A DNA stretch of 64,000 nucleotides from Frondihabitans sp. PhB188. GTDB taxonomy: Bacteria > Actinomycetota > Actinomycetes > Actinomycetales > Microbacteriaceae. Location of the stretch: assembly GCF_003752365.1 (NCBI RefSeq), contig NZ_RJUO01000004.1:410355-474354 (forward strand), read 5' to 3'. How positions within the stretch are numbered: the stretch's first letter is position 1; each line of letters starts with the position of its first letter. The notes beneath the pieces were generated by a model. The model was given only the letters and a program-made list of their open reading frames with translations, ran no database searches and had not been told where the DNA came from. The position numbers and the translations under genes were made by a program. Of this stretch, positions 1-64,000 are shown piece after piece.

Positions 1-12
1 ATCGCCGCCACG

Positions 13-846
13 ATGCCGTGGGCTCTCGCCGTCGCCGTCTTGGGTGGAGGATTCGGGCTCCTGATCGGCTCCTTCCTCAACGTCGTCGTCTACCGGGTAC
101 CGAATGGCATGTCGGTGGTCTCGCCACCGAGCGCGTGCCCCGGCTGCCACTCCGAGATCAAGGCGTACGACAACGTGCCCGTGCTCTCGTGGCTTGCCCT
201 GCGCGGCAAGTGCCGTTCGTGCCACGAGCCGATCTCGGCCCGCTACCCGCTGGTCGAGGCCACGACGGGCGTGTTCTTCGTCGTCGTCGCCATCCGCTTC
301 CTCCCTCACGGCCTCCTCAGCGAGGCGCCGGCGAACTTCGGCGCGAGTCTTCTCGCTCTCGTCGCCTTCCTCTACCTCGCAGCCATCAGCGTCGCGCTAG
401 GTCTCATCGACCTCGACGTGCACCGCCTCCCGCGGGCCATCGTGCTTCCCGCCTACGCTGTCGGCGCGGTGCTGCTCGGTGCATCGTCCGCTCTCACCGG
501 CGATTGGACAGCGCTGCTCCGCGCAGCCATCGGCATGGGCTCCCTCGGGCTGTTCTACGCTCTCGCCTGGTTCTTCTACCCGGCCGGTATGGGCTTCGGC
601 GATGTAACACTCGCCGGAGTCCTCGGTCTCTTCCTCGGTTGGCTCGGATGGGGACCGCTCGCGGTCGGCGCATTCTCTGCCTTCCTCTTCGGTGGGGTCT
701 TCTCCATCGCGTTGATCGCCCTCAAGCGAATCGGGAGGAAGGGCGGGATCCCCTTCGGTCCCTGGATGCTCGTGGGTGCGTGGGTCGGCGTGTTCGTCGG
801 CCCGGCCGTCTGGCACGGCTACCTCTCCCTCCTCGGCGTGGCCTAG
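13..846 (+). CDS. pilD: Prepilin leader peptidase / N-methyltransferase (type IV pilus)
   Basis: A membrane aspartic protease of the A24 family that cleaves the leader of prepilins and usually methylates the new N-terminus. Residues 1-27 are a hydrophobic segment with the GSFLNVVVYR motif. Two CxxC pairs (C42/C45, C67/C70) form the zinc-binding cytoplasmic domain. The catalytic aspartates sit in LIDLDVHRLP (about 133-135) and GFGD (D197). The length of 277 aa fits the family. It is followed by pilM, pilN and pilO. The gene begins 12 bases into the window, so a longer start upstream cannot be excluded. Confidence 0.92.
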   Translation: MPWALAVAVLGGGFGLLIGSFLNVVVYRVPNGMSVVSPPSACPGCHSEIKAYDNVPVLSWLALRGKCRSCHEPISARYPLVEATTGVFFVVVAIRFLPHGLLSEAPANFGASLLALVAFLYLAAISVALGLIDLDVHRLPRAIVLPAYAVGAVLLGASSALTGDWTALLRAAIGMGSLGLFYALAWFFYPAGMGFGDVTLAGVLGLFLGWLGWGPLAVGAFSAFLFGGVFSIALIALKRIGRKGGIPFGPWMLVGAWVGVFVGPAVWHGYLSLLGVA

Positions 847-891
847 CGGCCCGGCGAGAACAGAACAGTTCCAGGAAGCGAGTTCGTTCCA

Positions 892-1941
892 ATGAGCAAG
901 AACATCGTGGGTGTCGACATCGGCACCAGCAGCCTCCGTGCTGTCGAGATCTCGGGCGCCGCTTCGGCGAAGCCGACTCTCGTCCGCTACGGCGAAGTGC
1001 CGTTGCCCGACGGGGCGGTGAGCCGAGGAGAAGTCCTCGAGCCGCAGACCGTCGCGCAGGCCCTCAAGACCCTCTGGTCGCAGTCCGGCTTCAAGAGCAA
1101 GCAGGTCGTGCTCGGCATGGGCAATCAGCGCGTGCTCGCCCGTGATCTCACGGTCGCCAAGGCGTCCAAGGCCCGTATCAAGGAGTCCCTGCCCTTCCAG
1201 GTGCAGGACATGCTCCCCGTGCCCGTCGCGGATGCCCTCCTCGACTTCTACCCGGTGTCCGAGGGCATCGGCGAGCACGGGCCGGTCATCAACGGCCTCC
1301 TCATCGCCGCTGTCAAAGACGCCGTGCTCGGCAACGTGCGCGCATCCAAGCTCGCCGGCCTGAACACCGTCGGCGTCGATTTGATCCCGTTCGCGGTGTC
1401 GCGTCTGCTCGTGACGGGAGCGGGGACTTCTGGGACCGTGGCCCTGGTGGAGATCGGCGCCACCACCACGTCGGTCGTGCTCCTCTCGAACGGCGTCCCT
1501 CAATTCGTGCGCATCATCCCGAGCGGCGGCGACGACGTCACCGGCGATCTGGCCTCGCGCCTTGAGATTCCGCGTGAGCTCGCCGAGGGCGCTAAGCGCA
1601 CGCTCGGCCTGACTCCAAGCACCGACACCAAAGAAGACAAGACGGCCTCGGCCGTCATCTTCGAGACGGTCAACGAGCTCCTCGGCAGCCTCCGCAACAC
1701 GATCAGCTATTACGCGAACACGCGCCCGACCGAGACGGTGAGCCACATCATCCTGACCGGCGGTGGCGCCCAGCTCATCGGTCTGAAGGATGCGCTCCAG
1801 GAGGTCACCCGCCTCGATGTCGTCAGCGCCGATCCCCTTCGTGGTTTCTCACCGTCGAAATCGTCCGCCGATCTGAAGGCCCGTGCCAACGTGTCGTCGT
1901 ACACGGTGGCGCTCGGTCTGGCCCTCGGGAGCGCAGCATGA
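892..1941 (+). CDS. pilM: Type IV pilus assembly protein PilM (actin-like ATPase)
   Basis: A cytoplasmic actin-fold protein that binds the N-terminus of PilN and links the pilus motor to the inner-membrane assembly complex. The N-terminus carries the phosphate-1 motif GVDIGTSSLRAVEIS. A second nucleotide-binding stretch, VALVEIGATTTSVVLL, lies near residue 185, and the adenosine motif ILTGGGAQLIG lies near residue 288. The length of 349 aa is typical. Its stop overlaps the pilN start (ATGA), so the two are translationally coupled. The family is clear; ATPase activity is inferred. Confidence 0.9.
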   Translation: MSKNIVGVDIGTSSLRAVEISGAASAKPTLVRYGEVPLPDGAVSRGEVLEPQTVAQALKTLWSQSGFKSKQVVLGMGNQRVLARDLTVAKASKARIKESLPFQVQDMLPVPVADALLDFYPVSEGIGEHGPVINGLLIAAVKDAVLGNVRASKLAGLNTVGVDLIPFAVSRLLVTGAGTSGTVALVEIGATTTSVVLLSNGVPQFVRIIPSGGDDVTGDLASRLEIPRELAEGAKRTLGLTPSTDTKEDKTASAVIFETVNELLGSLRNTISYYANTRPTETVSHIILTGGGAQLIGLKDALQEVTRLDVVSADPLRGFSPSKSSADLKARANVSSYTVALGLALGSAA

Positions 1942-2855
1942 AGTTCTACCTGACCAAGGCCCAGCAGCGCGCCGCGCAGGGCAGGGAGCCCGCATCGAAG
2001 TCCGCGAGAGCGGCCAAGTCCGCTCCTGCCGAGAAGGCCCCCAAGCAGGCGCCGGCGTCACCCGTCGTGTCGGCCGGTCCCATGATGGCTGGCGCTCAGG
2101 CGAGTGTCGCCGCCCCCGCGGCACCGTCCGGCCCAACCGCGCAGGCGCCGATGACGAGGGGCAACGCGGCCAAGCCCGCCTCGGTAGCTCCGCCGAAGCC
2201 CGCGAAGGTCCCGAAGAACGCAGTCGCCATCGGCGGAGTCCCCCACGTCGACCTGCTGCCCCTCGAGGTGCGGGCCGAACGTCGTGCAAGGCAGAACGTC
2301 CGTCGTGCGTGGCTCGGCGTCGTCGGGGTCGCTGTGATCGCCGTGATTGCCACCGGAGGCGCCACTCTCGTCTCCATGCACGCGCAGGAGGACCTCGCCA
2401 CGAGCCAGGGCGAGACCTCGTCGCTCTCGGCGGAGCAAGCCAAGTACGCCAAGGTCAAGGTCGTCGAAAATCAGACGACCCTCATCGACGCCGCCCGCCA
2501 GGTCGGCGGTGGCACGGACATCGACTGGAACGCCTACCTCCAGAAGCTCCAAGCCACACTCCCCGCCGACACGACGATCAAGAGCGTGAGCGTGGACTCT
2601 GCGTCCGCCACCACGGCCTACACGCAGTCGAGCGCGGCGCTGCAGGGTGTCCGCATCGGCACCGTCACTGTCACCGTCGAGAGCCCGACCCTCCCGTCGG
2701 TGCCGAAGCTGCTCAACGGCCTCGTCACCCTCCCGGGCTACGTGGACGCGACGCCGGGAACGGTCAACGCCTCCGACGGCGTCTACACGGCCAACATCGT
2801 GATGCACATCAACCAGGACGCCTACTCGGGTCTGTACACCAAGAAGGGCAAGTGA
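1938..2855 (+). CDS. pilN: PilN-like type IV pilus inner-membrane assembly protein
   Basis: A bitopic protein of 305 aa. A long Ala/Pro/Lys-rich N-terminal region of about 95 residues comes first. A PilN-type segment follows (HVDLLPLEVRAERRARQNVRR), then one membrane helix (about 118-138) and an extracytoplasmic domain opening with a likely coiled coil. The motif N..NLLP near the N-terminus of classical PilN, which contacts PilM, appears here as VDLLP. The ATG overlaps the pilM stop. The assignment rests on position and architecture; sequence conservation in this family is low. Confidence 0.78.
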   Translation: MKFYLTKAQQRAAQGREPASKSARAAKSAPAEKAPKQAPASPVVSAGPMMAGAQASVAAPAAPSGPTAQAPMTRGNAAKPASVAPPKPAKVPKNAVAIGGVPHVDLLPLEVRAERRARQNVRRAWLGVVGVAVIAVIATGGATLVSMHAQEDLATSQGETSSLSAEQAKYAKVKVVENQTTLIDAARQVGGGTDIDWNAYLQKLQATLPADTTIKSVSVDSASATTAYTQSSAALQGVRIGTVTVTVESPTLPSVPKLLNGLVTLPGYVDATPGTVNASDGVYTANIVMHINQDAYSGLYTKKGK

Positions 2856-2856
2856 C

Positions 2857-3588
2857 ATGGACCGCAATCGCCTCCTGACGATCGGCGCCGTCTTCGCCGC
2901 TGTCGTCGTCATCGCACTCGGATTCATTGCCGGCGTCCGCCCCCAGCTCTCAGCCGCTGCCGACGCCAAAGCGCAGAACTCGGCGGTCGTCGCGCAGAAC
3001 CAGGGCCTCCGCGCCGGGATCACGACCCTTGAGTCGAAGTTCTCGAAGATGAAGAGCCTGACCACGCAGCTCGCGGATCTGCAGCAGTCCGTGCCGGCCG
3101 ATGCGGCCGCGCCCGAGTTCATCGACGAGATGAACGCGCTCGCCGACCAGGCCAACGTCGGCATCTCGAGCTTTGCCATGAGCGATGCGCAGGCCTACAC
3201 CGCGCCGGTGGCGACGAGCACCTCGTCGACCGCCACGACGACTCCGGGAACCGCTCCCGTGGCGCCGGCCGCTGTCACGAACTCGTCCATCACCGCGTCG
3301 AACTTCTCAGTGATTCCGTTCACCATCACGGTGTCTGGCACGTACGGCGAGGCTCTCGACTTCCTATCGGCCGTTCACTCCGGTGATCGCCTGTTCTTGG
3401 TGACGGCCTTCTCGGGCGGAAGCGACTCCTCTGCTGACGGAACGACCGGGAGCTGGACGCTCACCGGCTCCATCTACGCCCTGACCGATGCGCAGTCGGC
3501 CCAGAAGCAGCAGCAGACCACCACCAACTCCTCCACCGCGTCCAGCGCGACCGACGGCTCGTCGACCGACACCGCGGCCGGCAAGTAG
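2857..3588 (+). CDS. pilO: PilO-like type IV pilus assembly protein
   Basis: A bitopic protein of 243 aa starting one base after pilN. It has a short cytoplasmic tail, one transmembrane helix (about residues 6-25), a predicted coiled coil (about 30-80), and an extracytoplasmic fold with the sequence SGTYGEALDFLSAVHSGDRLFLV, typical of PilO C-terminal domains. The last 35 residues are Gln/Ser/Thr-rich and probably disordered. PilN and PilO normally dimerise around the pilus machine. A stem-loop follows the gene, suggesting the pil operon ends here. Confidence 0.8.
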   Translation: MDRNRLLTIGAVFAAVVVIALGFIAGVRPQLSAAADAKAQNSAVVAQNQGLRAGITTLESKFSKMKSLTTQLADLQQSVPADAAAPEFIDEMNALADQANVGISSFAMSDAQAYTAPVATSTSSTATTTPGTAPVAPAAVTNSSITASNFSVIPFTITVSGTYGEALDFLSAVHSGDRLFLVTAFSGGSDSSADGTTGSWTLTGSIYALTDAQSAQKQQQTTTNSSTASSATDGSSTDTAAGK

Positions 3589-3596
3589 GGGAGCAC

Positions 3597-3644
3597 AAGC
3601 CGCCACGGGTCGGTCGAAGGTCCCGATCGACCGACTCGTGGCTT
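3597..3644 (+). terminator. Stem-loop after the pil operon
   Basis: An inverted repeat starting 9 bases after the pilO stop. The left arm ends GGTCGGTCG and the right arm begins CGACCGAC, with outer arms AAGCC/GGCTT and a 3-nt bulge. No T-run follows, as is common for actinobacterial terminators. Confidence 0.55.
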
Positions 3645-3706
3645 CCATCCGCCGATCAGCGTCGCCGCTGAGAGGCAGTCGACCTGCCGGGATGGCAGGA
3701 GTGGAT

Positions 3707-3740
3707 GTGCCGACGAGCGCCAACCAGCGCTCGCCGGCAC
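3707..3740 (+). terminator. Second stem-loop before the small membrane protein gene
   Basis: GTGCCG-A-CGAGCGC pairs with GCGCTCG-C-CGGCAC around a 6-nt loop, followed by TTCTCGTT. It could terminate read-through from the pil operon. Its 3' side abuts the -10 box of the next gene. Confidence 0.5.
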
Positions 3741-3747
3741 TTCTCGT

Positions 3748-3753
3748 TAAGGT
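3748..3753 (+). promoter_or_regulatory. -10 box of a likely leaderless transcript
   Basis: TAAGGT ends 6 nt before the ATG at 3760. Transcription would start at or next to the start codon. No clear -35 is seen. Confidence 0.5.
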
Positions 3754-3759
3754 GGGGCA

Positions 3760-4200
3760 ATGTCGCACGGCCTCCTCACGTTCATGGCGACCGTCACGCA
3801 CCTCGCTCTGTCGGTGCTGACGGCGGGAGTCCTCTTCTACGTCACCGGCTCCGATCCGATCGGCGAGTCCGACGCGAGCTTCCTGCTGGGCCCGGCCATG
3901 GTCCTGGCGTCGATGGCGTGCGTCTTCTTCGCTCTCGCGCGGCGCTTCGGGGTCGAGGCCCGCGACGGAGAATCCCCAGGGCGCAGGAACTCCCCGCCCG
4001 CACTGGCCGCCGCAGTCGCCAGCTACCTCGCGATGCTCCTCGTCGGCGGAGGGCTCTACGCTCTCGGCCGCCACGACGCTCTCTGGCTGGTCCTCTTCGC
4101 CGGGCGCTACGTCGCGAGCGGCTTCGTGCTGCTCACCTCCCTGTGGGCAGGTGCCGTGGTCGCCGCAACTCTGCTCCTGGCCCGCACCGGAGACGCGTGA
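3760..4200 (+). CDS. Small multi-pass membrane protein of unknown function
   Basis: 146 aa with about four hydrophobic segments (near residues 8-28, 40-62, 80-102 and 115-140), separated by a basic/polar loop containing RDGESPGRRNSPP. I do not recognise a family. It sits between the pil operon and the str operon and appears to have its own promoter (-10 box 6 nt upstream of ATG). One exact copy of the GCAGGAACTC word lies within it at 3983-3992, using an AGG arginine codon that is unusual for this genome. Confidence 0.7.
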   Translation: MSHGLLTFMATVTHLALSVLTAGVLFYVTGSDPIGESDASFLLGPAMVLASMACVFFALARRFGVEARDGESPGRRNSPPALAAAVASYLAMLLVGGGLYALGRHDALWLVLFAGRYVASGFVLLTSLWAGAVVAATLLLARTGDA

Positions 4201-4246
4201 CCCGGGAGTCCGGAGCGGCGTTCGCTCCCGGCACAGGCGAGCGCGT

Positions 4247-4275
4247 TTGATCTTGCCCTAGCATCCGGCTATTCT
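4247..4275 (+). promoter_or_regulatory. Promoter of the str operon
   Basis: A -35 box TTGATC (4247-4252) and a -10 box TATTCT (4270-4275) are separated by exactly 17 bp. Transcription would start near 4282, giving a leader of about 230 nt before rpsL. Confidence 0.72.
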
Positions 4276-4511
4276 TGCTCGGGTGTGCGCTTAGCGGCGC
4301 GCCCGATTTTCGGTCGAAGTTCGAAGACCGAAACAACCGTCTCTTCGGGGTGACGAACTTCTCGTTCCCCGCGCAGGCCGCGGACACTCTCCGCGGGATG
4401 ACGCCTGACCACAACCTCCAGCAAGTCGAGTGTTGCTGTCGTGCTCCAGAGATGAGGAAGCCGTCCGACCGGGGCGGCCAGAACCGAGAAGTACGAATCC
4501 AAGGAGAACCA
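4276..4511 (+). promoter_or_regulatory. Structured 5' leader of rpsL-rpsG
   Basis: A non-coding leader with two clear hairpins. TTTCGGTC (4308-4315) pairs with GACCGAAA (4326-4333). CCGCGGA (4378-4384) pairs with TCCGCGG (4390-4396) around a 5-nt loop. AAGGAGAA just before the GTG at 4512 is the ribosome-binding site. The leader may host feedback control of the operon, but no known S7-type target was recognised. Confidence 0.5.
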
Positions 4512-4886
4512 GTGCCAACTATTCAGCAGCTGGTCCGCAAGGGTCGCACGCCGAAGGTCGTCAAGACCAAGGCTCCCGCCCTGAAGGCCAACCCCCAGCA
4601 GCGTGGCGTGTGCACCCGTGTGTACACCACCACCCCCAAGAAGCCGAACTCTGCCCTGCGCAAGGTCGCTCGCGTCAAGCTGAGCAACGGCACCGAGGTC
4701 ACCGCGTACATTCCCGGCGAAGGTCACAACCTTCAGGAGCACTCGATGGTCCTCGTCCGCGGCGGTCGTGTGAAAGACCTCCCCGGTGTCCGCTACAAGA
4801 TCGTTCGCGGCGCTCTCGACACCCAGGCTGTCAAGAACCGCAAGCAGGCTCGCAGCCGCTACGGCGCGAAGATGGAGAAGAAGTAA
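4512..4886 (+). CDS. rpsL: 30S ribosomal protein S12
   Basis: A decoding-centre protein of the small subunit, 124 aa. The GTG at 4512 is chosen because it follows AAGGAGAA and gives the standard N-terminus [10 protein letters not shown]; the reading frame stays open further upstream but without support. Lysines at the streptomycin-resistance positions are wild type (TPKKPNS and GRVKDLPG). It overlaps rpsG by one base (TAATG), so the two are coupled. It is first in the str operon. Confidence 0.98.
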
Positions 4887-5356
4887 TGCCTCGCAAGGGT
4901 CCCGCTCCTAAGCGTCCCGTCGTCGCAGACCCCGTCTACGGCGCCCCGATCGTCAGCCAGCTCGTCAACAAGATCCTCCTCGACGGCAAGAAGGGTCTCG
5001 CCGAGCGCATCGTCTACGGCGCCCTCGCCGGTGTCTCGGCCAAGAACGGCCAGGACGCCGTCGTCACGCTGAAGAAGGCTCTCGACAACGTCCGTCCGAC
5101 CCTCGAGGTCCGATCGCGTCGCGTCGGCGGTTCGACCTACCAGGTCCCCGTCGAGGTCAAGCCTCACCGTGCGAACACCCTGGCTCTCCGCTGGCTCACC
5201 AGCTACGCCAAGGCTCGTCGCGAGAAGACGATGACCGAGCGTCTCATGAACGAGATCCTCGACGCGTCGAACGGTCTCGGCGCCGCTGTCAAGCGTCGTG
5301 AAGACACGCACAAGATGGCCGAGTCGAACAAGGCCTTCGCGCACTACCGCTGGTAA
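4886..5356 (+). CDS. rpsG: 30S ribosomal protein S7
   Basis: A primary 16S rRNA binder that organises the head of the 30S subunit, 156 aa, full length. Characteristic stretches are [10 protein letters not shown] at the N-terminus, [16 protein letters not shown] in the middle and AFAHYRW at the end. The ATG at 4886 shares its A with the rpsL stop. In other bacteria S7 is the autoregulator of the str operon. Confidence 0.98.
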
Positions 5357-5379
5357 GCACCACCGCCCGCAAGGGCACC

Positions 5380-5409
5380 GCCGGGCGGCTGCAACCGCTG
5401 CCGCCCGGC
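5380..5409 (+). terminator. Perfect 10-bp hairpin between rpsG and fusA
   Basis: GCCGGGCGGC (5380-5389) and GCCGCCCGGC (5400-5409) are perfect inverted repeats around a 10-nt loop. No T-run follows. It could reduce read-through into fusA or protect the 3' end of the upstream mRNA. Confidence 0.5.
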
Positions 5410-5446
5410 GACAACACTCTCTCTAACCCCCCAATCGGAGGAACCC

Positions 5447-7561
5447 GTGGCACAGGACGTGCTCACCGACCTGAACAAGGTCCGCAACATCGGCATCATG
5501 GCGCACATCGATGCCGGCAAGACGACGACCACCGAGCGCATCCTGTTCTACACGGGCATCACCCACAAGATCGGTGAGGTCCACGACGGTGCGGCCACGA
5601 TGGACTGGATGGCCCAGGAGCAGGAGCGTGGCATCACGATCACGTCCGCTGCGACCACCTGCTTCTGGAACAAGAACCAGATCAACATCATCGACACCCC
5701 CGGTCACGTCGACTTCACGGTCGAGGTGGAGCGCTCGCTCCGCGTGCTCGACGGTGCCGTCGCCGTCTTCGACGGCAAGGAGGGCGTCGAGCCCCAGTCC
5801 GAGACCGTCTGGCGTCAGGCCGACAAGTACGACGTCCCGCGCATCTGCTTCGTCAACAAGATGGACAAACTGGGCGCCGACTTCTACTTCACGGTCGACA
5901 CCATCATCAACCGCCTCGGCGCCAAGCCGCTGGTCATGCAGCTCCCGATCGGTGCGGAGTCCTCGTTCGAGGGCGTCGTCGACCTGGTCGAGATGCGCGC
6001 GCTGACCTGGCGCGGCGACGCAAAGGGCGACGTCGAGATGGGCGCCAAGTACGAGATCGAGGAGATCCCGGCCGACCTCAAGGAGAAGGCCGACGAGTAC
6101 CGCGCCAAGCTCCTCGAGGTCGTCGCCGAGACCGACGACGCGCTTCTCGAGAAGTTCTTCGCCGGCGAAGAGCTGACGGTCGCCGAGATCAAGGGCGCCG
6201 TCCGCAAGCTGACGGTCAACTCCGAGATCTACCCGGTGTTCTGCGGCTCCGCGTTCAAGAACCGCGGCGTGCAGCCGATGCTCGACGCAGTCATCGACTA
6301 CCTGCCCTCGCCGCTCGACGTGCCTCCCATGGAGGGCCACGACGTCCGCGACGCCGAGAAGATCATCATCCGCAAGCCCGAGTCGACCGAGCCGTTCTCG
6401 GCTCTCGCCTTCAAGGTCGCGGTGCACCCGTTTTTCGGTCGCCTCACCTACGTCCGCGTCTACTCGGGTCACATCGAGTCCGGCGCGCAGGTCATCAACT
6501 CGACCAAAGACAAGAAGGAGCGCATCGGCAAGATCTTCCAGATGCACTCCAACAAGGAGAACCCCGTCGACGGCGTCACCGCCGGCCACATCTACGCGGT
6601 GATCGGTCTCAAGTTCACGACCACGGGTGACACCCTGTGCGACCCGAACGAGCAGATCGTCCTCGAGTCGATGACCTTCCCGGAGCCCGTCATCGAGGTC
6701 GCCATCGAGCCGAAGACGAAGCAAGACCAGGAGAAGCTCTCCATCGCGATCCAGAAGCTCGCCGAGGAAGACCCGACGTTCCGCGTCGAGCTCAACGCCG
6801 AGACGGGCCAGACGGTCATCAAGGGCATGGGCGAGCTTCACCTCGACATCCTCGTCGACCGCATGAAGCGCGAGTTCAACGTCGAAGCGAACGTGGGCAA
6901 GCCCCAGGTCGCCTACCGCGAGACGCTCAAGAAGGGCATCGAGCGCTACGACTACACCCACAAGAAGCAGACGGGTGGTTCGGGCCAGTTCGCGAAGGTC
7001 CAGATCGCTCTCGAGCCCTTCGAGGTCACTGCCGAGTCGACGTACGAGTTCGTCAACAAGGTCACCGGCGGCCGCGTCCCGCGCGAGTACATCCCGTCGG
7101 TCGACGCCGGTATCCAGGACGCCATGCAGGTCGGCGTTCTCGCCGGGTACCCGACCGTGGGTGTCCGTGCACTGCTTCTCGACGGTGCGGCGCACGACGT
7201 CGACTCGTCCGAGATGGCGTTCAAGATCGCAGGATCGATCGCCTACAAGGAGGCTGCCCGCAAGGCCACCCCCGTGCTTCTCGAGCCGATCATGGCCGTC
7301 GAGGTGCGTACGCCCGAGGAGTACATGGGCGACGTCATCGGCGACCTGAACTCCCGTCGTGGCCAGATCGCCTCGATGGAGGACGCCAGCGGCGTGAAGG
7401 TCGTCCGGGCCAGCGTTCCGCTGTCCGAGATGTTCGGCTACGTCGGCGACCTGCGGTCGAAGACCTCGGGTCGCGCCGTCTACTCGATGACGTTCGAGTC
7501 GTACGCGGAGGTCCCCAAGGCTGTTGCCGAGGAGATCATCGCGAAGAACAAGGGCGAGTAG
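5447..7561 (+). CDS. fusA: Translation elongation factor G
   Basis: A GTPase that drives translocation of tRNA and mRNA on the ribosome, 704 aa. The G motifs are AHIDAGKTT (G1), DTPGHVDF (G3) and NKMDKLGAD (G4). Domains II-V follow, with the domain IV sequence [11 protein letters not shown]. The start is GTG, preceded by ATCGGAGGAA. It lies 90 nt after rpsG across a strong hairpin, so its dosage may be partly uncoupled from the ribosomal proteins. Confidence 0.98.
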
Positions 7562-7745
7562 CCCACCCCCGGGTCGGTCGGCCTGCAGAGAGTGGCTTCC
7601 ACAGCACTTATCCACACGTCGACCGGCTCGAAATGCGTGGTCGAGCCTCGACCGCGTAGCATGTGAACACACCAAATCGCAGATGTTCCGACTGGCCGCA
7701 CGGCTGGGCGGAGAGACTGCACCCGAGTCCTGAGGAGGACCCACA

Positions 7746-8936
7746 GTGGCGAAGGCCAAGTTCGAGCGGACCAAGCCGCACGTAAACATCGGAACCATCG
7801 GTCACGTTGACCACGGCAAGACGACGCTTACCGCGGCGATCACCAAGGTTCTGCACGACAAGTACCCCGACCTCAACACGGCGTCCGCGTTCGACCAGAT
7901 CGACAACGCGCCCGAAGAGAAGGCTCGTGGTATCACGATCAACATCTCGCACGTCGAGTACCAGACGGAGAAGCGTCACTACGCTCACGTCGACGCTCCC
8001 GGCCACGCCGACTACGTGAAGAACATGATCACCGGTGCGGCTCAGATGGACGGCGCGATCCTCGTGGTCGCCGCCACCGACGGCCCCATGCCCCAGACGC
8101 GTGAGCACGTGCTGCTCGCTCGCCAGGTCGGCGTGCCCTACATCGTCGTGGCGCTCAACAAGTCCGACATGGTCGACGACGAAGAGATCCTGGAGCTCGT
8201 CGAGCTCGAGGTCCGCGAGCTGCTCTCGAGCCAGGACTTCGACGGCGACAACGCTCCCGTCGTTCAGGTCTCGGCTCTTCAGGCGCTCGAGGGCGACGAG
8301 AAGTGGGCCAAGACGGTTGCCGACCTCATGGAGGCCGTGGACGAGAACGTCCCCGACCCGATCCGTGCGCTCGACCAGCCCTTCCTCATGCCGATCGAGG
8401 ACGTCTTCACGATCACCGGTCGTGGCACCGTCGTCACCGGCCGTGTCGAGCGTGGCCAGCTGAACGTCAACGAGGAGGTCGAGATCGTCGGCATCCGCCC
8501 GACCGTCAAGACCACCGTCACCGGCATCGAGATGTTCCGCAAGCTGCTCGACCAGGCTGTGGCCGGCGACAACACCGGTCTTCTTCTTCGTGGCACCAAG
8601 CGCGAAGACGTCGAGCGCGGCCAGGTCATCGTCAAGCCGGGTTCGGTCACGCCGCACACGGGCTTCGACGCCAACGTCTACATCCTCTCCAAGGATGAGG
8701 GTGGCCGTCACAACCCGTTCTACGCGAACTACCGTCCGCAGTTCTACTTCCGCACCACGGACGTCACCGGCGTCATCACGCTGCCCGAGGGCACCGAGAT
8801 GGTCATGCCTGGTGACACCACCGAGATCAGCGTCGAGCTGATCCAGCCGATCGCCATGGAGGAGGGCCTCCGCTTCGCTATCCGCGAGGGTGGCCGCACC
8901 GTCGGCGCCGGCACCGTCACGAAGATCAACAAGTAA
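7746..8936 (+). CDS. tuf: Translation elongation factor Tu
   Basis: A GTPase that delivers aminoacyl-tRNA to the ribosome, 396 aa. Motifs are GHVDHGKTT (G1), DAPGHADYV (G3) and NKSDMVDD (G4). The start is GTG with GAGGAGG upstream. The 184-nt gap after fusA holds a weak -10-like TAGCAT (7657-7662) and suggests tuf also has its own promoter. A textbook terminator follows. Confidence 0.98.
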
Positions 8937-8974
8937 GACGATCTCCTGACGCGGTGATCAGCACTGCAGGGAGA

Positions 8975-9007
8975 GCGGGTCGGACCTTCGGGTCCGGCCC
9001 GCTTTTT
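8975..9007 (+). terminator. Rho-independent terminator after tuf
   Basis: GCGGGTCGGACC (8975-8986) pairs with GGTCCGGCCCGC (8991-9002) around a TTCG tetraloop, with one G-U pair, and is followed by five T residues. It ends the str operon. Confidence 0.92.
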
Positions 9008-9095
9008 CGTGCCCGCGTCATTGAATTGCCAGGCGGGCGCGGGCACTATGGGCGCACGAACCGGATCGGCCGGTTCCCCGCGAGAGGATCAGAAG

Positions 9096-9356
9096 ATGGC
9101 TGGGTTCGACAACATCGCCAAGAAGGCTCAGGGGCTCTTCGAAGACGGCAAGGAGAAGGCCGCCGCCGCGTTCGAGGACGGCAAGGAGAAGTTCGACGAG
9201 GTCCGCACCAGCGAGAAGGCCGAGCAGGTGAGCGACAACATCCTCGGCGGCCTTGCCAACGCTGCCAACAAGGTGACCGGCGGCAAGTACGCCGACAAGA
9301 TCGAGAACGCCCGCGACGCCGCAGACAAGAAGATCGGCCCCGACTCCGTCGAGTAG
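9096..9356 (+). CDS. Small MT0933/Rv0909-like putative antitoxin protein
   Basis: An 86-aa, highly charged, probably helical protein. The ATG at 9096 is preferred over upstream codons because GAGAGG lies just before it. Two near-identical repeats, LFEDGKEKAAAAFEDGKEKF, are followed by TGGKYADKIENARDAADKKIG. That C-terminal pattern (KYADKI..A...ADKKIG) resembles the actinobacterial MT0933-type antitoxin family (Rv0909). No cognate toxin gene of the Rv0910 type is adjacent, so an antitoxin role is uncertain. A GC-rich hairpin follows. Confidence 0.7.
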   Translation: MAGFDNIAKKAQGLFEDGKEKAAAAFEDGKEKFDEVRTSEKAEQVSDNILGGLANAANKVTGGKYADKIENARDAADKKIGPDSVE

Positions 9357-9368
9357 GGCTCGCACCGA

Positions 9369-9393
9369 AGCCCCCGGGCACGGCCCGGGGGCT
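9369..9393 (+). terminator. Hairpin terminator after the MT0933-like gene
   Basis: AGCCCCCGGG (9369-9378) and CCCGGGGGCT (9384-9393) form a perfect 10-bp stem with a 5-nt loop. No T-run follows. Confidence 0.75.
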
Positions 9394-9445
9394 CGGTCGT
9401 ACCCCGGTCACGTCGCGCGCAGGGCGGGGGAGTTTCCTGGTCGGC

Positions 9446-10429
9446 ATGCCCCGCCTGCGCCGCTCCGATTCGTCCCACGCCGGGATCACGCGGGTGCGGT
9501 CGGGGCGGGGCTTCACCTATCGCGACTCGACGGGAGCGACGGTGTCCGATCCTGCGCTCCGCGAACGTCTCGAGCACCTGGCGATCCCCCCGGCCTGGAC
9601 GGACGTGTGGATCGCGCCGTACCCGAACGGCCACATCCAGGCGACTGGCCTCGACGGCGTGGGTCGACGGCAGTACATCTACCACCCCACCTGGCGCGAG
9701 CAGAAAGACCGGATCAAGTTCGACCGCGCTCTCTCGCTGGCCGAGGCGCTGCCGGTGGCTCGTCGCCGGGTCACGCTCGACCTGCGCCGTGACGTTCCCG
9801 ACCGCGAGCGCGCGCTGGCGACGGCGTTCAGGATGCTCGACACCGGCTCGCTCCGCGTGGGCTCGGAGCAGTACGCCGAGCTGCACGGGAGCCACGGCCT
9901 GTCCACGCTCCTGTGCTCGCACGTGACCGTCCACGACGACTCGGTCATCCTGCGTTTTCCCGGCAAGAGCGGCCAGGAGTGGGAGAGCACCATCCGCGAC
10001 GCCGACCTCGCCCACGTGATCCGCGGGCTGAAGTCGCGGGGTGCTCGGGCGCGACTCCTGGCGTTCCGGCCCGAGGCGGGCTCTCCCTGGCGTCCGCTTC
10101 ACGCTGTCGACATCAACGAGTACGTCCATGAGCGCACTGGGGGCGATTTCACGGCCAAGGACTTTCGCACCCTCCATGGCACGGTCGCCGCTGCGGTCAG
10201 CCTCGCGAAGGCCGGCCCTCAGGCCAGCGAGTCGAAGCGCAGGAGGGCGCTGGCCCAGGCCATGCGCGATGCCTCCGACGTGCTCGGAAACACCCCCGCC
10301 ATCGCCCGCAAGAGCTACGTCGACCCCCGTCTGGTCGACGCTTTCGGGTCTGGCGAGACGATCGATCCATCGCGTCTGGCCTCCGCGGAGTCCGAAGTGC
10401 GCGCCCTGCTTTACCGTCAGGTCACCTGA
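9446..10429 (+). CDS. DNA topoisomerase IB (poxvirus-like type)
   Basis: Relaxes supercoils through a transient 3'-phosphotyrosyl link. The 327-aa protein has the N-terminal domain (IPPAWTDVWIAPYPNGHIQATGLD, quoted here only as positions 45-68) and a catalytic domain with RVGSEQYAE, the KDFRTLHGT block and the nucleophile motif SYVDPRLVD (Tyr near residue 290). The length matches bacterial topoisomerase IB. The ATG at 9446 gives the usual N-terminus; the frame is open upstream without a good ribosome-binding site. The gene is accessory in actinobacteria and sits beside a DarT-like gene. Confidence 0.9.
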   Translation: MPRLRRSDSSHAGITRVRSGRGFTYRDSTGATVSDPALRERLEHLAIPPAWTDVWIAPYPNGHIQATGLDGVGRRQYIYHPTWREQKDRIKFDRALSLAEALPVARRRVTLDLRRDVPDRERALATAFRMLDTGSLRVGSEQYAELHGSHGLSTLLCSHVTVHDDSVILRFPGKSGQEWESTIRDADLAHVIRGLKSRGARARLLAFRPEAGSPWRPLHAVDINEYVHERTGGDFTAKDFRTLHGTVAAAVSLAKAGPQASESKRRRALAQAMRDASDVLGNTPAIARKSYVDPRLVDAFGSGETIDPSRLASAESEVRALLYRQVT

Positions 10430-10489
10430 GTCCCGTAACGTTGACCCTCGGGCCCGTTTCTGTGGGCCCCGCGAGAGGAAACCCCAGCT

Positions 10490-11281
10490 GTGATCGAGTG
10501 CATCCACGGTCTTGACATCGAACTGTGCGACATCTGCACCCCGAGAAAGCGCGACGAGGCGCAGGAACTCCCGGCCCCCGCCCGCCGCAGCCCCGTCTCG
10601 ACGGCCCGCGCAGTCCGCGCGCCGTCCACCCTCCGCACGCCGAAGGTGAAGGCGCCGTCCGACCCCGCCCTGCCCGACGTCGATCTGGCCGCCATGCGCG
10701 TCCACCACTGGACGCACCTCACCAACCTGCCGGCGATCATCGCCGATGGAGCCCTCCGCGCCGTCGCGGAGCCCGAGCTCGACGTGCTCTCGCCCGAGGC
10801 GCGCACCCGCCGCTCCGAGGTCACCGTCCCCTCCGGCGCCTCCGTCTCCGCGCACGTGCCGTTCGCCCTGACGCCCGACGCGGCCAGCTGGGACGCCGTG
10901 CGGCACGGCGCCGCAGGCGCGGAGTGGTCGGCAGCCGCCCGCGCCACGCGGGCCACCGACTTCGTCGTCCTCGTCGCCCCGGTGAAGTCCGTCGGCGACG
11001 GGTTCGTGTTCGCCGACGGGGATGCGGCCGCGCCGCTGACCCGCTTCGCGGAGGGCCTCGAGGAGGGGGCGAAGCTGGCGAGGCGCGCCTCGCTGGCCGA
11101 CCCCGAGCTCGCGCAGGCCGAGTTCCTGATTCCCGACGCCTTCGACCTGGCGGGCGTGACGCTCATCGGCGTGCCGAACGACCGCGCGCGCGACGAGGTC
11201 AAGGCCCTGCTCCGCGAGTACTCGGGGAAGGCGCCTCGCGTGGCCGTCTACCCGCCGTGGTTCAAGCCGTCCGACGAGTGA
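10490..11281 (+). CDS. DarT-like (DUF4433) ADP-ribosyltransferase with N-terminal zinc motif
   Basis: 263 aa. Residues 4-16 carry CIHGLDIELCDIC, a CxH...CxxC zinc-ribbon-like motif also found in other actinobacterial members. After a disordered Pro/Ala linker, a domain from about residue 68 resembles DarT, the enzyme that ADP-ribosylates thymidine in single-stranded DNA. Its landmarks are HHWTHLTNLPAII, SAHVPFALTP, FVFADGDAA, QAEFLIPDAF (with the candidate catalytic Glu) and a final VYPPWF. No DarG macrodomain antitoxin is adjacent. The GTG start follows GAGAGGAA, and a -10-like TAACGT lies at 10435-10440. The family call is from motif memory; substrate and role are unproven. Confidence 0.65.
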   Translation: MIECIHGLDIELCDICTPRKRDEAQELPAPARRSPVSTARAVRAPSTLRTPKVKAPSDPALPDVDLAAMRVHHWTHLTNLPAIIADGALRAVAEPELDVLSPEARTRRSEVTVPSGASVSAHVPFALTPDAASWDAVRHGAAGAEWSAAARATRATDFVVLVAPVKSVGDGFVFADGDAAAPLTRFAEGLEEGAKLARRASLADPELAQAEFLIPDAFDLAGVTLIGVPNDRARDEVKALLREYSGKAPRVAVYPPWFKPSDE

Positions 11282-11295
11282 CCGCCGTGCGTCGA

Positions 11296-11316
11296 AACCC
11301 TTGATTCCTCAGGGTT
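11296..11316 (+). terminator. Weak hairpin after the DarT-like gene
   Basis: AACCCT (11296-11301) pairs with AGGGTT (11311-11316) around a 9-nt loop, 14 nt after the stop codon. The stem is short, so this is only a candidate. Confidence 0.35.
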
Positions 11317-11337
11317 CCGAGGCGCGACACGCCCGGG

Positions 11338-11366
11338 TTGCAGCAAATGCCCGGGTGTGGCAAGAT
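11338..11366 (+). promoter_or_regulatory. Promoter of the S10 operon
   Basis: TTGCAG (11338-11343) and CAAGAT (11361-11366) are spaced by exactly 17 bp. Transcription would begin near 11373 and produce a leader of about 325 nt before rpsJ. Confidence 0.68.
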
Positions 11367-11697
11367 TATCTGGTTCAACATTTCCGCCTACGGGCGTGAA
11401 TCACTGCCATGTTGTGAACAGTCTCACGAGGCTGGGCCGCGGGTAGAAGGACACCTCTTCAATCGAATCCGGAGAAGAGCTGACCTCCCCAGGGCGGTCA
11501 TCCGGAGCGGGTTCGATTGCCACGCCGGCTTCGGTCAGAAGTTCTGCGGCGTGCGCGCGAAGAGGCACGACACCGAGTGTTTCGACACGACCGTGTCTTG
11601 ACACGACAACAGTGCCAGCCTGAACGACTCCGGTCGTGAGGGCGCGTCAGGCGGCCCCGTGAAGGTGCGCGACGTATACATCGAGAGAGAGTCACAC
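11367..11697 (+). promoter_or_regulatory. Long untranslated leader of the S10 operon
   Basis: About 330 nt without a convincing gene. It contains a small palindrome GACACG/CGTGTC (11584-11597) and repeated ACACGAC words. In gamma-proteobacteria the S10 leader is bound by L4 to repress the operon, but no homologous fold was recognised here. A consensus TTGACA at 11598 has no matching -10. Confidence 0.45.
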
Positions 11698-12006
11698 ATG
11701 GCGGGACAGAAGATCCGCATCCGGCTGAAGTCGTACGACCACGAGGTCATCGACACGTCAGCTCGCAAGATCGTCGACACGGTGACCCGTGCCGGCGCGA
11801 CCGTGGTCGGCCCCGTGCCGCTCCCCACGGAGAAGAACGTGATCGCAGTCATCCGTTCGCCCCACAAGTACAAGGACAGCCGCGAGCACTTCGAGAAGCG
11901 CACGCACAAGCGCCTCATCGACATCATCGACCCGACGCCGAAGGCCGTCGACTCGCTCATGCGTCTCGACCTCCCCGCCGACGTCAACATCGAGATCAAG
12001 CTGTAG
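11698..12006 (+). CDS. rpsJ: 30S ribosomal protein S10
   Basis: 102 aa, full length. It is a head protein of the 30S subunit and, as NusE, a transcription antitermination factor. The ATG at 11698 gives the standard start [15 protein letters not shown]. The reading frame is open 13 codons upstream, but the internal ATG is preceded by GAGAGAG. It is first of the S10-spc block and sits 14 nt from rplC. Confidence 0.98.
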
Positions 12007-12020
12007 GGGGCGACTGACTA

Positions 12021-12674
12021 ATGGCTATCACCACCAAGAACGTCAAGGGCCTTCTCGGCAAGAAGCTCGGCATGACCCAGGTCTGGGACGAGAACAACAA
12101 GCTCATCCCCGTCACCGTCGTCGAGATCTCGCCGAACGTCGTGACCCAGATCCGCACCGAAGAGGTCGACGGCTACGTCGCCGTCCAGATCGCTGCCGGC
12201 GCCATCGACCCGCGCAAGGCCAACAAGCCTTCGACCGGTCACTTCGACAAGGCCGGCGTGACGCCGCGCCGCACCCTCACCGAGGTCCGCACCGCTGACG
12301 CCGCCGAGTACGCACTCGGCCAGGAGCTCACGGTCGAGACCTTCGAAGCCGGCCAGAAGGTCGACGTCGTCGGCACTTCCAAGGGCAAGGGCTTCGCCGG
12401 TGTCATGAAGCGTCACAACTTCAAGGGCGTCTCCGCCTCCCACGGTTCGCACCGCAACCACCGCAAGCCCGGCTCGATCGGTGCTTCGTCGACCCCAAGC
12501 CGTGTCTTCAAGGGCATGCGCATGGCCGGTCGCATGGGTGGCGAGCGCGTCACCGTCCTCAACCTCACGGTTCACGCCGTCGACGCCGAGAAGGGTCTGC
12601 TGCTCGTCAAGGGCGCCGTCCCCGGCGCTCGTGGCCGTACCGTGTTCGTCCGCACCGCCGTGAAGGGGAACTAG
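12021..12674 (+). CDS. rplC: 50S ribosomal protein L3
   Basis: 217 aa. It binds near the peptidyl transferase centre and starts 50S assembly. The conserved loop sequence [15 protein letters not shown] near residue 140 reaches toward the catalytic site. The N-terminus ([17 protein letters not shown]) is canonical. It is followed by rplD after 3 nt. Confidence 0.98.
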
Positions 12675-12677
12675 CGC

Positions 12678-13340
12678 ATGGCTACCACCACTGCACCCGT
12701 CAGCACCGTCGACGTCCTCGACGCCAAGGGCGCCAAGGCCGGCACCGTCGAGCTCCCCTCGGAGATCTTCGACGTCGTCGCCAACGTCCCGCTCATCCAC
12801 CAGGTCGTCGTCGCGCAGCTCGCTGCCGCACGCCAGGGCACGCACAAGGTCAAGAGCCGCGGCGAGGTCTCCGGAGCCGGCCGCAAGCCGTTCAAGCAGA
12901 AGGGAACCGGTCGCGCTCGCCAGGGCTCGATCCGCGCCCCCCAGATGACCGGCGGTGGCATCGTCCACGGACCGACGCCCCGCTCCTACGCGCAGCGCAC
13001 CCCCAAGAAGATGATCGCCGCCGCTCTGCTCGGCGCTCTCTCGGACCGCGCCCGCGGCGCCCGCGTCCACGTCGTGGAGTCCTTCGTGGCCGACGTCGTC
13101 TCGACCAAGACCGCTCTCGAGCTGCTCGCCGGCATCTCGACGAGCAAGCACGTCCTGATCGTCATCGAGCGCGAAGACACGCTGACGCAGAAGAGCGTCC
13201 GCAACGTCGACGAGGTCCACGTCATCACGTGGGACCAGCTCAACGCCTACGACGTCCTCGTCTCTGACGACATCGTCTTCACCAAGAGCGCTTTCGAGGC
13301 CTTCGTGGCCAAGAAGACCCAGAAGGAGGCCACCGCATGA
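12678..13340 (+). CDS. rplD: 50S ribosomal protein L4
   Basis: 220 aa. It binds domain I of 23S rRNA, and its extended loop (about residues 55-95, with [20 protein letters not shown]) lines the exit tunnel near the macrolide site. In enterobacteria L4 is also the repressor of the S10 operon. Its 3' end overlaps rplW by 4 bases (ATGA). Confidence 0.98.
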
Positions 13341-13636
13341 GCGGCATCCACAAAGACCCCCGTGACATCGTGATCTCGCCGGTCGTCTCCGAGAAGAGCT
13401 ACTCCCTGATCGACCAGGGCAAGTACACCTTCCTGGTCGACCCCCGCTCGAACAAGACCGAGATCAAGCTCGCTATCGAGAAGATCTTCGACGTCAAGGT
13501 CGACAGCATCAACACGCTCAACCGCCCGGGTAAGACCCGTCGCACCAAGTTCGGGATCGGCAAGCGCAAGAGCACCAAGCGCGCCATCGTGACGCTCAAG
13601 TCGGGCACCATCGACATCTTCACGGCTGTCGGCTAG
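13337..13636 (+). CDS. rplW: 50S ribosomal protein L23
   Basis: 99 aa. It lies at the polypeptide exit and docks trigger factor and SRP. The family sequence [21 protein letters not shown] is present near the N-terminus, and a basic loop [21 protein letters not shown] follows (about residues 58-78). The start overlaps the rplD stop. Confidence 0.98.
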
Positions 13637-13655
13637 GGCTCGGAGGGATAACAAA

Positions 13656-14495
13656 ATGGCTATTCGCAAATACAAGCCCACGACTCCGGGTCGCCGCGGT
13701 TCGTCCGTCGCCGACTTCGCCGAGATCACGCGCTCGACTCCCGAGAAGTCGCTGCTGCGCCCCCTGTCGAAGACCGGTGGCCGCAACAACGCCGGTCGCA
13801 TCACGACCCGTCACATCGGTGGTGGCCACAAGCGCCAGTACCGCGTCATCGACTTCCGTCGTAACGACAAGGACGGCGTGAACGCCAAGGTCGCTCACAT
13901 CGAGTACGACCCCAACCGCACCGCGCGCATCGCGCTGCTCCACTTCGTGGACGGCACCAAGCGCTACATCATCGCCCCGAACAAGCTGAACCAGGGCGAC
14001 ATCATCGAGTCGGGTCCCGCGGCCGACATCAAGCCGGGCAACAACCTGCCGCTGAAGAACATCCCGGTCGGTACCGTCATCCACGCCATCGAGCTCAAGC
14101 CCGGTGGGGGCGCCAAGATGGCCCGCTCCGCCGGCGCCTCTGTCCGCCTCGTCGCGAAGGACGGCCCCTACGCCCAGCTGCGTCTCCCCTCGGGCGAGGT
14201 CCGCAATGTCGATGCGCGCTGCCGCGCGACCATCGGCGAGGTCGGCAACGCCGAGCAGTCGAACATCAACTGGGGCAAGGCCGGCCGCATGCGCTGGAAG
14301 GGCGTCCGCCCGACCGTCCGTGGTGTCGCCATGAACCCCGTCGACCACCCGCACGGTGGTGGTGAGGGCAAGACCTCCGGTGGACGCCACCCGGTCTCGC
14401 CGTGGGGCCAGAAAGAGGGCCGCACGCGTCACCCCAACAAGGAGAGCGACAAGCTCATCGTCCGCCGCCGCAACGCTGGTAACAAGCGCAAGTAG
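13656..14495 (+). CDS. rplB: 50S ribosomal protein L2
   Basis: 279 aa. It is needed for subunit association and peptidyl transferase activity. The conserved block [14 protein letters not shown] near residue 226 holds the functionally important histidine. The N-terminal sequence [14 protein letters not shown] is typical. Spacing is 19 nt from rplW and 12 nt to rpsS, with GGAGG before the ATG. Confidence 0.98.
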
Positions 14496-14507
14496 GAGTT
14501 GTAGAAG

Positions 14508-14789
14508 ATGCCACGCAGTCTGAAGAAGGGCCCCTTCGTCGACGACCACCTGCTTCGCAAGGTGATCGTGCAGAACGAGGCCAGCACCAAGAACGTGATC
14601 CGTACGTGGTCGCGCCGCTCGATGATCATCCCGAACATGCTCGGCCACACCATCGCCGTGCATGACGGACGCAAGCACATCCCCGTGTTCGTGACCGAGT
14701 CGATGATCGGACACAAGCTCGGCGAGTTCGCGCCCACCCGCACCTTCCGCGGCCATGTGAAGGACGACAAGAAGGGTCGTCGCCGCTAA
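14508..14789 (+). CDS. rpsS: 30S ribosomal protein S19
   Basis: 93 aa. It forms a complex with S13 at the 30S head and contacts the A-site tRNA. The family signature [20 protein letters not shown] and the ending [15 protein letters not shown] are present. It lies within the S10 operon between rplB and rplV. Confidence 0.98.
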
Positions 14790-14814
14790 CGCGGCGGCGA
14801 GAAGGAGGAGAGAA

Positions 14815-15207
14815 ATGGTGGAGTCGATCGCACGCGTGCGTCACATCCGCGTCACCCCCATGAAGGCCCGTCGCGTCGTCAACCTGATCCGCGGCAAGCA
14901 GGCCATCGAGGCCCTGGCGATCCTGAAGTTCGCCCCCCAGGGTGCTTCGGAGCCCGTCTACAAGCTCGTCGCGTCGGCCATGGCCAACGCCCGTGTCAAG
15001 GCAGATGCCTCGAACAGCTACCTCAACGACGAAGACCTCTACATCTCGAAGGCGTTCGTCGACGAGGGCGCGACCCTCAAGCGGTTCCAGCCGCGCGCTC
15101 AGGGCCGTGCGTTCCAGATCCTGAAGCGCACGAGCCACATCACGGTCGTCCTCGCGACGCCCGAAGAGGCCGAAGCGGCCGCAACGTCGAAGAAGGCGAG
15201 CAAGTAA
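14815..15207 (+). CDS. rplV: 50S ribosomal protein L22
   Basis: 130 aa. Its beta-hairpin (about residues 80-100, [15 protein letters not shown]) reaches the exit tunnel near macrolide-resistance positions. The N-terminus has [29 protein letters not shown] precedes the ATG. It overlaps rpsC by one base (TAATG). Confidence 0.98.
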
Positions 15208-15992
15208 TGGGCCAGAAAGTAAACCCGTACGGCTTCCGTCTCGGTATCACCACCGACCACGTGTCGCGTTGGTTCTCCGACAGCACGAAGGCCGGGCAGC
15301 GGTACAGCGACTACGTCGCCGAGGACATCAAGATCCGCAACCTGCTCAAGACCTCGCTTGACCGCGCCGGCGTGGCCAAGATCGAGATCGAGCGCACCCG
15401 CGACCGCGTTCGCGTCGACATTCACACCGCCCGTCCGGGCATCGTGATCGGTCGTCGTGGCGCCGAGGCCGAGCGCATCCGCGCCGACCTCGAGAAGCTC
15501 ACGGGCAAGCAGATCCAGCTCAACATCCTCGAGGTGAAGAACCCCGAGGCCGAGGCTCAGCTCGTCGCGCAGGGCATCGCCGAGCAGCTCGCTGCTCGCG
15601 TGGCGTTCCGCCGTGCGATGCGCAAGGGCCTGCAGGGTGCTCAGCGTGCCGGCGCCAAGGGCGTCCGGATCCAGGTCTCGGGTCGCCTCGGCGGCGCCGA
15701 GATGAGCCGCTCGGAGTTCTACCGCGAGGGCCGCGTGCCCCTGCACACGCTCCGAGCCAACATCGACTACGGCTTCTACGAGGCCAAGACCACGTTCGGT
15801 CGCATCGGTGTGAAGGTCTGGATCTACAAGGGCGACATCACGAACAAGGAGCTCGCGCGCGAGCAGGCGAACCAGAAGTCGTCGCGCCCCGAGCGTCGTA
15901 ACGACCGTAACGACCGCGGCGACCGCGGCGGACGTGGCGGAAGCCGCGCCCCCCAGCAGGACGCGCCGGTCACCGCAGGAGCTGAGGCATAA
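15207..15992 (+). CDS. rpsC: 30S ribosomal protein S3
   Basis: 261 aa with the KH domain motif [19 protein letters not shown]. It forms the mRNA entry tunnel with S4 and S5. The C-terminal 45 residues are an Arg/Asp/Gly-rich repeat ([15 protein letters not shown]) ending in an acidic/Ala tail. This tail is longer than the E. coli protein and resembles other actinobacteria. Confidence 0.98.
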
Positions 15993-15994
15993 CC

Positions 15995-16414
15995 ATGTTG
16001 ATTCCCCGTCGTGTCAAGCACCGCAAGCAGCACCACCCCGGCCGTTCCGGCCAGGCCACTGGTGGCACGCGTGTGAGCTTCGGTGAGTACGGTATCCAGG
16101 CCCTCACGCCTGCCTACGTCACCAACCGTCAGATCGAGTCCGCTCGTATCGCCATGACCCGTCACATCAAGCGCGGTGGAAAGGTGTGGATCAACATCTA
16201 CCCCGACCGCCCGCTGACCAAGAAGCCTGCCGAGACCCGCATGGGTTCCGGTAAGGGTTCGCCCGAGTGGTGGGTCGCCAACGTCAAGCCGGGTCGCGTG
16301 CTCTTCGAGCTCAGCGGCGTCAGCGAGGAGATCGCCAAGGAGGCGCTCACTCGTGCCATCCACAAGCTGCCCCTGAAGGCACGCATCATCAAGCGCGAGG
16401 AGGGCGACGCATAA
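15995..16414 (+). CDS. rplP: 50S ribosomal protein L16
   Basis: 139 aa. It positions the A-site tRNA on the 50S subunit. Family sequences include [19 protein letters not shown] at the start and [16 protein letters not shown] near residue 78. The arginine of that stretch is the position hydroxylated in some bacteria. The stop overlaps the rpmC start by one base. Confidence 0.98.
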
Positions 16415-16758
16415 TGGCGATCGGATCCAAGGAGTTCGCTTCGGCTGAGCTCGACACCCTTGAAGACGAGCGTCTCGTCGACGCACTGAAGAAGTCGAAG
16501 GAAGAGCTCTTCAACCTTCGCTTCCAGTCCGCGACCGGTCAGCTCGAGAACCACGGCCGCGTGCGCGCCGTGAAGCGCGACATCGCTCGCATCTACACGG
16601 TCCTGCGCGAGCGCGAGCTCGGCATCCGTGCCACCCCCGCCCCGGCTGCTGCCGCCCCCAAGGCCGCTGCCAAGAAGTCGACCAAGAAGGCCGCTGAGAA
16701 GCCGGCCGACGAGGCTCCGGCTGCCGAGGCCGCCGACACCGCCGAGGAGACCAAGTAA
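16414..16758 (+). CDS. rpmC: 50S ribosomal protein L29 with long Ala/Lys tail
   Basis: 114 aa. Residues 1-70 are the standard two-helix L29, with the motif [19 protein letters not shown], at the tunnel exit. From about residue 71 a low-complexity tail rich in Ala, Lys, Pro and Glu follows ([20 protein letters not shown]), about 40 residues beyond the usual end. The ATG at 16414 overlaps the rplP stop; an open frame further upstream is not coding. One base overlaps rpsQ. Confidence 0.96.
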
Positions 16759-17069
16759 TGGCTACCGAGAAGAAGACTGCGGCTGCCCCGACCGAGGCCG
16801 CCGCGACGGAGACCCTCGTCCGCGGTTACCGCAAGACGCGTCGTGGTTACGTCACCAGCGACAAGATGGAGAAGACCATCGTCGTCGAGGTCGAGGACCG
16901 CGTGAAGCACCCCCTGTACGGCAAGGTCATCCGCCGCACCTCCAAGGTCAAGGTCCACGATGAGGCGAACTCCGCCGGCATCGGCGACCTGGTCGTCATC
17001 AGCGAGACCCGTCCGCTCAGCGCCTCCAAGCGCTGGCGCCTGGTCGAGATCCTCGAGAAGGCGAAGTAG
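16758..17069 (+). CDS. rpsQ: 30S ribosomal protein S17
   Basis: 103 aa. A 20-residue Ala/Thr/Glu-rich N-terminal extension precedes the OB-fold core, which starts at [19 protein letters not shown]. The core ends with [19 protein letters not shown]. It binds 16S rRNA in early assembly. The extension matches the disordered tail style of the adjacent L29. Confidence 0.97.
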
Positions 17070-17097
17070 GCCTCGGCCTGCTCGATAGGAGACAGAA

Positions 17098-17466
17098 GTG
17101 ATTCAGCAGGAATCCCGCCTCAAGGTCGCCGACAACACCGGCGCCAAGGAGATCCTTACCATCCGCGTTCTCGGCGGCTCCGGCCGTCGCTACGCCGGTC
17201 TCGGTGACGTCATCGTCGCCACGGTGAAGGACGCCATCCCCGGCGGCAACGTGAAGAAGGGTGACGTCGTCAAGGCGGTCATCGTTCGCACCAAGAAGGA
17301 GACCCGTCGCAACGACGGCTCCTACATCAAGTTCGACGAGAACGCCGCAGTGATCCTGAAGGCTGACGGAGACCCCCGCGGTACCCGCATCTTCGGACCG
17401 GTCGGTCGCGAGCTCCGCGACAAGAAGTTCATGAAGATCATCTCGCTGGCGCCGGAGGTTATCTAA
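17098..17466 (+). CDS. rplN: 50S ribosomal protein L14
   Basis: 122 aa. It is part of the intersubunit bridge with 16S h14 and the binding site of the silencing factor RsfS. The start is GTG with ATAGGAGA upstream, giving the canonical [18 protein letters not shown]. It marks the start of the spc-type segment, 28 nt after rpsQ. Confidence 0.98.
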
Positions 17467-17469
17467 GTC

Positions 17470-17829
17470 ATGGCAAACATCAAGAAGGGTGACCTGGTTC
17501 AGGTCATCACCGGGCCCTCGCAGGCCCGCGGCGGAGACCGCGGCAAGCAGGGCAAGGTCATCGAGGTGCTGAAGAACGCCGACCGCGTCGTCGTGGAAGG
17601 TGTCAACTTCGTCACCAAGCACGTGCGCGTCGGCCAGACGCAGCGCGGCACGAAGACCGGCGGCATCGAGACCCACGAGGCCCCGATCCACGTGTCGAAC
17701 GTGCAGCTCGTCGACCCCAAGACCAAGAAGCCGACCCGCGTCGGCTTCCGCGAAGAGACGGTCACCAAGGACGGCGTGTCCAAGACCGTTCGCGTCCGCT
17801 ATGCCAAGAAGTCGGGAGAGGACCTCTGA
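17470..17829 (+). CDS. rplX: 50S ribosomal protein L24
   Basis: 119 aa with the KOW motif at the N-terminus ([21 protein letters not shown]), an initiator of 50S assembly. The motif [19 protein letters not shown] is conserved. The stop TGA shares a base with the rplE start. Confidence 0.97.
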
Positions 17830-18416
17830 TGAGCGACACCGCTACCGCTGAAGTCAAGGCTCAGCCGCGCCTCAAGGCCAAGTACCAGGCCGAGATCCTG
17901 CCGGCGCTCAAGAACGACTTCGGCTTCTCGAACGTGCACCAGGTGCCCGGTCTCGTGAAGATCGTCGTCAACACGGGTGTCGGCGAGGCCGCGCGCGACT
18001 CGAAGGTCATGGATGGTGCGGTCAAGGACCTCACTGCCATCACCGGACAGAAGCCGCAGGTCACGAAGGCCCGCAAGTCGATCGCGCAGTTCAAGCTGCG
18101 CGAGGGGCAGCCCATCGGTGCTCACGTCACGCTCCGTGGCGACCGTGCCTGGGAGTTCCTGGACCGCCTGCTGTCGCTTGCGCTCCCGCGCATCCGCGAC
18201 TTCCGCGGCCTCAGCGACCGTCAGTTCGACGGCAACGGCAACTACACCTTCGGTCTCAACGAGCAGAGCATGTTCCACGAGATCGACCAGGACCGCATCG
18301 ACCGGGTCCGTGGCTTCGACATCACTGTCGTGACCACGGCCAAGAACGACGACGAGGGCCGGGCTCTGCTCAAGGCTCTCGGCTTCCCGTTCCGCACGGC
18401 CGACCAGGCCAACTAA
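17829..18416 (+). CDS. rplE: 50S ribosomal protein L5
   Basis: 195 aa. It binds 5S rRNA and contacts P-site tRNA. A short Ala-rich N-terminal extension precedes [15 protein letters not shown]. The core motifs [20 protein letters not shown] and RIRDFRGL are present. In most bacteria rpsN follows; here a 140-nt gap leads straight to rpsH. Confidence 0.98.
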
Positions 18417-18424
18417 GATCGTTC

Positions 18425-18457
18425 GGTCGGGCATTCGCTTCTGGCGGGTGCCCGGCC
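18425..18457 (+). promoter_or_regulatory. Hairpin between rplE and rpsH
   Basis: GGTCGGGCA (18425-18433) pairs with TGCCCGGCC (18449-18457), including one G-U pair, around a 15-nt loop. It lies in the unusually long rplE-rpsH gap. In E. coli S8 binds the spc mRNA near rplE to repress translation, so a regulatory site is possible but not shown. Confidence 0.4.
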
Positions 18458-18556
18458 GCACTTCCGTGTTCGGGGATCCGCTCCGAACCACCCGATCGCG
18501 TAGGTCGGCTCCCGGTGTACCGGAAGTCGAAACCGCACGAGAAAGAGATCATCCGC

Positions 18557-18955
18557 ATGACGATGACAGATCCGGTCGCAGACCTGCTGACCAGACTGCG
18601 CAACGCGAACTCGGCGCACCACGACTCCGTGTCGCTGCCGAGCTCCAAGCTCAAGTCCCACATCGCTGAGATCCTCAAGAAAGAGGGCTTCATCGACTCA
18701 TGGAAGGTCGAAGACGCTCGCGTCGGCCAGACCCTCACCATCGACCTCAAGTACGGACCCGCTCGCGAGCGCTCCTTCGTGGGCATCAAGCGCGTGTCGA
18801 AGCCGGGCCTCCGTGTCTACGCGAAGTCGACCGAGATCCCTCAGGTTCTCGGCGGTCTCGGAGTGGCCATCCTGTCGACTTCCTCCGGTCTGCTGACCGA
18901 CCGCGAGGCCGAGAAGAAGGGCGTGGGTGGGGAAGTCCTCGCCTACGTGTGGTAA
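18557..18955 (+). CDS. rpsH: 30S ribosomal protein S8
   Basis: 132 aa. It is a central-domain 16S rRNA binder and the known spc-operon repressor in E. coli. The ATG at 18557 starts [19 protein letters not shown]. Fourteen upstream in-frame codons are not conserved and GAAAGAGA precedes the ATG. The C-terminal [20 protein letters not shown] is canonical. Confidence 0.97.
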
Positions 18956-18961
18956 TCCGTC

Positions 18962-19498
18962 ATGTCACGAATCGGACGACTCCCCATTCCGATCCCCACC
19001 GGGGTCGATGTGAAGATCGACGGCCAGGCCGTCACTGTCAAGGGCCCGAAGGGCGAGCTCTCGCTCGTCATCGCGAGCCCCATCGAGGCGAAGCTGGAAG
19101 AGGGCACCGTTCTGGTGACCCGTCCTGACGACGAGCGCTCCTCGCGTTCGCTGCACGGCCTCACCCGCACTCTCATCGCGAACCAGATCACCGGCGTCAC
19201 CGAGGGCTACACCAAGGGCCTCGAGATCGTCGGCACCGGTTACCGCGTGCAGGCCAAGGGTCAGAACGTCGAGTTCGCGCTCGGCTACTCGCACCCCATC
19301 ACCGTCGAGCCGCCCGCGGGCATCAGCTTCACGGTCGAAGGCAACAACAAGATCACGGTCGTCGGCATCGACAAGCAGGCCGTCGGCGAAGTCGCCGCCA
19401 ACATCCGCAAGCTGCGCAAGCCCGAGCCCTACAAGGGCAAGGGTGTCCGCTACGCCGGCGAGGTCGTCCGCCGCAAGGCCGGAAAGTCAGGTAAGTAA
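18962..19498 (+). CDS. rplF: 50S ribosomal protein L6
   Basis: 178 aa with two homologous domains, located near the sarcin-ricin loop. The N-terminus is [18 protein letters not shown] and the C-terminal signature [19 protein letters not shown] is present. It is 6 nt after rpsH and 2 nt before rplR. Confidence 0.98.
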
Positions 19499-19500
19499 TC

Positions 19501-19872
19501 ATGGGTCTCGGAACTAGAGGCAAGAGCAAGTCGGCCGCTACCAGCCGCCGTCACACCCGCCTGCGCAAGAAGATCGTGGGCACCGAGCTGCGCCCGCGTC
19601 TCGTCGTCAACCGATCGGCCCGCCACGTCTTCGTGCAGGTCGTCGATGACAGCAAGGGCCACACCGTCGCCAGCGCATCGACCCTCGAGGCCGACCTGCG
19701 TACGTTCGACGGTGACAAGACCGCCAAGGCCAAGAAGGTCGGCGAGCTCGTCGCCGAGCGCGCCAAGGCTGCCGGAATCGAAGCGGTCGTTTTCGACCGC
19801 GGTGGTAACAAGTACGCCGGACGCGTCGCGGCAATTGCCGAGGGCGCCCGGGAAGGTGGGTTGAACCTGTGA
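19501..19872 (+). CDS. rplR: 50S ribosomal protein L18
   Basis: 123 aa. It binds 5S rRNA together with L5. Motifs are [19 protein letters not shown] and [20 protein letters not shown] at the C-terminus. Its stop overlaps the rpsE GTG by 4 bases. Confidence 0.98.
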
Positions 19873-20591
19873 GCGACGCAACGAACAAGACCCCCGAGGC
19901 TGAGGCCCCGGCTGTCGTCGAGCGCCCCGTCGAGACGGCTGCCGGCTCCGAGTCGAACAACCGCGAAGGCGGCAACACCGGTCGTACCGACCGTCGTGGC
20001 GCCGGTCGCGGCGACCGGAACCAGGGCCGCGGCGGACGCGACGACCGCGACAAGAGCCAGTTCCTGGAGCGCGTCGTCACCATCAACCGCGTGTCCAAGG
20101 TCGTCAAGGGTGGTCGTCGCTTCAGCTTCACCGCTCTCGTCGTCGTCGGCGACGGCAACGGACTCGTCGGTGTCGGCTACGGCAAGGCCCGCGAGGTCCC
20201 CACGGCCATCTCGAAGGGCGTCGAGGAGGCGAAGAAGAACTTCTTCCGCGTCCCTCGCATCGCCAACACGATCCCGCACCCCGTCCAGGGTGAGGCTGCA
20301 GCCGGTGTCGTCCTGCTGCGTCCTGCTGCGGCCGGTACCGGTGTTATCGCCGGTGGTCCCGTCCGCGCCGTGCTCGAGTGCGCCGGCATCCACGACGTCC
20401 TGAGCAAGTCGCTCGGCTCGTCGAACACCATCAACATCGTGCACGCGACCGTCGCGGCACTGAAGCAGCTGGAAGAGCCGCGCGCCGTCGCAGCTCGCCG
20501 CGGTCTCGACATCGACGCCGTCGCACCCGCTCGTCTGCTTCGTGTCGAGGCTGAGGCTCGCGCTGCCGCAACTGAGAAGGCAGGTGCCTGA
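19869..20591 (+). CDS. rpsE: 30S ribosomal protein S5
   Basis: 240 aa. About 60 N-terminal residues are a disordered, charged extension ending in a Gly/Arg/Asp-rich stretch. The double-stranded-RNA-binding core follows ([18 protein letters not shown]), then the fold containing [18 protein letters not shown]. It helps decoding fidelity and forms the mRNA entry with S3 and S4. The start is GTG, overlapping rplR by 4 nt. Confidence 0.98.
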
Positions 20592-20773
20592 TGGCTCAGC
20601 TCCGCGTGACTCAGATCAAGTCCAAAATTAGCGAGAAGCAGAACCAGCGCGACACGCTGCGCAGCTTGGGTCTCAAGCGAATCGGCCAGACGGTCGTTCG
20701 CCCGGACGACAAGCAGAACCGCGGTTACGTCGTCACGGTCGCTCACCTCGTCAAGGTCGAGGAGATTGACTAA
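20591..20773 (+). CDS. rpmD: 50S ribosomal protein L30
   Basis: 60 aa, the standard small L30. The sequence [20 protein letters not shown] is diagnostic. It overlaps both neighbours, rpsE and rplO, by one base (TGATG and TAATG), so all three are coupled. Confidence 0.97.
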
Positions 20774-21339
20774 TGGCTGAAGCAAAGGAAGCAACCACCG
20801 AGGCCGCTGCCCCCAAGGCAGCTGCCAAGAAGCCCGCCACCAAGGCGGCTTCGACCAAGGCCGCCGCGGCGAAGTCGGAGACATCCGACGTGGCCCGTCC
20901 GCAGATCCTCAAAGTCCACCACCTTCGTCCGGCTCCCGGTGCCAAGAAGGCTCGGACCCGCGTGGGTCGCGGTGAGGGCTCGAAGGGCAAGACGGCAGGC
21001 CGTGGTACCAAGGGAACCAAGGCCCGCTACCAGGTCAAGGTCGGCTTCGAGGGTGGGCAGATGCCGCTGCACATGCGCACCCCGAAGCTCCGTGGCTTCA
21101 AGAACCCGTTCCGCGTCGAGTACCAGGTCGTCAACCTCGACAAGCTGAACGACCTCTACCCGGCCGGCGGAGACGTCACCGTGAGCGACCTCGTCGCCAA
21201 GGGGGCCGTTCGCAAGAACGAGAAGGTCAAGGTTCTCGGTCAGGGTGACCTGTCCGTGAAGCTGACCGTCTCCGTCGACAAGGTCTCCGGCTCTGCCGAA
21301 GAGAAGATCGTCGCCGCAGGCGGAACCGTCACCAAGTAA
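20773..21339 (+). CDS. rplO: 50S ribosomal protein L15 with N-terminal Ala/Lys extension
   Basis: 188 aa. The first 40 residues are a histone-H1-like Ala/Lys/Thr-rich segment ([20 protein letters not shown]) absent from the E. coli protein. The L15 core begins at [20 protein letters not shown] and includes [17 protein letters not shown]. It is the last ribosomal gene before secY and is followed by a hairpin. Confidence 0.96.
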
Positions 21340-21346
21340 TACCTGA

Positions 21347-21374
21347 GGGGGTGGCCCGGATACGGGCCGCCCCC
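21347..21374 (+). terminator. Strong hairpin between rplO and secY
   Basis: GGGGGTGGCCCG (21347-21358) pairs with CGGGCCGCCCCC (21363-21374), including one G-U pair, around GATA. No T-run follows. It probably attenuates transcription into secY-adk-map. Confidence 0.7.
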
Positions 21375-21408
21375 ATCAGTCGTCTATCCTCATCACCGGG
21401 AGGCCCTT

Positions 21409-22727
<1,319 letters not shown>

Positions 22728-22731
<4 letters not shown>

Positions 22732-23345
22732 CCGACGGTCCGAGTGCGGACGGCGCACGTCTCCTGATCGTCGGGCCTCCCGGCGCAGGCAAGGGCACAC
22801 AGGCGGTGCGCATCGCCGAGTCGTACGGCATCCCGGCTATCTCGACGGGAGACATCTTCCGCGCCAACGTCAAGAACGAGACGCCCCTCGGCCTCAAGGT
22901 CAAGGCGATCATGGACGCTGGCGACTACGTGCCCGACTCGCTGACCAACGAGCTCATCGACGACCGCCTCGCGCAGTCCGACGCGGCCGAGGGCTTCCTC
23001 CTCGACGGCTATCCGCGCACGTCCGACCAGGTCGCGCACCTCGACGCCCTCCTCGCGTCGTCGGGCCTCGAACTCACCGCCGTCGTCCAGCTCGTCGCCG
23101 ATCGCGACGAGATCGTGGAGCGCCTGCGCAAGCGCGCCGTCGACCAGGGGCGCAGCGACGACACCGAAGACGCGATCCGTCATCGCCAGGACGTCTACCT
23201 TCGCGAGACGGGTCCGCTCATCTCGGCCTACGCCGACCGCGGGATCCTTCTGGAGGTCGACGGTCTCGGCACGATCGACGAGGTCGCCGACCGCATCGAC
23301 GAAGTGCTGTCGGCACGGGGCATCCGCCCCACCGCCGCGGCCTGA
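22728..23345 (+). CDS. adk: Adenylate kinase
   Basis: 205 aa; interconverts ATP + AMP and 2 ADP. The P-loop is [10 protein letters not shown] (about residues 16-25). The AMP-binding segment is [10 protein letters not shown] and the DGYPRTSDQ motif follows. The LID is the short form without zinc-binding cysteines, as in other actinobacteria. Translation is coupled to secY by a 4-nt overlap. Confidence 0.97.
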
Positions 23346-23353
23346 CGCGGGCA

Positions 23354-24187
23354 GTGGCGTTCTCCAAGCCGGGCATCTACAAGAAACCCGACGAACTCCG
23401 GCGCCTCGTGGCGCCGGGGCTGCTGACGAGTGCCTCGCTCGACGCGGTGGCGGCGGCGATACGCCCCGGACTCACCACGGGTGAGCTGGATGCGATCGCC
23501 GAGCGGGTCATCCGCGACGGCGGGGGTGAGCCGAACTTCATGCTGGTCCCCGGCTACCGTCACACGGTGTGCTCGTCGGTGAACTCAGACGTCGTCCATG
23601 GGATCCCCGGCGGTCGGGTGCTGCAGCCCGGCGACATCGTGTCGATCGACAGCGGCGCCCAGCTCGACGGCTGGAACGGCGACAGCGCCCGCTCCTTCGT
23701 GCTGGACGGCGACCCCGACGACGATCGCGCCCTCGTGCGGACGACCCTCAACCGCGTCACGGAGCAGTCGCTCTGGCACGGCATCGCCGCTCTCGCGTCG
23801 GCCAAGCACCTCAACGAGGTCGGCGACGCCATCGAGGGCTACGTCGAAGAGCAGGGCGAGTTCGGGATCCTCGAAGACTATGTCGGGCACGGCATCGGCC
23901 GATCGATGCACGAGGAGCCCCCGGTCTTCAACTACCGTGTCCGCGGCCGCGGCCCTGCAGTTCGTCCCGGTCTCGTCGTCGCCATCGAGCCGATGATCAC
24001 CGCCGGCGGCATCGACACCGTCACCCAGGACGACGACTGGACGGTCACGACCGTCGACGGCTCCGATGCCGCGCACTGGGAGCACTCGGTGGCGGTGCAC
24101 GCGGACGGCATCTGGGTGCTGACGGCGGCCGACGGCGGAGCCGCGGGGCTGGCCCCGTTCGGCATCAGGCCCGTCCCGATCCCGTAG
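23354..24187 (+). CDS. map: Methionine aminopeptidase, type I
   Basis: 277 aa; removes the initiator Met from nascent proteins. The di-metal ligands are visible in SIDSGAQLDGWNGDSARSF (two Asp), GHGIGRSMHE (His), AIEPMI (Glu) and WEHSVAV (Glu). The start is GTG, 8 nt after adk. There is no N-terminal SH3 or zinc extension. Confidence 0.96.
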   Translation: MAFSKPGIYKKPDELRRLVAPGLLTSASLDAVAAAIRPGLTTGELDAIAERVIRDGGGEPNFMLVPGYRHTVCSSVNSDVVHGIPGGRVLQPGDIVSIDSGAQLDGWNGDSARSFVLDGDPDDDRALVRTTLNRVTEQSLWHGIAALASAKHLNEVGDAIEGYVEEQGEFGILEDYVGHGIGRSMHEEPPVFNYRVRGRGPAVRPGLVVAIEPMITAGGIDTVTQDDDWTVTTVDGSDAAHWEHSVAVHADGIWVLTAADGGAAGLAPFGIRPVPIP

Positions 24188-24229
24188 CCCCGGACCCCGG
24201 TCGAGCACGGTGCCGTTGCGACCGCGTCA

Positions 24230-24263
24230 GAACGGCGGCCACCGGAGTCGGTGGGCGCCGTTC
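24230..24263. terminator. Bidirectional hairpin between map and the LCP gene
   Basis: GAACGGCG (24230-24237) pairs with CGCCGTTC (24256-24263), and CCACCG (24239-24244) pairs with CGGTGG (24249-24254), around a GAGT loop with one mismatch. It sits between the ends of two convergent genes. Confidence 0.72.
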
Positions 24264-24281
24264 CTGCGCTGACGAGTGCTT

Positions 24282-25613
24282 CTAGTAGCCGTTGCCGACG
24301 GAGCAGGTCGCCTCGGAGGCCGCCTGCCCGGTGATGGTGGAGGGCAGGGCCGTCGACGAGGAGGTCGGCGTCGAGGTGGCCTTGCCGGTGGCTGTCGACG
24401 ACGACGTGCCGCTGGAGGCGGACGACCCCGAGGAGGTGCCGGTTGACGTGCCCGACGAGGCGCCGCTGCCGGAGGTGCCCGACGACTCCGCCTGCGATGC
24501 CCGGCCCGTGCTGTCGTCGCCGAGCGAGAACTTCGTGTCGTTCTGCAGGGCTGTGTCCAGGACGGTGGCGTCGGCCTCGCTGGCCACGACCCGGTTGGAG
24601 TCCTGGGGATCGGCCGTCGTCGGGTACTGGACGAACAGGACGTTCGACAGGTCGATGTTCTTGAGAGCCAGGCCGAGCTCGACCATGGTGTCGGTGTTGC
24701 TGAGGCTGGTCGAGAGCGTCATGTTCTTCACAGCCGCCGACGCCAGCGCGTAGAGCTTGACGGGGTTGCCGAGGGTTCCGGCGGACGCGATCTTGCGCAT
24801 CATCGCCGAGAGGAAGACCTGCTGCGACGAGATGCGCGCGAGGTCGCTGCCGTCGCCGACGCCGTGACGGGTGCGGAGGAAGGCGAGCGCGGTCGAGCCC
24901 TGGAGGACGTGCTTGCCGGCGGTCAGATCGAGGCCGGTGTCGCTGTCGACGATGGGGGAGGCGACGCACACGGTGACCCCGCCGATCGCATTCGACATCG
25001 AGATGACGCCGTCGAACGTGATCTCGGCTGCGTAGGGGATGGTGAGGCCGGTCATCGACTCGACCGTCGCGACCGTGCAGCCGAGGCCCTGGCCGAGGGT
25101 CGTGTTGAACTGCTGATAGGAGAGCGCAGGGAAGGTCGACCCGTCGGTGCCGGTGCAGGAGGGGATGTCGACCATCAGGTCGCGCGGGAAGCTGACGGCC
25201 GTCATCTGCTTGTGGTCGGCCGACAGGTGGATCAGGATCGTGACGTCGTTGCGGCTGCCGTCGGCGACGCCGGCCTGCACCTCGGTCTGGCCGGAGCGCG
25301 TGTCGCTGCCGACGAGGAGGATGTTGGCGCCCCCCTCGATGGCTCCGATGGAGGTCTGCTGGGCGATCCTGTCTTCCTTGGAGCCGATCGACACGCTCTT
25401 CACCGAGCTGGCGACGTCGTGGAAGGCGTAGGCGCCGACACCCGCCACCGTGACGACGGAGACGCCCAGCGCGACCGCGACGATCATCGCCGCGAAGCGG
25501 ATCGGGTGAGGTCGACCAAGGCGGCCATGGCGGGCGGCGCCGGGGATACGGGGGGCTCGGCGGCTCGAACGCTCTTCGGGCACGGGTCTCTCTTTCGTTG
25601 CTCTGAGGCGCAC
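24282..25613 (-). CDS. LytR-CpsA-Psr (LCP) family cell-wall ligase
   Basis: 443 aa. A short cytoplasmic Arg-rich head and one transmembrane helix (about 41-64) precede the extracytoplasmic LCP domain (about 95-330). Its conserved parts are LLVGSDTRSGQ, VSFPRDLMVDIP and LAFLRTRHGVGDGSDLAR. Such enzymes attach polymers such as teichoic or teichuronic acids to peptidoglycan. The last 90 residues are a Ser/Thr/Gly-rich disordered tail ending with a Cys. A second GTG ten codons in has a better ribosome-binding site (GAAAGAGAG), so the protein may be 433 aa. Confidence 0.9.
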   Translation of the reverse strand: MRLRATKERPVPEERSSRRAPRIPGAARHGRLGRPHPIRFAAMIVAVALGVSVVTVAGVGAYAFHDVASSVKSVSIGSKEDRIAQQTSIGAIEGGANILLVGSDTRSGQTEVQAGVADGSRNDVTILIHLSADHKQMTAVSFPRDLMVDIPSCTGTDGSTFPALSYQQFNTTLGQGLGCTVATVESMTGLTIPYAAEITFDGVISMSNAIGGVTVCVASPIVDSDTGLDLTAGKHVLQGSTALAFLRTRHGVGDGSDLARISSQQVFLSAMMRKIASAGTLGNPVKLYALASAAVKNMTLSTSLSNTDTMVELGLALKNIDLSNVLFVQYPTTADPQDSNRVVASEADATVLDTALQNDTKFSLGDDSTGRASQAESSGTSGSGASSGTSTGTSSGSSASSGTSSSTATGKATSTPTSSSTALPSTITGQAASEATCSVGNGY

Positions 25614-25687
25614 GCCCGGTGATCGCCGTAGGCGGACGAACCGAACGACTCAGGGTCGACTGCGGCGTGTCGAGTTGACCCACCAGG

Positions 25688-25717
25688 TTGGCAAACAGTA
25701 GCGCAATCCCATAAGAT
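25688..25717 (+). promoter_or_regulatory. Promoter of the infA / alpha operon
   Basis: TTGGCA (25688-25693) and TAAGAT (25712-25717) with an 18-bp spacer. It gives a leader of about 130 nt before infA. Confidence 0.65.
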
Positions 25718-25856
25718 TGACCCTTGGTGCCGTGGGCGCCTGCCCGCGTGCAATCTTCAAGCTGCTTCCTGTGAATCCGCTTGAGCCGCGACAGGTCATT
25801 CTCCGGCGCCACTCCCCGCAAGACCAGAACAACCAATTTTTAGCGACAGTGAGGCT

Positions 25857-26078
25857 ATGGCCAAAAAAGACGGTGTCATCGAAATCGAAGGCGCAGTGGT
25901 CGAAGCGCTGCCCAACGCGATGTTTCGCGTTGAGCTGAGCAACGGACACAAGGTCCTCGCGCACATCTCCGGCAAGATGCGGCAGCACTACATCCGCATC
26001 CTCCCCGAAGACCGTGTGATCGTGGAGCTCAGCCCCTACGACTTGACCCGCGGCCGGATCGTCTACCGATACAAGTAG
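25857..26078 (+). CDS. infA: Translation initiation factor IF-1
   Basis: 73 aa, a single OB-fold protein that binds the ribosomal A site during initiation. The sequence [20 protein letters not shown] is canonical, as is the end [12 protein letters not shown]. It is first of the alpha-type operon, 87 nt before rpmJ. Confidence 0.98.
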
Positions 26079-26165
26079 GCCAGTCCTAGAAACACGGCGC
26101 GTTCTGGAAAGGAACGGCCCGGCGCACCCGTCGGGCACGAGGCCAGCGAGTCAAAAGGAAGCAAC

Positions 26166-26282
26166 ATGAAGGTCAAGCCCAGCGTCAAGCGCATCTGCGA
26201 GCACTGCAAGGTGATTCGCCGCAACGGTCGCGTCATGGTGATCTGCAACAGCAACCCGCGCCACAAGCAGCGCCAGGGCTGA
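26166..26282 (+). CDS. rpmJ: 50S ribosomal protein L36 (zinc-binding type)
   Basis: 38 aa, with sequence beginning [19 protein letters not shown]. Cysteines 11, 14 and 27 with His 33 form the zinc ligands, so this is the C+ paralog. AAGGAAG precedes the ATG. It lies between infA and rpsM as in most bacteria. Confidence 0.97.
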
Positions 26283-26327
26283 GCGGTTCCCTAGCTCCAC
26301 CAGCATCACCCCACTGCAGCACCAGAG

Positions 26328-26355
26328 CCGTCCGGCGCCGAGAGGCGCAGGACGG
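26328..26355 (+). promoter_or_regulatory. Hairpin in the rpmJ-rpsM leader
   Basis: CCGTCC-G-GCGCC pairs with GGCGC-A-GGACGG around a GAGA loop, within a 144-nt gap before rpsM. It may be an attenuator or a binding site for a ribosomal protein. No known alpha-operon pseudoknot was recognised. Confidence 0.4.
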
Positions 26356-26426
26356 GGACACCCCGGGCGGAGGCCCTGGCACCGGCGCTGCGACACACCT
26401 CCACCATCTCTCAAGGAGAAGCCACA

Positions 26427-26801
26427 ATGGCACGTCTAGCAGGCGTTGACATCCCGCGCGACAAGCGCGTGGAAGTCGCACTGACCTACATCTACGGAGT
26501 CGGCCGCACCCGCTCGCTCAAGGCTCTGGCCGAGACCGAGATCGACGGCAACATCCGCGTCAAGGACCTCACCGACGACCAGCTCGTCGCGCTCCGCGAC
26601 TACATCGAAGGCAACTTCAAGGTCGAGGGTGACCTCCGCCGTGAGGTGGCCGCCGACATCCGCCGCAAGGTCGAGATCGGCAGCTACGAGGGCATCCGCC
26701 ACCGCCGCGGCCTGCCCGTCCGCGGACAGCGCACCAAGACGAACGCTCGCACCCGCAAGGGCCCGAAGCGCACCGTCGCCGGCAAGAAGAAGGCTCGCTA
26801 G
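26427..26801 (+). CDS. rpsM: 30S ribosomal protein S13
   Basis: 124 aa. It is a head protein making bridges to the 50S subunit. The N-terminus is [20 protein letters not shown] and the C-terminal [20 protein letters not shown] is typical. CAAGGAGAA precedes the ATG. Confidence 0.98.
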
Positions 26802-26843
26802 GCCCGGCGTCCGCCGTAGCCTTCAAGGTTGTAGGAGAAAAAA

Positions 26844-27242
26844 TTGGCAGCACCTAAGTCGGCCGCGCGCAAGCCCCGCCGTAAAGAGAAGAAGAACGTC
26901 GCCGTGGGCCAGGCCCACATCAAGTCGACGTTCAACAACACCATCGTTTCGATCACCGACCCGTCCGGTGCCGTCTTGAGCTGGGCTTCGTCCGGCGCGG
27001 TCGGCTTCAAGGGCTCGCGCAAGTCGACGCCGTTCGCCGCACAGCTCGCCGCTGAGTCGGCTGCGCGTCAGGCGCAGGAGCACGGCGTCAAGAAGGTCGA
27101 CGTGTTCGTGAAGGGTCCGGGCTCGGGCCGCGAGACCGCGATCCGCTCGCTCCAGGCCGCCGGCCTCGAGGTGGGCTCGATCAACGACGTCACCCCGCAG
27201 GCGCACAACGGCTGCCGCCCGCCGAAGCGCCGTCGCGTCTGA
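26844..27242 (+). CDS. rpsK: 30S ribosomal protein S11
   Basis: 132 aa; part of the platform and the mRNA exit. It starts with TTG (TTG GCA GCA), preceded by GTAGGAGAAA, giving [19 protein letters not shown]. The block [16 protein letters not shown] closes the protein. rpsD, which follows in many bacteria, is absent, and a large hairpin precedes rpoA. Confidence 0.97.
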
Positions 27243-27252
27243 GTTAAGCGTC

Positions 27253-27301
27253 GCGCCGCGCCTCTGACAGCCCCTTCCCGGGGTGTCAGAGGCCGCGGCG
27301 C
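27253..27301 (+). terminator. Large hairpin between rpsK and rpoA
   Basis: An inner stem CCTCTGACA (27261-27269) with TGTCAGAGG (27284-27292) is capped by CCCC/GGGG around a short loop. It is extended by GCGCCGCG (27253-27260) with CGCGGCGC (27294-27301), with a one-base bulge. It is about 20 bp in all. It lacks a T-run. It may partly terminate the ribosomal-protein transcript. Confidence 0.65.
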
Positions 27302-27393
27302 TCGCCTCGTTCTACCGTCACCCGGGCGCGTCCGCGCACTCGGGGCACCTCACAACTCAAAAGACCGACTGACAGCCACCCAGTCGTACCGCC

Positions 27394-27415
27394 AAGAGTC
27401 ATATAGCGGACTCTT
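27394..27415 (+). promoter_or_regulatory. Hairpin just before the rpoA ribosome-binding site
   Basis: AAGAGTC (27394-27400) pairs with GACTCTT (27409-27415) around an 8-nt AU-rich loop, 5 nt before the GAAAGGAA Shine-Dalgarno of rpoA. It may tune rpoA translation. Confidence 0.4.
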
Positions 27416-27433
27416 CGCCGAAAGGAATCCACA

Positions 27434-28426
27434 GTGCTCATTGCACAGCGCCCCACTCTCACCGAGGAGAACATCTCGGAGTTCCGCTCCCGCTTCGTGA
27501 TCGAGCCCCTCGAGCCCGGCTTCGGCTACACGCTCGGCAACTCGATGCGTCGCACCCTCCTTTCGTCGATCCCCGGAGCGGCTGTCACCAGCATCCGTAT
27601 CGACGGCGTCCTGCACGAGTTCACGACCGTTCCCGGTGTCAAGGAAGACGTCACCGAGATCATCCTGAACATCAAGAGCCTGGTCGTCTCGAGCGAGCAC
27701 GACGAGCCCATCACCGCCTACCTGCGCAAGCAGGGCGCCGGTCAGGTCACCGCCGCCGACATCTCGGTCCCGGCCGGTGTCGAGGTGCACAACCCCGAAC
27801 TCGTCATCGCGACGCTGAACGACAAGGCGAAGTTCGAGCTGGAGCTCACCATCGAGCGCGGCCGCGGCTACGTCACCGCGGTGCAGAACCGCTCGGAGTT
27901 CTCCGAGGCCGGCCAGATCCCGATCGACTCGATCTACTCGCCCGTCCTCAAGGTCACTTACCGCGTCGAGGCGACTCGTGCCGGTGAGCGCACGGACTTC
28001 GACCGCCTGGTCGTCGACGTCGAGACCAAGCCCGCGATCAGCCCCCGCGACGCCATCGCCTCGGCCGGCCGCACGCTGACCGAGCTGTTCGGACTCGCTC
28101 GCGAGCTCAACAACGCGGCCGAGGGCATCGAGATCGGCCCGGCTCCCGTCGACGCCGTCCTCTCGAGCGAGCTCCAGACCCCGATCGAAGACCTCGACCT
28201 GTCGGTCCGCTCGTACAACTGCCTCAAGCGCGAGGGCATCAACACGGTCTCCGAGCTCGTCGCTCTGTCCGAGACGCAGCTGATGAACATCCGCAACTTC
28301 GGTCAGAAGTCGGTCGACGAGGTGAAGGACAAGCTCGTCGAGCTCGGCCTCTCGCTCAAGGACACCGTGCCCGGTTTCGACGGCGCCCACTTCTACAGCG
28401 GCTACGACGAGGAGGAGACCAACTAG
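27434..28426 (+). CDS. rpoA: RNA polymerase subunit alpha
   Basis: 330 aa. The N-terminal domain (about 1-230) dimerises and nucleates the polymerase, with [19 protein letters not shown]. After a linker, the C-terminal DNA-contacting domain (about 250-315) has [17 protein letters not shown] and the end [14 protein letters not shown]. The start is GTG. The 191-nt gap upstream holds two hairpins. Confidence 0.98.
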
Positions 28427-28472
28427 GTCTCCGCCCGCCCGCCCTCCTCACTCACACACTTAGGAATCCACT

Positions 28473-29069
28473 ATGCCCAAGCCCACGAAGGGTGCCCGCC
28501 TCGGCGGCGGTCCCGCCCACGAGCGTCTCCTCCTGGCCAACATGGCCGGTCAGCTGTTCACCTACAAGAGCATCAAGACGACCGAGACGAAGGCCAAGCG
28601 CCTCCGTCCCGTCGCCGAACGCCTGGTCACGTTCGCGAAGCGCGGCGACCTCCACTCGCGTCGTCGCGTGATGAGCATCCTCCGCAACAAGGAGACCACG
28701 CACATCCTGATGTCGGAGGTCGCGCCGCTGCTCGAGCTGCGCGAAGGCGGCTACACCCGCATCACGAAGCTCGGCTTCCGCAAGGGCGACAACGCCTCGA
28801 TGGTCCAGATCGAGCTCGTGCTCGAGCCGGTGACCCCGAAGGCCAAGAAGTCCTCGTCGAAGAAGGCCGCCGCCCCCGCGACGACCGAGGCCCTCATCGA
28901 GGAGCCCGCCGAAGAGCTCACCGCCTCCGACGAGACGATCATCGAGGCGACCACCGAGGCCCCCGAGGCCGAGGCGCAGGGCACGACCGAGGCTGACGCC
29001 GAGGCCGCATTCGAGGACGCCCCCGCCGACGAGGCGGCCGAGGCTCCGGCCGACGGCGACAAGAAGTAG
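28473..29069 (+). CDS. rplQ: 50S ribosomal protein L17 with acidic tail
   Basis: 198 aa. Residues 1-120 are the L17 core ([20 protein letters not shown]). The remaining 75 residues start with a lysine patch and become acidic and Ala-rich ([20 protein letters not shown]), a tail much longer than in E. coli. It closes the operon; a 14-bp terminator follows. Confidence 0.97.
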
Positions 29070-29093
29070 TCCGTTCCACTGCACCACAGCCGT

Positions 29094-29125
29094 GAAGGCC
29101 CGCCTCCTCCGGGAGGCGGGCCTTC
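29094..29125 (+). terminator. Terminator after rplQ
   Basis: GAAGGCCCGCCTCC (29094-29107) and GGAGGCGGGCCTTC (29112-29125) form a perfect 14-bp stem with a TCCG loop. No T-run follows. Confidence 0.88.
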
Positions 29126-29151
29126 TGGCGTCCCGCCGACGATCGCGTGCG

Positions 29152-29157
29152 TAGACT
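29152..29157 (+). promoter_or_regulatory. -10 box of truA
   Basis: TAGACT ends 8 nt before the GTG at 29166. No Shine-Dalgarno is seen between them, so the mRNA is probably leaderless or nearly so. Confidence 0.5.
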
Positions 29158-29165
29158 TTTCTCTC

Positions 29166-30077
29166 GTGATGAGCGACGCCCCCGAGCCCGAGGTTCGGCT
29201 GAAGAGCGGAGACACGCGACTCCGGCTCGACATCTCGTACGACGGCACCCGATTCAACGGCTGGAGCACGCAACCGGGCCTGCGCACCGTCCAGGGCGAG
29301 ATCGAGGCGGCCATGGCGACCACGTTCCAGCGCACGCTCCCGGCTCCGAGGCTCGTCGTCGCGGGGCGTACCGACACGGGCGTCCACGCGACCGGCCAGG
29401 TCGCCCACCTCGACCTCAGCCCCGAGCAGCTCGCCTTTCTCCAGGTCGCGCACCGCAACAAGACGAAGTACCCTCCCTTCCCGCCCGCGAAGCGCCTCGC
29501 CCGGCGGATCAACGGCCTGGCCGGCGCCGAGGACGACCTCTTCGTCACCGACGCGACGATCGTCGACGGCGCCTTCGACGCCCGCTACTCGGCGCTGTGG
29601 CGGGAGTACGAGTACCGCGTCTCCGACCTCACCGGCCCCCGGCACCCGATCCGCCGTCTCGACACGCTGTGGACCGACGTCACCGTCGACGTCGACCTCA
29701 TGAATGCCGCCGCGCTCTCGCTCCTCGGCCTGGACGACTGGGCCGCCTACTGCCGACAGCGCGAAGGCGCCACGACGATCCGCACCCTCCAGGAGTTCCA
29801 CTGGCGTCGCGACCCCGACGGCGTGCTGGTCGCGCGTGTCCGTGCCGACGCCTTCTGTCACAGCATGGTCCGGTCGCTGGTCGGCGCCACGCTCGCCGTG
29901 GGGCAGGGGCTGCTCGCGGTCGACGACGCCGTGCGGATCCGCGACTCCCGGGCCCGCAAGGGGCAGTTCAAGGTCGCGGCGGCCCACGGCCTCACGCTGC
30001 GCGAGGTCCGCTACCCCGAAGCGCAGGAACTCGGGGCCCGCGCGTCCGTCACGCGGGCCCGCCGTCAGTCGATGTGA
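29166..30077 (+). CDS. truA: tRNA pseudouridine synthase TruA (positions 38-40)
   Basis: 303 aa; isomerises uridines 38-40 in the anticodon stem-loop of tRNA. The catalytic Asp is in AGRTDTGVHATGQV. Other family blocks are DISYDGTRFNGW and DAFCHSMVRSLVGATL. GTG at 29166 is immediately followed by ATG, so either may be used. It has its own promoter downstream of the rplQ terminator. One copy of GCAGGAACTC lies at 30023-30032. Confidence 0.95.
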   Translation: MMSDAPEPEVRLKSGDTRLRLDISYDGTRFNGWSTQPGLRTVQGEIEAAMATTFQRTLPAPRLVVAGRTDTGVHATGQVAHLDLSPEQLAFLQVAHRNKTKYPPFPPAKRLARRINGLAGAEDDLFVTDATIVDGAFDARYSALWREYEYRVSDLTGPRHPIRRLDTLWTDVTVDVDLMNAAALSLLGLDDWAAYCRQREGATTIRTLQEFHWRRDPDGVLVARVRADAFCHSMVRSLVGATLAVGQGLLAVDDAVRIRDSRARKGQFKVAAAHGLTLREVRYPEAQELGARASVTRARRQSM

Positions 30078-30083
30078 CGCCTG

Positions 30084-30112
30084 TTGCCGCCCGGCCGGTG
30101 ATCCTGTAACGT
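30084..30112 (+). promoter_or_regulatory. Promoter of rplM-rpsI
   Basis: TTGCCG (30084-30089) and TAACGT (30107-30112) with a 17-bp spacer. Transcription would start near 30119, leaving about 130 nt of leader. Confidence 0.65.
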
Positions 30113-30249
30113 ATCCCCTTGGTGTCTGCGCAACTGCGCGCTTCACCCGAAGTTGAGCCCTCCACCTGACTCATTCGCCCGCATCGCGATCGAATGGCAA
30201 CGGAGCGGGATTCACGAACCTCTCACCTCGACAAGAAAGCAGCACTACT

Positions 30250-30696
30250 GTGACGCGCACTTTCTCCCCCAAGCCGGCTGATGTCCAGCCGGAGTGGCTG
30301 ATCATCGACGCGAACGACATCGTTCTCGGCCGTCTCGCCAGCCACGTCGCCGCCCTCCTCCGCGGCAAGCACAAGCCGACCTTCGCTCCGCACATGGACA
30401 TGGGCGACTTCGTCATCGTCATCAACGCCGAGAAGATCGCCCTGACCGGCTCGAAGCTCCAGACCAAGCTGGCCTACCGCCACTCGGGCTACCCGGGCGG
30501 CCTCTCGGCTCAGACGTACTCCGAGATGCTCGAGAAGCACCCGACTCGCGCCGTCGAGAAGGCCATCCGAGGCATGCTGCCGAAGAACTCGCTGGGCCGC
30601 GCCCAGATCGCAAAGCTGAAGGTGTACGCGGGTCCTGAGCACCCCCACGCCGCGCAGAAGCCCACGGTGTACACCCTCGACCAGGTCGCCCAGTAG
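30250..30696 (+). CDS. rplM: 50S ribosomal protein L13
   Basis: 148 aa. It is an early 50S assembly protein. It starts with GTG ([16 protein letters not shown]). Family sequences include [19 protein letters not shown] and the MLPKNSLGR block near residue 115. It forms an operon with rpsI 31 nt downstream. Confidence 0.97.
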
Positions 30697-30727
30697 CGAC
30701 CGCTGAAGACCTAAAGGACTTATTACA

Positions 30728-31213
30728 GTGGCTAGCATCGCCGATTCCATCGAATCCACCCCCGAGAGCTTCACGACCGAGAGCGCCGCTCCTGTCGCTG
30801 CTGCAGCTCCCCGCCCCGTCCTGACCGTCGGCGGCGGCGCCGTCGGCCGTCGCAAGCAGGCCATCGCCCGCGTGCGCCTCGTCCCCGGCACCGGCAACTT
30901 CGTCGTCAACGGCCGCACCCTCGAGGACTACTTCCCGAACAAGCTGCACCAGCAGCTGATCAACGACCCGTTCAAGGTCCTCGACCTGCTCGGCTCGTAC
31001 GACGTCGTCGCGAAGATCTCCGGCGGTGGCCCTTCGGGTCAGGCCGGCGCCCTCCGCCTCGGCATCAGCCGCACGCTGAACGAGATCGATGAAGAGAACA
31101 ACCGCGCCGAGCTGAAGAAGGCGGGCTTCCTCAGCCGCGACGCTCGCGTCAAGGAGCGCAAGAAGGCTGGTCTCAAGAAGGCCCGTAAGGCTCCTCAGTT
31201 CTCCAAGCGCTAA
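30728..31213 (+). CDS. rpsI: 30S ribosomal protein S9
   Basis: 161 aa. The first 38 residues are a non-conserved Ala/Ser/Pro-rich extension; the core begins at [18 protein letters not shown]. The C-terminus [12 protein letters not shown] reaches the P-site tRNA. The start is GTG. glmM follows after 19 nt. Confidence 0.97.
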
Positions 31214-31232
31214 CACCTGGCGAGGCTTCGCG

Positions 31233-32603
31233 ATGACGCGACTTTTCGGAACCGACGGAGTTCGGGGCCTTGCCAACCGTGAGCTGACGGCCGCGCTCGC
31301 CCTGGGTCTCGCCCAGGCGAGCGCGGTCGTGCTCACGAAGGGGCATCACGCCGATGCCCGCCGCGCCGAGGGGCGACGTCCTGTCGCCGTCCTCGCGCGG
31401 GACCCTCGCATCTCGGGGGAGTTCCTCGCCGCTGCGGTGGCCGCAGGTCTCGCGTCCTCCGGGGTCGACGTGCTCGATGCCGGGGTGATTCCGACGCCGG
31501 CTCTCGCCTTCCTCGTCGAGAACTCCGGTTCCGACTTCGGCGTGATGATCAGCGCGTCGCACAACCCGGCTCCTGACAACGGCATCAAGTTCTTCGCGTT
31601 CGGCGGCACGAAGCTGCCCGATGAGGTCGAAGACCGCATCGAGGCCACGATGGACGCCCCCCGGCTCATGCCGGTGGGTGGCGACGTCGGCCGCATCCGG
31701 CGGTTCGCCGATGCCGAAGACCGCTACGTCGTGCACCTGATGGGCGCGGTGCGCAACCGCCTCGACGGCATCCACGTCGTGCTCGACTGCGCCCACGGCG
31801 CGGCCGCCGGCGTCTCGCCCGAGGTCTTCCACGACCTCGGTGCTCGTGTCACCGTCATCGGCGCCGACCCCGACGGCATCAACATCAACGACGGCGTGGG
31901 CTCGACCCATCTCGACCAGCTCGCCGCCGCCGTGCTCGAGCACGGCGCCGATGTCGGCATCGCCCACGATGGCGACGCCGACCGGTGCCTGGCTGTCGAC
32001 GCCTCGGGCGCCGCCATCGACGGCGACCAGATCATGGCGATCCTTGCCATCGCGCTCAAGGAGCGCGGCGACCTCGCCCAGGACACCCTCGTCGCCACCG
32101 TCATGTCGAACCTCGGCCTCAAGCGCGCGATGCGCGACAACGGGATCGCGGTCGTCGAGACCGGCGTGGGCGACCGCTACGTGCTCGAGGCCATGAACGA
32201 GCACGGCTACAGCCTCGGCGGCGAGCAGTCGGGCCACATCGTCTTCCAGCAGCACGCCACCACCGGCGACGGCATCCTCACCGGCCTCTCGCTCGTGGCC
32301 GAGATGGCCCGCACGGGCAAGTCGCTCGCCGAGCTCGCTTCGGTCATGACCGTCTTCCCGCAGATCCTGATCAACGTCCGCGACGTCGACCGCTCGGCCC
32401 TCGACGGCGACGAGGTCGTCGCCGCAGCCGTCGCCGAGGCCGAGGCCGAGCTGGGCGACTCGGGGCGGGTGCTCCTTCGCCCGTCGGGCACCGAGCAGCT
32501 CGTCCGCGTCATGGTCGAGGCGGCGTCGCAGGACGACGCGGACCGCATCGCGCACCGTCTCGCCGACGTCGTCCGCGTGCAGCTGGCCGCCACGCCCGCC
32601 TAG
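31233..32603 (+). CDS. glmM: Phosphoglucosamine mutase
   Basis: 456 aa; converts glucosamine-6-phosphate to glucosamine-1-phosphate for UDP-GlcNAc and peptidoglycan synthesis. The phosphoserine loop is [16 protein letters not shown] (Ser near residue 106), the metal-binding loop is DGDADRCL and the sugar loop is GGEQSGHIV. The phosphate-binding end [12 protein letters not shown] is present. It works with GlmS, encoded 2.2 kb downstream. Confidence 0.96.
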
Positions 32604-32618
32604 CCGACTCCGGAGCGG

Positions 32619-32624
32619 TACCGT
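32619..32624 (+). promoter_or_regulatory. -10 box of the MFS gene
   Basis: TACCGT ends 6 nt before the GTG at 32631 and no Shine-Dalgarno is present, suggesting a leaderless transcript. Confidence 0.48.
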
Positions 32625-32630
32625 CGAGCG

Positions 32631-33809
32631 GTGACGTCCAACCCTCGCTCGACTCTCGGCTTCGCCGCAACCCTCTTCGTCTTCGCCGTGGTCATGATCG
32701 GCACCACGCTGCCGACGCCCGTCTACCCGGAGCTGCAGCGGGAGTTCGGCTTCAGCGGCTCGACGACGACGGTGCTCTTCGCGGTGTACGCCGGCGGTGT
32801 CATCGTGGCTCTCGTGACGGTCGGCCGCCTCAGTCAAGTCGTCGGGCGAAAGCCGCTGCTCCTCGCGGGCATCGTGCTCTCGCTGTTCAGCGCCGTGCTC
32901 TTCGCGATCGGCACGGCCGAGTCGCTGCTCTTCATCGGCCGCATCATCTCCGGATTCTCTGCGGGCATCCTCACCAGCACGGGCACGGTCGCCGTCCTGG
33001 AGGCGGCACCCGACTCGAAGCGCCGCATCGCCGGACCTCTCGCGACGGCGGCGAACATCGGCGGCCTCGGCCTCGGCATGCTCCTCGCAGGACTCGTGGC
33101 GCAGCTCACGCCGTGGCCGACCAGGGCGCCGTTCGTGATGCACGCCGTCCTTCTCGTCATCGCCGGCATCGCCCTCCTCGCGATCCGAGAGAGCGTGGAG
33201 AAGCAGCCGGGAGCCCGCTTCCGCCTGCAGCGGCCCGGTGTGCCGGTCGAAGCGCGCTCCGTGTTCGCGGCGGCGGCCTTCGGAGCGACGGCGGGCTTCG
33301 CGGTCTGCGGCCTGTTCTCATCGGTCGCGCCGAACTTCGTCGGGACCGTGCTCGGCATCCACTCGCCCCTCGTCGTCGGCGTCGTGACGGCCTCGCTGTT
33401 CATCGCGTCGGCCGCGGCGCAGATCGCCTTCGGCGGTCTCGCGGTGCGGCGAGCCATCGCGCTCGGCGCCGTGCTCCTGTTCATCGGCATGGCCCTGCTG
33501 GCGGTGGCCCTGCCCCTCGCGTCACTCGCCCTTCTGGTAGTGGCCTCGATCGTCTCGGGCGCGGGTCAGGGACTCCTCTTCAGCTTCGGCCTGCGCGCCA
33601 TCACCGGTGCCTCGCCGGATGCCGTCAGGACGGAGGCCACGAGCGCCTACTTCATCGTCGCGTACCTCGCGATCTCCGTCCCCGCGATCCTCGCCGGGGT
33701 CGCGGTGAAGCTCGTGGGGCTGTCCGAGACGGGGATCGGATTCGCCGTCGCGGCCGCAATCGTGTGCGTCTTCGCCTTCTCGGGTCGGCGGCGCTTTCCC
33801 GAGAGCTGA
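32631..33809 (+). CDS. Major facilitator superfamily transporter
   Basis: 392 aa with about 12 transmembrane helices. The loop 2-3 motif GRLSQVVGRKP is the MFS motif A. The N-terminal TLPTPVYPELQREFGFSGS is seen in drug/metabolite MFS carriers of actinobacteria. The substrate is not known. It lies between glmM and coaA, where many relatives have no gene, and appears to have its own promoter. It is convergent with coaA. Confidence 0.85.
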   Translation: MTSNPRSTLGFAATLFVFAVVMIGTTLPTPVYPELQREFGFSGSTTTVLFAVYAGGVIVALVTVGRLSQVVGRKPLLLAGIVLSLFSAVLFAIGTAESLLFIGRIISGFSAGILTSTGTVAVLEAAPDSKRRIAGPLATAANIGGLGLGMLLAGLVAQLTPWPTRAPFVMHAVLLVIAGIALLAIRESVEKQPGARFRLQRPGVPVEARSVFAAAAFGATAGFAVCGLFSSVAPNFVGTVLGIHSPLVVGVVTASLFIASAAAQIAFGGLAVRRAIALGAVLLFIGMALLAVALPLASLALLVVASIVSGAGQGLLFSFGLRAITGASPDAVRTEATSAYFIVAYLAISVPAILAGVAVKLVGLSETGIGFAVAAAIVCVFAFSGRRRFPES

Positions 33810-33828
33810 GGCCCGTCGAGAGGCGCCT

Positions 33829-34779
33829 CTAGATCTTCCGGAGCAGCACCGACGCCACCTTGTGGTCGGCGCCCTTCCGCAGCACGAGCGTCGCGCGCGA
33901 GCGGGTGGGCTGCACGTTCTGCTTCAGGTTCGGCTCGTTGACGCTCCGCCAGACCTGCCGCGCGAAGCCGAGCGCCTCGTCTTCGGGGATCTCGGCGAAG
34001 CGATGGAAGAACGAGTCCTTCTGGTTGAACGCGCCTTCGCGCAGCGATCGGAACCGCTCGACGAACCAGTCCTCGATGTCGTGGGTGCGCGCGTCGACGT
34101 AGACGGTGAAGTCGAACAGGTCGGACAGGGCGAGGCGACCGCCGATGGGCGGCTGCAGCACGTTGAGGCCCTCGACGATGAGGATGTCGGGCTGGCGCAC
34201 GACGACCTCGGCACCGGGCACGATGTCGTACTCGAGGTGCGAGTAGAACGGCGCGCGCACCTCGGGGGCGCCGCTCTTGACCAGCGAGACGAACTTGAGC
34301 AGCGATCGTCGGTCGTACGACTCGGGGAAGCCCTTGCGGTCCATGATGCCGCGACGCTCGAGCTCGGCGTTCGGGTACAGGAACCCGTCGGTGGTGATCA
34401 GCTCGACGCGCGGGGTGTCGCTCCAGCGTGAGAGCAGCTCGCGGAGCAGGCGCGCGACGGTCGACTTGCCGACGGCGACGCTCCCGGCGACGCCGATCAC
34501 GAACGGGGTCCGCTGGGCCCGCTCGCCGAGGAAGTCGCTGGTCGCCCGATGCAGGTTCCGGGCGCCGGCAGCGTACAGGTTGATGAGGCGGCTGAGCGGC
34601 ACGTAGACGTCGCTGACCTCTTGCAGGTCGAGCCGGTCGCCCAGCCCCCGAAGCTGCACCAGCTCGGTCTCGGTCAGGGGATTCTGCGCCCGAGGTGCCA
34701 ACGCCGCCCACGCGTCGCGATGGATCTCGACGAACGGGGTGGGGTGGGTCGGGGGAGCGGCTGCGGTCGCATCGGCCAT
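33829..34779 (-). CDS. coaA: Pantothenate kinase, type I
   Basis: 316 aa; first step of coenzyme A synthesis. The P-loop is [17 protein letters not shown]. Family sequences [16 protein letters not shown] and [11 protein letters not shown] are present. It is divergent from glmS: only 65 nt separate the starts. TATAGC (34790-34795 on this strand) ends 10 nt before the ATG and may be its -10 box. Confidence 0.96.
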
Positions 34780-34831
34780 AAGTAGAGAGGCTATACGCCG
34801 AGCGGCGGACGAGTCCCCGGGCGGCGTCGAA

Positions 34832-34837
34832 TAGGCT
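34832..34837 (+). promoter_or_regulatory. -10 box of glmS
   Basis: TAGGCT ends 7 nt before the ATG at 34845 with no Shine-Dalgarno, suggesting a leaderless glmS transcript. Confidence 0.5.
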
Positions 34838-34844
34838 GGCTGGC

Positions 34845-36692
34845 ATGTGTGGAATCGTTGGATATGTCGGCTCTGACAAGAGCGTCGAGGTTCTCCTCGG
34901 CGGCTTGAAGCGTCTGGAGTACCGGGGCTACGACTCGGCCGGAATCGCCGTGATCGCGCCCGACGGCTCGCTCGGCATGCGCAAGAAGGCCGGCAAGCTG
35001 CAGATGCTGGTCGACGACCTGACCGCGGCGCCGCTGGCCGACGGCAGCACCGGAATCGGCCACACGCGGTGGGCGACGCACGGCGGCCCGACCGACCAGA
35101 ACGCGCACCCGCACCTCGCCGACGGCGGCCGGCTCGCCCTCATCCACAACGGCATCATCGAGAACTTCTCCGAGCTCAAAGAAGAGCTGCTGCTCGAGGG
35201 AGTGCAGTTCCTGAGCGAGACCGACTCCGAGGTGGCCGCTCACCTGGTGGCCCGCGCCTACCGCGAGACCGGCGACCTCGGCGAGGCCCTTCGCGCGGTC
35301 GTGAAGCGCCTCGAGGGGGCCTTCACCCTGCTGGTGGTGCACGCCGACCAGCCCGGCGTCGTGGTCGGGGCGCGCAGGAACTCCCCGCTGGTCATCGGCC
35401 TCGGCGACGGTGAGAACTTCCTCGGGTCCGACGTCGCCGCGTTCATCGAGTTCACGCATCGCGCCATGGCCATCGGCCAGGACCAGCTCGTCACGATCAC
35501 CGCCGACGAGGTCACCGTCGTCGACTTCGACGGCAACCCCGTCGAGGCCACCGAGTTCGAGGTCACCTGGGACGCCAAGGCGGCCGAGAAGGGCGGCTGG
35601 TCGAGCTTCATGGCGAAGGAGATCTCGGAGGAGCCCGAGGCCGTCGCCAACACGCTGCTGGGCCGCGCCGTCGACGGCGCCGTGCACCTCGACGACCTGG
35701 AGCCGCTCCGAGAGCGCCTCCTGACCGTCAACCGGCTCATCATCATCGCCTGCGGCACAGCTGCCTACGCCGGGATCCTCGGCAAGTACGCGATCGAGCA
35801 GTGGTCGCGCCTCCCCGTCGAGGTCGAGCTCGCGCACGAGTTCCGCTACCGCGACCCGGTGCTCGACGAGCACACGCTCGTCGTCTCGATCAGCCAGTCG
35901 GGCGAGACGATGGACACCCTCATGGCCGTCAAGTTCGCTCGCGAGCAGGGCGCCCAGGTGCTGTCGATCTGCAACACGCAGGGCGCGACGATCCCGCGCG
36001 AGAGCGACGCCGTCATCTACACGCACGCCGGCCCCGAGGTCGCTGTCGCGTCGACCAAGGCGTTCGTCGCGCAGGGCACGGCGCTCTTCCTGCTCGGCCT
36101 GCACCTCGCGACGATCCGCGGCACGCTGACCGCCGACGAGATCGCCGAGCAGGTCGACGACCTCAAGGCCATCCCGGAGAAGATCTCGCGAGTGCTCGAG
36201 ACCGGCGAGCGCATCAAGACGCTGGCCGGCTGGATGGCCGACACCCGCTCCGTGCTCTTCCTCGGCCGCCACGTCGGCTACCCGATCGCGCTCGAGGGCG
36301 CTCTCAAGCTCAAGGAGCTCGCGTACATCCACGCCGAGGGCTTCGCCGCCGGCGAGCTGAAGCACGGCCCCATCGCTCTGATCGAGCCGGGCCAGATCGT
36401 CTTCGTGATCGTGCCGTCGCCTCGCGACCCGCGATCGCTGCACGCCAAGGTCGTCTCGAACATCCAGGAGATCCGCGCTCGCGGCGCACGCGTCATCGCG
36501 ATCGCCGAGGAGGGCGACGCGGCGGTCCTGCCGTTCGCCGACGAGGTGTTGCACATCCCGCTCGCGGCGCCTCTGTTCGAGCCGCTCCTCGCGGTCGTCC
36601 CGCTTCACATCTTCGGCATGGAGCTGGCGAGCGCCAAGGGGCTCGACGTCGACCAGCCGCGCAACCTCGCCAAGAGCGTCACGGTCGAGTAG
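34845..36692 (+). CDS. glmS: Glutamine-fructose-6-phosphate aminotransferase (isomerising)
   Basis: 615 aa; makes glucosamine-6-phosphate, the first step to UDP-GlcNAc. The nucleophile is Cys2 (MCGIVGYVG), so the start is firm. The glutaminase domain has [10 protein letters not shown]. Two SIS domains follow ([15 protein letters not shown] near residue 350), and the end is [13 protein letters not shown]. No glmS ribozyme was seen. GCAGGAACTC occurs at 35374-35383. It begins the glmS-acpS-alr-alr-tsaE run. Confidence 0.97.
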
Positions 36693-36695
36693 CTC

Positions 36696-37070
36696 GTGGC
36701 CATCGTGGGGATCGGGGTCGATGTCGTCGACGTCGGCCGTTTCGAGCGCTCGCTCGAGCGGACCCCGGCGTTGCGCGCCCGGCTGTTCACCCCGACCGAG
36801 CTGGTCCGCGAGGGCGAGCCGCGCCGGATCGAGTCGCTCGCGGCCCGGTTCGCCGCCAAGGAGGCGTTCATCAAGGCCGTCGGCGGGTCGACCGGGATCT
36901 CCTGGCACGACATGGTCGTCGGCGCCGACGACCAGCGCGCGCCCTCTCTGCTGCTGAGCGGCGGTGCCGCGGTGCTGGCCGTGTCCCGGTCGGTGACGCG
37001 CGTGCACCTCTCGCTCAGCCACGACGCCGGCATCGCGACGGCGTTCGTCGTCGCGGAGAGCGACTCGTGA
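36696..37070 (+). CDS. acpS: Holo-[acyl-carrier-protein] synthase
   Basis: 124 aa; transfers phosphopantetheine to acyl carrier protein. The Mg-binding motif GIGVDVVDVGRFERSL and the FAAKEAFIKAVG motif are present. It starts with GTG 3 nt after glmS and overlaps the first alr by 4 nt (GTGA). CoaA nearby supplies the coenzyme A route. Confidence 0.95.
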   Translation: MAIVGIGVDVVDVGRFERSLERTPALRARLFTPTELVREGEPRRIESLAARFAAKEAFIKAVGGSTGISWHDMVVGADDQRAPSLLLSGGAAVLAVSRSVTRVHLSLSHDAGIATAFVVAESDS

Positions 37071-38167
37071 CCCGCGAGGCCGTCGTCGCGGTCGACCGCG
37101 CGGCGCTGCAGCACAACGTCGACGTGCTCCGCCGCGCCGTCGCCCCCGCCGCCGTGATGGCCGTCGTCAAGGCGAACGCCTACGGCCACGGCGCAGTCGA
37201 ATCGGCGCTGGCGTTCGAGGAGGCCGGGGTCGACTGGCTGGGCGTGGTCGACCTCGACGAGGCGGTGGCCCTGCGCGAAGGCGGCGTCGACGCGTCGATC
37301 CTGAGCTGGCTGCACGCACCCGGCGAGACGTTCGAGCGGGCGGCGGCGTTCCGCATCACGCCGGCGGTCTCGGACCTGGAGCAGCTCGAGGCGTGTGCTG
37401 CCGCAGGAGTTCCTGCGGTCCATCTCGTTATCGACACGGGGCTCAGCCGCAACGGCGCCACCTCGTCGGAGTGGCCAGCCCTCTTCGACCGGGCGGCCGA
37501 GCTCGCGGGCGTCGTCGAGATCGAAGGGCTGATGACCCACCTCTCGAACACGTCGCCGCACGAGGACGGCCACCAGATGGCGGCGTTCGTGCGCGCGGTC
37601 GGACTGCTCGCCGAGCGCGGCATCACTCCGCCGCTGCAGCACCTCGCCGCGTCGGCGGCCGCGCTGTCGTACCAGGCGTCGCGCATCACGATGGTGCGGT
37701 TCGGGCTGGCGATGTACGGCCTGAGCCCGTTCGACGACCGCGCCAGCGCCGACCTCGGTCTGAGGCCCGCGATGACCCTGTCGGCTCCGGTCATCGGCAT
37801 CAAGGCGGTCCCCGCCGGCGAGGGCACCTCGTACGGCTACACCTGGCGCGCGAGCGTCGACACCCGGCTGGCGCTGCTGCCGATCGGATACGCCGACGGC
37901 ATCGCCCGGCACGCCGGCAACAGCGCCCAGGTGCTGCTCGGCGGCAGGATGCGCCCCGTCGTCGGCCGCGTCGCCATGAACGCCCTCACGGTCGACATCG
38001 GGCCCGACGACCCGGCCGACCCCGTGCGCCTCGGCGACGAGGCCGTGTTCTGGGGCGACGAGGCCGCAGGCCACCCCACCGCCGCCGACTGGGCCGACGC
38101 CACCGGCACGATCAACTACGAGGTCGTCGCGACGCTGTCGCCGCGGCTGCCGAGGAGCTGCCGATGA
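37067..38167 (+). CDS. alr: Alanine racemase family protein, first copy
   Basis: 366 aa PLP-dependent fold-III racemase. The PLP lysine is K35 (AVVKANAYGHGA). The catalytic tyrosine block is TSYGYTWRAS, and IGYADGIARH follows. Conserved MVRFGLAMYGLSPF and TINYEVVATLSPR support an Alr identity. At the usual VGRVxMDQ position it reads VGRVAMNAL, with Asn instead of Asp. It starts at a GTG overlapping acpS and ends overlapping the second copy by 4 nt. It may be D-alanine-specific or act on another amino acid. Confidence 0.88.
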   Translation: MTREAVVAVDRAALQHNVDVLRRAVAPAAVMAVVKANAYGHGAVESALAFEEAGVDWLGVVDLDEAVALREGGVDASILSWLHAPGETFERAAAFRITPAVSDLEQLEACAAAGVPAVHLVIDTGLSRNGATSSEWPALFDRAAELAGVVEIEGLMTHLSNTSPHEDGHQMAAFVRAVGLLAERGITPPLQHLAASAAALSYQASRITMVRFGLAMYGLSPFDDRASADLGLRPAMTLSAPVIGIKAVPAGEGTSYGYTWRASVDTRLALLPIGYADGIARHAGNSAQVLLGGRMRPVVGRVAMNALTVDIGPDDPADPVRLGDEAVFWGDEAAGHPTAADWADATGTINYEVVATLSPRLPRSCR

Positions 38168-39435
38168 GCGCCCGCACATTGCCGTCCGCTGCGCCGTGGC
38201 TGCGCCGAGCGACGATCGACCTCGACGCGTACCGCTCGAACCTCGGCCGCCTGCGCGAGCTGGTCGCTCCCGCCGAGCTGATGGCCGTCGTCAAGGCCGA
38301 CGGCTACGGGCACGGCGCCACCCACCTCGCTGCGGCCGCGCTCGAGGTCGGGGTCCGCTGGTTCGGCACGCTCGACCTCCGCAACGCCCACGAGCTGCGC
38401 GCCGCCGGGTTCCGTCCGCCGGCCGGGCCGGACGGCACGGCCGACCCCGACGCGGTCGCGCTCTTCGCCTGGCAGTTCTCGTTCACCGAGACGTTCGAGC
38501 GCGCCGTGTCCGAGCGGATCGACCTCGGCATCTCGTCGCTCGCGCAGCTCGAGTCCGTCGCCCGCGCCGTCGAGGCCGTCTCGCAGGCGTCGAGCCCCGA
38601 TTCGGGCGGCGCCGTCGACCCGGCGCTGACCGCGCTGGTGCACCTCAACGTCGACACCGGCCTGCACCGCGACGGCGTCCTGCCCGCCGACTGGGAGCCG
38701 CTCGTCACTCGCGCCGTCGAGCTCGTCGGCGCCGGAGTCATCCGTCTCCGAGGCATCTACTCGCACCTCGCCGAGGCCTCCGACGACGACGACACCGACT
38801 CGGCCGTGCTCCTCACCGAGGCCGTCGAGCGCGCGAACACCCTCGGGGCGCGGTTCGATCGCCGGCATCTCACCGCCTCGAGCGCCGGCATGGAGCGCCC
38901 CGAGCTCCGCCTCGACATGGTCCGCATGGGCTCGAACACCTACGGCATCCCCGTCACCGACGGAGTCTCGGCCGCCGACCGCGGACTCACCCCGGTGATG
39001 ACGCTCAGCGCCCGCGTGGCCCGGGTCAAGAGGATCGCCGCAGGAACGGGCGTCTCGTACGACTACACCTACCGCGCCCCGCACGAGACCACCGTCGCCC
39101 TCGTCCCCGTGGGCTACGCCGACGGGGTGTCGCGACGCGCCCAGCACGGCGTCTCCGTGGCCCTCCGCGGCAAGCGGTACCCCATCGTCGGCCGCGTCGC
39201 GATGGACCAGTTCTTGATCGACGTCGGCGACGACCCCGTCGAGGTCGGCGACGAGGTGACCCTGTTCGGCACCGGCTCGCGCGGCGAGATGACGGTCGGA
39301 GAGTGGGCCGACGTCATCGGCACGATCGGCGAGGAGGTCTGCTCGGGGATCGGCTCGCGGGTGCCGCGGGCCTATCTCTCTGAGGGCGCCGACCTGTCTG
39401 AGGGTGCCGGCCTCTCCGAGAGCGCTGACCTGTGA
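38164..39435 (+). CDS. alr: Alanine racemase family protein, second copy
   Basis: 423 aa, about 50 residues longer than usual. The PLP lysine is K44 (AVVKADGYGHGA), the tyrosine block is VSYDYTYRAP, and VGYADGVSRR and VGRVAMDQFLID are present. It differs from the first copy at MVRMGSNTYGIPV and IGTIGEEVCSGIG. There is an inserted segment near residues 85-100 and 130-140. It ends with three 6-residue repeats of the LSEGAD type. It overlaps its neighbours by 4 nt on both sides. Neither copy is clearly the housekeeping one. Confidence 0.87.
   Translation: MSARTLPSAAPWLRRATIDLDAYRSNLGRLRELVAPAELMAVVKADGYGHGATHLAAAALEVGVRWFGTLDLRNAHELRAAGFRPPAGPDGTADPDAVALFAWQFSFTETFERAVSERIDLGISSLAQLESVARAVEAVSQASSPDSGGAVDPALTALVHLNVDTGLHRDGVLPADWEPLVTRAVELVGAGVIRLRGIYSHLAEASDDDDTDSAVLLTEAVERANTLGARFDRRHLTASSAGMERPELRLDMVRMGSNTYGIPVTDGVSAADRGLTPVMTLSARVARVKRIAAGTGVSYDYTYRAPHETTVALVPVGYADGVSRRAQHGVSVALRGKRYPIVGRVAMDQFLIDVGDDPVEVGDEVTLFGTGSRGEMTVGEWADVIGTIGEEVCSGIGSRVPRAYLSEGADLSEGAGLSESADL
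39376..39429 (+). repeat. Three 18-bp tandem units at the 3' end of the second alr
   Basis: Units at 39376-39393, 39394-39411 and 39412-39429 encode LSEGAD, LSEGAG and LSESAD. They add a repetitive tail after the natural end of the racemase. Confidence 0.8.
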
Positions 39436-39944
39436 CGGTCGTGTGGGAGGGGACGATCGACGACTCGAGCGCCATGGAGGAGTTCGGGCGGCGGGTGGGC
39501 GGGTTCCTGCGCGCGGGTGACCTGCTGGTGCTGACCGGCCCCCTCGGAGCGGGCAAGACGACCATGACGCGCGGACTCGGCCTCGGCGTCGGGGTGCGCG
39601 GGCAGGTGGCGTCGCCCACGTTCGTGCTGGCACGCACGCACCCCGCGCTGCACGCCGGCGGGCCGCCGCTGGTGCACGTGGACGCGTACCGGCTGGGCTC
39701 CGCGGCCGAGCTCGACGACCTCGACATCGACTACGACCGGTCGATCGTCGTCGCGGAGTGGGGCGCGGGGCTGCTCGACGGCGTCACGGAGTCGTGGCTC
39801 GAGGTGACGATCGAGAGGCCGACGGGGGCGGGATCAGCCGCTCTCGAGGCGGAGACCGAGGCCGAGGCGGAGATCGACGAGCCGCGGCACGTGGTCGTCG
39901 AGGGGCACGGGCCGCGCTGGGACGGCGTGGCGCTGCCGCTCTGA
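39432..39944 (+). CDS. tsaE: tRNA t6A synthesis ATPase TsaE
   Basis: 170 aa; ATPase partner of TsaB/TsaD needed for t6A37 in ANN-decoding tRNAs. The P-loop is GPLGAGKTTMTRGLGLGLG-like (GPLGAGKTTMTRGLG near residue 36), followed by SPTFVLARTH and HVDAYRL. The C-terminal 45 residues are Glu/Ala-rich and unlike the core. It starts at a GTG overlapping the second alr. The partners tsaB, tsaD and rimI follow. Confidence 0.93.
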   Translation: MTVVWEGTIDDSSAMEEFGRRVGGFLRAGDLLVLTGPLGAGKTTMTRGLGLGVGVRGQVASPTFVLARTHPALHAGGPPLVHVDAYRLGSAAELDDLDIDYDRSIVVAEWGAGLLDGVTESWLEVTIERPTGAGSAALEAETEAEAEIDEPRHVVVEGHGPRWDGVALPL

Positions 39945-39978
39945 TCCGCCGACGCGGCGCCGCGCCCCGGCGGCGAAC

Positions 39979-39984
39979 TACGAT
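39979..39984 (+). promoter_or_regulatory. -10 box of tsaB
   Basis: TACGAT ends 6 nt before the ATG at 39991, without a Shine-Dalgarno, consistent with a leaderless transcript. Confidence 0.5.
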
Positions 39985-39990
39985 TGACGC

Positions 39991-40692
39991 ATGCTTCTGG
40001 CGATCGACACCTCCGCGGGCACATCGGTCGCCGTGGTCGACCGCGACGGCGGCGTCCTGGCCGAGGCCACCGAGTTCGACACGCGCCGTCATGCCGAGGT
40101 CGTCGGCGAGCTGATCGCCGCGTGCCTCGACGAGTCGGGCATCGCGCCGCACGGCCTCAGCGCCGTCGTCGCGGGCATGGGCCCCGGGCCGTTCACAGGT
40201 CTGCGCGTCGGAATCGCGGCCGCGCGCGCCTTCGCGTTCGGCGCGGGCAAGCCCTGTCTGCCGCTGGTCAGCCACGACGCCATCGCCTTCGAGCGGCTCG
40301 GCGGCCTGGCCGTGGCGACCGGCTCTGCGGATGCTGCCCCAGCGACGACCGGCACCGCGACGCCGTTGCTCGTCGTCACCGACGCGCGCCGCCGCGAGGT
40401 GTACTGGAGCGCTTACGGCGGGCTCGACGAGGCGGGGCTCCCCGTGCGGATCGGGGCGCCCGCGCTGACCCGGCCGGCGGAGCTCGACGAGGCGGTGTCG
40501 AGTTCCTGCGGTGCGGACTTCGCCGAGGCCGCCACGCGCACGGATCCCGCGGCGACGACCGTGTCGGCCGGCGCTCTCGGCATGCTCGGCGAGACCCTGT
40601 TCGCGAACCGGCGCCCGTTCGCCGCCGACGAGCCCCTCTACCTGCGGTCGCCCGACGTGACGGTCCCGGGCGCACCGAAGCGCGTCTCGTGA
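39991..40692 (+). CDS. tsaB: tRNA t6A synthesis protein TsaB
   Basis: 233 aa ASKHA-fold protein that pairs with TsaD. The N-terminus [19 protein letters not shown] and the [20 protein letters not shown] block are typical. It lacks the TsaD metal-binding histidines. It overlaps rimI by 4 nt. GAGTTCCTGC occurs at 40500-40509. Confidence 0.93.
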
Positions 40693-41141
40693 GCGTCGAG
40701 TACCGCCGCGCCGTGGCAGACGACCTCGACGTGCTGATGGGCCTCGAGCAGTCGCTGTTCGCGAACGACGCGTGGAGCCGCGAGCTGATGGCCGCCGAGC
40801 TCGCGAACCCGCAGTGCCTCTACCTCGTGGCCGAGCAGAGCGGCGAGGTCGTCGCGTACTCGGGCATCGTCGTGGCGCCCGGTGGTCCGGAGTCGGACGT
40901 TCAGACGATCGCCGTGGTCGCGGAGGCGCGGCGGCAGGGCATCGCGCGCGAGCTCCTGCGGCTCATGCTCGACGAGGCGTCCTCACGGGGCGCGCGCGAG
41001 ACCTTCCTCGAGGTGAGGGTCGACAACCCCGGTGCCCAGGCCCTCTACGAGCTGCTCGGCTTCGTCGGGATCGCCGTGCGCCCGCGCTACTACATGCCCG
41101 ACGGCGTGGACGCGCTCGTGATGAAGAAGGAGCTGCCGTGA
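40689..41141 (+). CDS. rimI: Ribosomal protein S18 alanine N-acetyltransferase RimI
   Basis: 150 aa GNAT-family acetyltransferase. The acetyl-CoA loop is [15 protein letters not shown], and [23 protein letters not shown] is the usual C-terminal block. RimI genes commonly sit between tsaB and tsaD. The GTG at 40689 overlaps the tsaB stop; the open frame upstream is not coding. The true substrate may be other N-termini. Confidence 0.88.
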
Positions 41142-42193
41142 GCAACCAGCCACTCGTGCTGGGCATCGAGACCAGCTGCGACGAGACCGGCGTCGGGATC
41201 GTCCGGGGCCGCACCCTGCTGGCCAACGTGATCGCCTCGTCGATGGACGAGCACGCCCGGTACGGAGGCGTGGTTCCCGAGATCGCCGCGCGTGCCCATC
41301 TGGAGGCGCTCCAGCCCGCGCTCACCGCGGCACTCGCCGAGGCGGGCGTCGCACTCGACGACCTCGACGCCATCGCCGTCACCAGCGGCCCGGGGCTCGC
41401 CGGGGCGCTGATGGTCGGCGTCGGAGCGGCCAAGGCCCTTGCGCTCGGTGCCGGCAAGCCGCTGTACGCCGTCAACCACCTCGTCGGACACGTCGGCGCC
41501 GACGTGCTCCGCGACGACGGCACCGCCATCGAGCTGCCGACGATCGCGCTGCTCGTGTCGGGGGGCCACACGTCGCTGCTGCACGTGCGCGACCTGCTCG
41601 ACGACGTCGAGCTGCTCGGCGAGACCATCGACGACGCTGCGGGGGAGGCCTTCGACAAGGTCGCGCGCCTTCTGGGGCTGCCCTACCCCGGTGGCCCGCA
41701 GATCGACCGCGTGGCGGCCGAGGGCGACCCGAGGGCCATCCGCTTCCCCCGCGGGCTCACCCTGCCGAAAGACCTGGCGAAGCACCGCTACGACTTCTCG
41801 TTCTCGGGGCTCAAGACCGCGGTCGCCCGCCACGTCGAGAAGCTCGAGAACGCCGGTGAGCCGGTTCCCGTCGCCGACGTGGCCGCGAGCTTCCGAGAGG
41901 CCGTCGTCGACGTGCTGCTGACGAAGGCGCTCGCCGCGTGCGCCGACCGGGGCGTACCGCGACTGCTGCTCGGCGGCGGCGTCGTGGCCAACGCGAGGGT
42001 GCGACAGGTGGCCGCCGAGCGGTGCTCCGCCGCCGGGATCGAGCTGCGGATCCCTCCGCTGTCCCTGTGCACCGACAACGGCGCCATGATCGCTGCCCTC
42101 GGGGCCGAGCTGGCTGCCCGCGGCCGCACCCCGTCGCCGCTCGGATTCGGGGCCGACTCGACCCTGCCGGTCACGAGCGCGCAGGCGGTCTAA
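41138..42193 (+). CDS. tsaD: tRNA N6-threonylcarbamoyladenosine transferase TsaD
   Basis: 351 aa; transfers the threonylcarbamoyl group to A37 of tRNA. The metal-binding histidines lie in [12 protein letters not shown] (with the Kae1 pattern VNHLVGHVG further on). [11 protein letters not shown] at the N-terminus, [11 protein letters not shown] and [12 protein letters not shown] are conserved. The start is GTG, overlapping rimI by 4 nt. It ends the t6A gene run. Confidence 0.95.
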
Positions 42194-42318
42194 GCGACAC
42201 CCGGGGTACATCCTGAGGGGCACTCAGAATGCCGTGGTCTATCGTCCTGTCCAGTTCGTCTCCGCGCGAACTCGGACGGAACCCCCGGCCGCACACCCGA
42301 ACAAGGAGTTGCACGACG

Positions 42319-42642
42319 ATGTCCGATTCAACGCCCCCCGCGGCCCCGCCCAGCAATGACGCCTACGCCCAGCCCGGAGCAGCTGCCGGCAAGCTGAACG
42401 GCCTCGCGGTCGCCTCGCTCGTCGTCGGAATCGTGGGAGTCACGTTCGTCCTGTCGTTCTACGGGATCCCGGGCCTGGTGGCCCTGATCCTCGGTATCGT
42501 CTCCCGTCGCCAGATCAAGGCCACCGGCCAGCGCGGTGCCGGATTCGCACTCGCCGGCATCATCCTCGGTGCCATCGGCATCGTCATCGGCATCCTCTCG
42601 ATCATCCTGGCTTCGGCGGTCGTCGCGAACATGAACAAGTAG
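42319..42642 (+). CDS. Small DUF4190 membrane protein
   Basis: 107 aa. A disordered N-terminus of about 24 residues precedes two transmembrane helices (about 28-55 and 72-100) joined by SRRQIKATGQRG. This is the DUF4190 pattern. The ATG at 42319 follows AAGGAG; an in-frame start 30 codons upstream has none. Its paralog lies 109 nt downstream. The function of the family is unknown. Confidence 0.82.
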   Translation: MSDSTPPAAPPSNDAYAQPGAAAGKLNGLAVASLVVGIVGVTFVLSFYGIPGLVALILGIVSRRQIKATGQRGAGFALAGIILGAIGIVIGILSIILASAVVANMNK

Positions 42643-42647
42643 TCGTC

Positions 42648-42685
42648 CGCGAAGGCGGGGTCGCTCGTCGGCCCCGCCTTTCGCG
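42648..42685 (+). terminator. Terminator between the two DUF4190 genes
   Basis: CGCGAAGGCGGGG (42648-42660) pairs with CCCCGCCTTTCGCG (42672-42685) with one bulged base around an 11-nt loop. Confidence 0.8.
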
Positions 42686-42751
42686 TCCCTTCGGTAGGGT
42701 CGAGGGCGTACAACCCGCCCCGCGACACCGATCACACACCGGAGCAGCAGC

Positions 42752-43276
42752 ATGACCGACCAGAACCAGCCCGGCCAGGAGCCCACGGGTCAGCAGCCGC
42801 CCGCGTACGGCTCGACCCCGCCCGCCTACGGCCAGCAGCCACCGGCGTACGGATCGACCCCGCCGGCCTACGGCTCCGCCGACGCGGGCAAGCAGCAGTA
42901 CGGCTACGGACAGCAGCCCGGGTACGGCCAGCAGACGTCGGGCTACTCGCAGCAGCCCTACGGGGCGCAGCCGTACGGCGGGGGCTACCAGCCGGTCGGC
43001 ACGAACGGGCTGGCAATCGCAGCTCTCATCACCGGCATCGCCATCGTCTTCACCGGCGGCTTCTCGGGTATCGCTTCCTTGATCCTCGGAATCCTGGCCA
43101 AGCGCCGCATCCGCGAGACGCACCAGGAGGGCAGCGGTCTTGCAACCGCCGGAATCGTGCTCGGCATCATCGGAATCGTCTTCGCGATCCTGAGCATCGT
43201 CGGCCTCGTCCTGCTGTTCGCGCTTGCCGGCACGGAGGGCTTCACCGAGGGCACCAGCGGCAGCTACCCGTACTAG
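42752..43276 (+). CDS. DUF4190 membrane protein with Pro/Gln/Tyr-repeat N-terminus
   Basis: 174 aa. The first 85 residues are a low-complexity cytoplasmic-type region made of PPAYGSTPPAYGQQ-like repeats. Two transmembrane helices follow (about 88-112 and 130-158) with the linker KRRIRETHQEG. The hydrophobic part is paralogous to the preceding 107-aa protein. The GTG/ATG choice is clear: ATG follows GGAGCAGCAGC. Repeats of this type occur in actinobacterial membrane proteins that may form condensates; function unknown. Confidence 0.83.
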   Translation: MTDQNQPGQEPTGQQPPAYGSTPPAYGQQPPAYGSTPPAYGSADAGKQQYGYGQQPGYGQQTSGYSQQPYGAQPYGGGYQPVGTNGLAIAALITGIAIVFTGGFSGIASLILGILAKRRIRETHQEGSGLATAGIVLGIIGIVFAILSIVGLVLLFALAGTEGFTEGTSGSYPY

Positions 43277-43282
43277 AGGGAG

Positions 43283-44473
43283 TCAGGCGACGCGCTCGCA
43301 GAGCAGCGCCGTGTGCCGCCCCGCCACGCGCGTCAGGATGAGCGTCGCCTCGTTCGACCCCTTGAGCTGCAGCCGCTTGCGGAACGCCGCCGGGTCGACG
43401 TCGACGCCCCGCTTCTTGATCTCGACCCGGCCGATGCCGCGCGTCTTGAGCTCCTGGCGCAGGCGCTTCTCGTCGAGCGGAAGCGTCTCGACCACCCGGA
43501 AGCACTGGGCGAACGGCGTCGGCTCCGAGGTCGGCGCCGTCAGGTAGGCGATGTCGCGGCTGATGGTCGTCGCGCCGAGCGATCGGGCCAGGTCGCCGAT
43601 GAGGCGGGCCCGGATCACCGATCCGTCGGGCTCGTAGACGAACTCGGCGAGTTCGCCGACCTCGACGTCGTCGGAGTCGCCGGGCGCTGTCATCTCGGCC
43701 GGGCCGTCGGGGCCGAGCACCAGTGCGGCCCGCCTGATGCCGGGCCGGGCGAGAGGGCCGAACCAGACGCCGACCTCGACGACCGAGCGGTCGACCGAGA
43801 TCCACTGGCACTCGGCGTCCGAGGGCAGCAGCTCGCGGTCGACGCCGGGACCGAGCTTGACGCCGGTCGGGAAGCGCTCGGCGAAGCCGAACGCGACGTC
43901 GAGGGTGGGCGACCACTGCGAGGGATCTTGGATTCGGGAGGTCTGGCCGGTGCCGGCGGTGCGGCGCGCCGGATCGAGGAAGACGCCGTCGACGCCGTCG
44001 AGGTCGACCTCCTCGGCCGTGGCGTGCACGACGGAGGCGGCGCTCCACGGGGCGAGGTTGAACGACGCTATGGCGGCCGTGACCTCGTCGCGGTCGACGG
44101 CGACCACGCCCATTTCGAGCGCCGCGAACGCCAGCGCGTCGCCGCCGATGCCGCAGCCCAGGTCGGCGACCCGGGTGACACCGGCCTTGCGGAAGCGCCC
44201 GGCGTGGCTCGATGCCACCGCAAGCCGCGTCGCCTGCTCGAGGCCCGCCTCGGTGAAGAGCATGCTGTCGGCGAAGTCGCCGAACTTCGCGTGGCCCTTG
44301 GCGCGCAGCTTCGCCTGGCTGAGCACGGCCGCGACGAGCTCGGGGGAGTGCCCCTCCTTGCGCAGCCGCGCCACCTGCGACACCACATCGGCCTTCTGAT
44401 CGAAGGGCGGCAGCGAGTCGAGCAGCCGCAGCCCGTCGGGGGTGAGGAGGGTGCGGAGCTCGGAAGTGTCCAT
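43283..44473 (-). CDS. Class I SAM-dependent methyltransferase (THUMP-like domain protein)
   Basis: 396 aa. A helical N-terminal part (1-90) precedes a Rossmann methyltransferase domain with VADLGCGIGGDALAF (SAM motif I) and FLDPARRTAG (motif IV region). The C-terminal domain with ELKTRGIGRVEIKKRGVDVD is the THUMP-like element seen in this actinobacterial family. The substrate is unknown, probably RNA. A -10 box CACGAT lies 6 nt upstream. It is divergent from groES. Confidence 0.82.
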   Translation of the reverse strand: MDTSELRTLLTPDGLRLLDSLPPFDQKADVVSQVARLRKEGHSPELVAAVLSQAKLRAKGHAKFGDFADSMLFTEAGLEQATRLAVASSHAGRFRKAGVTRVADLGCGIGGDALAFAALEMGVVAVDRDEVTAAIASFNLAPWSAASVVHATAEEVDLDGVDGVFLDPARRTAGTGQTSRIQDPSQWSPTLDVAFGFAERFPTGVKLGPGVDRELLPSDAECQWISVDRSVVEVGVWFGPLARPGIRRAALVLGPDGPAEMTAPGDSDDVEVGELAEFVYEPDGSVIRARLIGDLARSLGATTISRDIAYLTAPTSEPTPFAQCFRVVETLPLDEKRLRQELKTRGIGRVEIKKRGVDVDPAAFRKRLQLKGSNEATLILTRVAGRHTALLCERVA

Positions 44474-44479
44474 GGCCCA

Positions 44480-44485
44480 ATCGTG
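44480..44485 (-). promoter_or_regulatory. -10 box of the methyltransferase gene
   Basis: On the minus strand CACGAT ends 6 nt before the ATG (44473), consistent with a leaderless transcript. It lies only 7 bp from the CIRCE element of groES. Confidence 0.42.
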
Positions 44486-44491
44486 CCACTG

Positions 44492-44518
44492 CTAGCACTC
44501 GGATTGACCGAGTGCCAG
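44492..44518 (+). promoter_or_regulatory. CIRCE operator (HrcA site) 1
   Basis: CTAGCACTC (44492-44500), 9 bp, GAGTGCCAG (44510-44518). This matches the CIRCE consensus TTAGCACTC-N9-GAGTGCTAA closely. It overlaps the -35 region of the groES promoter, so bound HrcA would block transcription. Confidence 0.88.
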
Positions 44519-44532
44519 CCACGCCCTACAGT
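44504..44532 (+). promoter_or_regulatory. groES: groES promoter
   Basis: TTGACC (44504-44509) and TACAGT (44527-44532) with a 17-bp spacer, overlapping the first CIRCE element. Transcription would start near 44539. Confidence 0.7.
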
Positions 44533-44536
44533 TGAA

Positions 44537-44563
44537 CTGGCACTCACCCGCGTGAAGTGCCAA
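44537..44563 (+). promoter_or_regulatory. CIRCE-like operator 2
   Basis: CTGGCACTC (44537-44545), 9 bp, AAGTGCCAA (44555-44563): a second, slightly weaker CIRCE-type inverted repeat. It lies at the predicted transcription start and in the 5' UTR. Confidence 0.75.
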
Positions 44564-44622
44564 CAACACAATCTCTGTTCTTAGCAACACCGTCGCAGCT
44601 CGTGAGAAAGAAGAGGTCAACC

Positions 44623-44919
44623 GTGTCGGTCAACATCAAGCCGCTCGAAGATCGCATCGTCATCCGTCAGGTCGAGGCCGAGCAGACCACTGCCTCCGGT
44701 CTCGTGATCCCGGACACCGCCAAGGAGAAGCCCCAGGAGGGCGAGGTCGTCGCCGTGGGCCCCGGCCGCATCGACGACAACGGCAACCGCGTCCCGCTCG
44801 ACGTCGCCGTCGGCGACAAGGTCATCTACTCGAAGTACGGCGGAACCGAGGTCAAGTACTCGGGCGAAGACCTGCTGGTCCTCTCCGCTCGCGACGTGCT
44901 CGCGGTCATCGTCAAGTAA
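44623..44919 (+). CDS. groES: Co-chaperonin GroES (Cpn10)
   Basis: 98 aa; the lid of the GroEL chamber. The GTG at 44623 starts [20 protein letters not shown]. The in-frame codons upstream lie inside the operator region. The mobile loop is [19 protein letters not shown]. groEL is not downstream: a strong terminator and an unrelated gene follow. Regulation by HrcA is indicated by two CIRCE elements. Confidence 0.97.
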
Positions 44920-44933
44920 CGACGACGTTCACG

Positions 44934-44965
44934 AAGAACCCCGCCTCCTCGGAGGCGGGGTTCTT
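44934..44965 (+). terminator. Terminator after groES
   Basis: AAGAACCCCGCCTCC (44934-44948) and GGAGGCGGGGTTCTT (44951-44965) form a perfect 15-bp stem around a 2-nt loop (in practice a slightly shorter stem), followed by CTGTG. Confidence 0.88.
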
Positions 44966-45054
44966 CTGTGTGGACGGTCATCCAGGAACGCGACGTGGCA
45001 GTTTGTGCGCGCACGCTGGCGGTCACGAGCCGCCCCGGTGTCGGCGGCCGCGGA

Positions 45055-45060
45055 TAGTCT
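45055..45060 (+). promoter_or_regulatory. -10 box of the RarD-like gene
   Basis: TAGTCT ends 6 nt before the GTG at 45067 with no Shine-Dalgarno, consistent with a leaderless transcript. Confidence 0.5.
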
Positions 45061-45066
45061 TTCGAG

Positions 45067-46023
45067 GTGACCCAGACAGACACCCCTCGCGCCGGCCTCC
45101 TCTACGCCGTGGCGGCCTACGGTCTCTGGGGCGTCCTCCCGGTCTACTTCCTCCTGCTGCGCCCCTCGGGTGCGATCGAGATCGTCGCCTTCCGCATCCT
45201 CTGGTCGCTGGTGTTCTGCGCGATCCTGCTTGCCGTGACCCGCTCGTTCGGCCGCTTCGCGGCCCTGGCACGCGACCGGACGATCACCGGCACGCTCGCA
45301 CTTGCGGGGGCGTTCATCGTCGTCAACTGGACCACGTTCATCTTCGCCACTCTCACCGGCCACGTGGTCGAGGCCGCCCTCGGGTACTTCATCAACCCGC
45401 TCGTGACAGTGCTGCTCGGCGTCTTCGTGCTGCGCGAGAAGCTCAAGCCGCTGCAGTGGGTGGCGGTGGGCGTCAGCGTCGTCGCGATTCTCGTGATCGC
45501 GATCGGCTACGGGTCGTTCCCGTGGATCTCGCTGGTGCTGGCGTTCTCGTTCGGCTTCTACGGCCTGATCAAGAAGCGCGTCGGCGGCCGGGTCGACGCG
45601 GTCAGCGGCCTGACCATCGAGACCCTGGCCGTCGCCATCCCCGCCGGCATCGCGCTCGTCGTCGTCGGTGCGACCTCGGGTCTCGCGTTCGGCAGCAGCG
45701 GCACGGGGCACGTCGTGGCCGTCGTCGGCACGGGCGTGATCACCGCCGTACCCCTGCTCCTCTTCGCCTCGGCCGCCCGCCGTCTCCCGCTGTCGACGCT
45801 GGGACTCACCCAGTACATCGCGCCGATCCTGCAGCTCGTCGTCGGCGTCGTCGTGCTCCACGAGCCGATGACCACGTCGCGCTGGGTCGGCTTCGCCCTC
45901 ATCTGGGTCGCGCTCGTGATCCTGAGCATCCACGCGGTCTCGTCGGGACGCCGCGAGCGGGTGTCGGGGGCTCGACGACTCCCAGTCACCACATCACGAA
46001 TTGCTAACGAAACCCCAAGGTGA
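45067..46023 (+). CDS. rarD: RarD-like EamA-family permease
   Basis: 318 aa with ten predicted transmembrane helices in two EamA repeats. Family stretches include AAYGLWGVLPVYFLLLRPSG at the N-terminus, NWTTFIFAT, and LGLTQYIAPILQLVVGVVVL near residue 240. RarD proteins are putative drug/metabolite exporters. It starts with GTG. The last 25 residues are a basic tail. Confidence 0.9.
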   Translation: MTQTDTPRAGLLYAVAAYGLWGVLPVYFLLLRPSGAIEIVAFRILWSLVFCAILLAVTRSFGRFAALARDRTITGTLALAGAFIVVNWTTFIFATLTGHVVEAALGYFINPLVTVLLGVFVLREKLKPLQWVAVGVSVVAILVIAIGYGSFPWISLVLAFSFGFYGLIKKRVGGRVDAVSGLTIETLAVAIPAGIALVVVGATSGLAFGSSGTGHVVAVVGTGVITAVPLLLFASAARRLPLSTLGLTQYIAPILQLVVGVVVLHEPMTTSRWVGFALIWVALVILSIHAVSSGRRERVSGARRLPVTTSRIANETPR

Positions 46024-46134
46024 CCCCGGCAACACACACGCGAAACAATCGCCGCATAGGTTCTAACCCATTCACACGGTTGGGCTGCACGCCATCGTGC
46101 CGCCGCATCACCACCGTCAAGAAAGGGTTCACGG

Positions 46135-47466
46135 ATGATCAGATCCACCACAGCCGTGAAGGCGCTAGCGATCATGGGGGCAGTCTCTGTCGCCCTGGTC
46201 GGCTGCTCCTCCACGAGCACCCCCTCCGCTTCGACCTCTGCTTCGTCGACGTCGACGAAGAAGGCCGACCCGGCAGCGGCCTGCAAGCCGGGCACGCCCA
46301 GCACTGACGCCCTCAAGATCGGCACGATGCTGCCGCTCACGGGATCCCTCGCGTACCTCGGCCCGCCCGCTATCGCGGGTGCAGGCCTGGCCCTCGACGA
46401 CATCAACAAGGCCGGCGGCGTCCTCGGCAAGGACGCCTCGATCTCGACCGCCACCGACTCGGGCGACTCCAGCGACCTCACGGTGTCCACCGCGGCCGCG
46501 GCGAAGCTGAAGGCCGCCAAGGTCTCCGTCGTCCTCGGCGCCGAGTCGTCGAGCGTCACGCTGAACGTCATCGACCAGATCACCTCGAGCTGCACCATCG
46601 AGATCTCGCCGGCCAACACGGCGTCGTCGCTCTCGGGCTACTCGTCGTACTACTACCGCACCGCTCCGCCGGACTCCGTTCAGGGCTCGGCGCTCGGTCA
46701 GCTCGTCGTCAACGACGGTCACGCCAAGGTCGCCTTCCTGGTCTTCAACGACTCGTACGGCACCGGCCTCCGCGACTCGACGCAGAAGGCCATCGAGGCT
46801 GCCGGCGGCTCGGTCGTCTACGGCGGCACCGGCAAGAGCCAGGAGTTCCCTCCCGGCCAGACCACGTTCTCGACCGAGGTGACCGCGGCTCTCGCCACCA
46901 AGCCCGACGCGATCGTGATCCTCGCGTTCGACGAGACCAAGTCGATCGTCCCCGAGCTCGTCGCCCAGAACTACGACCTCAAAGACACGTACATGTCTGA
47001 CGGCAACACGGCCGACTACTCGAAGGACTTCGAGGCGGGGACGCTCAACGGCGGCCAGGGCACCATTCCCGGTGCTCAGCCCAACGACGACCTCAAGAAG
47101 CGCCTGAGCGCCTGGTACAAGTCGAACAACGGCAAGACGCTCGCCGACTACTCGTACGCCGCCGAGTCCTACGACGCCATCACCCTGACCGCTCTCGCGG
47201 CCGAGGCCGGCAAGGGCACGGATGCTCCGACGATCCAGTCCAAGATGGCAGCGGTCTCCGGTGCTGACGGCGGCACGAAGTGCACGTCGTACGCCGACTG
47301 CAAGACCCTCCTCGACGCGGGCAAGGACATCCAGTACACGGGTCCCTCCGGCATCGGTCCGTTCAACACGAACAACGACCCGTCGAGCGCCTACATCGGC
47401 ATCTACAAGTACGACAAGAACAACAAGCCGGTGTACCAGAGCAGCATCCAGGGTGACGTGAAGTAG
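46135..47466 (+). CDS. Branched-chain amino acid-type ABC transporter substrate-binding lipoprotein
   Basis: 443 aa. A signal peptide ends in a lipobox with Cys24 (VALVGC), so the mature protein is membrane-anchored. A Ser/Thr-rich spacer follows, then a two-lobed periplasmic-binding-type I fold starting near KIGTMLPLTGSLAYLGPP. ILAFDETKSIVPELV and YAAESYDAITLTALAA are typical of LivJ-like proteins. The matching permease and ATPase genes are on the opposite strand at 48577-52761. AAGAAAGGG precedes the ATG. Confidence 0.93.
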   Translation: MIRSTTAVKALAIMGAVSVALVGCSSTSTPSASTSASSTSTKKADPAAACKPGTPSTDALKIGTMLPLTGSLAYLGPPAIAGAGLALDDINKAGGVLGKDASISTATDSGDSSDLTVSTAAAAKLKAAKVSVVLGAESSSVTLNVIDQITSSCTIEISPANTASSLSGYSSYYYRTAPPDSVQGSALGQLVVNDGHAKVAFLVFNDSYGTGLRDSTQKAIEAAGGSVVYGGTGKSQEFPPGQTTFSTEVTAALATKPDAIVILAFDETKSIVPELVAQNYDLKDTYMSDGNTADYSKDFEAGTLNGGQGTIPGAQPNDDLKKRLSAWYKSNNGKTLADYSYAAESYDAITLTALAAEAGKGTDAPTIQSKMAAVSGADGGTKCTSYADCKTLLDAGKDIQYTGPSGIGPFNTNNDPSSAYIGIYKYDKNNKPVYQSSIQGDVK

Positions 47467-47485
47467 TCAGTCCCCACCTCGAAGA

Positions 47486-47517
47486 GGCCCGGCAGGAACT
47501 CTCCTGCCGGGCCTTTT
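47486..47517 (+). terminator. Terminator after the substrate-binding protein gene
   Basis: GGCCCGGCAGGA (47486-47497) and TCCTGCCGGGCC (47502-47513) form a perfect 12-bp stem with an ACTC loop, followed by TTTT. The word GCAGGAACTC (47492-47501) spans the left arm and loop. Confidence 0.93.
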
Positions 47518-47591
47518 CACGTCGTCGAGAAGTCCTCCATATTGGGGACAGTCGTTGGGGTCGAAGAGCCTCTTGTCATGCCACGATTGAC

Positions 47592-48350
47592 GTGATGACA
47601 CCGCAGCCCGGGGCGCTTCCCCCAGCGCCGACCCAGCGGCGTCGCGCGACGACAGAAGCCCTCCTCCTGCTCGCCAGACCCCTGCTGGCGATCTCCTTCG
47701 CCCTGTACCGGGTCGAGGTCCGGCGCAATCTCTACCCGCGTGACGCTCCCGTGACTCAGATCGAGGGCGTCGACCCTCAGGGTCTGCTCTTCGCCGGCGA
47801 CATCGCCGTGGCCGGACACGGCGTGCTCAGCCACGGACTGACCGTCGCCGCGCAGGCGTCGTACGGCATCGCCGCCGCCAGCGATCGCGGCGCGCAACTG
47901 ACGATGATCAGTCAGACCGACCTCACGATGGCACAGCTCGCCGCGCGTACGCGCTACGGGGCCGACGGCGTCGAGATCGCGTTCCTGATGCTGGGGATCC
48001 CCGACGTGCTCCTGGCTACGCGCTCCGAGAAGTGGGCGGCAGACCTCCGGGTGGTCGCCGAGCGGATCCGGTCGGAGTCGCAGTTCCGCGCGGTCCGGAT
48101 CGTGGTCTCGGGCATCCCGCCGCTGTCGGACTTCCGGGCGATCCGCCCGGCCGTGCGCCGCATCATCGACCGGCAGGTCGAGCGGCTCAACGCCGTCAGC
48201 CAGGAGGTCGCCGCGTCGACGCCCGGGATGGTCTTCGTGCCGTTCCCGACCTGGAGGCTGGGCGACATGTACGTCAACAGGCTGTTCTCGTGGAAGACCC
48301 TGCACGAGGTCTGGGCCGAGGCGCTCGCCGCCGCAGTCGCCCCCCGCTGA
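47592..48350 (+). CDS. SGNH/GDSL hydrolase-like protein with degenerate catalytic motifs
   Basis: 252 aa. It follows the SGNH block order: LLFAGDIAVAGHGVLSHGLT in place of GDSxxxG, then a Gly block near residue 95 (TDLTMAQLAARTRYG), LMLGIPDVLLAT in place of the GxND block, and a C-terminal LHEVWAEAL in place of the DxxH block. The GDS serine and the final His are not evident, so it may be catalytically dead. The start is GTG 47592 or ATG 47595; CACGAT lies 7 nt before the ATG. Neighbours are an amino acid transporter on both sides. Confidence 0.55.
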   Translation: MMTPQPGALPPAPTQRRRATTEALLLLARPLLAISFALYRVEVRRNLYPRDAPVTQIEGVDPQGLLFAGDIAVAGHGVLSHGLTVAAQASYGIAAASDRGAQLTMISQTDLTMAQLAARTRYGADGVEIAFLMLGIPDVLLATRSEKWAADLRVVAERIRSESQFRAVRIVVSGIPPLSDFRAIRPAVRRIIDRQVERLNAVSQEVAASTPGMVFVPFPTWRLGDMYVNRLFSWKTLHEVWAEALAAAVAPR

Positions 48351-48493
48351 GCTCCGCTTCGCGCCATACTGGCGCTGCTCGGCGGTACTGTCACGGGTGG
48401 CGTGCTCGCCGCGCGGGCCGCCGGACGCGAAGCGGATGGCAGCAGGTCACGCTAGCTCGCGAGTGGGCTCGGGTGCGTGAGAGGCAAGGCAAA

Positions 48494-48529
48494 GCCCCGG
48501 AGACTACGGCGGAGCCATGTCTCCGGGGC
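48494..48529 (-). terminator. Terminator of the liv-type operon
   Basis: GCCCCGGAGAC (48494-48504) and GTCTCCGGGGC (48519-48529) form a perfect 11-bp stem. Read on the minus strand it lies 48 nt after the ATPase stop and is followed by TTTGCC. Confidence 0.75.
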
Positions 48530-48576
48530 GAAAACGTGGCGCTGCGCCTTGAGAACGACACAGGACCTGCCTGAGG

Positions 48577-49362
48577 TCACTTGCCGTCGACGTCCTTGGC
48601 GAGGGTGCCGAGGTAGAGCTCGATGACCTTGGGGTCGTCGGCAAGCTCGTGGCCCGTGCCGGAGTACGCGTTCCGGCCCTGGTCGAGCACGTAGCCCCGA
48701 TCGCAGATCTGGAGGCAGCGGCGGGCATTCTGCTCGACCATGATGACGGAGACGCCGGCCTTGTTGATGCGGCGGGTGCGGATGAACGTCTCGTCCTGGC
48801 GGACCGGCGAGAGGCCGGCGCTGGGCTCGTCGAGGAGGAGCACCTTCGGGTCCATCATCAGGGCGCGGGCCATGGCCACGCTCTGGCGCTCGCCGCCCGA
48901 GAGCGAGCCGGCGCGCTGGTCGCGGCGGTCGGCGAGCACGGGGAACAGGTCGAAGATGACGTCGAGGCGCTCCTCGAACTTCTTCGGACGCAGGAACATG
49001 CCCATCTGGAGGTTCTCCTGGATGGTCAGCGACGGGAAGACGTTGTTCGTCTGCGGCACGAAGCCCACCCCGGCCTGGACGAGCTTGTTGGCCTTGAGGT
49101 TCGTGATGTCCTCGCCGCCGAGGGTGACGCTGCCGGAGTGGATCTTCACGAGGCCGAACAGCGCCTTCAGCAGCGTCGACTTGCCGGCGCCGTTCGGGCC
49201 GATGATGCCGATGAGCTCGCCCGGGTAGCAGACGAGGTCGCAGTCGTTCAAGATATTCACGCCCGGCAGGTAGCCGGCGACGAGGTGCTCGGCGCGCATG
49301 ATCGGCTCCTGGCCGGCGAACTTCTCCGTGCCCTTGTGGACGGTGGTGTCGACGATGCTCAT
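48577..49362 (-). CDS. livF: ABC transporter ATP-binding protein, LivF type
   Basis: 261 aa. Walker A is GPNGAGKSTLLKALFG, the signature is LSGGERQSVAMARAL, Walker B is KVLLLDEPSAGL and the switch region VIMVEQNA follows. It should energise branched-chain or related amino acid uptake with the LivG-type subunit encoded upstream. Its ATG overlaps the livG stop by 4 nt. The first 20 residues are an extension typical of actinobacterial versions. Confidence 0.92.
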   Translation of the reverse strand: MSIVDTTVHKGTEKFAGQEPIMRAEHLVAGYLPGVNILNDCDLVCYPGELIGIIGPNGAGKSTLLKALFGLVKIHSGSVTLGGEDITNLKANKLVQAGVGFVPQTNNVFPSLTIQENLQMGMFLRPKKFEERLDVIFDLFPVLADRRDQRAGSLSGGERQSVAMARALMMDPKVLLLDEPSAGLSPVRQDETFIRTRRINKAGVSVIMVEQNARRCLQICDRGYVLDQGRNAYSGTGHELADDPKVIELYLGTLAKDVDGK

Positions 49363-50378
49363 GCCTTGCCCTCTTCGTTGTGCTCGGTCTCGACCCGCGC
49401 GGCGTCTTCCTCTTTGACCTCGGCCTCGAGCTCCTCGATCGACTCATCGGTGAGGAGCGAGTCGTCGCCCAGGTCGGTGTCGTGGTGCGCGCCCAGGTAC
49501 GCGTCGATGACGGCCTGGTCGTCCATGACGGTGTCGGCGGGGCCCTCGGCGACGATCCTGCCCTCGGCCATGACGATCACCCAGTCCGAGATGTGCCGCA
49601 CCATGTGCATGTCGTGCTCGACGAACAGCACCGTCGTTCCCTCGTCGCGAAGGCTCTGGATGTGACCGAGCAGCGACTGGGTCAGCGCCGGGTTCACACC
49701 GGCCATGGGCTCGTCCAGCATGATCATGGCGGGGTCGCTCATGAGCGCGCGTGCCATCTCGAGCAGCTTGCGCTGGCCTCCGGAGAGGCTGCCGGCGTAG
49801 TCGTCCTTCTTCTCGTACAGCTTGAAGCGCTTGAGCAGGTCGGCGGCCTTGGCCTCGATCTCGGCCTCGCGGGCCTTCCACAGCGGCTTGACGATCGCGA
49901 CGAAGAAGTTCTCGCCGGGCTGGTCGCGCGCCCCGAGGAGCATGTTCTGCATGACCGTCAGACGCGAGAGCGCCTTCGTCAGCTGGAACGTGCGGACCAT
50001 GCCGCTCTTGGCCACCTTCGCGGCGCCGACGGCGCCCATGGCTCGGCCGTTGAAGACCCAGCGCGCAGTTCCTGCACCCCGGTTCGTCAGGGTCGGTGCC
50101 GAGTTGGGCTTGTCGAAGCCGGTGAGGAGGTTGAAGAACGTCGTCTTGCCGGCGCCGTTGGGGCCGATGAGAGCGGTGATCGCGCCGCGCTGGACCTCGA
50201 CGTGCTGCACGTCGACGGCGGTCATGCCGCCGAAGCGGCGGACGACGTTGTCGACCGTGAGGATCGAGTCGGGCTTCGACGACCCGGGGGCCTTGTCGAC
50301 GGTCGCCAGCTTCTTGCGGAGCTCGACGCGGTCGTAGTCGTATCCGGGCTGGGTGCCGGTTGCGGTGGTCTCAGACAC
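49359..50378 (-). CDS. livG: ABC transporter ATP-binding protein, LivG type
   Basis: 339 aa, longer than the usual 255. The core has Walker A GPNGAGKTTFFNLLTG, signature LSGGQRKLLEMARAL and Walker B IMLDEPMAG. A 38-residue N-terminal extension and a 45-residue acidic C-terminal tail (DESIEELEAEVKEEDAARVE) lie outside the family core. It overlaps both the livM-type gene (8 nt) and livF (4 nt). Confidence 0.93.
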   Translation of the reverse strand: MSETTATGTQPGYDYDRVELRKKLATVDKAPGSSKPDSILTVDNVVRRFGGMTAVDVQHVEVQRGAITALIGPNGAGKTTFFNLLTGFDKPNSAPTLTNRGAGTARWVFNGRAMGAVGAAKVAKSGMVRTFQLTKALSRLTVMQNMLLGARDQPGENFFVAIVKPLWKAREAEIEAKAADLLKRFKLYEKKDDYAGSLSGGQRKLLEMARALMSDPAMIMLDEPMAGVNPALTQSLLGHIQSLRDEGTTVLFVEHDMHMVRHISDWVIVMAEGRIVAEGPADTVMDDQAVIDAYLGAHHDTDLGDDSLLTDESIEELEAEVKEEDAARVETEHNEEGKA

Positions 50379-51357
50379 TGAACGACAGCTCCTTCTTGTT
50401 GCCCAGGATGCCCTGGGGTCTGAAGATGATCAGGCACATCAGTGCTACTCCCACGAGGACGTACGAGAACTGCACGGTCTGCTGGGTCGACATGATGCTG
50501 TCGGGGATGAAGCTCTGCGCGAGCGACTGGATGAGCAGGCGCATGACGAAGAACAGGATCGCACCGAGCACCGGGCCGAAGACCGTGGCGGCACCTCCCA
50601 GCAGGAGGGCCGTGTAGATGAAGAACGTCGTCGAGCGGCCGAGTCCGTCGGGCTGGACCGACGAGGGCAGCACGTAGATGATGCCCGCCACGGCGCCGAT
50701 CAGGCCGCCGAGCACGAGCGCCTGGAGCTTGTAGCTGTAGACGTTCTTGCCGAGGCTGCGCACGGCGTCCTCGTCTTCGCGGATGCCCTTGAGCAGGCGG
50801 CCCCACGGGCTGCGGGCCAGAGCCCAGATCAGCAGCAGGAAGACGCCGACGAGACCCCAGCCGACGATGCGGATCCACCAGCCGTTGACGCCGTTGTTGT
50901 CGTAGTCGAACCAGAGGATCTGCGTGCTGCCGTCGGGCAGCGGCGAAAGCGCCTGGAACGGGCCGTTGTAGGTGTTGCCGGTGATGCCGTTCGAGCCGCC
51001 GGTGAGGTCGGTCAGGATGCTCGACCGGCCGACCATCCGGATGATCTCGGCCGCCGAGATCGTCACGATGGCCAGGTAGTCGCCTCTCAGCTTCAGCGTC
51101 GGCAAGCCGAGGATGAACGCGAACAGGAGAGCGCAGAGGAGAGCGACGAGCACCGCGGCGAAGAGCGGCAGGCCGCGGTCGATCGAGATGGCGAAGCCGT
51201 AGGCGCCGAGCAGGAGGAACGCCGCCTGGCCGATGTTGAGCAGGCCGGCGAAGCCGAAGTGCACGTTGAGGCCGATCGCCGCGATGGCGAAGGCCGCGGT
51301 CGACGGCGCGAGCGCCTGGACCGTGAGGGACTGGAAGAGCTGAACGAGGTAATCCAT
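50371..51357 (-). CDS. livM: ABC transporter permease, LivM type
   Basis: 328 aa with about eight to nine transmembrane helices. The family block LPTLKLRGDYLAIVTISAAEIIRM is represented here around residues 85-105, followed by the EAA-type loop GRLLKGIREDEDAVRSLGKN near residue 208. It ends with MCLIIFRPQGILG. It forms the membrane channel with the LivH-type subunit, 12 nt upstream in the operon. Confidence 0.93.
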   Translation of the reverse strand: MDYLVQLFQSLTVQALAPSTAAFAIAAIGLNVHFGFAGLLNIGQAAFLLLGAYGFAISIDRGLPLFAAVLVALLCALLFAFILGLPTLKLRGDYLAIVTISAAEIIRMVGRSSILTDLTGGSNGITGNTYNGPFQALSPLPDGSTQILWFDYDNNGVNGWWIRIVGWGLVGVFLLLIWALARSPWGRLLKGIREDEDAVRSLGKNVYSYKLQALVLGGLIGAVAGIIYVLPSSVQPDGLGRSTTFFIYTALLLGGAATVFGPVLGAILFFVMRLLIQSLAQSFIPDSIMSTQQTVQFSYVLVGVALMCLIIFRPQGILGNKKELSFSV

Positions 51358-51369
51358 GAGTGGTCTCCC

Positions 51370-52761
51370 TTAACCGATTCGCTCGCGCCGGCCGAAGATG
51401 CCTTGCGGGCGGAACAGCAGGATGATGATGAGGATGAAGAGCGCCGTGGCGTACTTGAAGTCGCCGGGGAGCACGAGGTTCGTCAGCTCGACGATGATGC
51501 CGACGATCATCGAGCCGACCAGGGCGCCGAACGCGGTGCCGAGGCCGCCGAGGGTGACCGCCGCGAAGATCAGCAGCAGGATCTGAAGCCCCGTCTGCCA
51601 GTTGACGCCGTTGAGCACCAGGCCGAGCATCACGCCCGAGAGGCCGGCGAGACCCGCGGCCACCGTCCAGACCAGGCGGATGATGCGGTCGACGTCGATG
51701 CCCGACGCGGCCGCGAGGGCGGGGTTGTCCGACACGGCGCGGGTGGCGCGTCCGGTGCGGGTGCGCAGCAGGAAGAACGCCGCGCCGCCGAGGACCAGGA
51801 TCGAGATGCCCATCGCCACGTACGACTGGACCGTGAGGGTCACGCCGGCGATGGTGACGACCTTGGGATTCGCCGTCTGGATGCGCACCGTCGCGGCGCC
51901 GTAGAAGTACTGGAACGCGTACTGCAGCGCGATCGAGAGGCCGATCGTGACGATCATCAGCTGGGTGAGGCTGAGGCCCTTCTTGCGGAGCGGCTTCCAG
52001 ATGAAGGCGTCCTGCGCGAAGCCGGTGGCCGCCGAGATCACCACGGTGATGATCGCCGCCAGGATGAGGTTGAGCCCGAGCACGTTGGCGAACGTGTAGG
52101 CCAGGAGGCCGCCGAGGGTCACCTGCTCGCCGTGGGCGAAGCTCTGCAGGCCGGTGGTGCCGTAGACCAACGACAGGCCGATCGCGGCCAGGGCGAGCAG
52201 CAGGCCGAGGCGGATGCCCGACATCAGCTGCTGCGCGAAGCGCTGCCACGAGAAGTCGTTGCCCGAGTTGTTGTTGTCGATCGTCGCGCCCTTGGTGGTC
52301 GACAGCTGGAACAGCGTGCCGGCCTGCGAGCCGAGGGAGACCTGCACCTTGCGGTCGTTCGTCGCGGCGTTGGCGAGGTACTGGCCGCTCGGCAGCGTGG
52401 ACTCGTCCAGCGACACCGTGTAGGTGCCCGCCGTCTTGACGGGGATGGCCCACTTGCCCGCGGCGTTCGACGTGCCGGTGAGGGCGTCGCCCGAGTCGGG
52501 CTTCGCCGTGATGGTCACGCCCTCGGCCGGCTTGCGGTCGCTCGTGAAGAGCGTGCCCTGGATGCAGCCGGTCGTGGCGTCCACCGTGCAGGTGGACGAC
52601 GTCGCCGCGCTCGCCGCGCCGGGGGCAAAGGCGAGCGAGACGATGGTCGCCAGCAGTCCCAGCATCAGCATCGATGCGAGCACGACCAGCGAATGCCGGC
52701 GTCCGACACGCACGGAGCGCGAGCTCCGAAGCGGTGGTGTGTTCGTGGGTACGAGAATCAC
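51370..52761 (-). CDS. livH: LivH-type ABC permease fused to a secreted carboxypeptidase-regulatory-like domain
   Basis: 463 aa, about 170 longer than LivH. Residues 1-55 look like a signal peptide or anchor (VVLASMLMLGLLATIVSLAF, then ASAA). Residues 58-140 have a CarboxypepD_reg/CNA-B-like beta-sandwich pattern (GCIQGTLFTSDRKPAEGVTI, AAGKWAIPVKTAGTYTVSLD). The LivH permease starts near residue 170 (FAQQLMSGIRLGLLLALAAI) and has GLSLVYGTTGLQSFAHGE. The start is GTG after CAGGAGG. The added domain is probably outside the membrane, near the binding-protein site. Confidence 0.9.
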   Translation of the reverse strand: MILVPTNTPPLRSSRSVRVGRRHSLVVLASMLMLGLLATIVSLAFAPGAASAATSSTCTVDATTGCIQGTLFTSDRKPAEGVTITAKPDSGDALTGTSNAAGKWAIPVKTAGTYTVSLDESTLPSGQYLANAATNDRKVQVSLGSQAGTLFQLSTTKGATIDNNNSGNDFSWQRFAQQLMSGIRLGLLLALAAIGLSLVYGTTGLQSFAHGEQVTLGGLLAYTFANVLGLNLILAAIITVVISAATGFAQDAFIWKPLRKKGLSLTQLMIVTIGLSIALQYAFQYFYGAATVRIQTANPKVVTIAGVTLTVQSYVAMGISILVLGGAAFFLLRTRTGRATRAVSDNPALAAASGIDVDRIIRLVWTVAAGLAGLSGVMLGLVLNGVNWQTGLQILLLIFAAVTLGGLGTAFGALVGSMIVGIIVELTNLVLPGDFKYATALFILIIILLFRPQGIFGRRERIG

Positions 52762-52937
52762 AGAACCTCCTGAACGGCCCAGTCGGACATTTCCCCGAGG
52801 GTCTGGCTCGCCGTCGTCGTTGACAGTACTTTCCCTATGTGTCGGCTGTGTTTCCGCGAAAACACGGTCGAGACACAGGAGTCTAAATGGTTCCTAGGGC
52901 TGCCACGCGCCAGGACGGCCCCGACGGGCGGGAATGA

Positions 52938-54533
<1,596 letters not shown>

Positions 54534-54564
54534 CCGCTTCCGCCTCGACCCCGCCGTTTCGGTT

Positions 54565-54592
54565 CGACCCCGCCTGTCCGCAGGCGGGGTCG
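54565..54592 (+). terminator. Terminator after guaB
   Basis: CGACCCCGCCTG (54565-54576) and CAGGCGGGGTCG (54581-54592) form a perfect 12-bp stem with a TCCG loop. Confidence 0.82.
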
Positions 54593-54660
54593 TGCCGTTC
54601 CGGAGGGCCCGTCGCAGGAACTCCGGCGGCCGCCGTCCGGCCCCGCCAGAGGGCGACCGC

Positions 54661-54666
54661 TAGGGT
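54661..54666 (+). promoter_or_regulatory. -10 box of guaB3
   Basis: TAGGGT ends 6 nt before the GTG at 54673, with no Shine-Dalgarno; a leaderless transcript is likely. Confidence 0.52.
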
Positions 54667-54672
54667 TGAGCC

Positions 54673-55794
54673 GTGACTGAGGTAGAGATCGGCGTCGCCA
54701 AGCGCGCGCGCAGGGCATATGCGTTCGACGACATCGCGGTCGTCCCGTCGAGGCGGACGCGCGATCCGCGCGATGTCAACGTCGGGTGGTCGATCGACGC
54801 GTTCCAGTTCGAGACGCCCATCATCGCGGCCCCGATGGACTCCGTCGTCAGCCCCGAGACGGCGATCCGCATCGGCCGGCTCGGCGGACTTGGCGTCCTC
54901 GACCTCGAGGGCGTGTGGACCCGCTACGACGACCCCGAGGCCGTCCTGCGGGAGATCCGCGAGCTGCCCGACGAGGTCGCCACCGCCCGCATGCAGGAGA
55001 TCTACGCCGCTCCGATCCGTCCGGAGCTCGTGACGGAGCGCCTCGCCCAGATCCGCGCTGCGGGCGTGCCCGTCGCCGGGGCGCTCAGCCCGCAGCGCAC
55101 CCAGGACCTCTACCAGACGGTCGTCGACGCCGGCGTCGACATCTTCGTCATCCGCGGCACCACGGTGTCAGCCGAGCACGTCTCGAAGAGCAGCGAGCCG
55201 CTCAACCTCAAGAAGTTCATCTACGAGCTCGACGTGCCCGTCATCGTCGGCGGGGCCTCGACCTACACCGCGGCGCTGCACCTCATGCGCACCGGCGCGG
55301 CGGGTGTGCTCGTCGGATTCGGCGGAGGCGCGGCGTCGACCACCCGCACCTCGCTGGGCATCCACGCGCCCATGGCCACGGCCCTCGCCGACGTCGCCGG
55401 CGCGCGCCGCGACTACCTCGACGAGTCGGGCGGGCGCTACGTCCACGTCATCGCCGACGGCGGACTCGGCACGTCCGGCGACATCGTCAAGGCCGTCGCG
55501 GTCGGAGCCGATGCCGTCATGCTCGGCGCCGCGCTCGCCCGCGCCACCGACGTGCCCGGCGGCGGCTACCACTGGGGCGCCGAGGCGCATCACCCCGAGC
55601 TGCCCCGCGGCCGCCGCGTCCAGGTCGGCTCGACCGGAACCCTCGAGAACATCCTCTTCGGGCCTGCGCCGACCGCCGACGGCCAGGCGAACCTGATCGG
55701 CGCGCTGCGTCGCTCGATGGCGACGACCGGCTACAGCGATCTCAAGGAGTTCCAGCGCGTCGAGGTCGTTGTCGCGCCGTACCACAAGCAGTAG
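54673..55794 (+). CDS. guaB3: GuaB3 family IMP dehydrogenase-related protein
   Basis: 373 aa without CBS domains. It has the IMPDH-like barrel (FDDIAVVPSRRTRDPRDVN at the start, then IIAAPMDSVVSPETA). At the catalytic loop it reads GFGGGAASTTRTSLG, so the Cys of GuaB is replaced. This is usual for the actinobacterial GuaB3 family, whose role is debated. It starts with GTG and ends at EVVVAPYHKQ. A partial copy of its 3' end lies just downstream. Confidence 0.92.
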   Translation: MTEVEIGVAKRARRAYAFDDIAVVPSRRTRDPRDVNVGWSIDAFQFETPIIAAPMDSVVSPETAIRIGRLGGLGVLDLEGVWTRYDDPEAVLREIRELPDEVATARMQEIYAAPIRPELVTERLAQIRAAGVPVAGALSPQRTQDLYQTVVDAGVDIFVIRGTTVSAEHVSKSSEPLNLKKFIYELDVPVIVGGASTYTAALHLMRTGAAGVLVGFGGGAASTTRTSLGIHAPMATALADVAGARRDYLDESGGRYVHVIADGGLGTSGDIVKAVAVGADAVMLGAALARATDVPGGGYHWGAEAHHPELPRGRRVQVGSTGTLENILFGPAPTADGQANLIGALRRSMATTGYSDLKEFQRVEVVVAPYHKQ

Positions 55795-55859
55795 CGGCCG
55801 GGAGTTCCAGCGCGCGAGATGACAGAGGGTCGTCGTCGCGCCATACCACAAGCAGTAGC
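55747..55859 (+). repeat. Tandem duplication of the guaB3 3' end
   Basis: Copy 1 (55747-55795) is the last codons and stop of guaB3. Copy 2 (55802-55859) repeats GAGTTCCAGCGCG, then GTCGTCGTCGCGCC and ACCACAAGCAGTAGC, with about 10 extra bases and few substitutions. Copy 2 lies outside any gene. Confidence 0.85.
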
Positions 55860-56037
55860 TGCGCTTGCGAGTTCCTGGGCCATGCCCGAGTTCGCTGTGG
55901 GCTTCCGGCCGGGGTCCGCGGCAGGGAAGTAGTTCGTCTCCTGGAGAGTTATCCACAGGAGTGGCGCAGCCCGGCTTCCGTCGATTTCCGCGACGGTAAG
56001 CTGAGACGACTGCCCCCGAGCTCCAGGAGACCATCAG

Positions 56038-56580
56038 ATGGTTGACGTGCGTCGTGTGAAACTCCCCGGGGTGGGAGTCCTTCACACCTTCATCACCGAC
56101 GACGGTGGCAAGTGCGGTGTCATCACCCATCGATCCGGTCACAGCGACCTGATCACCTTCAGCGACGCCGCTGACGGCGACGCGGCGACGAAGGTGTCGC
56201 TGCGCCTCAGCGAAGACGAGGCCCACACGCTCGCCGAGCTGCTGGGCGGCACGCGCATCACCGAGTCGCTCTCGGCCCTCGAGACCCTGCCCGGCCTCAC
56301 CATCGACTGGTTCACCGTCGACTACGACGACCACATCGCCGGCCAGCCGCTCGGCGACCTGGCAGCGAAGGGCGTCGTCGGCCTGACCGTCGTCGCCGTC
56401 GTCCGCGGCGAGACCGCGAACCCCGCCCCGTCGGGCGACTTCCGCGTGTTCCCGGGCGACACCCTCGTCGTCGCCGGCTCGCCCGAGAAGGTCGCCAAGG
56501 CGTTCTCGTTCTACCGGAGCGGCGGAGTCAAAGCGGCCGCCGCGGCCGTCGCCTCCATCGACTCGCCGCCGGGGGCTTAG
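56038..56580 (+). CDS. KhtT-like regulatory subunit of a cation/proton antiporter (TrkA-C)
   Basis: 180 aa, soluble. An N-terminal domain with VRRVKLPGVGVLHTFITDDG-type sequence (here VRRVKLPGVGVLHTF) precedes a TrkA-C domain (about 90-165). GDFRVFPGDTLVVAGSPEKV is the characteristic end of TrkA-C. KhtT partners gate K+/H+ efflux through KhtU-type antiporters, encoded 3 nt downstream. AGGAGA lies upstream of the ATG, and TAAGCT (55997-56002) may be the -10 box. Confidence 0.85.
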   Translation: MVDVRRVKLPGVGVLHTFITDDGGKCGVITHRSGHSDLITFSDAADGDAATKVSLRLSEDEAHTLAELLGGTRITESLSALETLPGLTIDWFTVDYDDHIAGQPLGDLAAKGVVGLTVVAVVRGETANPAPSGDFRVFPGDTLVVAGSPEKVAKAFSFYRSGGVKAAAAAVASIDSPPGA

Positions 56581-56583
56581 TAG

Positions 56584-58113
56584 ATGCACCTTGGCGAAGA
56601 GCTCGTCGTACTGGGCGTACTCCTTCTTCTGGCGTACGTCCTCGGCAGGCTGGCCAAGCTCATCGGGCTTCCCACCATCCCGATCTACATGCTCGTGGGC
56701 CTTCTCGCGAGCCCGCACGTCGGCTGGTTCCCGCTCGACTTCCACTCCGACAAGATCGAGCTCATCGCGATCTTCGGCCTCATCCTGCTGCTGTTCAACC
56801 TGGGGCTCGAGTTCGACCAAGACGAGTTCTTCGGCAACGTCGGCCGTCTCGTCCTCTCGGGCGGCAGCTACATCGCCATCAACATGGTCGTCGGGCTCGC
56901 GTTCGGCTTCTGGCTCGGGTGGGGCAGTCGCGAAGCCCTGATCGTCGCCGGTATCACGGCCACCTCGTCGAGCGCGATCGTGACGAAGCTCCTGATCGAG
57001 CTCGGCCGGCTGGCGAACCGCGAGACGCCGATGATCCTCGGCGTCACCGTCGTCGAAGACATCTTCATCGCGATCTATCTCGCGATCGTCTCCGTCGTCC
57101 TCAGTGGCGAGACCGACCCGCTGCCGGTCGTCGGCAAGCTCGGGGTCGCGTTCCTGTTCCTGATCGTGATGTTCACGATCGCGCGGTGGGGCGGCAAGTA
57201 CGTCTCACGGCTCATGCGCACCAAAGACGACGAGCTCTTCACCGTCCTCTTCTTCGGGCTGGCCGTCCTGTTCGCCGGCATCGGCGAGATCCTCGGCGTC
57301 ACGGATGCGATCGGCGCCTTCCTCATCGGACTCGTCTGCGGTGCCACGCGGTTCCGCAACCGCATCGAGACCTTCGCGCTGCCGATGCGCGACGTGTTCG
57401 CCGCGTTCTTCTTCCTGAACTTCGGTCTGAGTCTCAACCCGGGCACCTTCCCCGAGGTGGTGTGGCCCGTCGCGGGAGCCGTCCTGATGACGATCGTGCT
57501 GAACGCCGGCGCGGGCCAGTTCGTGGCGTGGATCAACAAGCTGGGGCCGCAGGCGGGCATCAACGCGTCCGCGATCCTCCACAACCGCGGCGAGTTCGCG
57601 CTGATTCTCGCCACGCTGTCGCTCGGCGCGGGGCTCGATGACCGCATCCAGCCCTTCGCCGGCCTGTACGTGCTGGTGATGGCGGTCATCGGTCCGTTGC
57701 TCGCGGCGAATTCCACCAGGATCGGCGGCGTACTCTTGCGTTCGCGGAAGCTCCCGGCGAAGGCCGGTCGCGACGGCGAGGTCGAACCCCGAGACATCAT
57801 CGCTCCGCGCGGCGCCGAGGGGATCGCCCTGATGGAAGCGGCGCTGGCCGGCGACGTGTCCGACGAGCACGACGCCGACGGAGTCGGCAGCGACGACGAG
57901 GCCGACGGCATCGAGTCGGGCGGCGACGCTCGGCCCGGGGTGCGCGAGCCGGAGACGGCCGCGGCGCAGAACGACCCCTACGACGACTACGGCGAGTTCC
58001 TGCCCGATGACGAGCCCGTGTTCGACGCCGCCGCAGAGCAGGCCGGGCAGCAGTCCGACCAGCGCGCGACACGGCAGCCCGATCCGGTACGACAGAGAGA
58101 CCCCGAGTACTGA
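56584..58113 (+). CDS. Cation/proton antiporter, CPA2 family (KhtU/KefB-like)
   Basis: 509 aa. About 12-13 transmembrane helices span residues 5-385. NLGLEFDQDEF (helix 3 end), TATSSSAIVTKLLIE and LHNRGEFALILATLS are the CPA2 landmarks. The last 120 residues are a cytoplasmic, acidic, disordered tail rich in Asp/Glu. The start is ATG, 3 nt after the KhtT-like gene; the stop overlaps the SURF1 gene by one base. Probable role is K+ efflux and pH or osmotic balance. GAGTTCCTGC occurs at 57994-58003. Confidence 0.9.
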   Translation: MHLGEELVVLGVLLLLAYVLGRLAKLIGLPTIPIYMLVGLLASPHVGWFPLDFHSDKIELIAIFGLILLLFNLGLEFDQDEFFGNVGRLVLSGGSYIAINMVVGLAFGFWLGWGSREALIVAGITATSSSAIVTKLLIELGRLANRETPMILGVTVVEDIFIAIYLAIVSVVLSGETDPLPVVGKLGVAFLFLIVMFTIARWGGKYVSRLMRTKDDELFTVLFFGLAVLFAGIGEILGVTDAIGAFLIGLVCGATRFRNRIETFALPMRDVFAAFFFLNFGLSLNPGTFPEVVWPVAGAVLMTIVLNAGAGQFVAWINKLGPQAGINASAILHNRGEFALILATLSLGAGLDDRIQPFAGLYVLVMAVIGPLLAANSTRIGGVLLRSRKLPAKAGRDGEVEPRDIIAPRGAEGIALMEAALAGDVSDEHDADGVGSDDEADGIESGGDARPGVREPETAAAQNDPYDDYGEFLPDDEPVFDAAAEQAGQQSDQRATRQPDPVRQRDPEY

Positions 58114-58982
58114 TGCACGACACCGACGTGAGGCCAGGCCCGACAGAGGCGACCCTTCCCGACACGATGTGGGAGGTCGCTCGTCGACCCCGCTGGATCG
58201 GCGCGCTCGTCTTCGCGCTCGCGGTGGCCGCGCTGTTCGCCTTCCTCGGGCACTGGCAGCTCGACCGCAGCGTCGAGAGCCTCAAGCCGGCCAACACCGG
58301 CTCCGAGACCCGCAAGGTGCTCTCCGACATCACCGAGCCGCAGACCGACTTCCTCGACCGGCTCACCGGCCAGAAGGTATCGGCGACCGGCGCGTTCGAG
58401 CAGGGCGACTTCCGCGTGCTGAGCGGCCGCCTCAACGACGGCAAGACGGGCTACTGGCTGGTCGGCCGATTCGTCGACTCGGCGAACGACGCGACCCTGG
58501 CGGTGGCGGTGGGGTGGGCCCCGACCGCGGCGGGAGCCCGGGCGGCGGAGGTCGACGTTCCTGCGACCTCGATCTCTCTCGACGGCCGGTACCTGCCGAG
58601 CGAAGCCGCCGACGACGGCAAATTCCAGCAGGGGGAGGCGACGGTGCTCTCGGTGCCCGAGCTCATCAACGAGTGGAACGACTTCTCAGGCGACGTCTAC
58701 AACGGCTACGTGGTCTCGGCGACGACCTACGGCGACCTGACCGCGATCTCCTCGCCGCCGCCGATCGACAAGGCGACGATCAACTGGCTCAACCTGTTCT
58801 ACGCGGTCGAGTGGGCCGTGTTCGCGGGCTTCGCGATCTTCCTCTGGTTCCGTCTGGTGCGCGACGCATTCGAGCGCGAGATCGAAGAGGCGCAGGAACT
58901 CCTCGCGGCCTCCGACCCCGCCGCCGCAGCCTCTCTCGACGCCGGGGCACCCGCCGACGGCCGCCGGACCGACCTCGATTAG
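58113..58982 (+). CDS. SURF1-family protein
   Basis: 289 aa. Two transmembrane helices (about 33-52 and 225-248) flank an extracytoplasmic domain, the SURF1 architecture linked to cytochrome c oxidase assembly. WIGALVFALAVAALFAFLGH and the WQLDRSVESLK region correspond to the conserved first helix. It has a long inserted loop compared with proteobacterial SURF1. The ATG overlaps the antiporter stop. GCAGGAACTC occurs at 58892-58901. Confidence 0.85.
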   Translation: MHDTDVRPGPTEATLPDTMWEVARRPRWIGALVFALAVAALFAFLGHWQLDRSVESLKPANTGSETRKVLSDITEPQTDFLDRLTGQKVSATGAFEQGDFRVLSGRLNDGKTGYWLVGRFVDSANDATLAVAVGWAPTAAGARAAEVDVPATSISLDGRYLPSEAADDGKFQQGEATVLSVPELINEWNDFSGDVYNGYVVSATTYGDLTAISSPPPIDKATINWLNLFYAVEWAVFAGFAIFLWFRLVRDAFEREIEEAQELLAASDPAAAASLDAGAPADGRRTDLD

Positions 58983-58985
58983 ACT
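58980..58985 (+). promoter_or_regulatory. -10 box of the DUF3817 gene
   Basis: TAGACT ends 7 nt before the ATG at 58993 and overlaps the stop of the SURF1 gene. A leaderless transcript is likely. Confidence 0.5.
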
Positions 58986-58992
58986 TGCCCCC

Positions 58993-59436
58993 ATGCCCCT
59001 GAAGCCCCGCCCGCGCAACATCCCCAAGATCCCGGGGGCGGTGCGCCTGTACAAGATCTCCGCCTACGTGACGGGCGTGATGTTGCTGCTGCTGGTCTTC
59101 GAGATGGTCATCAAGTACACGCCGCTGGCGACCGAGATGGCCATCGGCGATGCCCGCGGGTTCTTCGTGCCGCGCGGCACGATCGCTGGCGGGGCATTCG
59201 ATCTCTCGCTGGGCATCCTCATCGCCCACGGCTGGCTGTACGTCGTCTACCTGTTCACCGACTTCCGCCTCTGGAGCATCATGCGCTGGCCGTTCTCGCG
59301 GTTCATCCTGATCGCCCTCGGCGGCGTCGTCCCCCTGATGTCCTTCTTCGTGGAGCGCCGCATGGCTCAGATCGCACTGTCCGAGTACGAGAACCTGCAG
59401 GCCGACCGCGCCTCGGTTCAGGCGGCTGCCGCATGA
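58993..59436 (+). CDS. DUF3817 membrane protein
   Basis: 147 aa with about three to four transmembrane helices. The sequence [20 protein letters not shown], the segment [20 protein letters not shown] and the basic-ended helix [20 protein letters not shown] match the DUF3817 family, which often sits beside guaA in Micrococcales. It overlaps guaA by 4 nt. The function is unknown. Confidence 0.87.
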
Positions 59437-61016
59437 GCGAGGAGACAGTCCAGAAGCCCGTCCTCGTCGTCGACTTCGGCGCCCAGTACGCCCAGCTGAT
59501 CGCGCGCCGGGTGCGCGAGGCCGGCGTGTACTCCGAGATCGTGCCGCACACCATCACCGCGGCCGAGGTCGCGGCGAAGAGCCCCGTCGGCATCGTGCTC
59601 AGCGGCGGGCCGTCCAGCGTCTACGAAGAGGGCGCCCCGGCGCTCGACGGCGGCATCCTCGATCTCGACGTCCCCGTGCTCGGCATCTGCTACGGATTCC
59701 AGGCCATGGCCGTCGCCCTCGGCGGCGAGGTCGCCCAGACCGGCGACCGCGAGTACGGCGCCACCGACGTGACCATCACGGGCACCGAGTCGACCCTGCT
59801 CGACGGCCAGCCCGGATCGCAGACCACCTGGATGAGCCACGGCGACTCCGTCTCGAAGGCACCCGAGGGCTTCGAGGTCCTCGCATCGAGCGCCTCGACC
59901 CCGGTCGCGGCCTTCGCCTCCGACGCCCGTCGTCTCTACGGAGTGCAGTGGCACCCCGAGGTCAAGCACTCGACCTACGGCCAGGCCGTGCTCGAGAACT
60001 TCCTCCACCGCGCTGCCGGCATCCCCGCCGACTGGAACAGCGGCAACGTCATCGCCGAGCAGGTCGCCCGCATCCAGGAGCAGGTCGGCTCGTCGCGCGT
60101 CATCTGCGGCCTGTCGGGAGGCGTCGACTCCGCCGTCGCGGCCGCCATCGTGCAGAAGGCCGTCGGCGAGCAGCTGACCTGCATCTTCGTCGACCACGGT
60201 CTCCTCCGTGCCGACGAACGTGAGCAGGTCGAGAACGACTACGTCGCCGCGACCAACGTGCGCCTCGTCACTATCGACGCCCGCGACCAGTTCCTCGACG
60301 CCCTCGCCGGAGTCACCGACCCCGAGCAGAAGCGCAAGATCATCGGCCGCGAGTTCATCCGGTCGTTCGAGGAGGCCGCGACGGCGCTCGTCCTCGAGTC
60401 CGACGCCTCGGGCAACGGCGAGCCGGTCAAGTTCCTGGTGCAGGGCACCCTCTACCCCGACGTCGTCGAGTCGGGCGGCGGCACCGGCACCGCGAACATC
60501 AAGAGCCACCACAACGTCGGTGGCCTCCCCGAAGATCTGCAGTTCGAGCTCGTCGAGCCGCTTCGGACGCTCTTCAAAGACGAGGTCCGCGCTATCGGCC
60601 GCGAGCTCGGCCTGCCCGAGGTCATCGTCGGCCGCCAGCCCTTCCCCGGCCCCGGCCTCGGCATCCGCATCGTCGGCGAGGTCACGCACGACCGCCTCGA
60701 GCTGCTCCGCAAGGCCGACAAGATCGCCCGCACCGAGCTCACCGCCGCCGGTCTCGACGGCGAGATCTGGCAGTGCCCGGTCGTATTGCTCGCCGACGTC
60801 CGCTCCGTCGGCGTCCAGGGCGACGGCCGCACCTACGGGCACCCGATCGTGCTCCGCCCCGTCTCGTCCGAAGACGCCATGACCGCCGACTGGACGCGCC
60901 TGCCGTACGACGTCCTCGCGCGCATCTCGAACCGCATCACGAACGAGGTGGCCGGGGTCAATCGCGTCGTCCTCGACGTCACCTCGAAGCCGCCGGGAAC
61001 CATCGAGTGGGAGTAG
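59433..61016 (+). CDS. guaA: GMP synthase (glutamine-hydrolysing)
   Basis: 527 aa; aminates XMP to GMP using glutamine and ATP. The class I amidotransferase domain has Cys86 (GICYGFQAM) and the His/Glu of QWHPEV. The ATP pyrophosphatase domain has [10 protein letters not shown], and the dimerisation domain ends KPPGTIEWE. It overlaps DUF3817 by ATGA. With guaB and guaB3 it forms a guanine-nucleotide cluster. Confidence 0.97.
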
Positions 61017-61054
61017 CCGCGCGGCGCTAGGGGCGGCGTTCGGGGCCGGCGTTC

Positions 61055-61448
61055 GCGTGCCCGGCGCGAAGTGGCCCTTGTCGTCGGGGCAGGCGTGCCC
61101 GGCGCGAGATGGCTCTCGTCGTCGGGGCAGGTGTGCCCGGCGCGAGATGGCCCTCGTCGTCGGCGAGGCGTACCCGGACGACAGGCGTGGCCATTTCGTC
61201 GCGGGGGCGCCGCGAGTTTGCGGCGCGCCATCGCGGCGCCGCGGGGCGCACGAGATCGGCGAGAGCGTGAGCGCCGAGATGGCCGTGGCCGTCGGCTCGG
61301 ACCCGGTTCGCCGACGCGCACGGCCATCTCGCGCGGGCCGGGGCTGTCCCCGCGCGCCTCGGGCGGGGCGTGCGTGCCGCGAAGTGGCTCTGCCCGTCGC
61401 CCTGCCGGGCGCAGGCCGACGCGCACGGCCACCTCGCGCGCCCGGGCA
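61055..61448. repeat. Non-coding cluster of 38-bp repeats and inverted copies
   Basis: The 478-nt gap between guaA and the yccA-like gene holds three adjacent units of about 38 bp (61055-61092, 61093-61130, 61131-61167) sharing GTGCCCGGCGCGA(A/G)(A/G)TGG and GTCGTCGG. Further copies of the GCGARRTGGCC core follow in both orientations: a 13-bp perfect inverted repeat at 61275-61287/61319-61331, and an imperfect one at 61379-61388/61428-61437. An inverted unit ends the cluster (61419-61448). No gene was supported here. Confidence 0.82.
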
Positions 61449-61453
61449 CACGA

Positions 61454-61485
61454 AAGGGCCGCCCTCCCGGAGGAGGGCGGCCCTT
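61454..61485. terminator. Bidirectional terminator between guaA side and the yccA-like gene
   Basis: AAGGGCCGCCCTCC (61454-61467) and GGAGGGCGGCCCTT (61472-61485) form a perfect 14-bp stem with a CGGA loop. On the minus strand it is followed by TCGTG just after the stop of the yccA-like gene. Confidence 0.88.
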
Positions 61486-61494
61486 CAGCGACGG

Positions 61495-62334
61495 CTAGTT
61501 GTTGCCGCGCAGGATCGCGAGCATGCGCAGGATCTCGGTGTACAGCCACACGATCGTGACGACGAGGCCGAAGGCGGCCTGCCAGCCGAAGATGCGCGGG
61601 GCGCCGTTGTCGACGCCGACCTTGATCTGCGTGAAGTCGAGCACCAGCGAGTACGCGGCGAGCAGCACCACGACGATGCCGATCCAGAAGCCGAGCGGAA
61701 TCCCGAGGAACTCGATCGAGCGCAGGCCGAACTGGCCTGAGGTGACGCCGGTCAGCTGCAGGACGAAGTTGATCAGCGAGAAGACGGCGTAGCCGACGAT
61801 GGCGACCAGGAAGATCTGCGTCGCGCGCTTGGAGGCGCGGACCTTGCCCGACGCGAACAGGGCGAGCGTCACGGCAAAGACGCCGAGCGTGCCGAGGACC
61901 GCCTGGATGACGATGCCATCCCATCGCGACTCGAAGATCGCCGAGATGCCGCCGACGAAGATGCCCTCGAAGCCGGCGTAGGCCAGGACCAGCGCGGCGG
62001 ACGGCCTCTTCTTGAAGATGTTGACCATCGCGAGCACGAACCCGACGATGGCGCCGACGAGCATGAGCTGCGGAACCCACCAGCCGACGGCGGCGCCGGC
62101 GAGAAGGACGACGAACGCGCCGAACGTCTTCGCGATGGTGTCTTCGTAGGTCATGCGGTCGGTCTGATCGGGCGACGCGCTGGGCTTGCTGTAGAGCTCC
62201 TGGAGCTGCTCGGCCGTCATGTCGGCCTTCGCGAGCGACAGTCCGGCGTTCTGCTCCTGACGCCACTTGTTCAGGTCATTGCCGTTGTTCGAAAAGGCCG
62301 GCGACTGACTGAAGCCGGGATTCGAGTGAGCCAT
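61495..62334 (-). CDS. YccA/Bax-inhibitor-1 family membrane protein
   Basis: 279 aa. About 80 cytoplasmic residues (including DMTAEQLQELYSKPSASPDQ) precede seven transmembrane helices (about 85-270) of the Bax1-I family. The ATG at 62334 is preferred over a longer open frame because CCGGAGG lies just before it. Relatives such as YccA interact with the FtsH protease; YetJ-type members leak Ca2+. No operon partner is seen. Confidence 0.88.
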   Translation of the reverse strand: MAHSNPGFSQSPAFSNNGNDLNKWRQEQNAGLSLAKADMTAEQLQELYSKPSASPDQTDRMTYEDTIAKTFGAFVVLLAGAAVGWWVPQLMLVGAIVGFVLAMVNIFKKRPSAALVLAYAGFEGIFVGGISAIFESRWDGIVIQAVLGTLGVFAVTLALFASGKVRASKRATQIFLVAIVGYAVFSLINFVLQLTGVTSGQFGLRSIEFLGIPLGFWIGIVVVLLAAYSLVLDFTQIKVGVDNGAPRIFGWQAAFGLVVTIVWLYTEILRMLAILRGNN

Positions 62335-62522
62335 TGGGTCCTCCGGGGATCCGTTGCTGGTGGGTGATGCAGTGGTGATCGGTGCGTGGTGATCGCTGAT
62401 GCCTTGTTGAGCGTTCACTGTATCGGCACCTGTCGCGAGAGCCCTGAGAATATGCCTGATGAGAGGCTGATTCGCGAGAGGCGAACATGCACATCGTGCA
62501 GAGTTGCGGCTCACAGTGCGGC

Positions 62523-62528
62523 TAGCGT
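62523..62528 (+). promoter_or_regulatory. -10 box of the GDPD gene
   Basis: TAGCGT ends 6 nt before the GTG at 62535. No Shine-Dalgarno lies between them, so a leaderless transcript is likely. Confidence 0.5.
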
Positions 62529-62534
62529 TGACGC

Positions 62535-63539
62535 GTGAGCCACGAACCCCTCGTCATCGCCCACCGCGGAGCCAGCGGACACCGCCCGGAGCACGGCCTC
62601 GACGCGTACCGTCTCGCGGTCGAGCTCGGCGCCGACGCGATCGAGCCCGACATCGTCGCGACCCGCGACGGCGTGCTGGTGCTGCGGCACGAGAACGAGA
62701 TCTCCGGGACGACGGATGTGGGGCGGCGTTCCGAGTTCCTGCGCCTGAAGACCACGAAGGAGGTCGACGGAGCCGTGCAGACCGGATGGTTCACGGAGGA
62801 CTTCACCTGGGCCGAGCTGTCGACGCTGCGCGTGCGCGAGAGGCTGCCGGAACTGCGCCCCGCCAGTGCGGCCCACGACGGGGAGGGCGGGATCCTGCGC
62901 CTGAGCGACCTGCTCTCGCTTCTCGACGGCGATGAGGCCCGCGCCCGCGGGGTCGGGCTGGTGGCCGAGGTGAAGCACGCGACGTACTTCGACTCGATCG
63001 GCCTGCCGCTCGGCGAGCTCGTCGCGGCCGAGCTGGCTGCCGCGGGCTGGACGGACGACCCCCGCCTCACGTTCGAGAGCTTCGAGCGGACCGTTCTCGA
63101 CGACCTCCGCACCCGCGGCGCGGGCGGCAGCTACGTCTACCTGCTCGACGCCGAGGGAGCCGCCTACGACCTGGTCTCGCGCGACGGCTCCGCGGCCTCG
63201 ACGTACGCGTCTCAGCTGACCGCCGCCGGTCTCGACGGCCTCGCGTCGGGGCTCGACGGGATCTCAGTGCCGAAGAAGATGCTGCTCGGGCCGACCGGCG
63301 AGGCCGACCCGGCCCTGGTGGGCCTCGCTCACGCTCGAGGGCTAGCGATCTACACGTGGACCCTCCGCCCCGAGAACGCCTTCCTGGCCAAGTCGAACCG
63401 GTCGGGCGGCGCTCGCGCGGAGCACGGCGACTGGCGCACCGAGTTCTCCGAGATCGCCTCGACCGGCGTCGACGGGCTGTTCGCGGACTTCCCGGAGCTC
63501 GCCCGCGAGGCGCTCCGGACGGAGGTCTCCGTCGACTGA
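62535..63539 (+). CDS. Glycerophosphodiester phosphodiesterase
   Basis: 334 aa. It hydrolyses glycerophosphodiesters to glycerol-3-phosphate and an alcohol. Conserved residues are in IAHRGASGHRPEHGLDAYR, EPDIVATRDGVLVLRHE (metal Glu/Asp and catalytic His) and VAEVKHATYF. No signal peptide is seen, so it is probably cytoplasmic. It starts with GTG. GAGTTCCTGC occurs at 62733-62742. Confidence 0.92.
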   Translation: MSHEPLVIAHRGASGHRPEHGLDAYRLAVELGADAIEPDIVATRDGVLVLRHENEISGTTDVGRRSEFLRLKTTKEVDGAVQTGWFTEDFTWAELSTLRVRERLPELRPASAAHDGEGGILRLSDLLSLLDGDEARARGVGLVAEVKHATYFDSIGLPLGELVAAELAAAGWTDDPRLTFESFERTVLDDLRTRGAGGSYVYLLDAEGAAYDLVSRDGSAASTYASQLTAAGLDGLASGLDGISVPKKMLLGPTGEADPALVGLAHARGLAIYTWTLRPENAFLAKSNRSGGARAEHGDWRTEFSEIASTGVDGLFADFPELAREALRTEVSVD

Positions 63540-63576
63540 GGTCGATGTCGGTGGCGGCGCTTAAGCTTGTCGGATC

Positions 63577-64000
63577 ATGACGATAGTGCTCGAGCCCTTC
63601 GACAACTCCGGCGAGAACCAGGCCGGCGACAGCGGTGCTCCGCGCGCCTCGTTCTCGGAGCGCCTGGTCGCAGGGCTGAACCCGCAGCAGCGCGAGGCGG
63701 TCGAGTACCGCGGCCAGTCGCTCTTGATCGTGGCGGGCGCAGGATCCGGCAAGACCAGCGTGCTGACCCGCCGTATCGCGGGACTGATTGACTCCCGCGA
63801 GGCCTGGCCCAGCCAGATCCTGGCCATCACATTCACCAACAAGGCCGCCGCCGAGATGCGCGAGCGAGTCGCGGCGTTGATCGGGCAGTCGTCCGAGGGA
63901 ATGTGGATCTCGACGTTCCACTCCGCCTGCGTCCGCATCCTCCGCCGCGAGGCCGAGCAGTTCGGCTTCACGAAGAGCTTCACCATCTACGACAGCGCCG
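63577..64000 (+). CDS. pcrA: UvrD/PcrA-type DNA helicase, N-terminal part (cut by the window)
   Basis: The first 141 residues of a superfamily 1A helicase, still open at the window end. After a 30-residue variable head come the Q motif (LNPQQREAVEY), Walker A (VAGAGSGKTSVL), motif Ia (AITFTNKAAAEMRERV) and STFHSACVRILRREA. These fit the UvrD/PcrA/Rep family, used in DNA repair and replication. The ATG at 63577 is the likely start; TAAGCT (63562-63567) is a possible -10 box 9 nt upstream. Confidence 0.9.
   Translation, partial: MTIVLEPFDNSGENQAGDSGAPRASFSERLVAGLNPQQREAVEYRGQSLLIVAGAGSGKTSVLTRRIAGLIDSREAWPSQILAITFTNKAAAEMRERVAALIGQSSEGMWISTFHSACVRILRREAEQFGFTKSFTIYDSA

Follow-up and report, generated by a model that had tools for sequence, protein, structure and literature searches.

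An over-represented 10-mer in Frondihabitans sp. PhB188 and a candidate set of word dialects in Microbacteriaceae

Results

The pilus locus and the copies of the word

The window, by which we mean the whole analysed stretch of 64,000 nucleotides, holds part of the type IV pilus (T4aP) locus of PhB188, which comprises PilB, PilT, PilC, pilins, a peptidase, PilM and PilO, and includes three minor-pilin-like genes. Four forward-strand genes stand at its start: a PilD-like prepilin peptidase (1..846, with Pfam A24_N_bact and Peptidase_A24 at 13-846), a PilM-like pilus assembly protein (892..1941, Pfam PilM_2, E 1.3e-42), a gene that is PilN-like by position (1938..2855, with no Pfam match and in the same place in congeners) and a PilO-like protein (2857..3588, Pfam PilO, E 6.5e-6); each of the four may be linked to DNA uptake. 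A ComEA-like gene adjoins comEC, and the PhB188 genome contains all three of type IV filament, ComEA-like and ComEC genes.

Eleven exact copies of the 10-mer GCAGGAACTC, non-palindromic by inspection, lie in the window, and every coordinate and strand given for them in the first-pass annotation matches. On the forward strand, five are within open reading frames: 3983..3992 (ORF 3760-4200), 10561..10570 (ORF 10490-11281), 30023..30032 (ORF 29166-30077), 35374..35383 (ORF 34905-36692) and 58892..58901 (ORF 58167-58982). Reverse-strand copies are found at 37407..37416 (ORF 37067-38167), 40500..40509 (ORF 39991-40692), 57994..58003 (ORF 56584-58113) and 62733..62742 (ORF 62535-63539). Two forward copies fall outside genes, as judged with a simple gene caller, and two had been described as non-coding: that at 47492..47501 contributes to the left arm and to the loop of a terminator-like hairpin between genes (folding energy -36 kcal/mol, z -7.5), and that at 54614..54623 is intergenic, at the edge of or inside a dispersed intergenic repeat. 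The reported gap over the ribosomal-protein block is real in that 10571-30022 holds no copy, but weak, about 3.3 being expected there; among the reported one-change near matches, 55747 and 55802 are correct, while those placed at 55865, 50054 and 18143 are actually at 55869, 50066 and 18153.

Abundance, codon phase and distribution

The 11 copies in the window compare with 0.09 expected (mean of 100 dinucleotide-preserving shuffles, maximum 1) and 0.52 under a fourth-order Markov model. In the whole 3.79-Mb genome GCAGGAACTC occurs 320 + 326 = 646 times, against 3 + 1 = 4 for the reversed control; the genome-wide count is far above expectation, and the density is 1 per 5.9 kb. The sampled stretches contain 114 exact copies and at most 27 of each of 30 one-base variants. 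The flanks vary between copies, apart from the preference for a preceding C that had already been remarked on, which holds in 84 of the 114.

In genes, 64 copies were observed, against 8.8 +/- 2.1 after 60 synonymous-codon shuffles; by codon phase the counts are 8, 3, 28, 16, 8 and 1, and the shuffled values 0.0, 0.2, 1.4, 7.2, 0.0 and 0.0. The excess is not confined to one reading frame, as a single codon pair would have it, and counts, shuffles and the comparison with one-base variants together support selection, as initially proposed, or a drive acting on the DNA word.

The 114 copies are spread evenly over the 564 kb of stretches sampled from C1-C5. Of the copies in 25 word-bearing stretches, 62 point forward and 52 point in reverse (chi-square for heterogeneity 17.2 on 25); the G-rich strand has 49 of them and the C-rich strand 65. 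The strand mix within stretches shows no polarity. An apparent near-exclusive run of plus-strand copies past about 0.12 Mb of C1 proved to be a listing effect, the DNA itself having mixed strands. Words of 17 other genomes are also found on mixed strands, at the low power of three to four stretches each, with a borderline heterogeneity for G014 (7.1 on 3); the word of an eighteenth genome checked for polarity is a palindrome.

Two further contigs yielded no copy of GCAGGAACTC in the 240 kb sampled (180 kb from C6 and 60 kb from C7), about 48 being expected, and GCAGGATCC does occur there (7 copies on C6, 2 on C7). GC content is lower on both. C6 has a repeat array, mostly with 16-bp steps, and a recombinase resembling those of Curtobacterium plasmids; C7 encodes a PRiA4_ORF3 protein, PEPCK and further metabolic genes, and its locus L134 had no plasmid match. 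We therefore call C6 and C7 plasmid-like only, no replication gene being shown.

Orthologous sites and related words

Six Frondihabitans congeners carry only 21-36 copies of GCAGGAACTC each, a background level, and the expansion is peculiar to the species of PhB188 among those searched. Five sampled congeners have over-represented words of their own (GCAGGATCC, GCAGGATCGC, GCAGGATGC) that exceed the codon null and have GCAGGA or AGGAT in common.

At the sites orthologous to the PhB188 copies, GCAGGA lies within 12 bp in 17 of 47 pairs, against about 1-3% at random positions. Control words retain their cores in 0/24 to 31/39 pairs (three congeners, PhB188 excluded), so that 17/47 is within the ordinary range and was discarded as proof of selection. 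At 35374 four of five congeners have CGCCGCAACTC and one has CGGCGCAACTC, the differences being substitutions in gap-free alignments; the 37407 site also aligns without gaps to five congeners. The 40500 site reads CGCAGGATCC in G004 and G005, CGCAGGAGCC in G001, CGCAGGATGC in G006 and GAAGGATGC in G003. GCAGGA is present at the 10561 site in three of five congeners (G006, G003 and G005), and at or near 3983, where alignments are poor, four of five have a word of the GGATCCTGC, GCATCCTGC or GATCCTGC type on either strand. Insertion of the 10-mer as a mobile unit is not favoured: alignments at 35374, 37407 and mostly at 40500 are gap-free, and other sites align poorly.

Beyond the genus, GGA is common to the words of the family, and GCAGGA is found within Frondihabitans and G137 (among the matches listed), the latter having GCAGGAGGCG 11 times against 0.7 expected. 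CGCAGGATSS reaches 1069 copies in G001, 459 in G004, 335 in G075 and 274 in PhB188; for the remaining 146 of the 150 genomes from the family the range is 7-208. GGAGGCGCG, the word of Frigoribacterium, is present 913-2043 times in each of five genomes, which belong to three genera, against 192-337 for the controls. In 67 of the 150 Microbacteriaceae genomes CGGATGC outnumbers its reversed control at least fourfold; as read by hand, this holds for 0 of 139 genomes outside the family but within the order. This ratio of CGGATGC to CGTAGGC is crude, because the control contains TAG. CGGATGC is at control level in Frondihabitans; the ratio is 0.75-1.11 in G000, G001, G004, G075, G063 and G137, all of which have another word, and only partly low in other GGAGGCGCG genomes (G083 1.8, G132 and G036 1.9, G152 2.9). 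Many family genomes have a low ratio and no known alternative word. G022 has a ratio of 8.2 over a very low control, and the blind search gave no such word for it.

That blind search scored 30 of 33 genomes, three of low GC being left out, and sampled PhB188 through three stretches known to hold GCAGGAACTC and congeners through the stretch syntenic to the window. In 22 of the 30, the top word came from the family comprising GGATSC, AGGATC, GGAGGC and the PhB188 word; these are 19 of 25 genomes with T4aP and 3 of 5 without it; in the remaining 6 of 25 T4aP genomes it lay outside these. Since ATC-CTG is a preferred codon pair in congeners, words were re-tested by synonymous shuffles and by phase, and CGAGCAGC was rejected as a family word, being a codon-pair artefact with excess in one phase only. 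The phase-balanced score alone separates imperfectly, unrelated words reaching 12-13.7, and dialect calls were made from the repeated recovery of related words and from observed/expected ratios.

Pilus and competence genes across the family

ComEC does not discriminate between word-rich and word-poor genomes because it is present in all 33 tested. The ten outlier genomes for CGCAGGATSS or GGAGGCGCG are all PilM-positive, against a base rate of 76/150, but the association of word and pilus was abandoned after a larger test: among genomes of at least 2.5 Mb, CGGATGC abundance does not differ between the 69 with PilM and the 47 without (p = 0.57). PilM is missing from 25 of the 67 CGGATGC-rich genomes, and G062, G105 and G077, which lack PilM and PilT, have clear words.

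No receptor was found at the T4aP locus, where the minor pilins were examined. PilV, PilW and PilX of PhB188 are closer to those of some Frigoribacterium than to those of most congeners; cassette type nevertheless does not track word dialect. A cassette swap was accordingly rejected as the cause of a dialect switch, since Frigoribacterium have a single word in common whichever cassette they carry, and G003 falls in the minor-pilin clade of PhB188 without having its word.

Discussion

We read the different words of PhB188 and its relatives as a family-wide set of dialects, and we lean towards the view that Microbacteriaceae have family-wide, species-specific marker words, which would be either uptake dialects found beyond Neisseriaceae and Pasteurellaceae, in Actinomycetota, and served by filaments of several kinds, or a new, non-uptake form of self-marking. 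More specifically, GCAGGAACTC may be the dialect of its species within a family-wide set of words for chromosomal self-recognition, and these words would most likely serve DNA uptake, a reading that we place midway between doubtful and secure. The first-pass likening to uptake words is supported by the observed excess and its independence of codon phase, the even spread, the absence from the sampled plasmid-like contigs, the words of relatives and the finding of genes for a pilus, a ComEA-like protein and ComEC; the pilus as a requirement is not supported (p = 0.57).

Uptake, the receptor, the drive and the direction of the switch are parts of this explanation that we infer. Word-bearing DNA would be preferred by a DNA receptor exposed at the cell surface on a type IV filament. 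This filament could be the T4aP encoded here or, in relatives that lack T4aP, a different one such as Tad/Flp, and ComEA and ComEC would import the DNA. Repeated recombination of word-bearing fragments would then lead to even accumulation on both strands of the chromosome and not on plasmids. When receptor preference shifts, a new word would spread and the old one decay; the species of PhB188 would have switched from a GCAGGAT(C/G)-type word, of which it may still hold remnants.

Less probable, though deserving tentative consideration, is a word that marks the chromosome and is recognised within the cell by some protein with a part in nucleoid organisation, repair or non-polar segregation, dialects arising from co-evolution of protein and word. 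The word-rich genomes without PilM or PilT speak for it, and it accounts equally well for an even spread without polarity and for the lack of copies on plasmid-like contigs; on the other side, no word-binding protein is known, and replacing hundreds of sites within a genus would be hard without a drive such as uptake.

We consider it unlikely that the word is driven by repair or methylation in the manner of cyanobacterial HIP1, that is by biased repair around a methylated target. Like GCAGGAACTC, HIP1 is over-represented, HIP words are reported to have alternates in some relatives (PMC4390886), and the family word of G062, CGGATCCG, is a palindrome. HIP words, however, are GC-rich palindromes with matching methyltransferases, whereas GCAGGAACTC is not a palindrome, and its exact copies outnumber each one-base variant.

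Still more improbable is a polar word, either a Chi-type recombination hotspot, as first suggested, or an FtsK-orienting sequence. Chi and KOPS are likewise over-represented genome-wide, and the density in PhB188 is of the order of that of Chi in E. coli. They are strand-polar, whereas GCAGGAACTC lies on both strands without polarity, which disfavours both types; the mixed strands in the 17 other genomes, at low power, and the differences between words within one genus argue the same way. An artefact of codon-pair usage, base composition, repeats or assembly has a negligible probability and is refuted as a full explanation by the synonymous shuffle: the reverse complement does read as the preferred codons GAG TTC CTG, in the phase for which shuffling gives the largest value (7.2), but the excess extends to the five other phases and to non-coding DNA, the flanks differ, the true artefact CGAGCAGC is limited to one phase, and congeners have GCAGGAACTC only at background.

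Returning to uptake words, the closest likeness is with the DUS of Neisseriaceae. Both are non-palindromic 10-mers in excess on the two strands, inside and outside coding DNA; in both cases the words of relatives have a core in common, and the genome also encodes a type IV pilus, a ComEA-like protein and ComEC. GCAGGAACTC differs in sequence and phylum (Actinomycetota), and word abundance in Microbacteriaceae is not tied to T4aP. The USS of Pasteurellaceae are likewise short words that occur hundreds to thousands of times, come in several types and have an inner core that is conserved; their sequence is unrelated, and it is for them that an uptake bias has been demonstrated. No paper on transformation in Frondihabitans was among the matches listed.

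If these are uptake words, Actinomycetota independently evolved a way of choosing partner DNA by its sequence, and Frondihabitans, in which five sampled species have GCAGGAT/GCAGGAG-type words and one has GCAGGAACTC, would allow a dialect switch to be studied directly within a genus; if uptake is word-dependent, the right word on donor DNA may ease transformation of these bacteria. Otherwise, the chromosomes of a large family of actinobacteria bear a marker that is strongly maintained and still lacks an explanation.

Pairs of words in inverted, terminator-like arrangement are described as frequent for DUS and USS (PMC12616744). PhB188 has one perfect inverted pair of GCAGGAACTC and, on a half word, a single hairpin resembling a terminator; opposed half-words at most 14 bp apart occur in 5 cases among the 114 copies, about 1.4 being expected. 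Few inverted pairs are seen in other genomes, apart from G132, where four intergenic pairs occur among 15 word copies.

An over-represented word absent from the sampled plasmid-like contigs

The first-pass annotation had read 11 copies of the 10-mer GCAGGAACTC in the window; all were recovered at the same positions, where shuffles predict 0.09 copies and a fourth-order Markov model 0.52. In the whole genome of Frondihabitans sp. PhB188 (3.79 Mb, 10 contigs) there are 320 + 326 copies, and 4 of the reversed word that served as control. The excess also extends beyond one reading frame, as had been claimed. In a synonymous-codon shuffle test on 433 kb (20 stretches plus the window), called genes hold 64 copies against 8.8 +/- 2.1 expected (60 shuffles), and the word exceeds the null in several codon phases (8, 3, 28, 16, 8 and 1 copies against 0.0, 0.2, 1.4, 7.2, 0.0 and 0.0); gene borders are approximate, the genes having been called with a simple script based on codon usage. 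The exact word, with 114 copies in 564 kb of chromosome contigs, outnumbers all its one-base variants, of which GCAGGAACTG is the most frequent (27), and it prefers GGGC on its 5' side and G or C on its 3' side.

Density is 1.9-2.2 per 10 kb on the stretches of contigs C1-C5, individual 20-kb stretches having 0-8 copies. The word is absent from the sampled parts of C6 (0 against 36 expected; nine stretches, 180 of 195 kb) and C7 (0 against 12; three stretches, 60 of 69 kb), where the older-type word GCAGGATCC has 7 and 2 copies, respectively. Both contigs look plasmid-like and have a GC content of 63-64% against 68.5-70.6%. C6 also carries an iteron-like array of AAAGCCGCAAAG repeats, mostly in 16-bp steps (L035:13087-13189), in keeping with a plasmid origin. 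No strand polarity of GCAGGAACTC was found (62 copies on the forward and 52 on the reverse strand, with a heterogeneity of 17.2 over 25 stretches), nor, at low power, for the words of 17 other genomes, G014 being borderline (7.1 on 3).

Related words in congeners

GCAGGAACTC has 1-80 copies in 59 relatives, 21-36 in the six congeners, so that within the set searched this species alone shows the expansion. The five congeners sampled (G001, G003, G004, G005 and G006; G002 was left out) have words of their own, counted in genes: CGCAGGATC in G006 (24 against 1.9 expected), CGCAGGATCC in G005 (10 against 0.4) and in G001 (8 against 0.4), CAGGATCCGA in G004 (7 against 0.1), and GCAGGATGC in G003 (16 against 3.0). 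At window position 40500 the own CGCAGGAACTC stands opposite CGCAGGATCC, CGCAGGATCC, CGCAGGAGCC and CGCAGGATGC in four congeners; overall, core sharing at orthologous sites does not exceed the range of control words. The own chromosome (L019-L034, L144-L152 and the window; 564 kb) also contains 39 copies of GCAGGATCC and 16 of GCAGGATGC, likely remnants of the congeners' word; in genes of a subset of these stretches GCAGGATCC occurs 13 times against 1.6 expected.

Words across Microbacteriaceae

The pattern is real, strong and family-wide. Of the 30 genomes that could be scored in a blind search (60 kb of each, 40 kb in one case), 22 had a related word on top, mostly of the CGGATGC type outside Frondihabitans. 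Among 150 family genomes counted whole, CGGATGC reaches at least four times the reversed control in 67 and stays below twice in 42, many of them small or without another known word; the ratio is 0.75-1.11 in G000 (the own genome), G001, G004, G063, G137 and G075, and about 0.5-3.5, read by hand, in 139 genomes from other families of the order. For CGCAGGATSS, the high counts are those of the three Frondihabitans in the set and of G075, which belongs to another genus. CGGATGC stands at 0.30 and 0.32 of the control in G079 and G148 (genus g72) and at 0.43 in G123 (g14), which might reflect avoidance due to a restriction system.

Named loci (37 of 75) agree with the whole-genome pattern of CGGATGC: observed and expected counts are 44 and 13.4 in Leifsonia, 71 and 21.4 in Cryobacterium, 22 and 5.4 in Glaciibacter, 8 and 3.0 in Lacisediminihabitans, 18-19 and 11-14 in three Curtobacterium sets, and 22 and 14.7 in Cellulomonas. 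No such excess was found in the Nocardioides and Arthrobacter loci; CGGATCC is raised in Nocardioides (15 against 5.3), and one of the Curtobacterium sets also has it in excess (26 against 10.1). The single-locus sets of Demequina and Frigoribacterium CG_9.8 yielded no gene calls.

GGAGGCGCG, found first in six named Frigoribacterium loci (35 of 75 loci used), is high in G063, G137, G083, G036 and G132 of the 150 genomes and slightly so in G152; judging from this word, G063 and G137 would be Frigoribacterium. Its genic excess in the Frigoribacterium loci is modest (32 against 10.0 +/- 2.9), 22 of 54 copies lying outside genes. In G132 this holds for 14 of 15 sampled copies, and on contig C3 (L162-L164) they include four inverted pairs, so that in genus g31 the word may be mainly a terminator element.

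Uptake and its alternatives

USS and DUS, the uptake words of Pasteurellaceae and Neisseriaceae, frequently take the form of inverted repeats that act as terminators, according to PMC12616744; PMC3630211 describes eight DUS dialects and a CTG core required for transformation. That the Microbacteriaceae words work like such dialects is the best single reading, about as likely as not. The main rival, a word that serves as a marker inside the cell, is possible but less likely. HIP1 words are palindromes linked to methyltransferases (PMC4390886). Titles and abstracts of the best matches, subscription papers and preprints lying outside the search, gave no report of uptake or similar words in Microbacteriaceae or other Actinomycetota, and within this literature the pattern is so far unreported.

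The type IV pilus locus announced for the window is there in part (1-3588); upstream, L033 carries pilB, pilT, pilC, one pilin and three minor-pilin-like genes, and on C1 a gene for a ComEA-like HHH_3 protein adjoins comEC. Among 33 sampled genomes ComEC is found in all and PilT above cut-off in 25; PilM occurs in the same 22 PilT-bearing genomes among the 30 also covered by its search, and tblastn finds it in G003, G005 and G006. The proposed link between pilus and word survives weakly over all 150 genomes (CGGATGC against PilM, p = 0.012) and disappears at 2.5 Mb or more (p = 0.57). The actinobacterium Micrococcus luteus, with comEA and comEC, transforms by means of Flp pili, as PMC6370729 reports; a missing type IV pilus is therefore compatible with uptake.

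Minor-pilin cassettes, homopolymer runs and dispersed repeats

The PilV/W/X-like genes (L033:16509-19998) show apparent swaps among Frondihabitans, Frigoribacterium and Curtobacterium, in contrast to PilM and PilC, which group by genus (trees from L059-L133, L058, L236 and L237). The own PilX is sister to five Frigoribacterium proteins (support 99/97) within a ten-row clade that includes G003, another Frigoribacterium and two Curtobacterium, G001, G004 and G006 lying elsewhere beside other Frigoribacterium; the four Frondihabitans rows of the PilM tree stay together, and the cassettes therefore appear to have been exchanged between genera. Cassette type as the source of dialect was rejected, as cassettes and dialects do not correspond.

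Stretches of as many as 94 consecutive C or G near contig ends (L038, the ends of C9; L027:57-119, the start of C2) are probably a sequencing or assembly artefact. Two intergenic segments of the window, 54540-54660 and 61270-61445, the latter with inverted arms, are dispersed repeats, each with several further matches elsewhere in the genome (identity about 70-84%).
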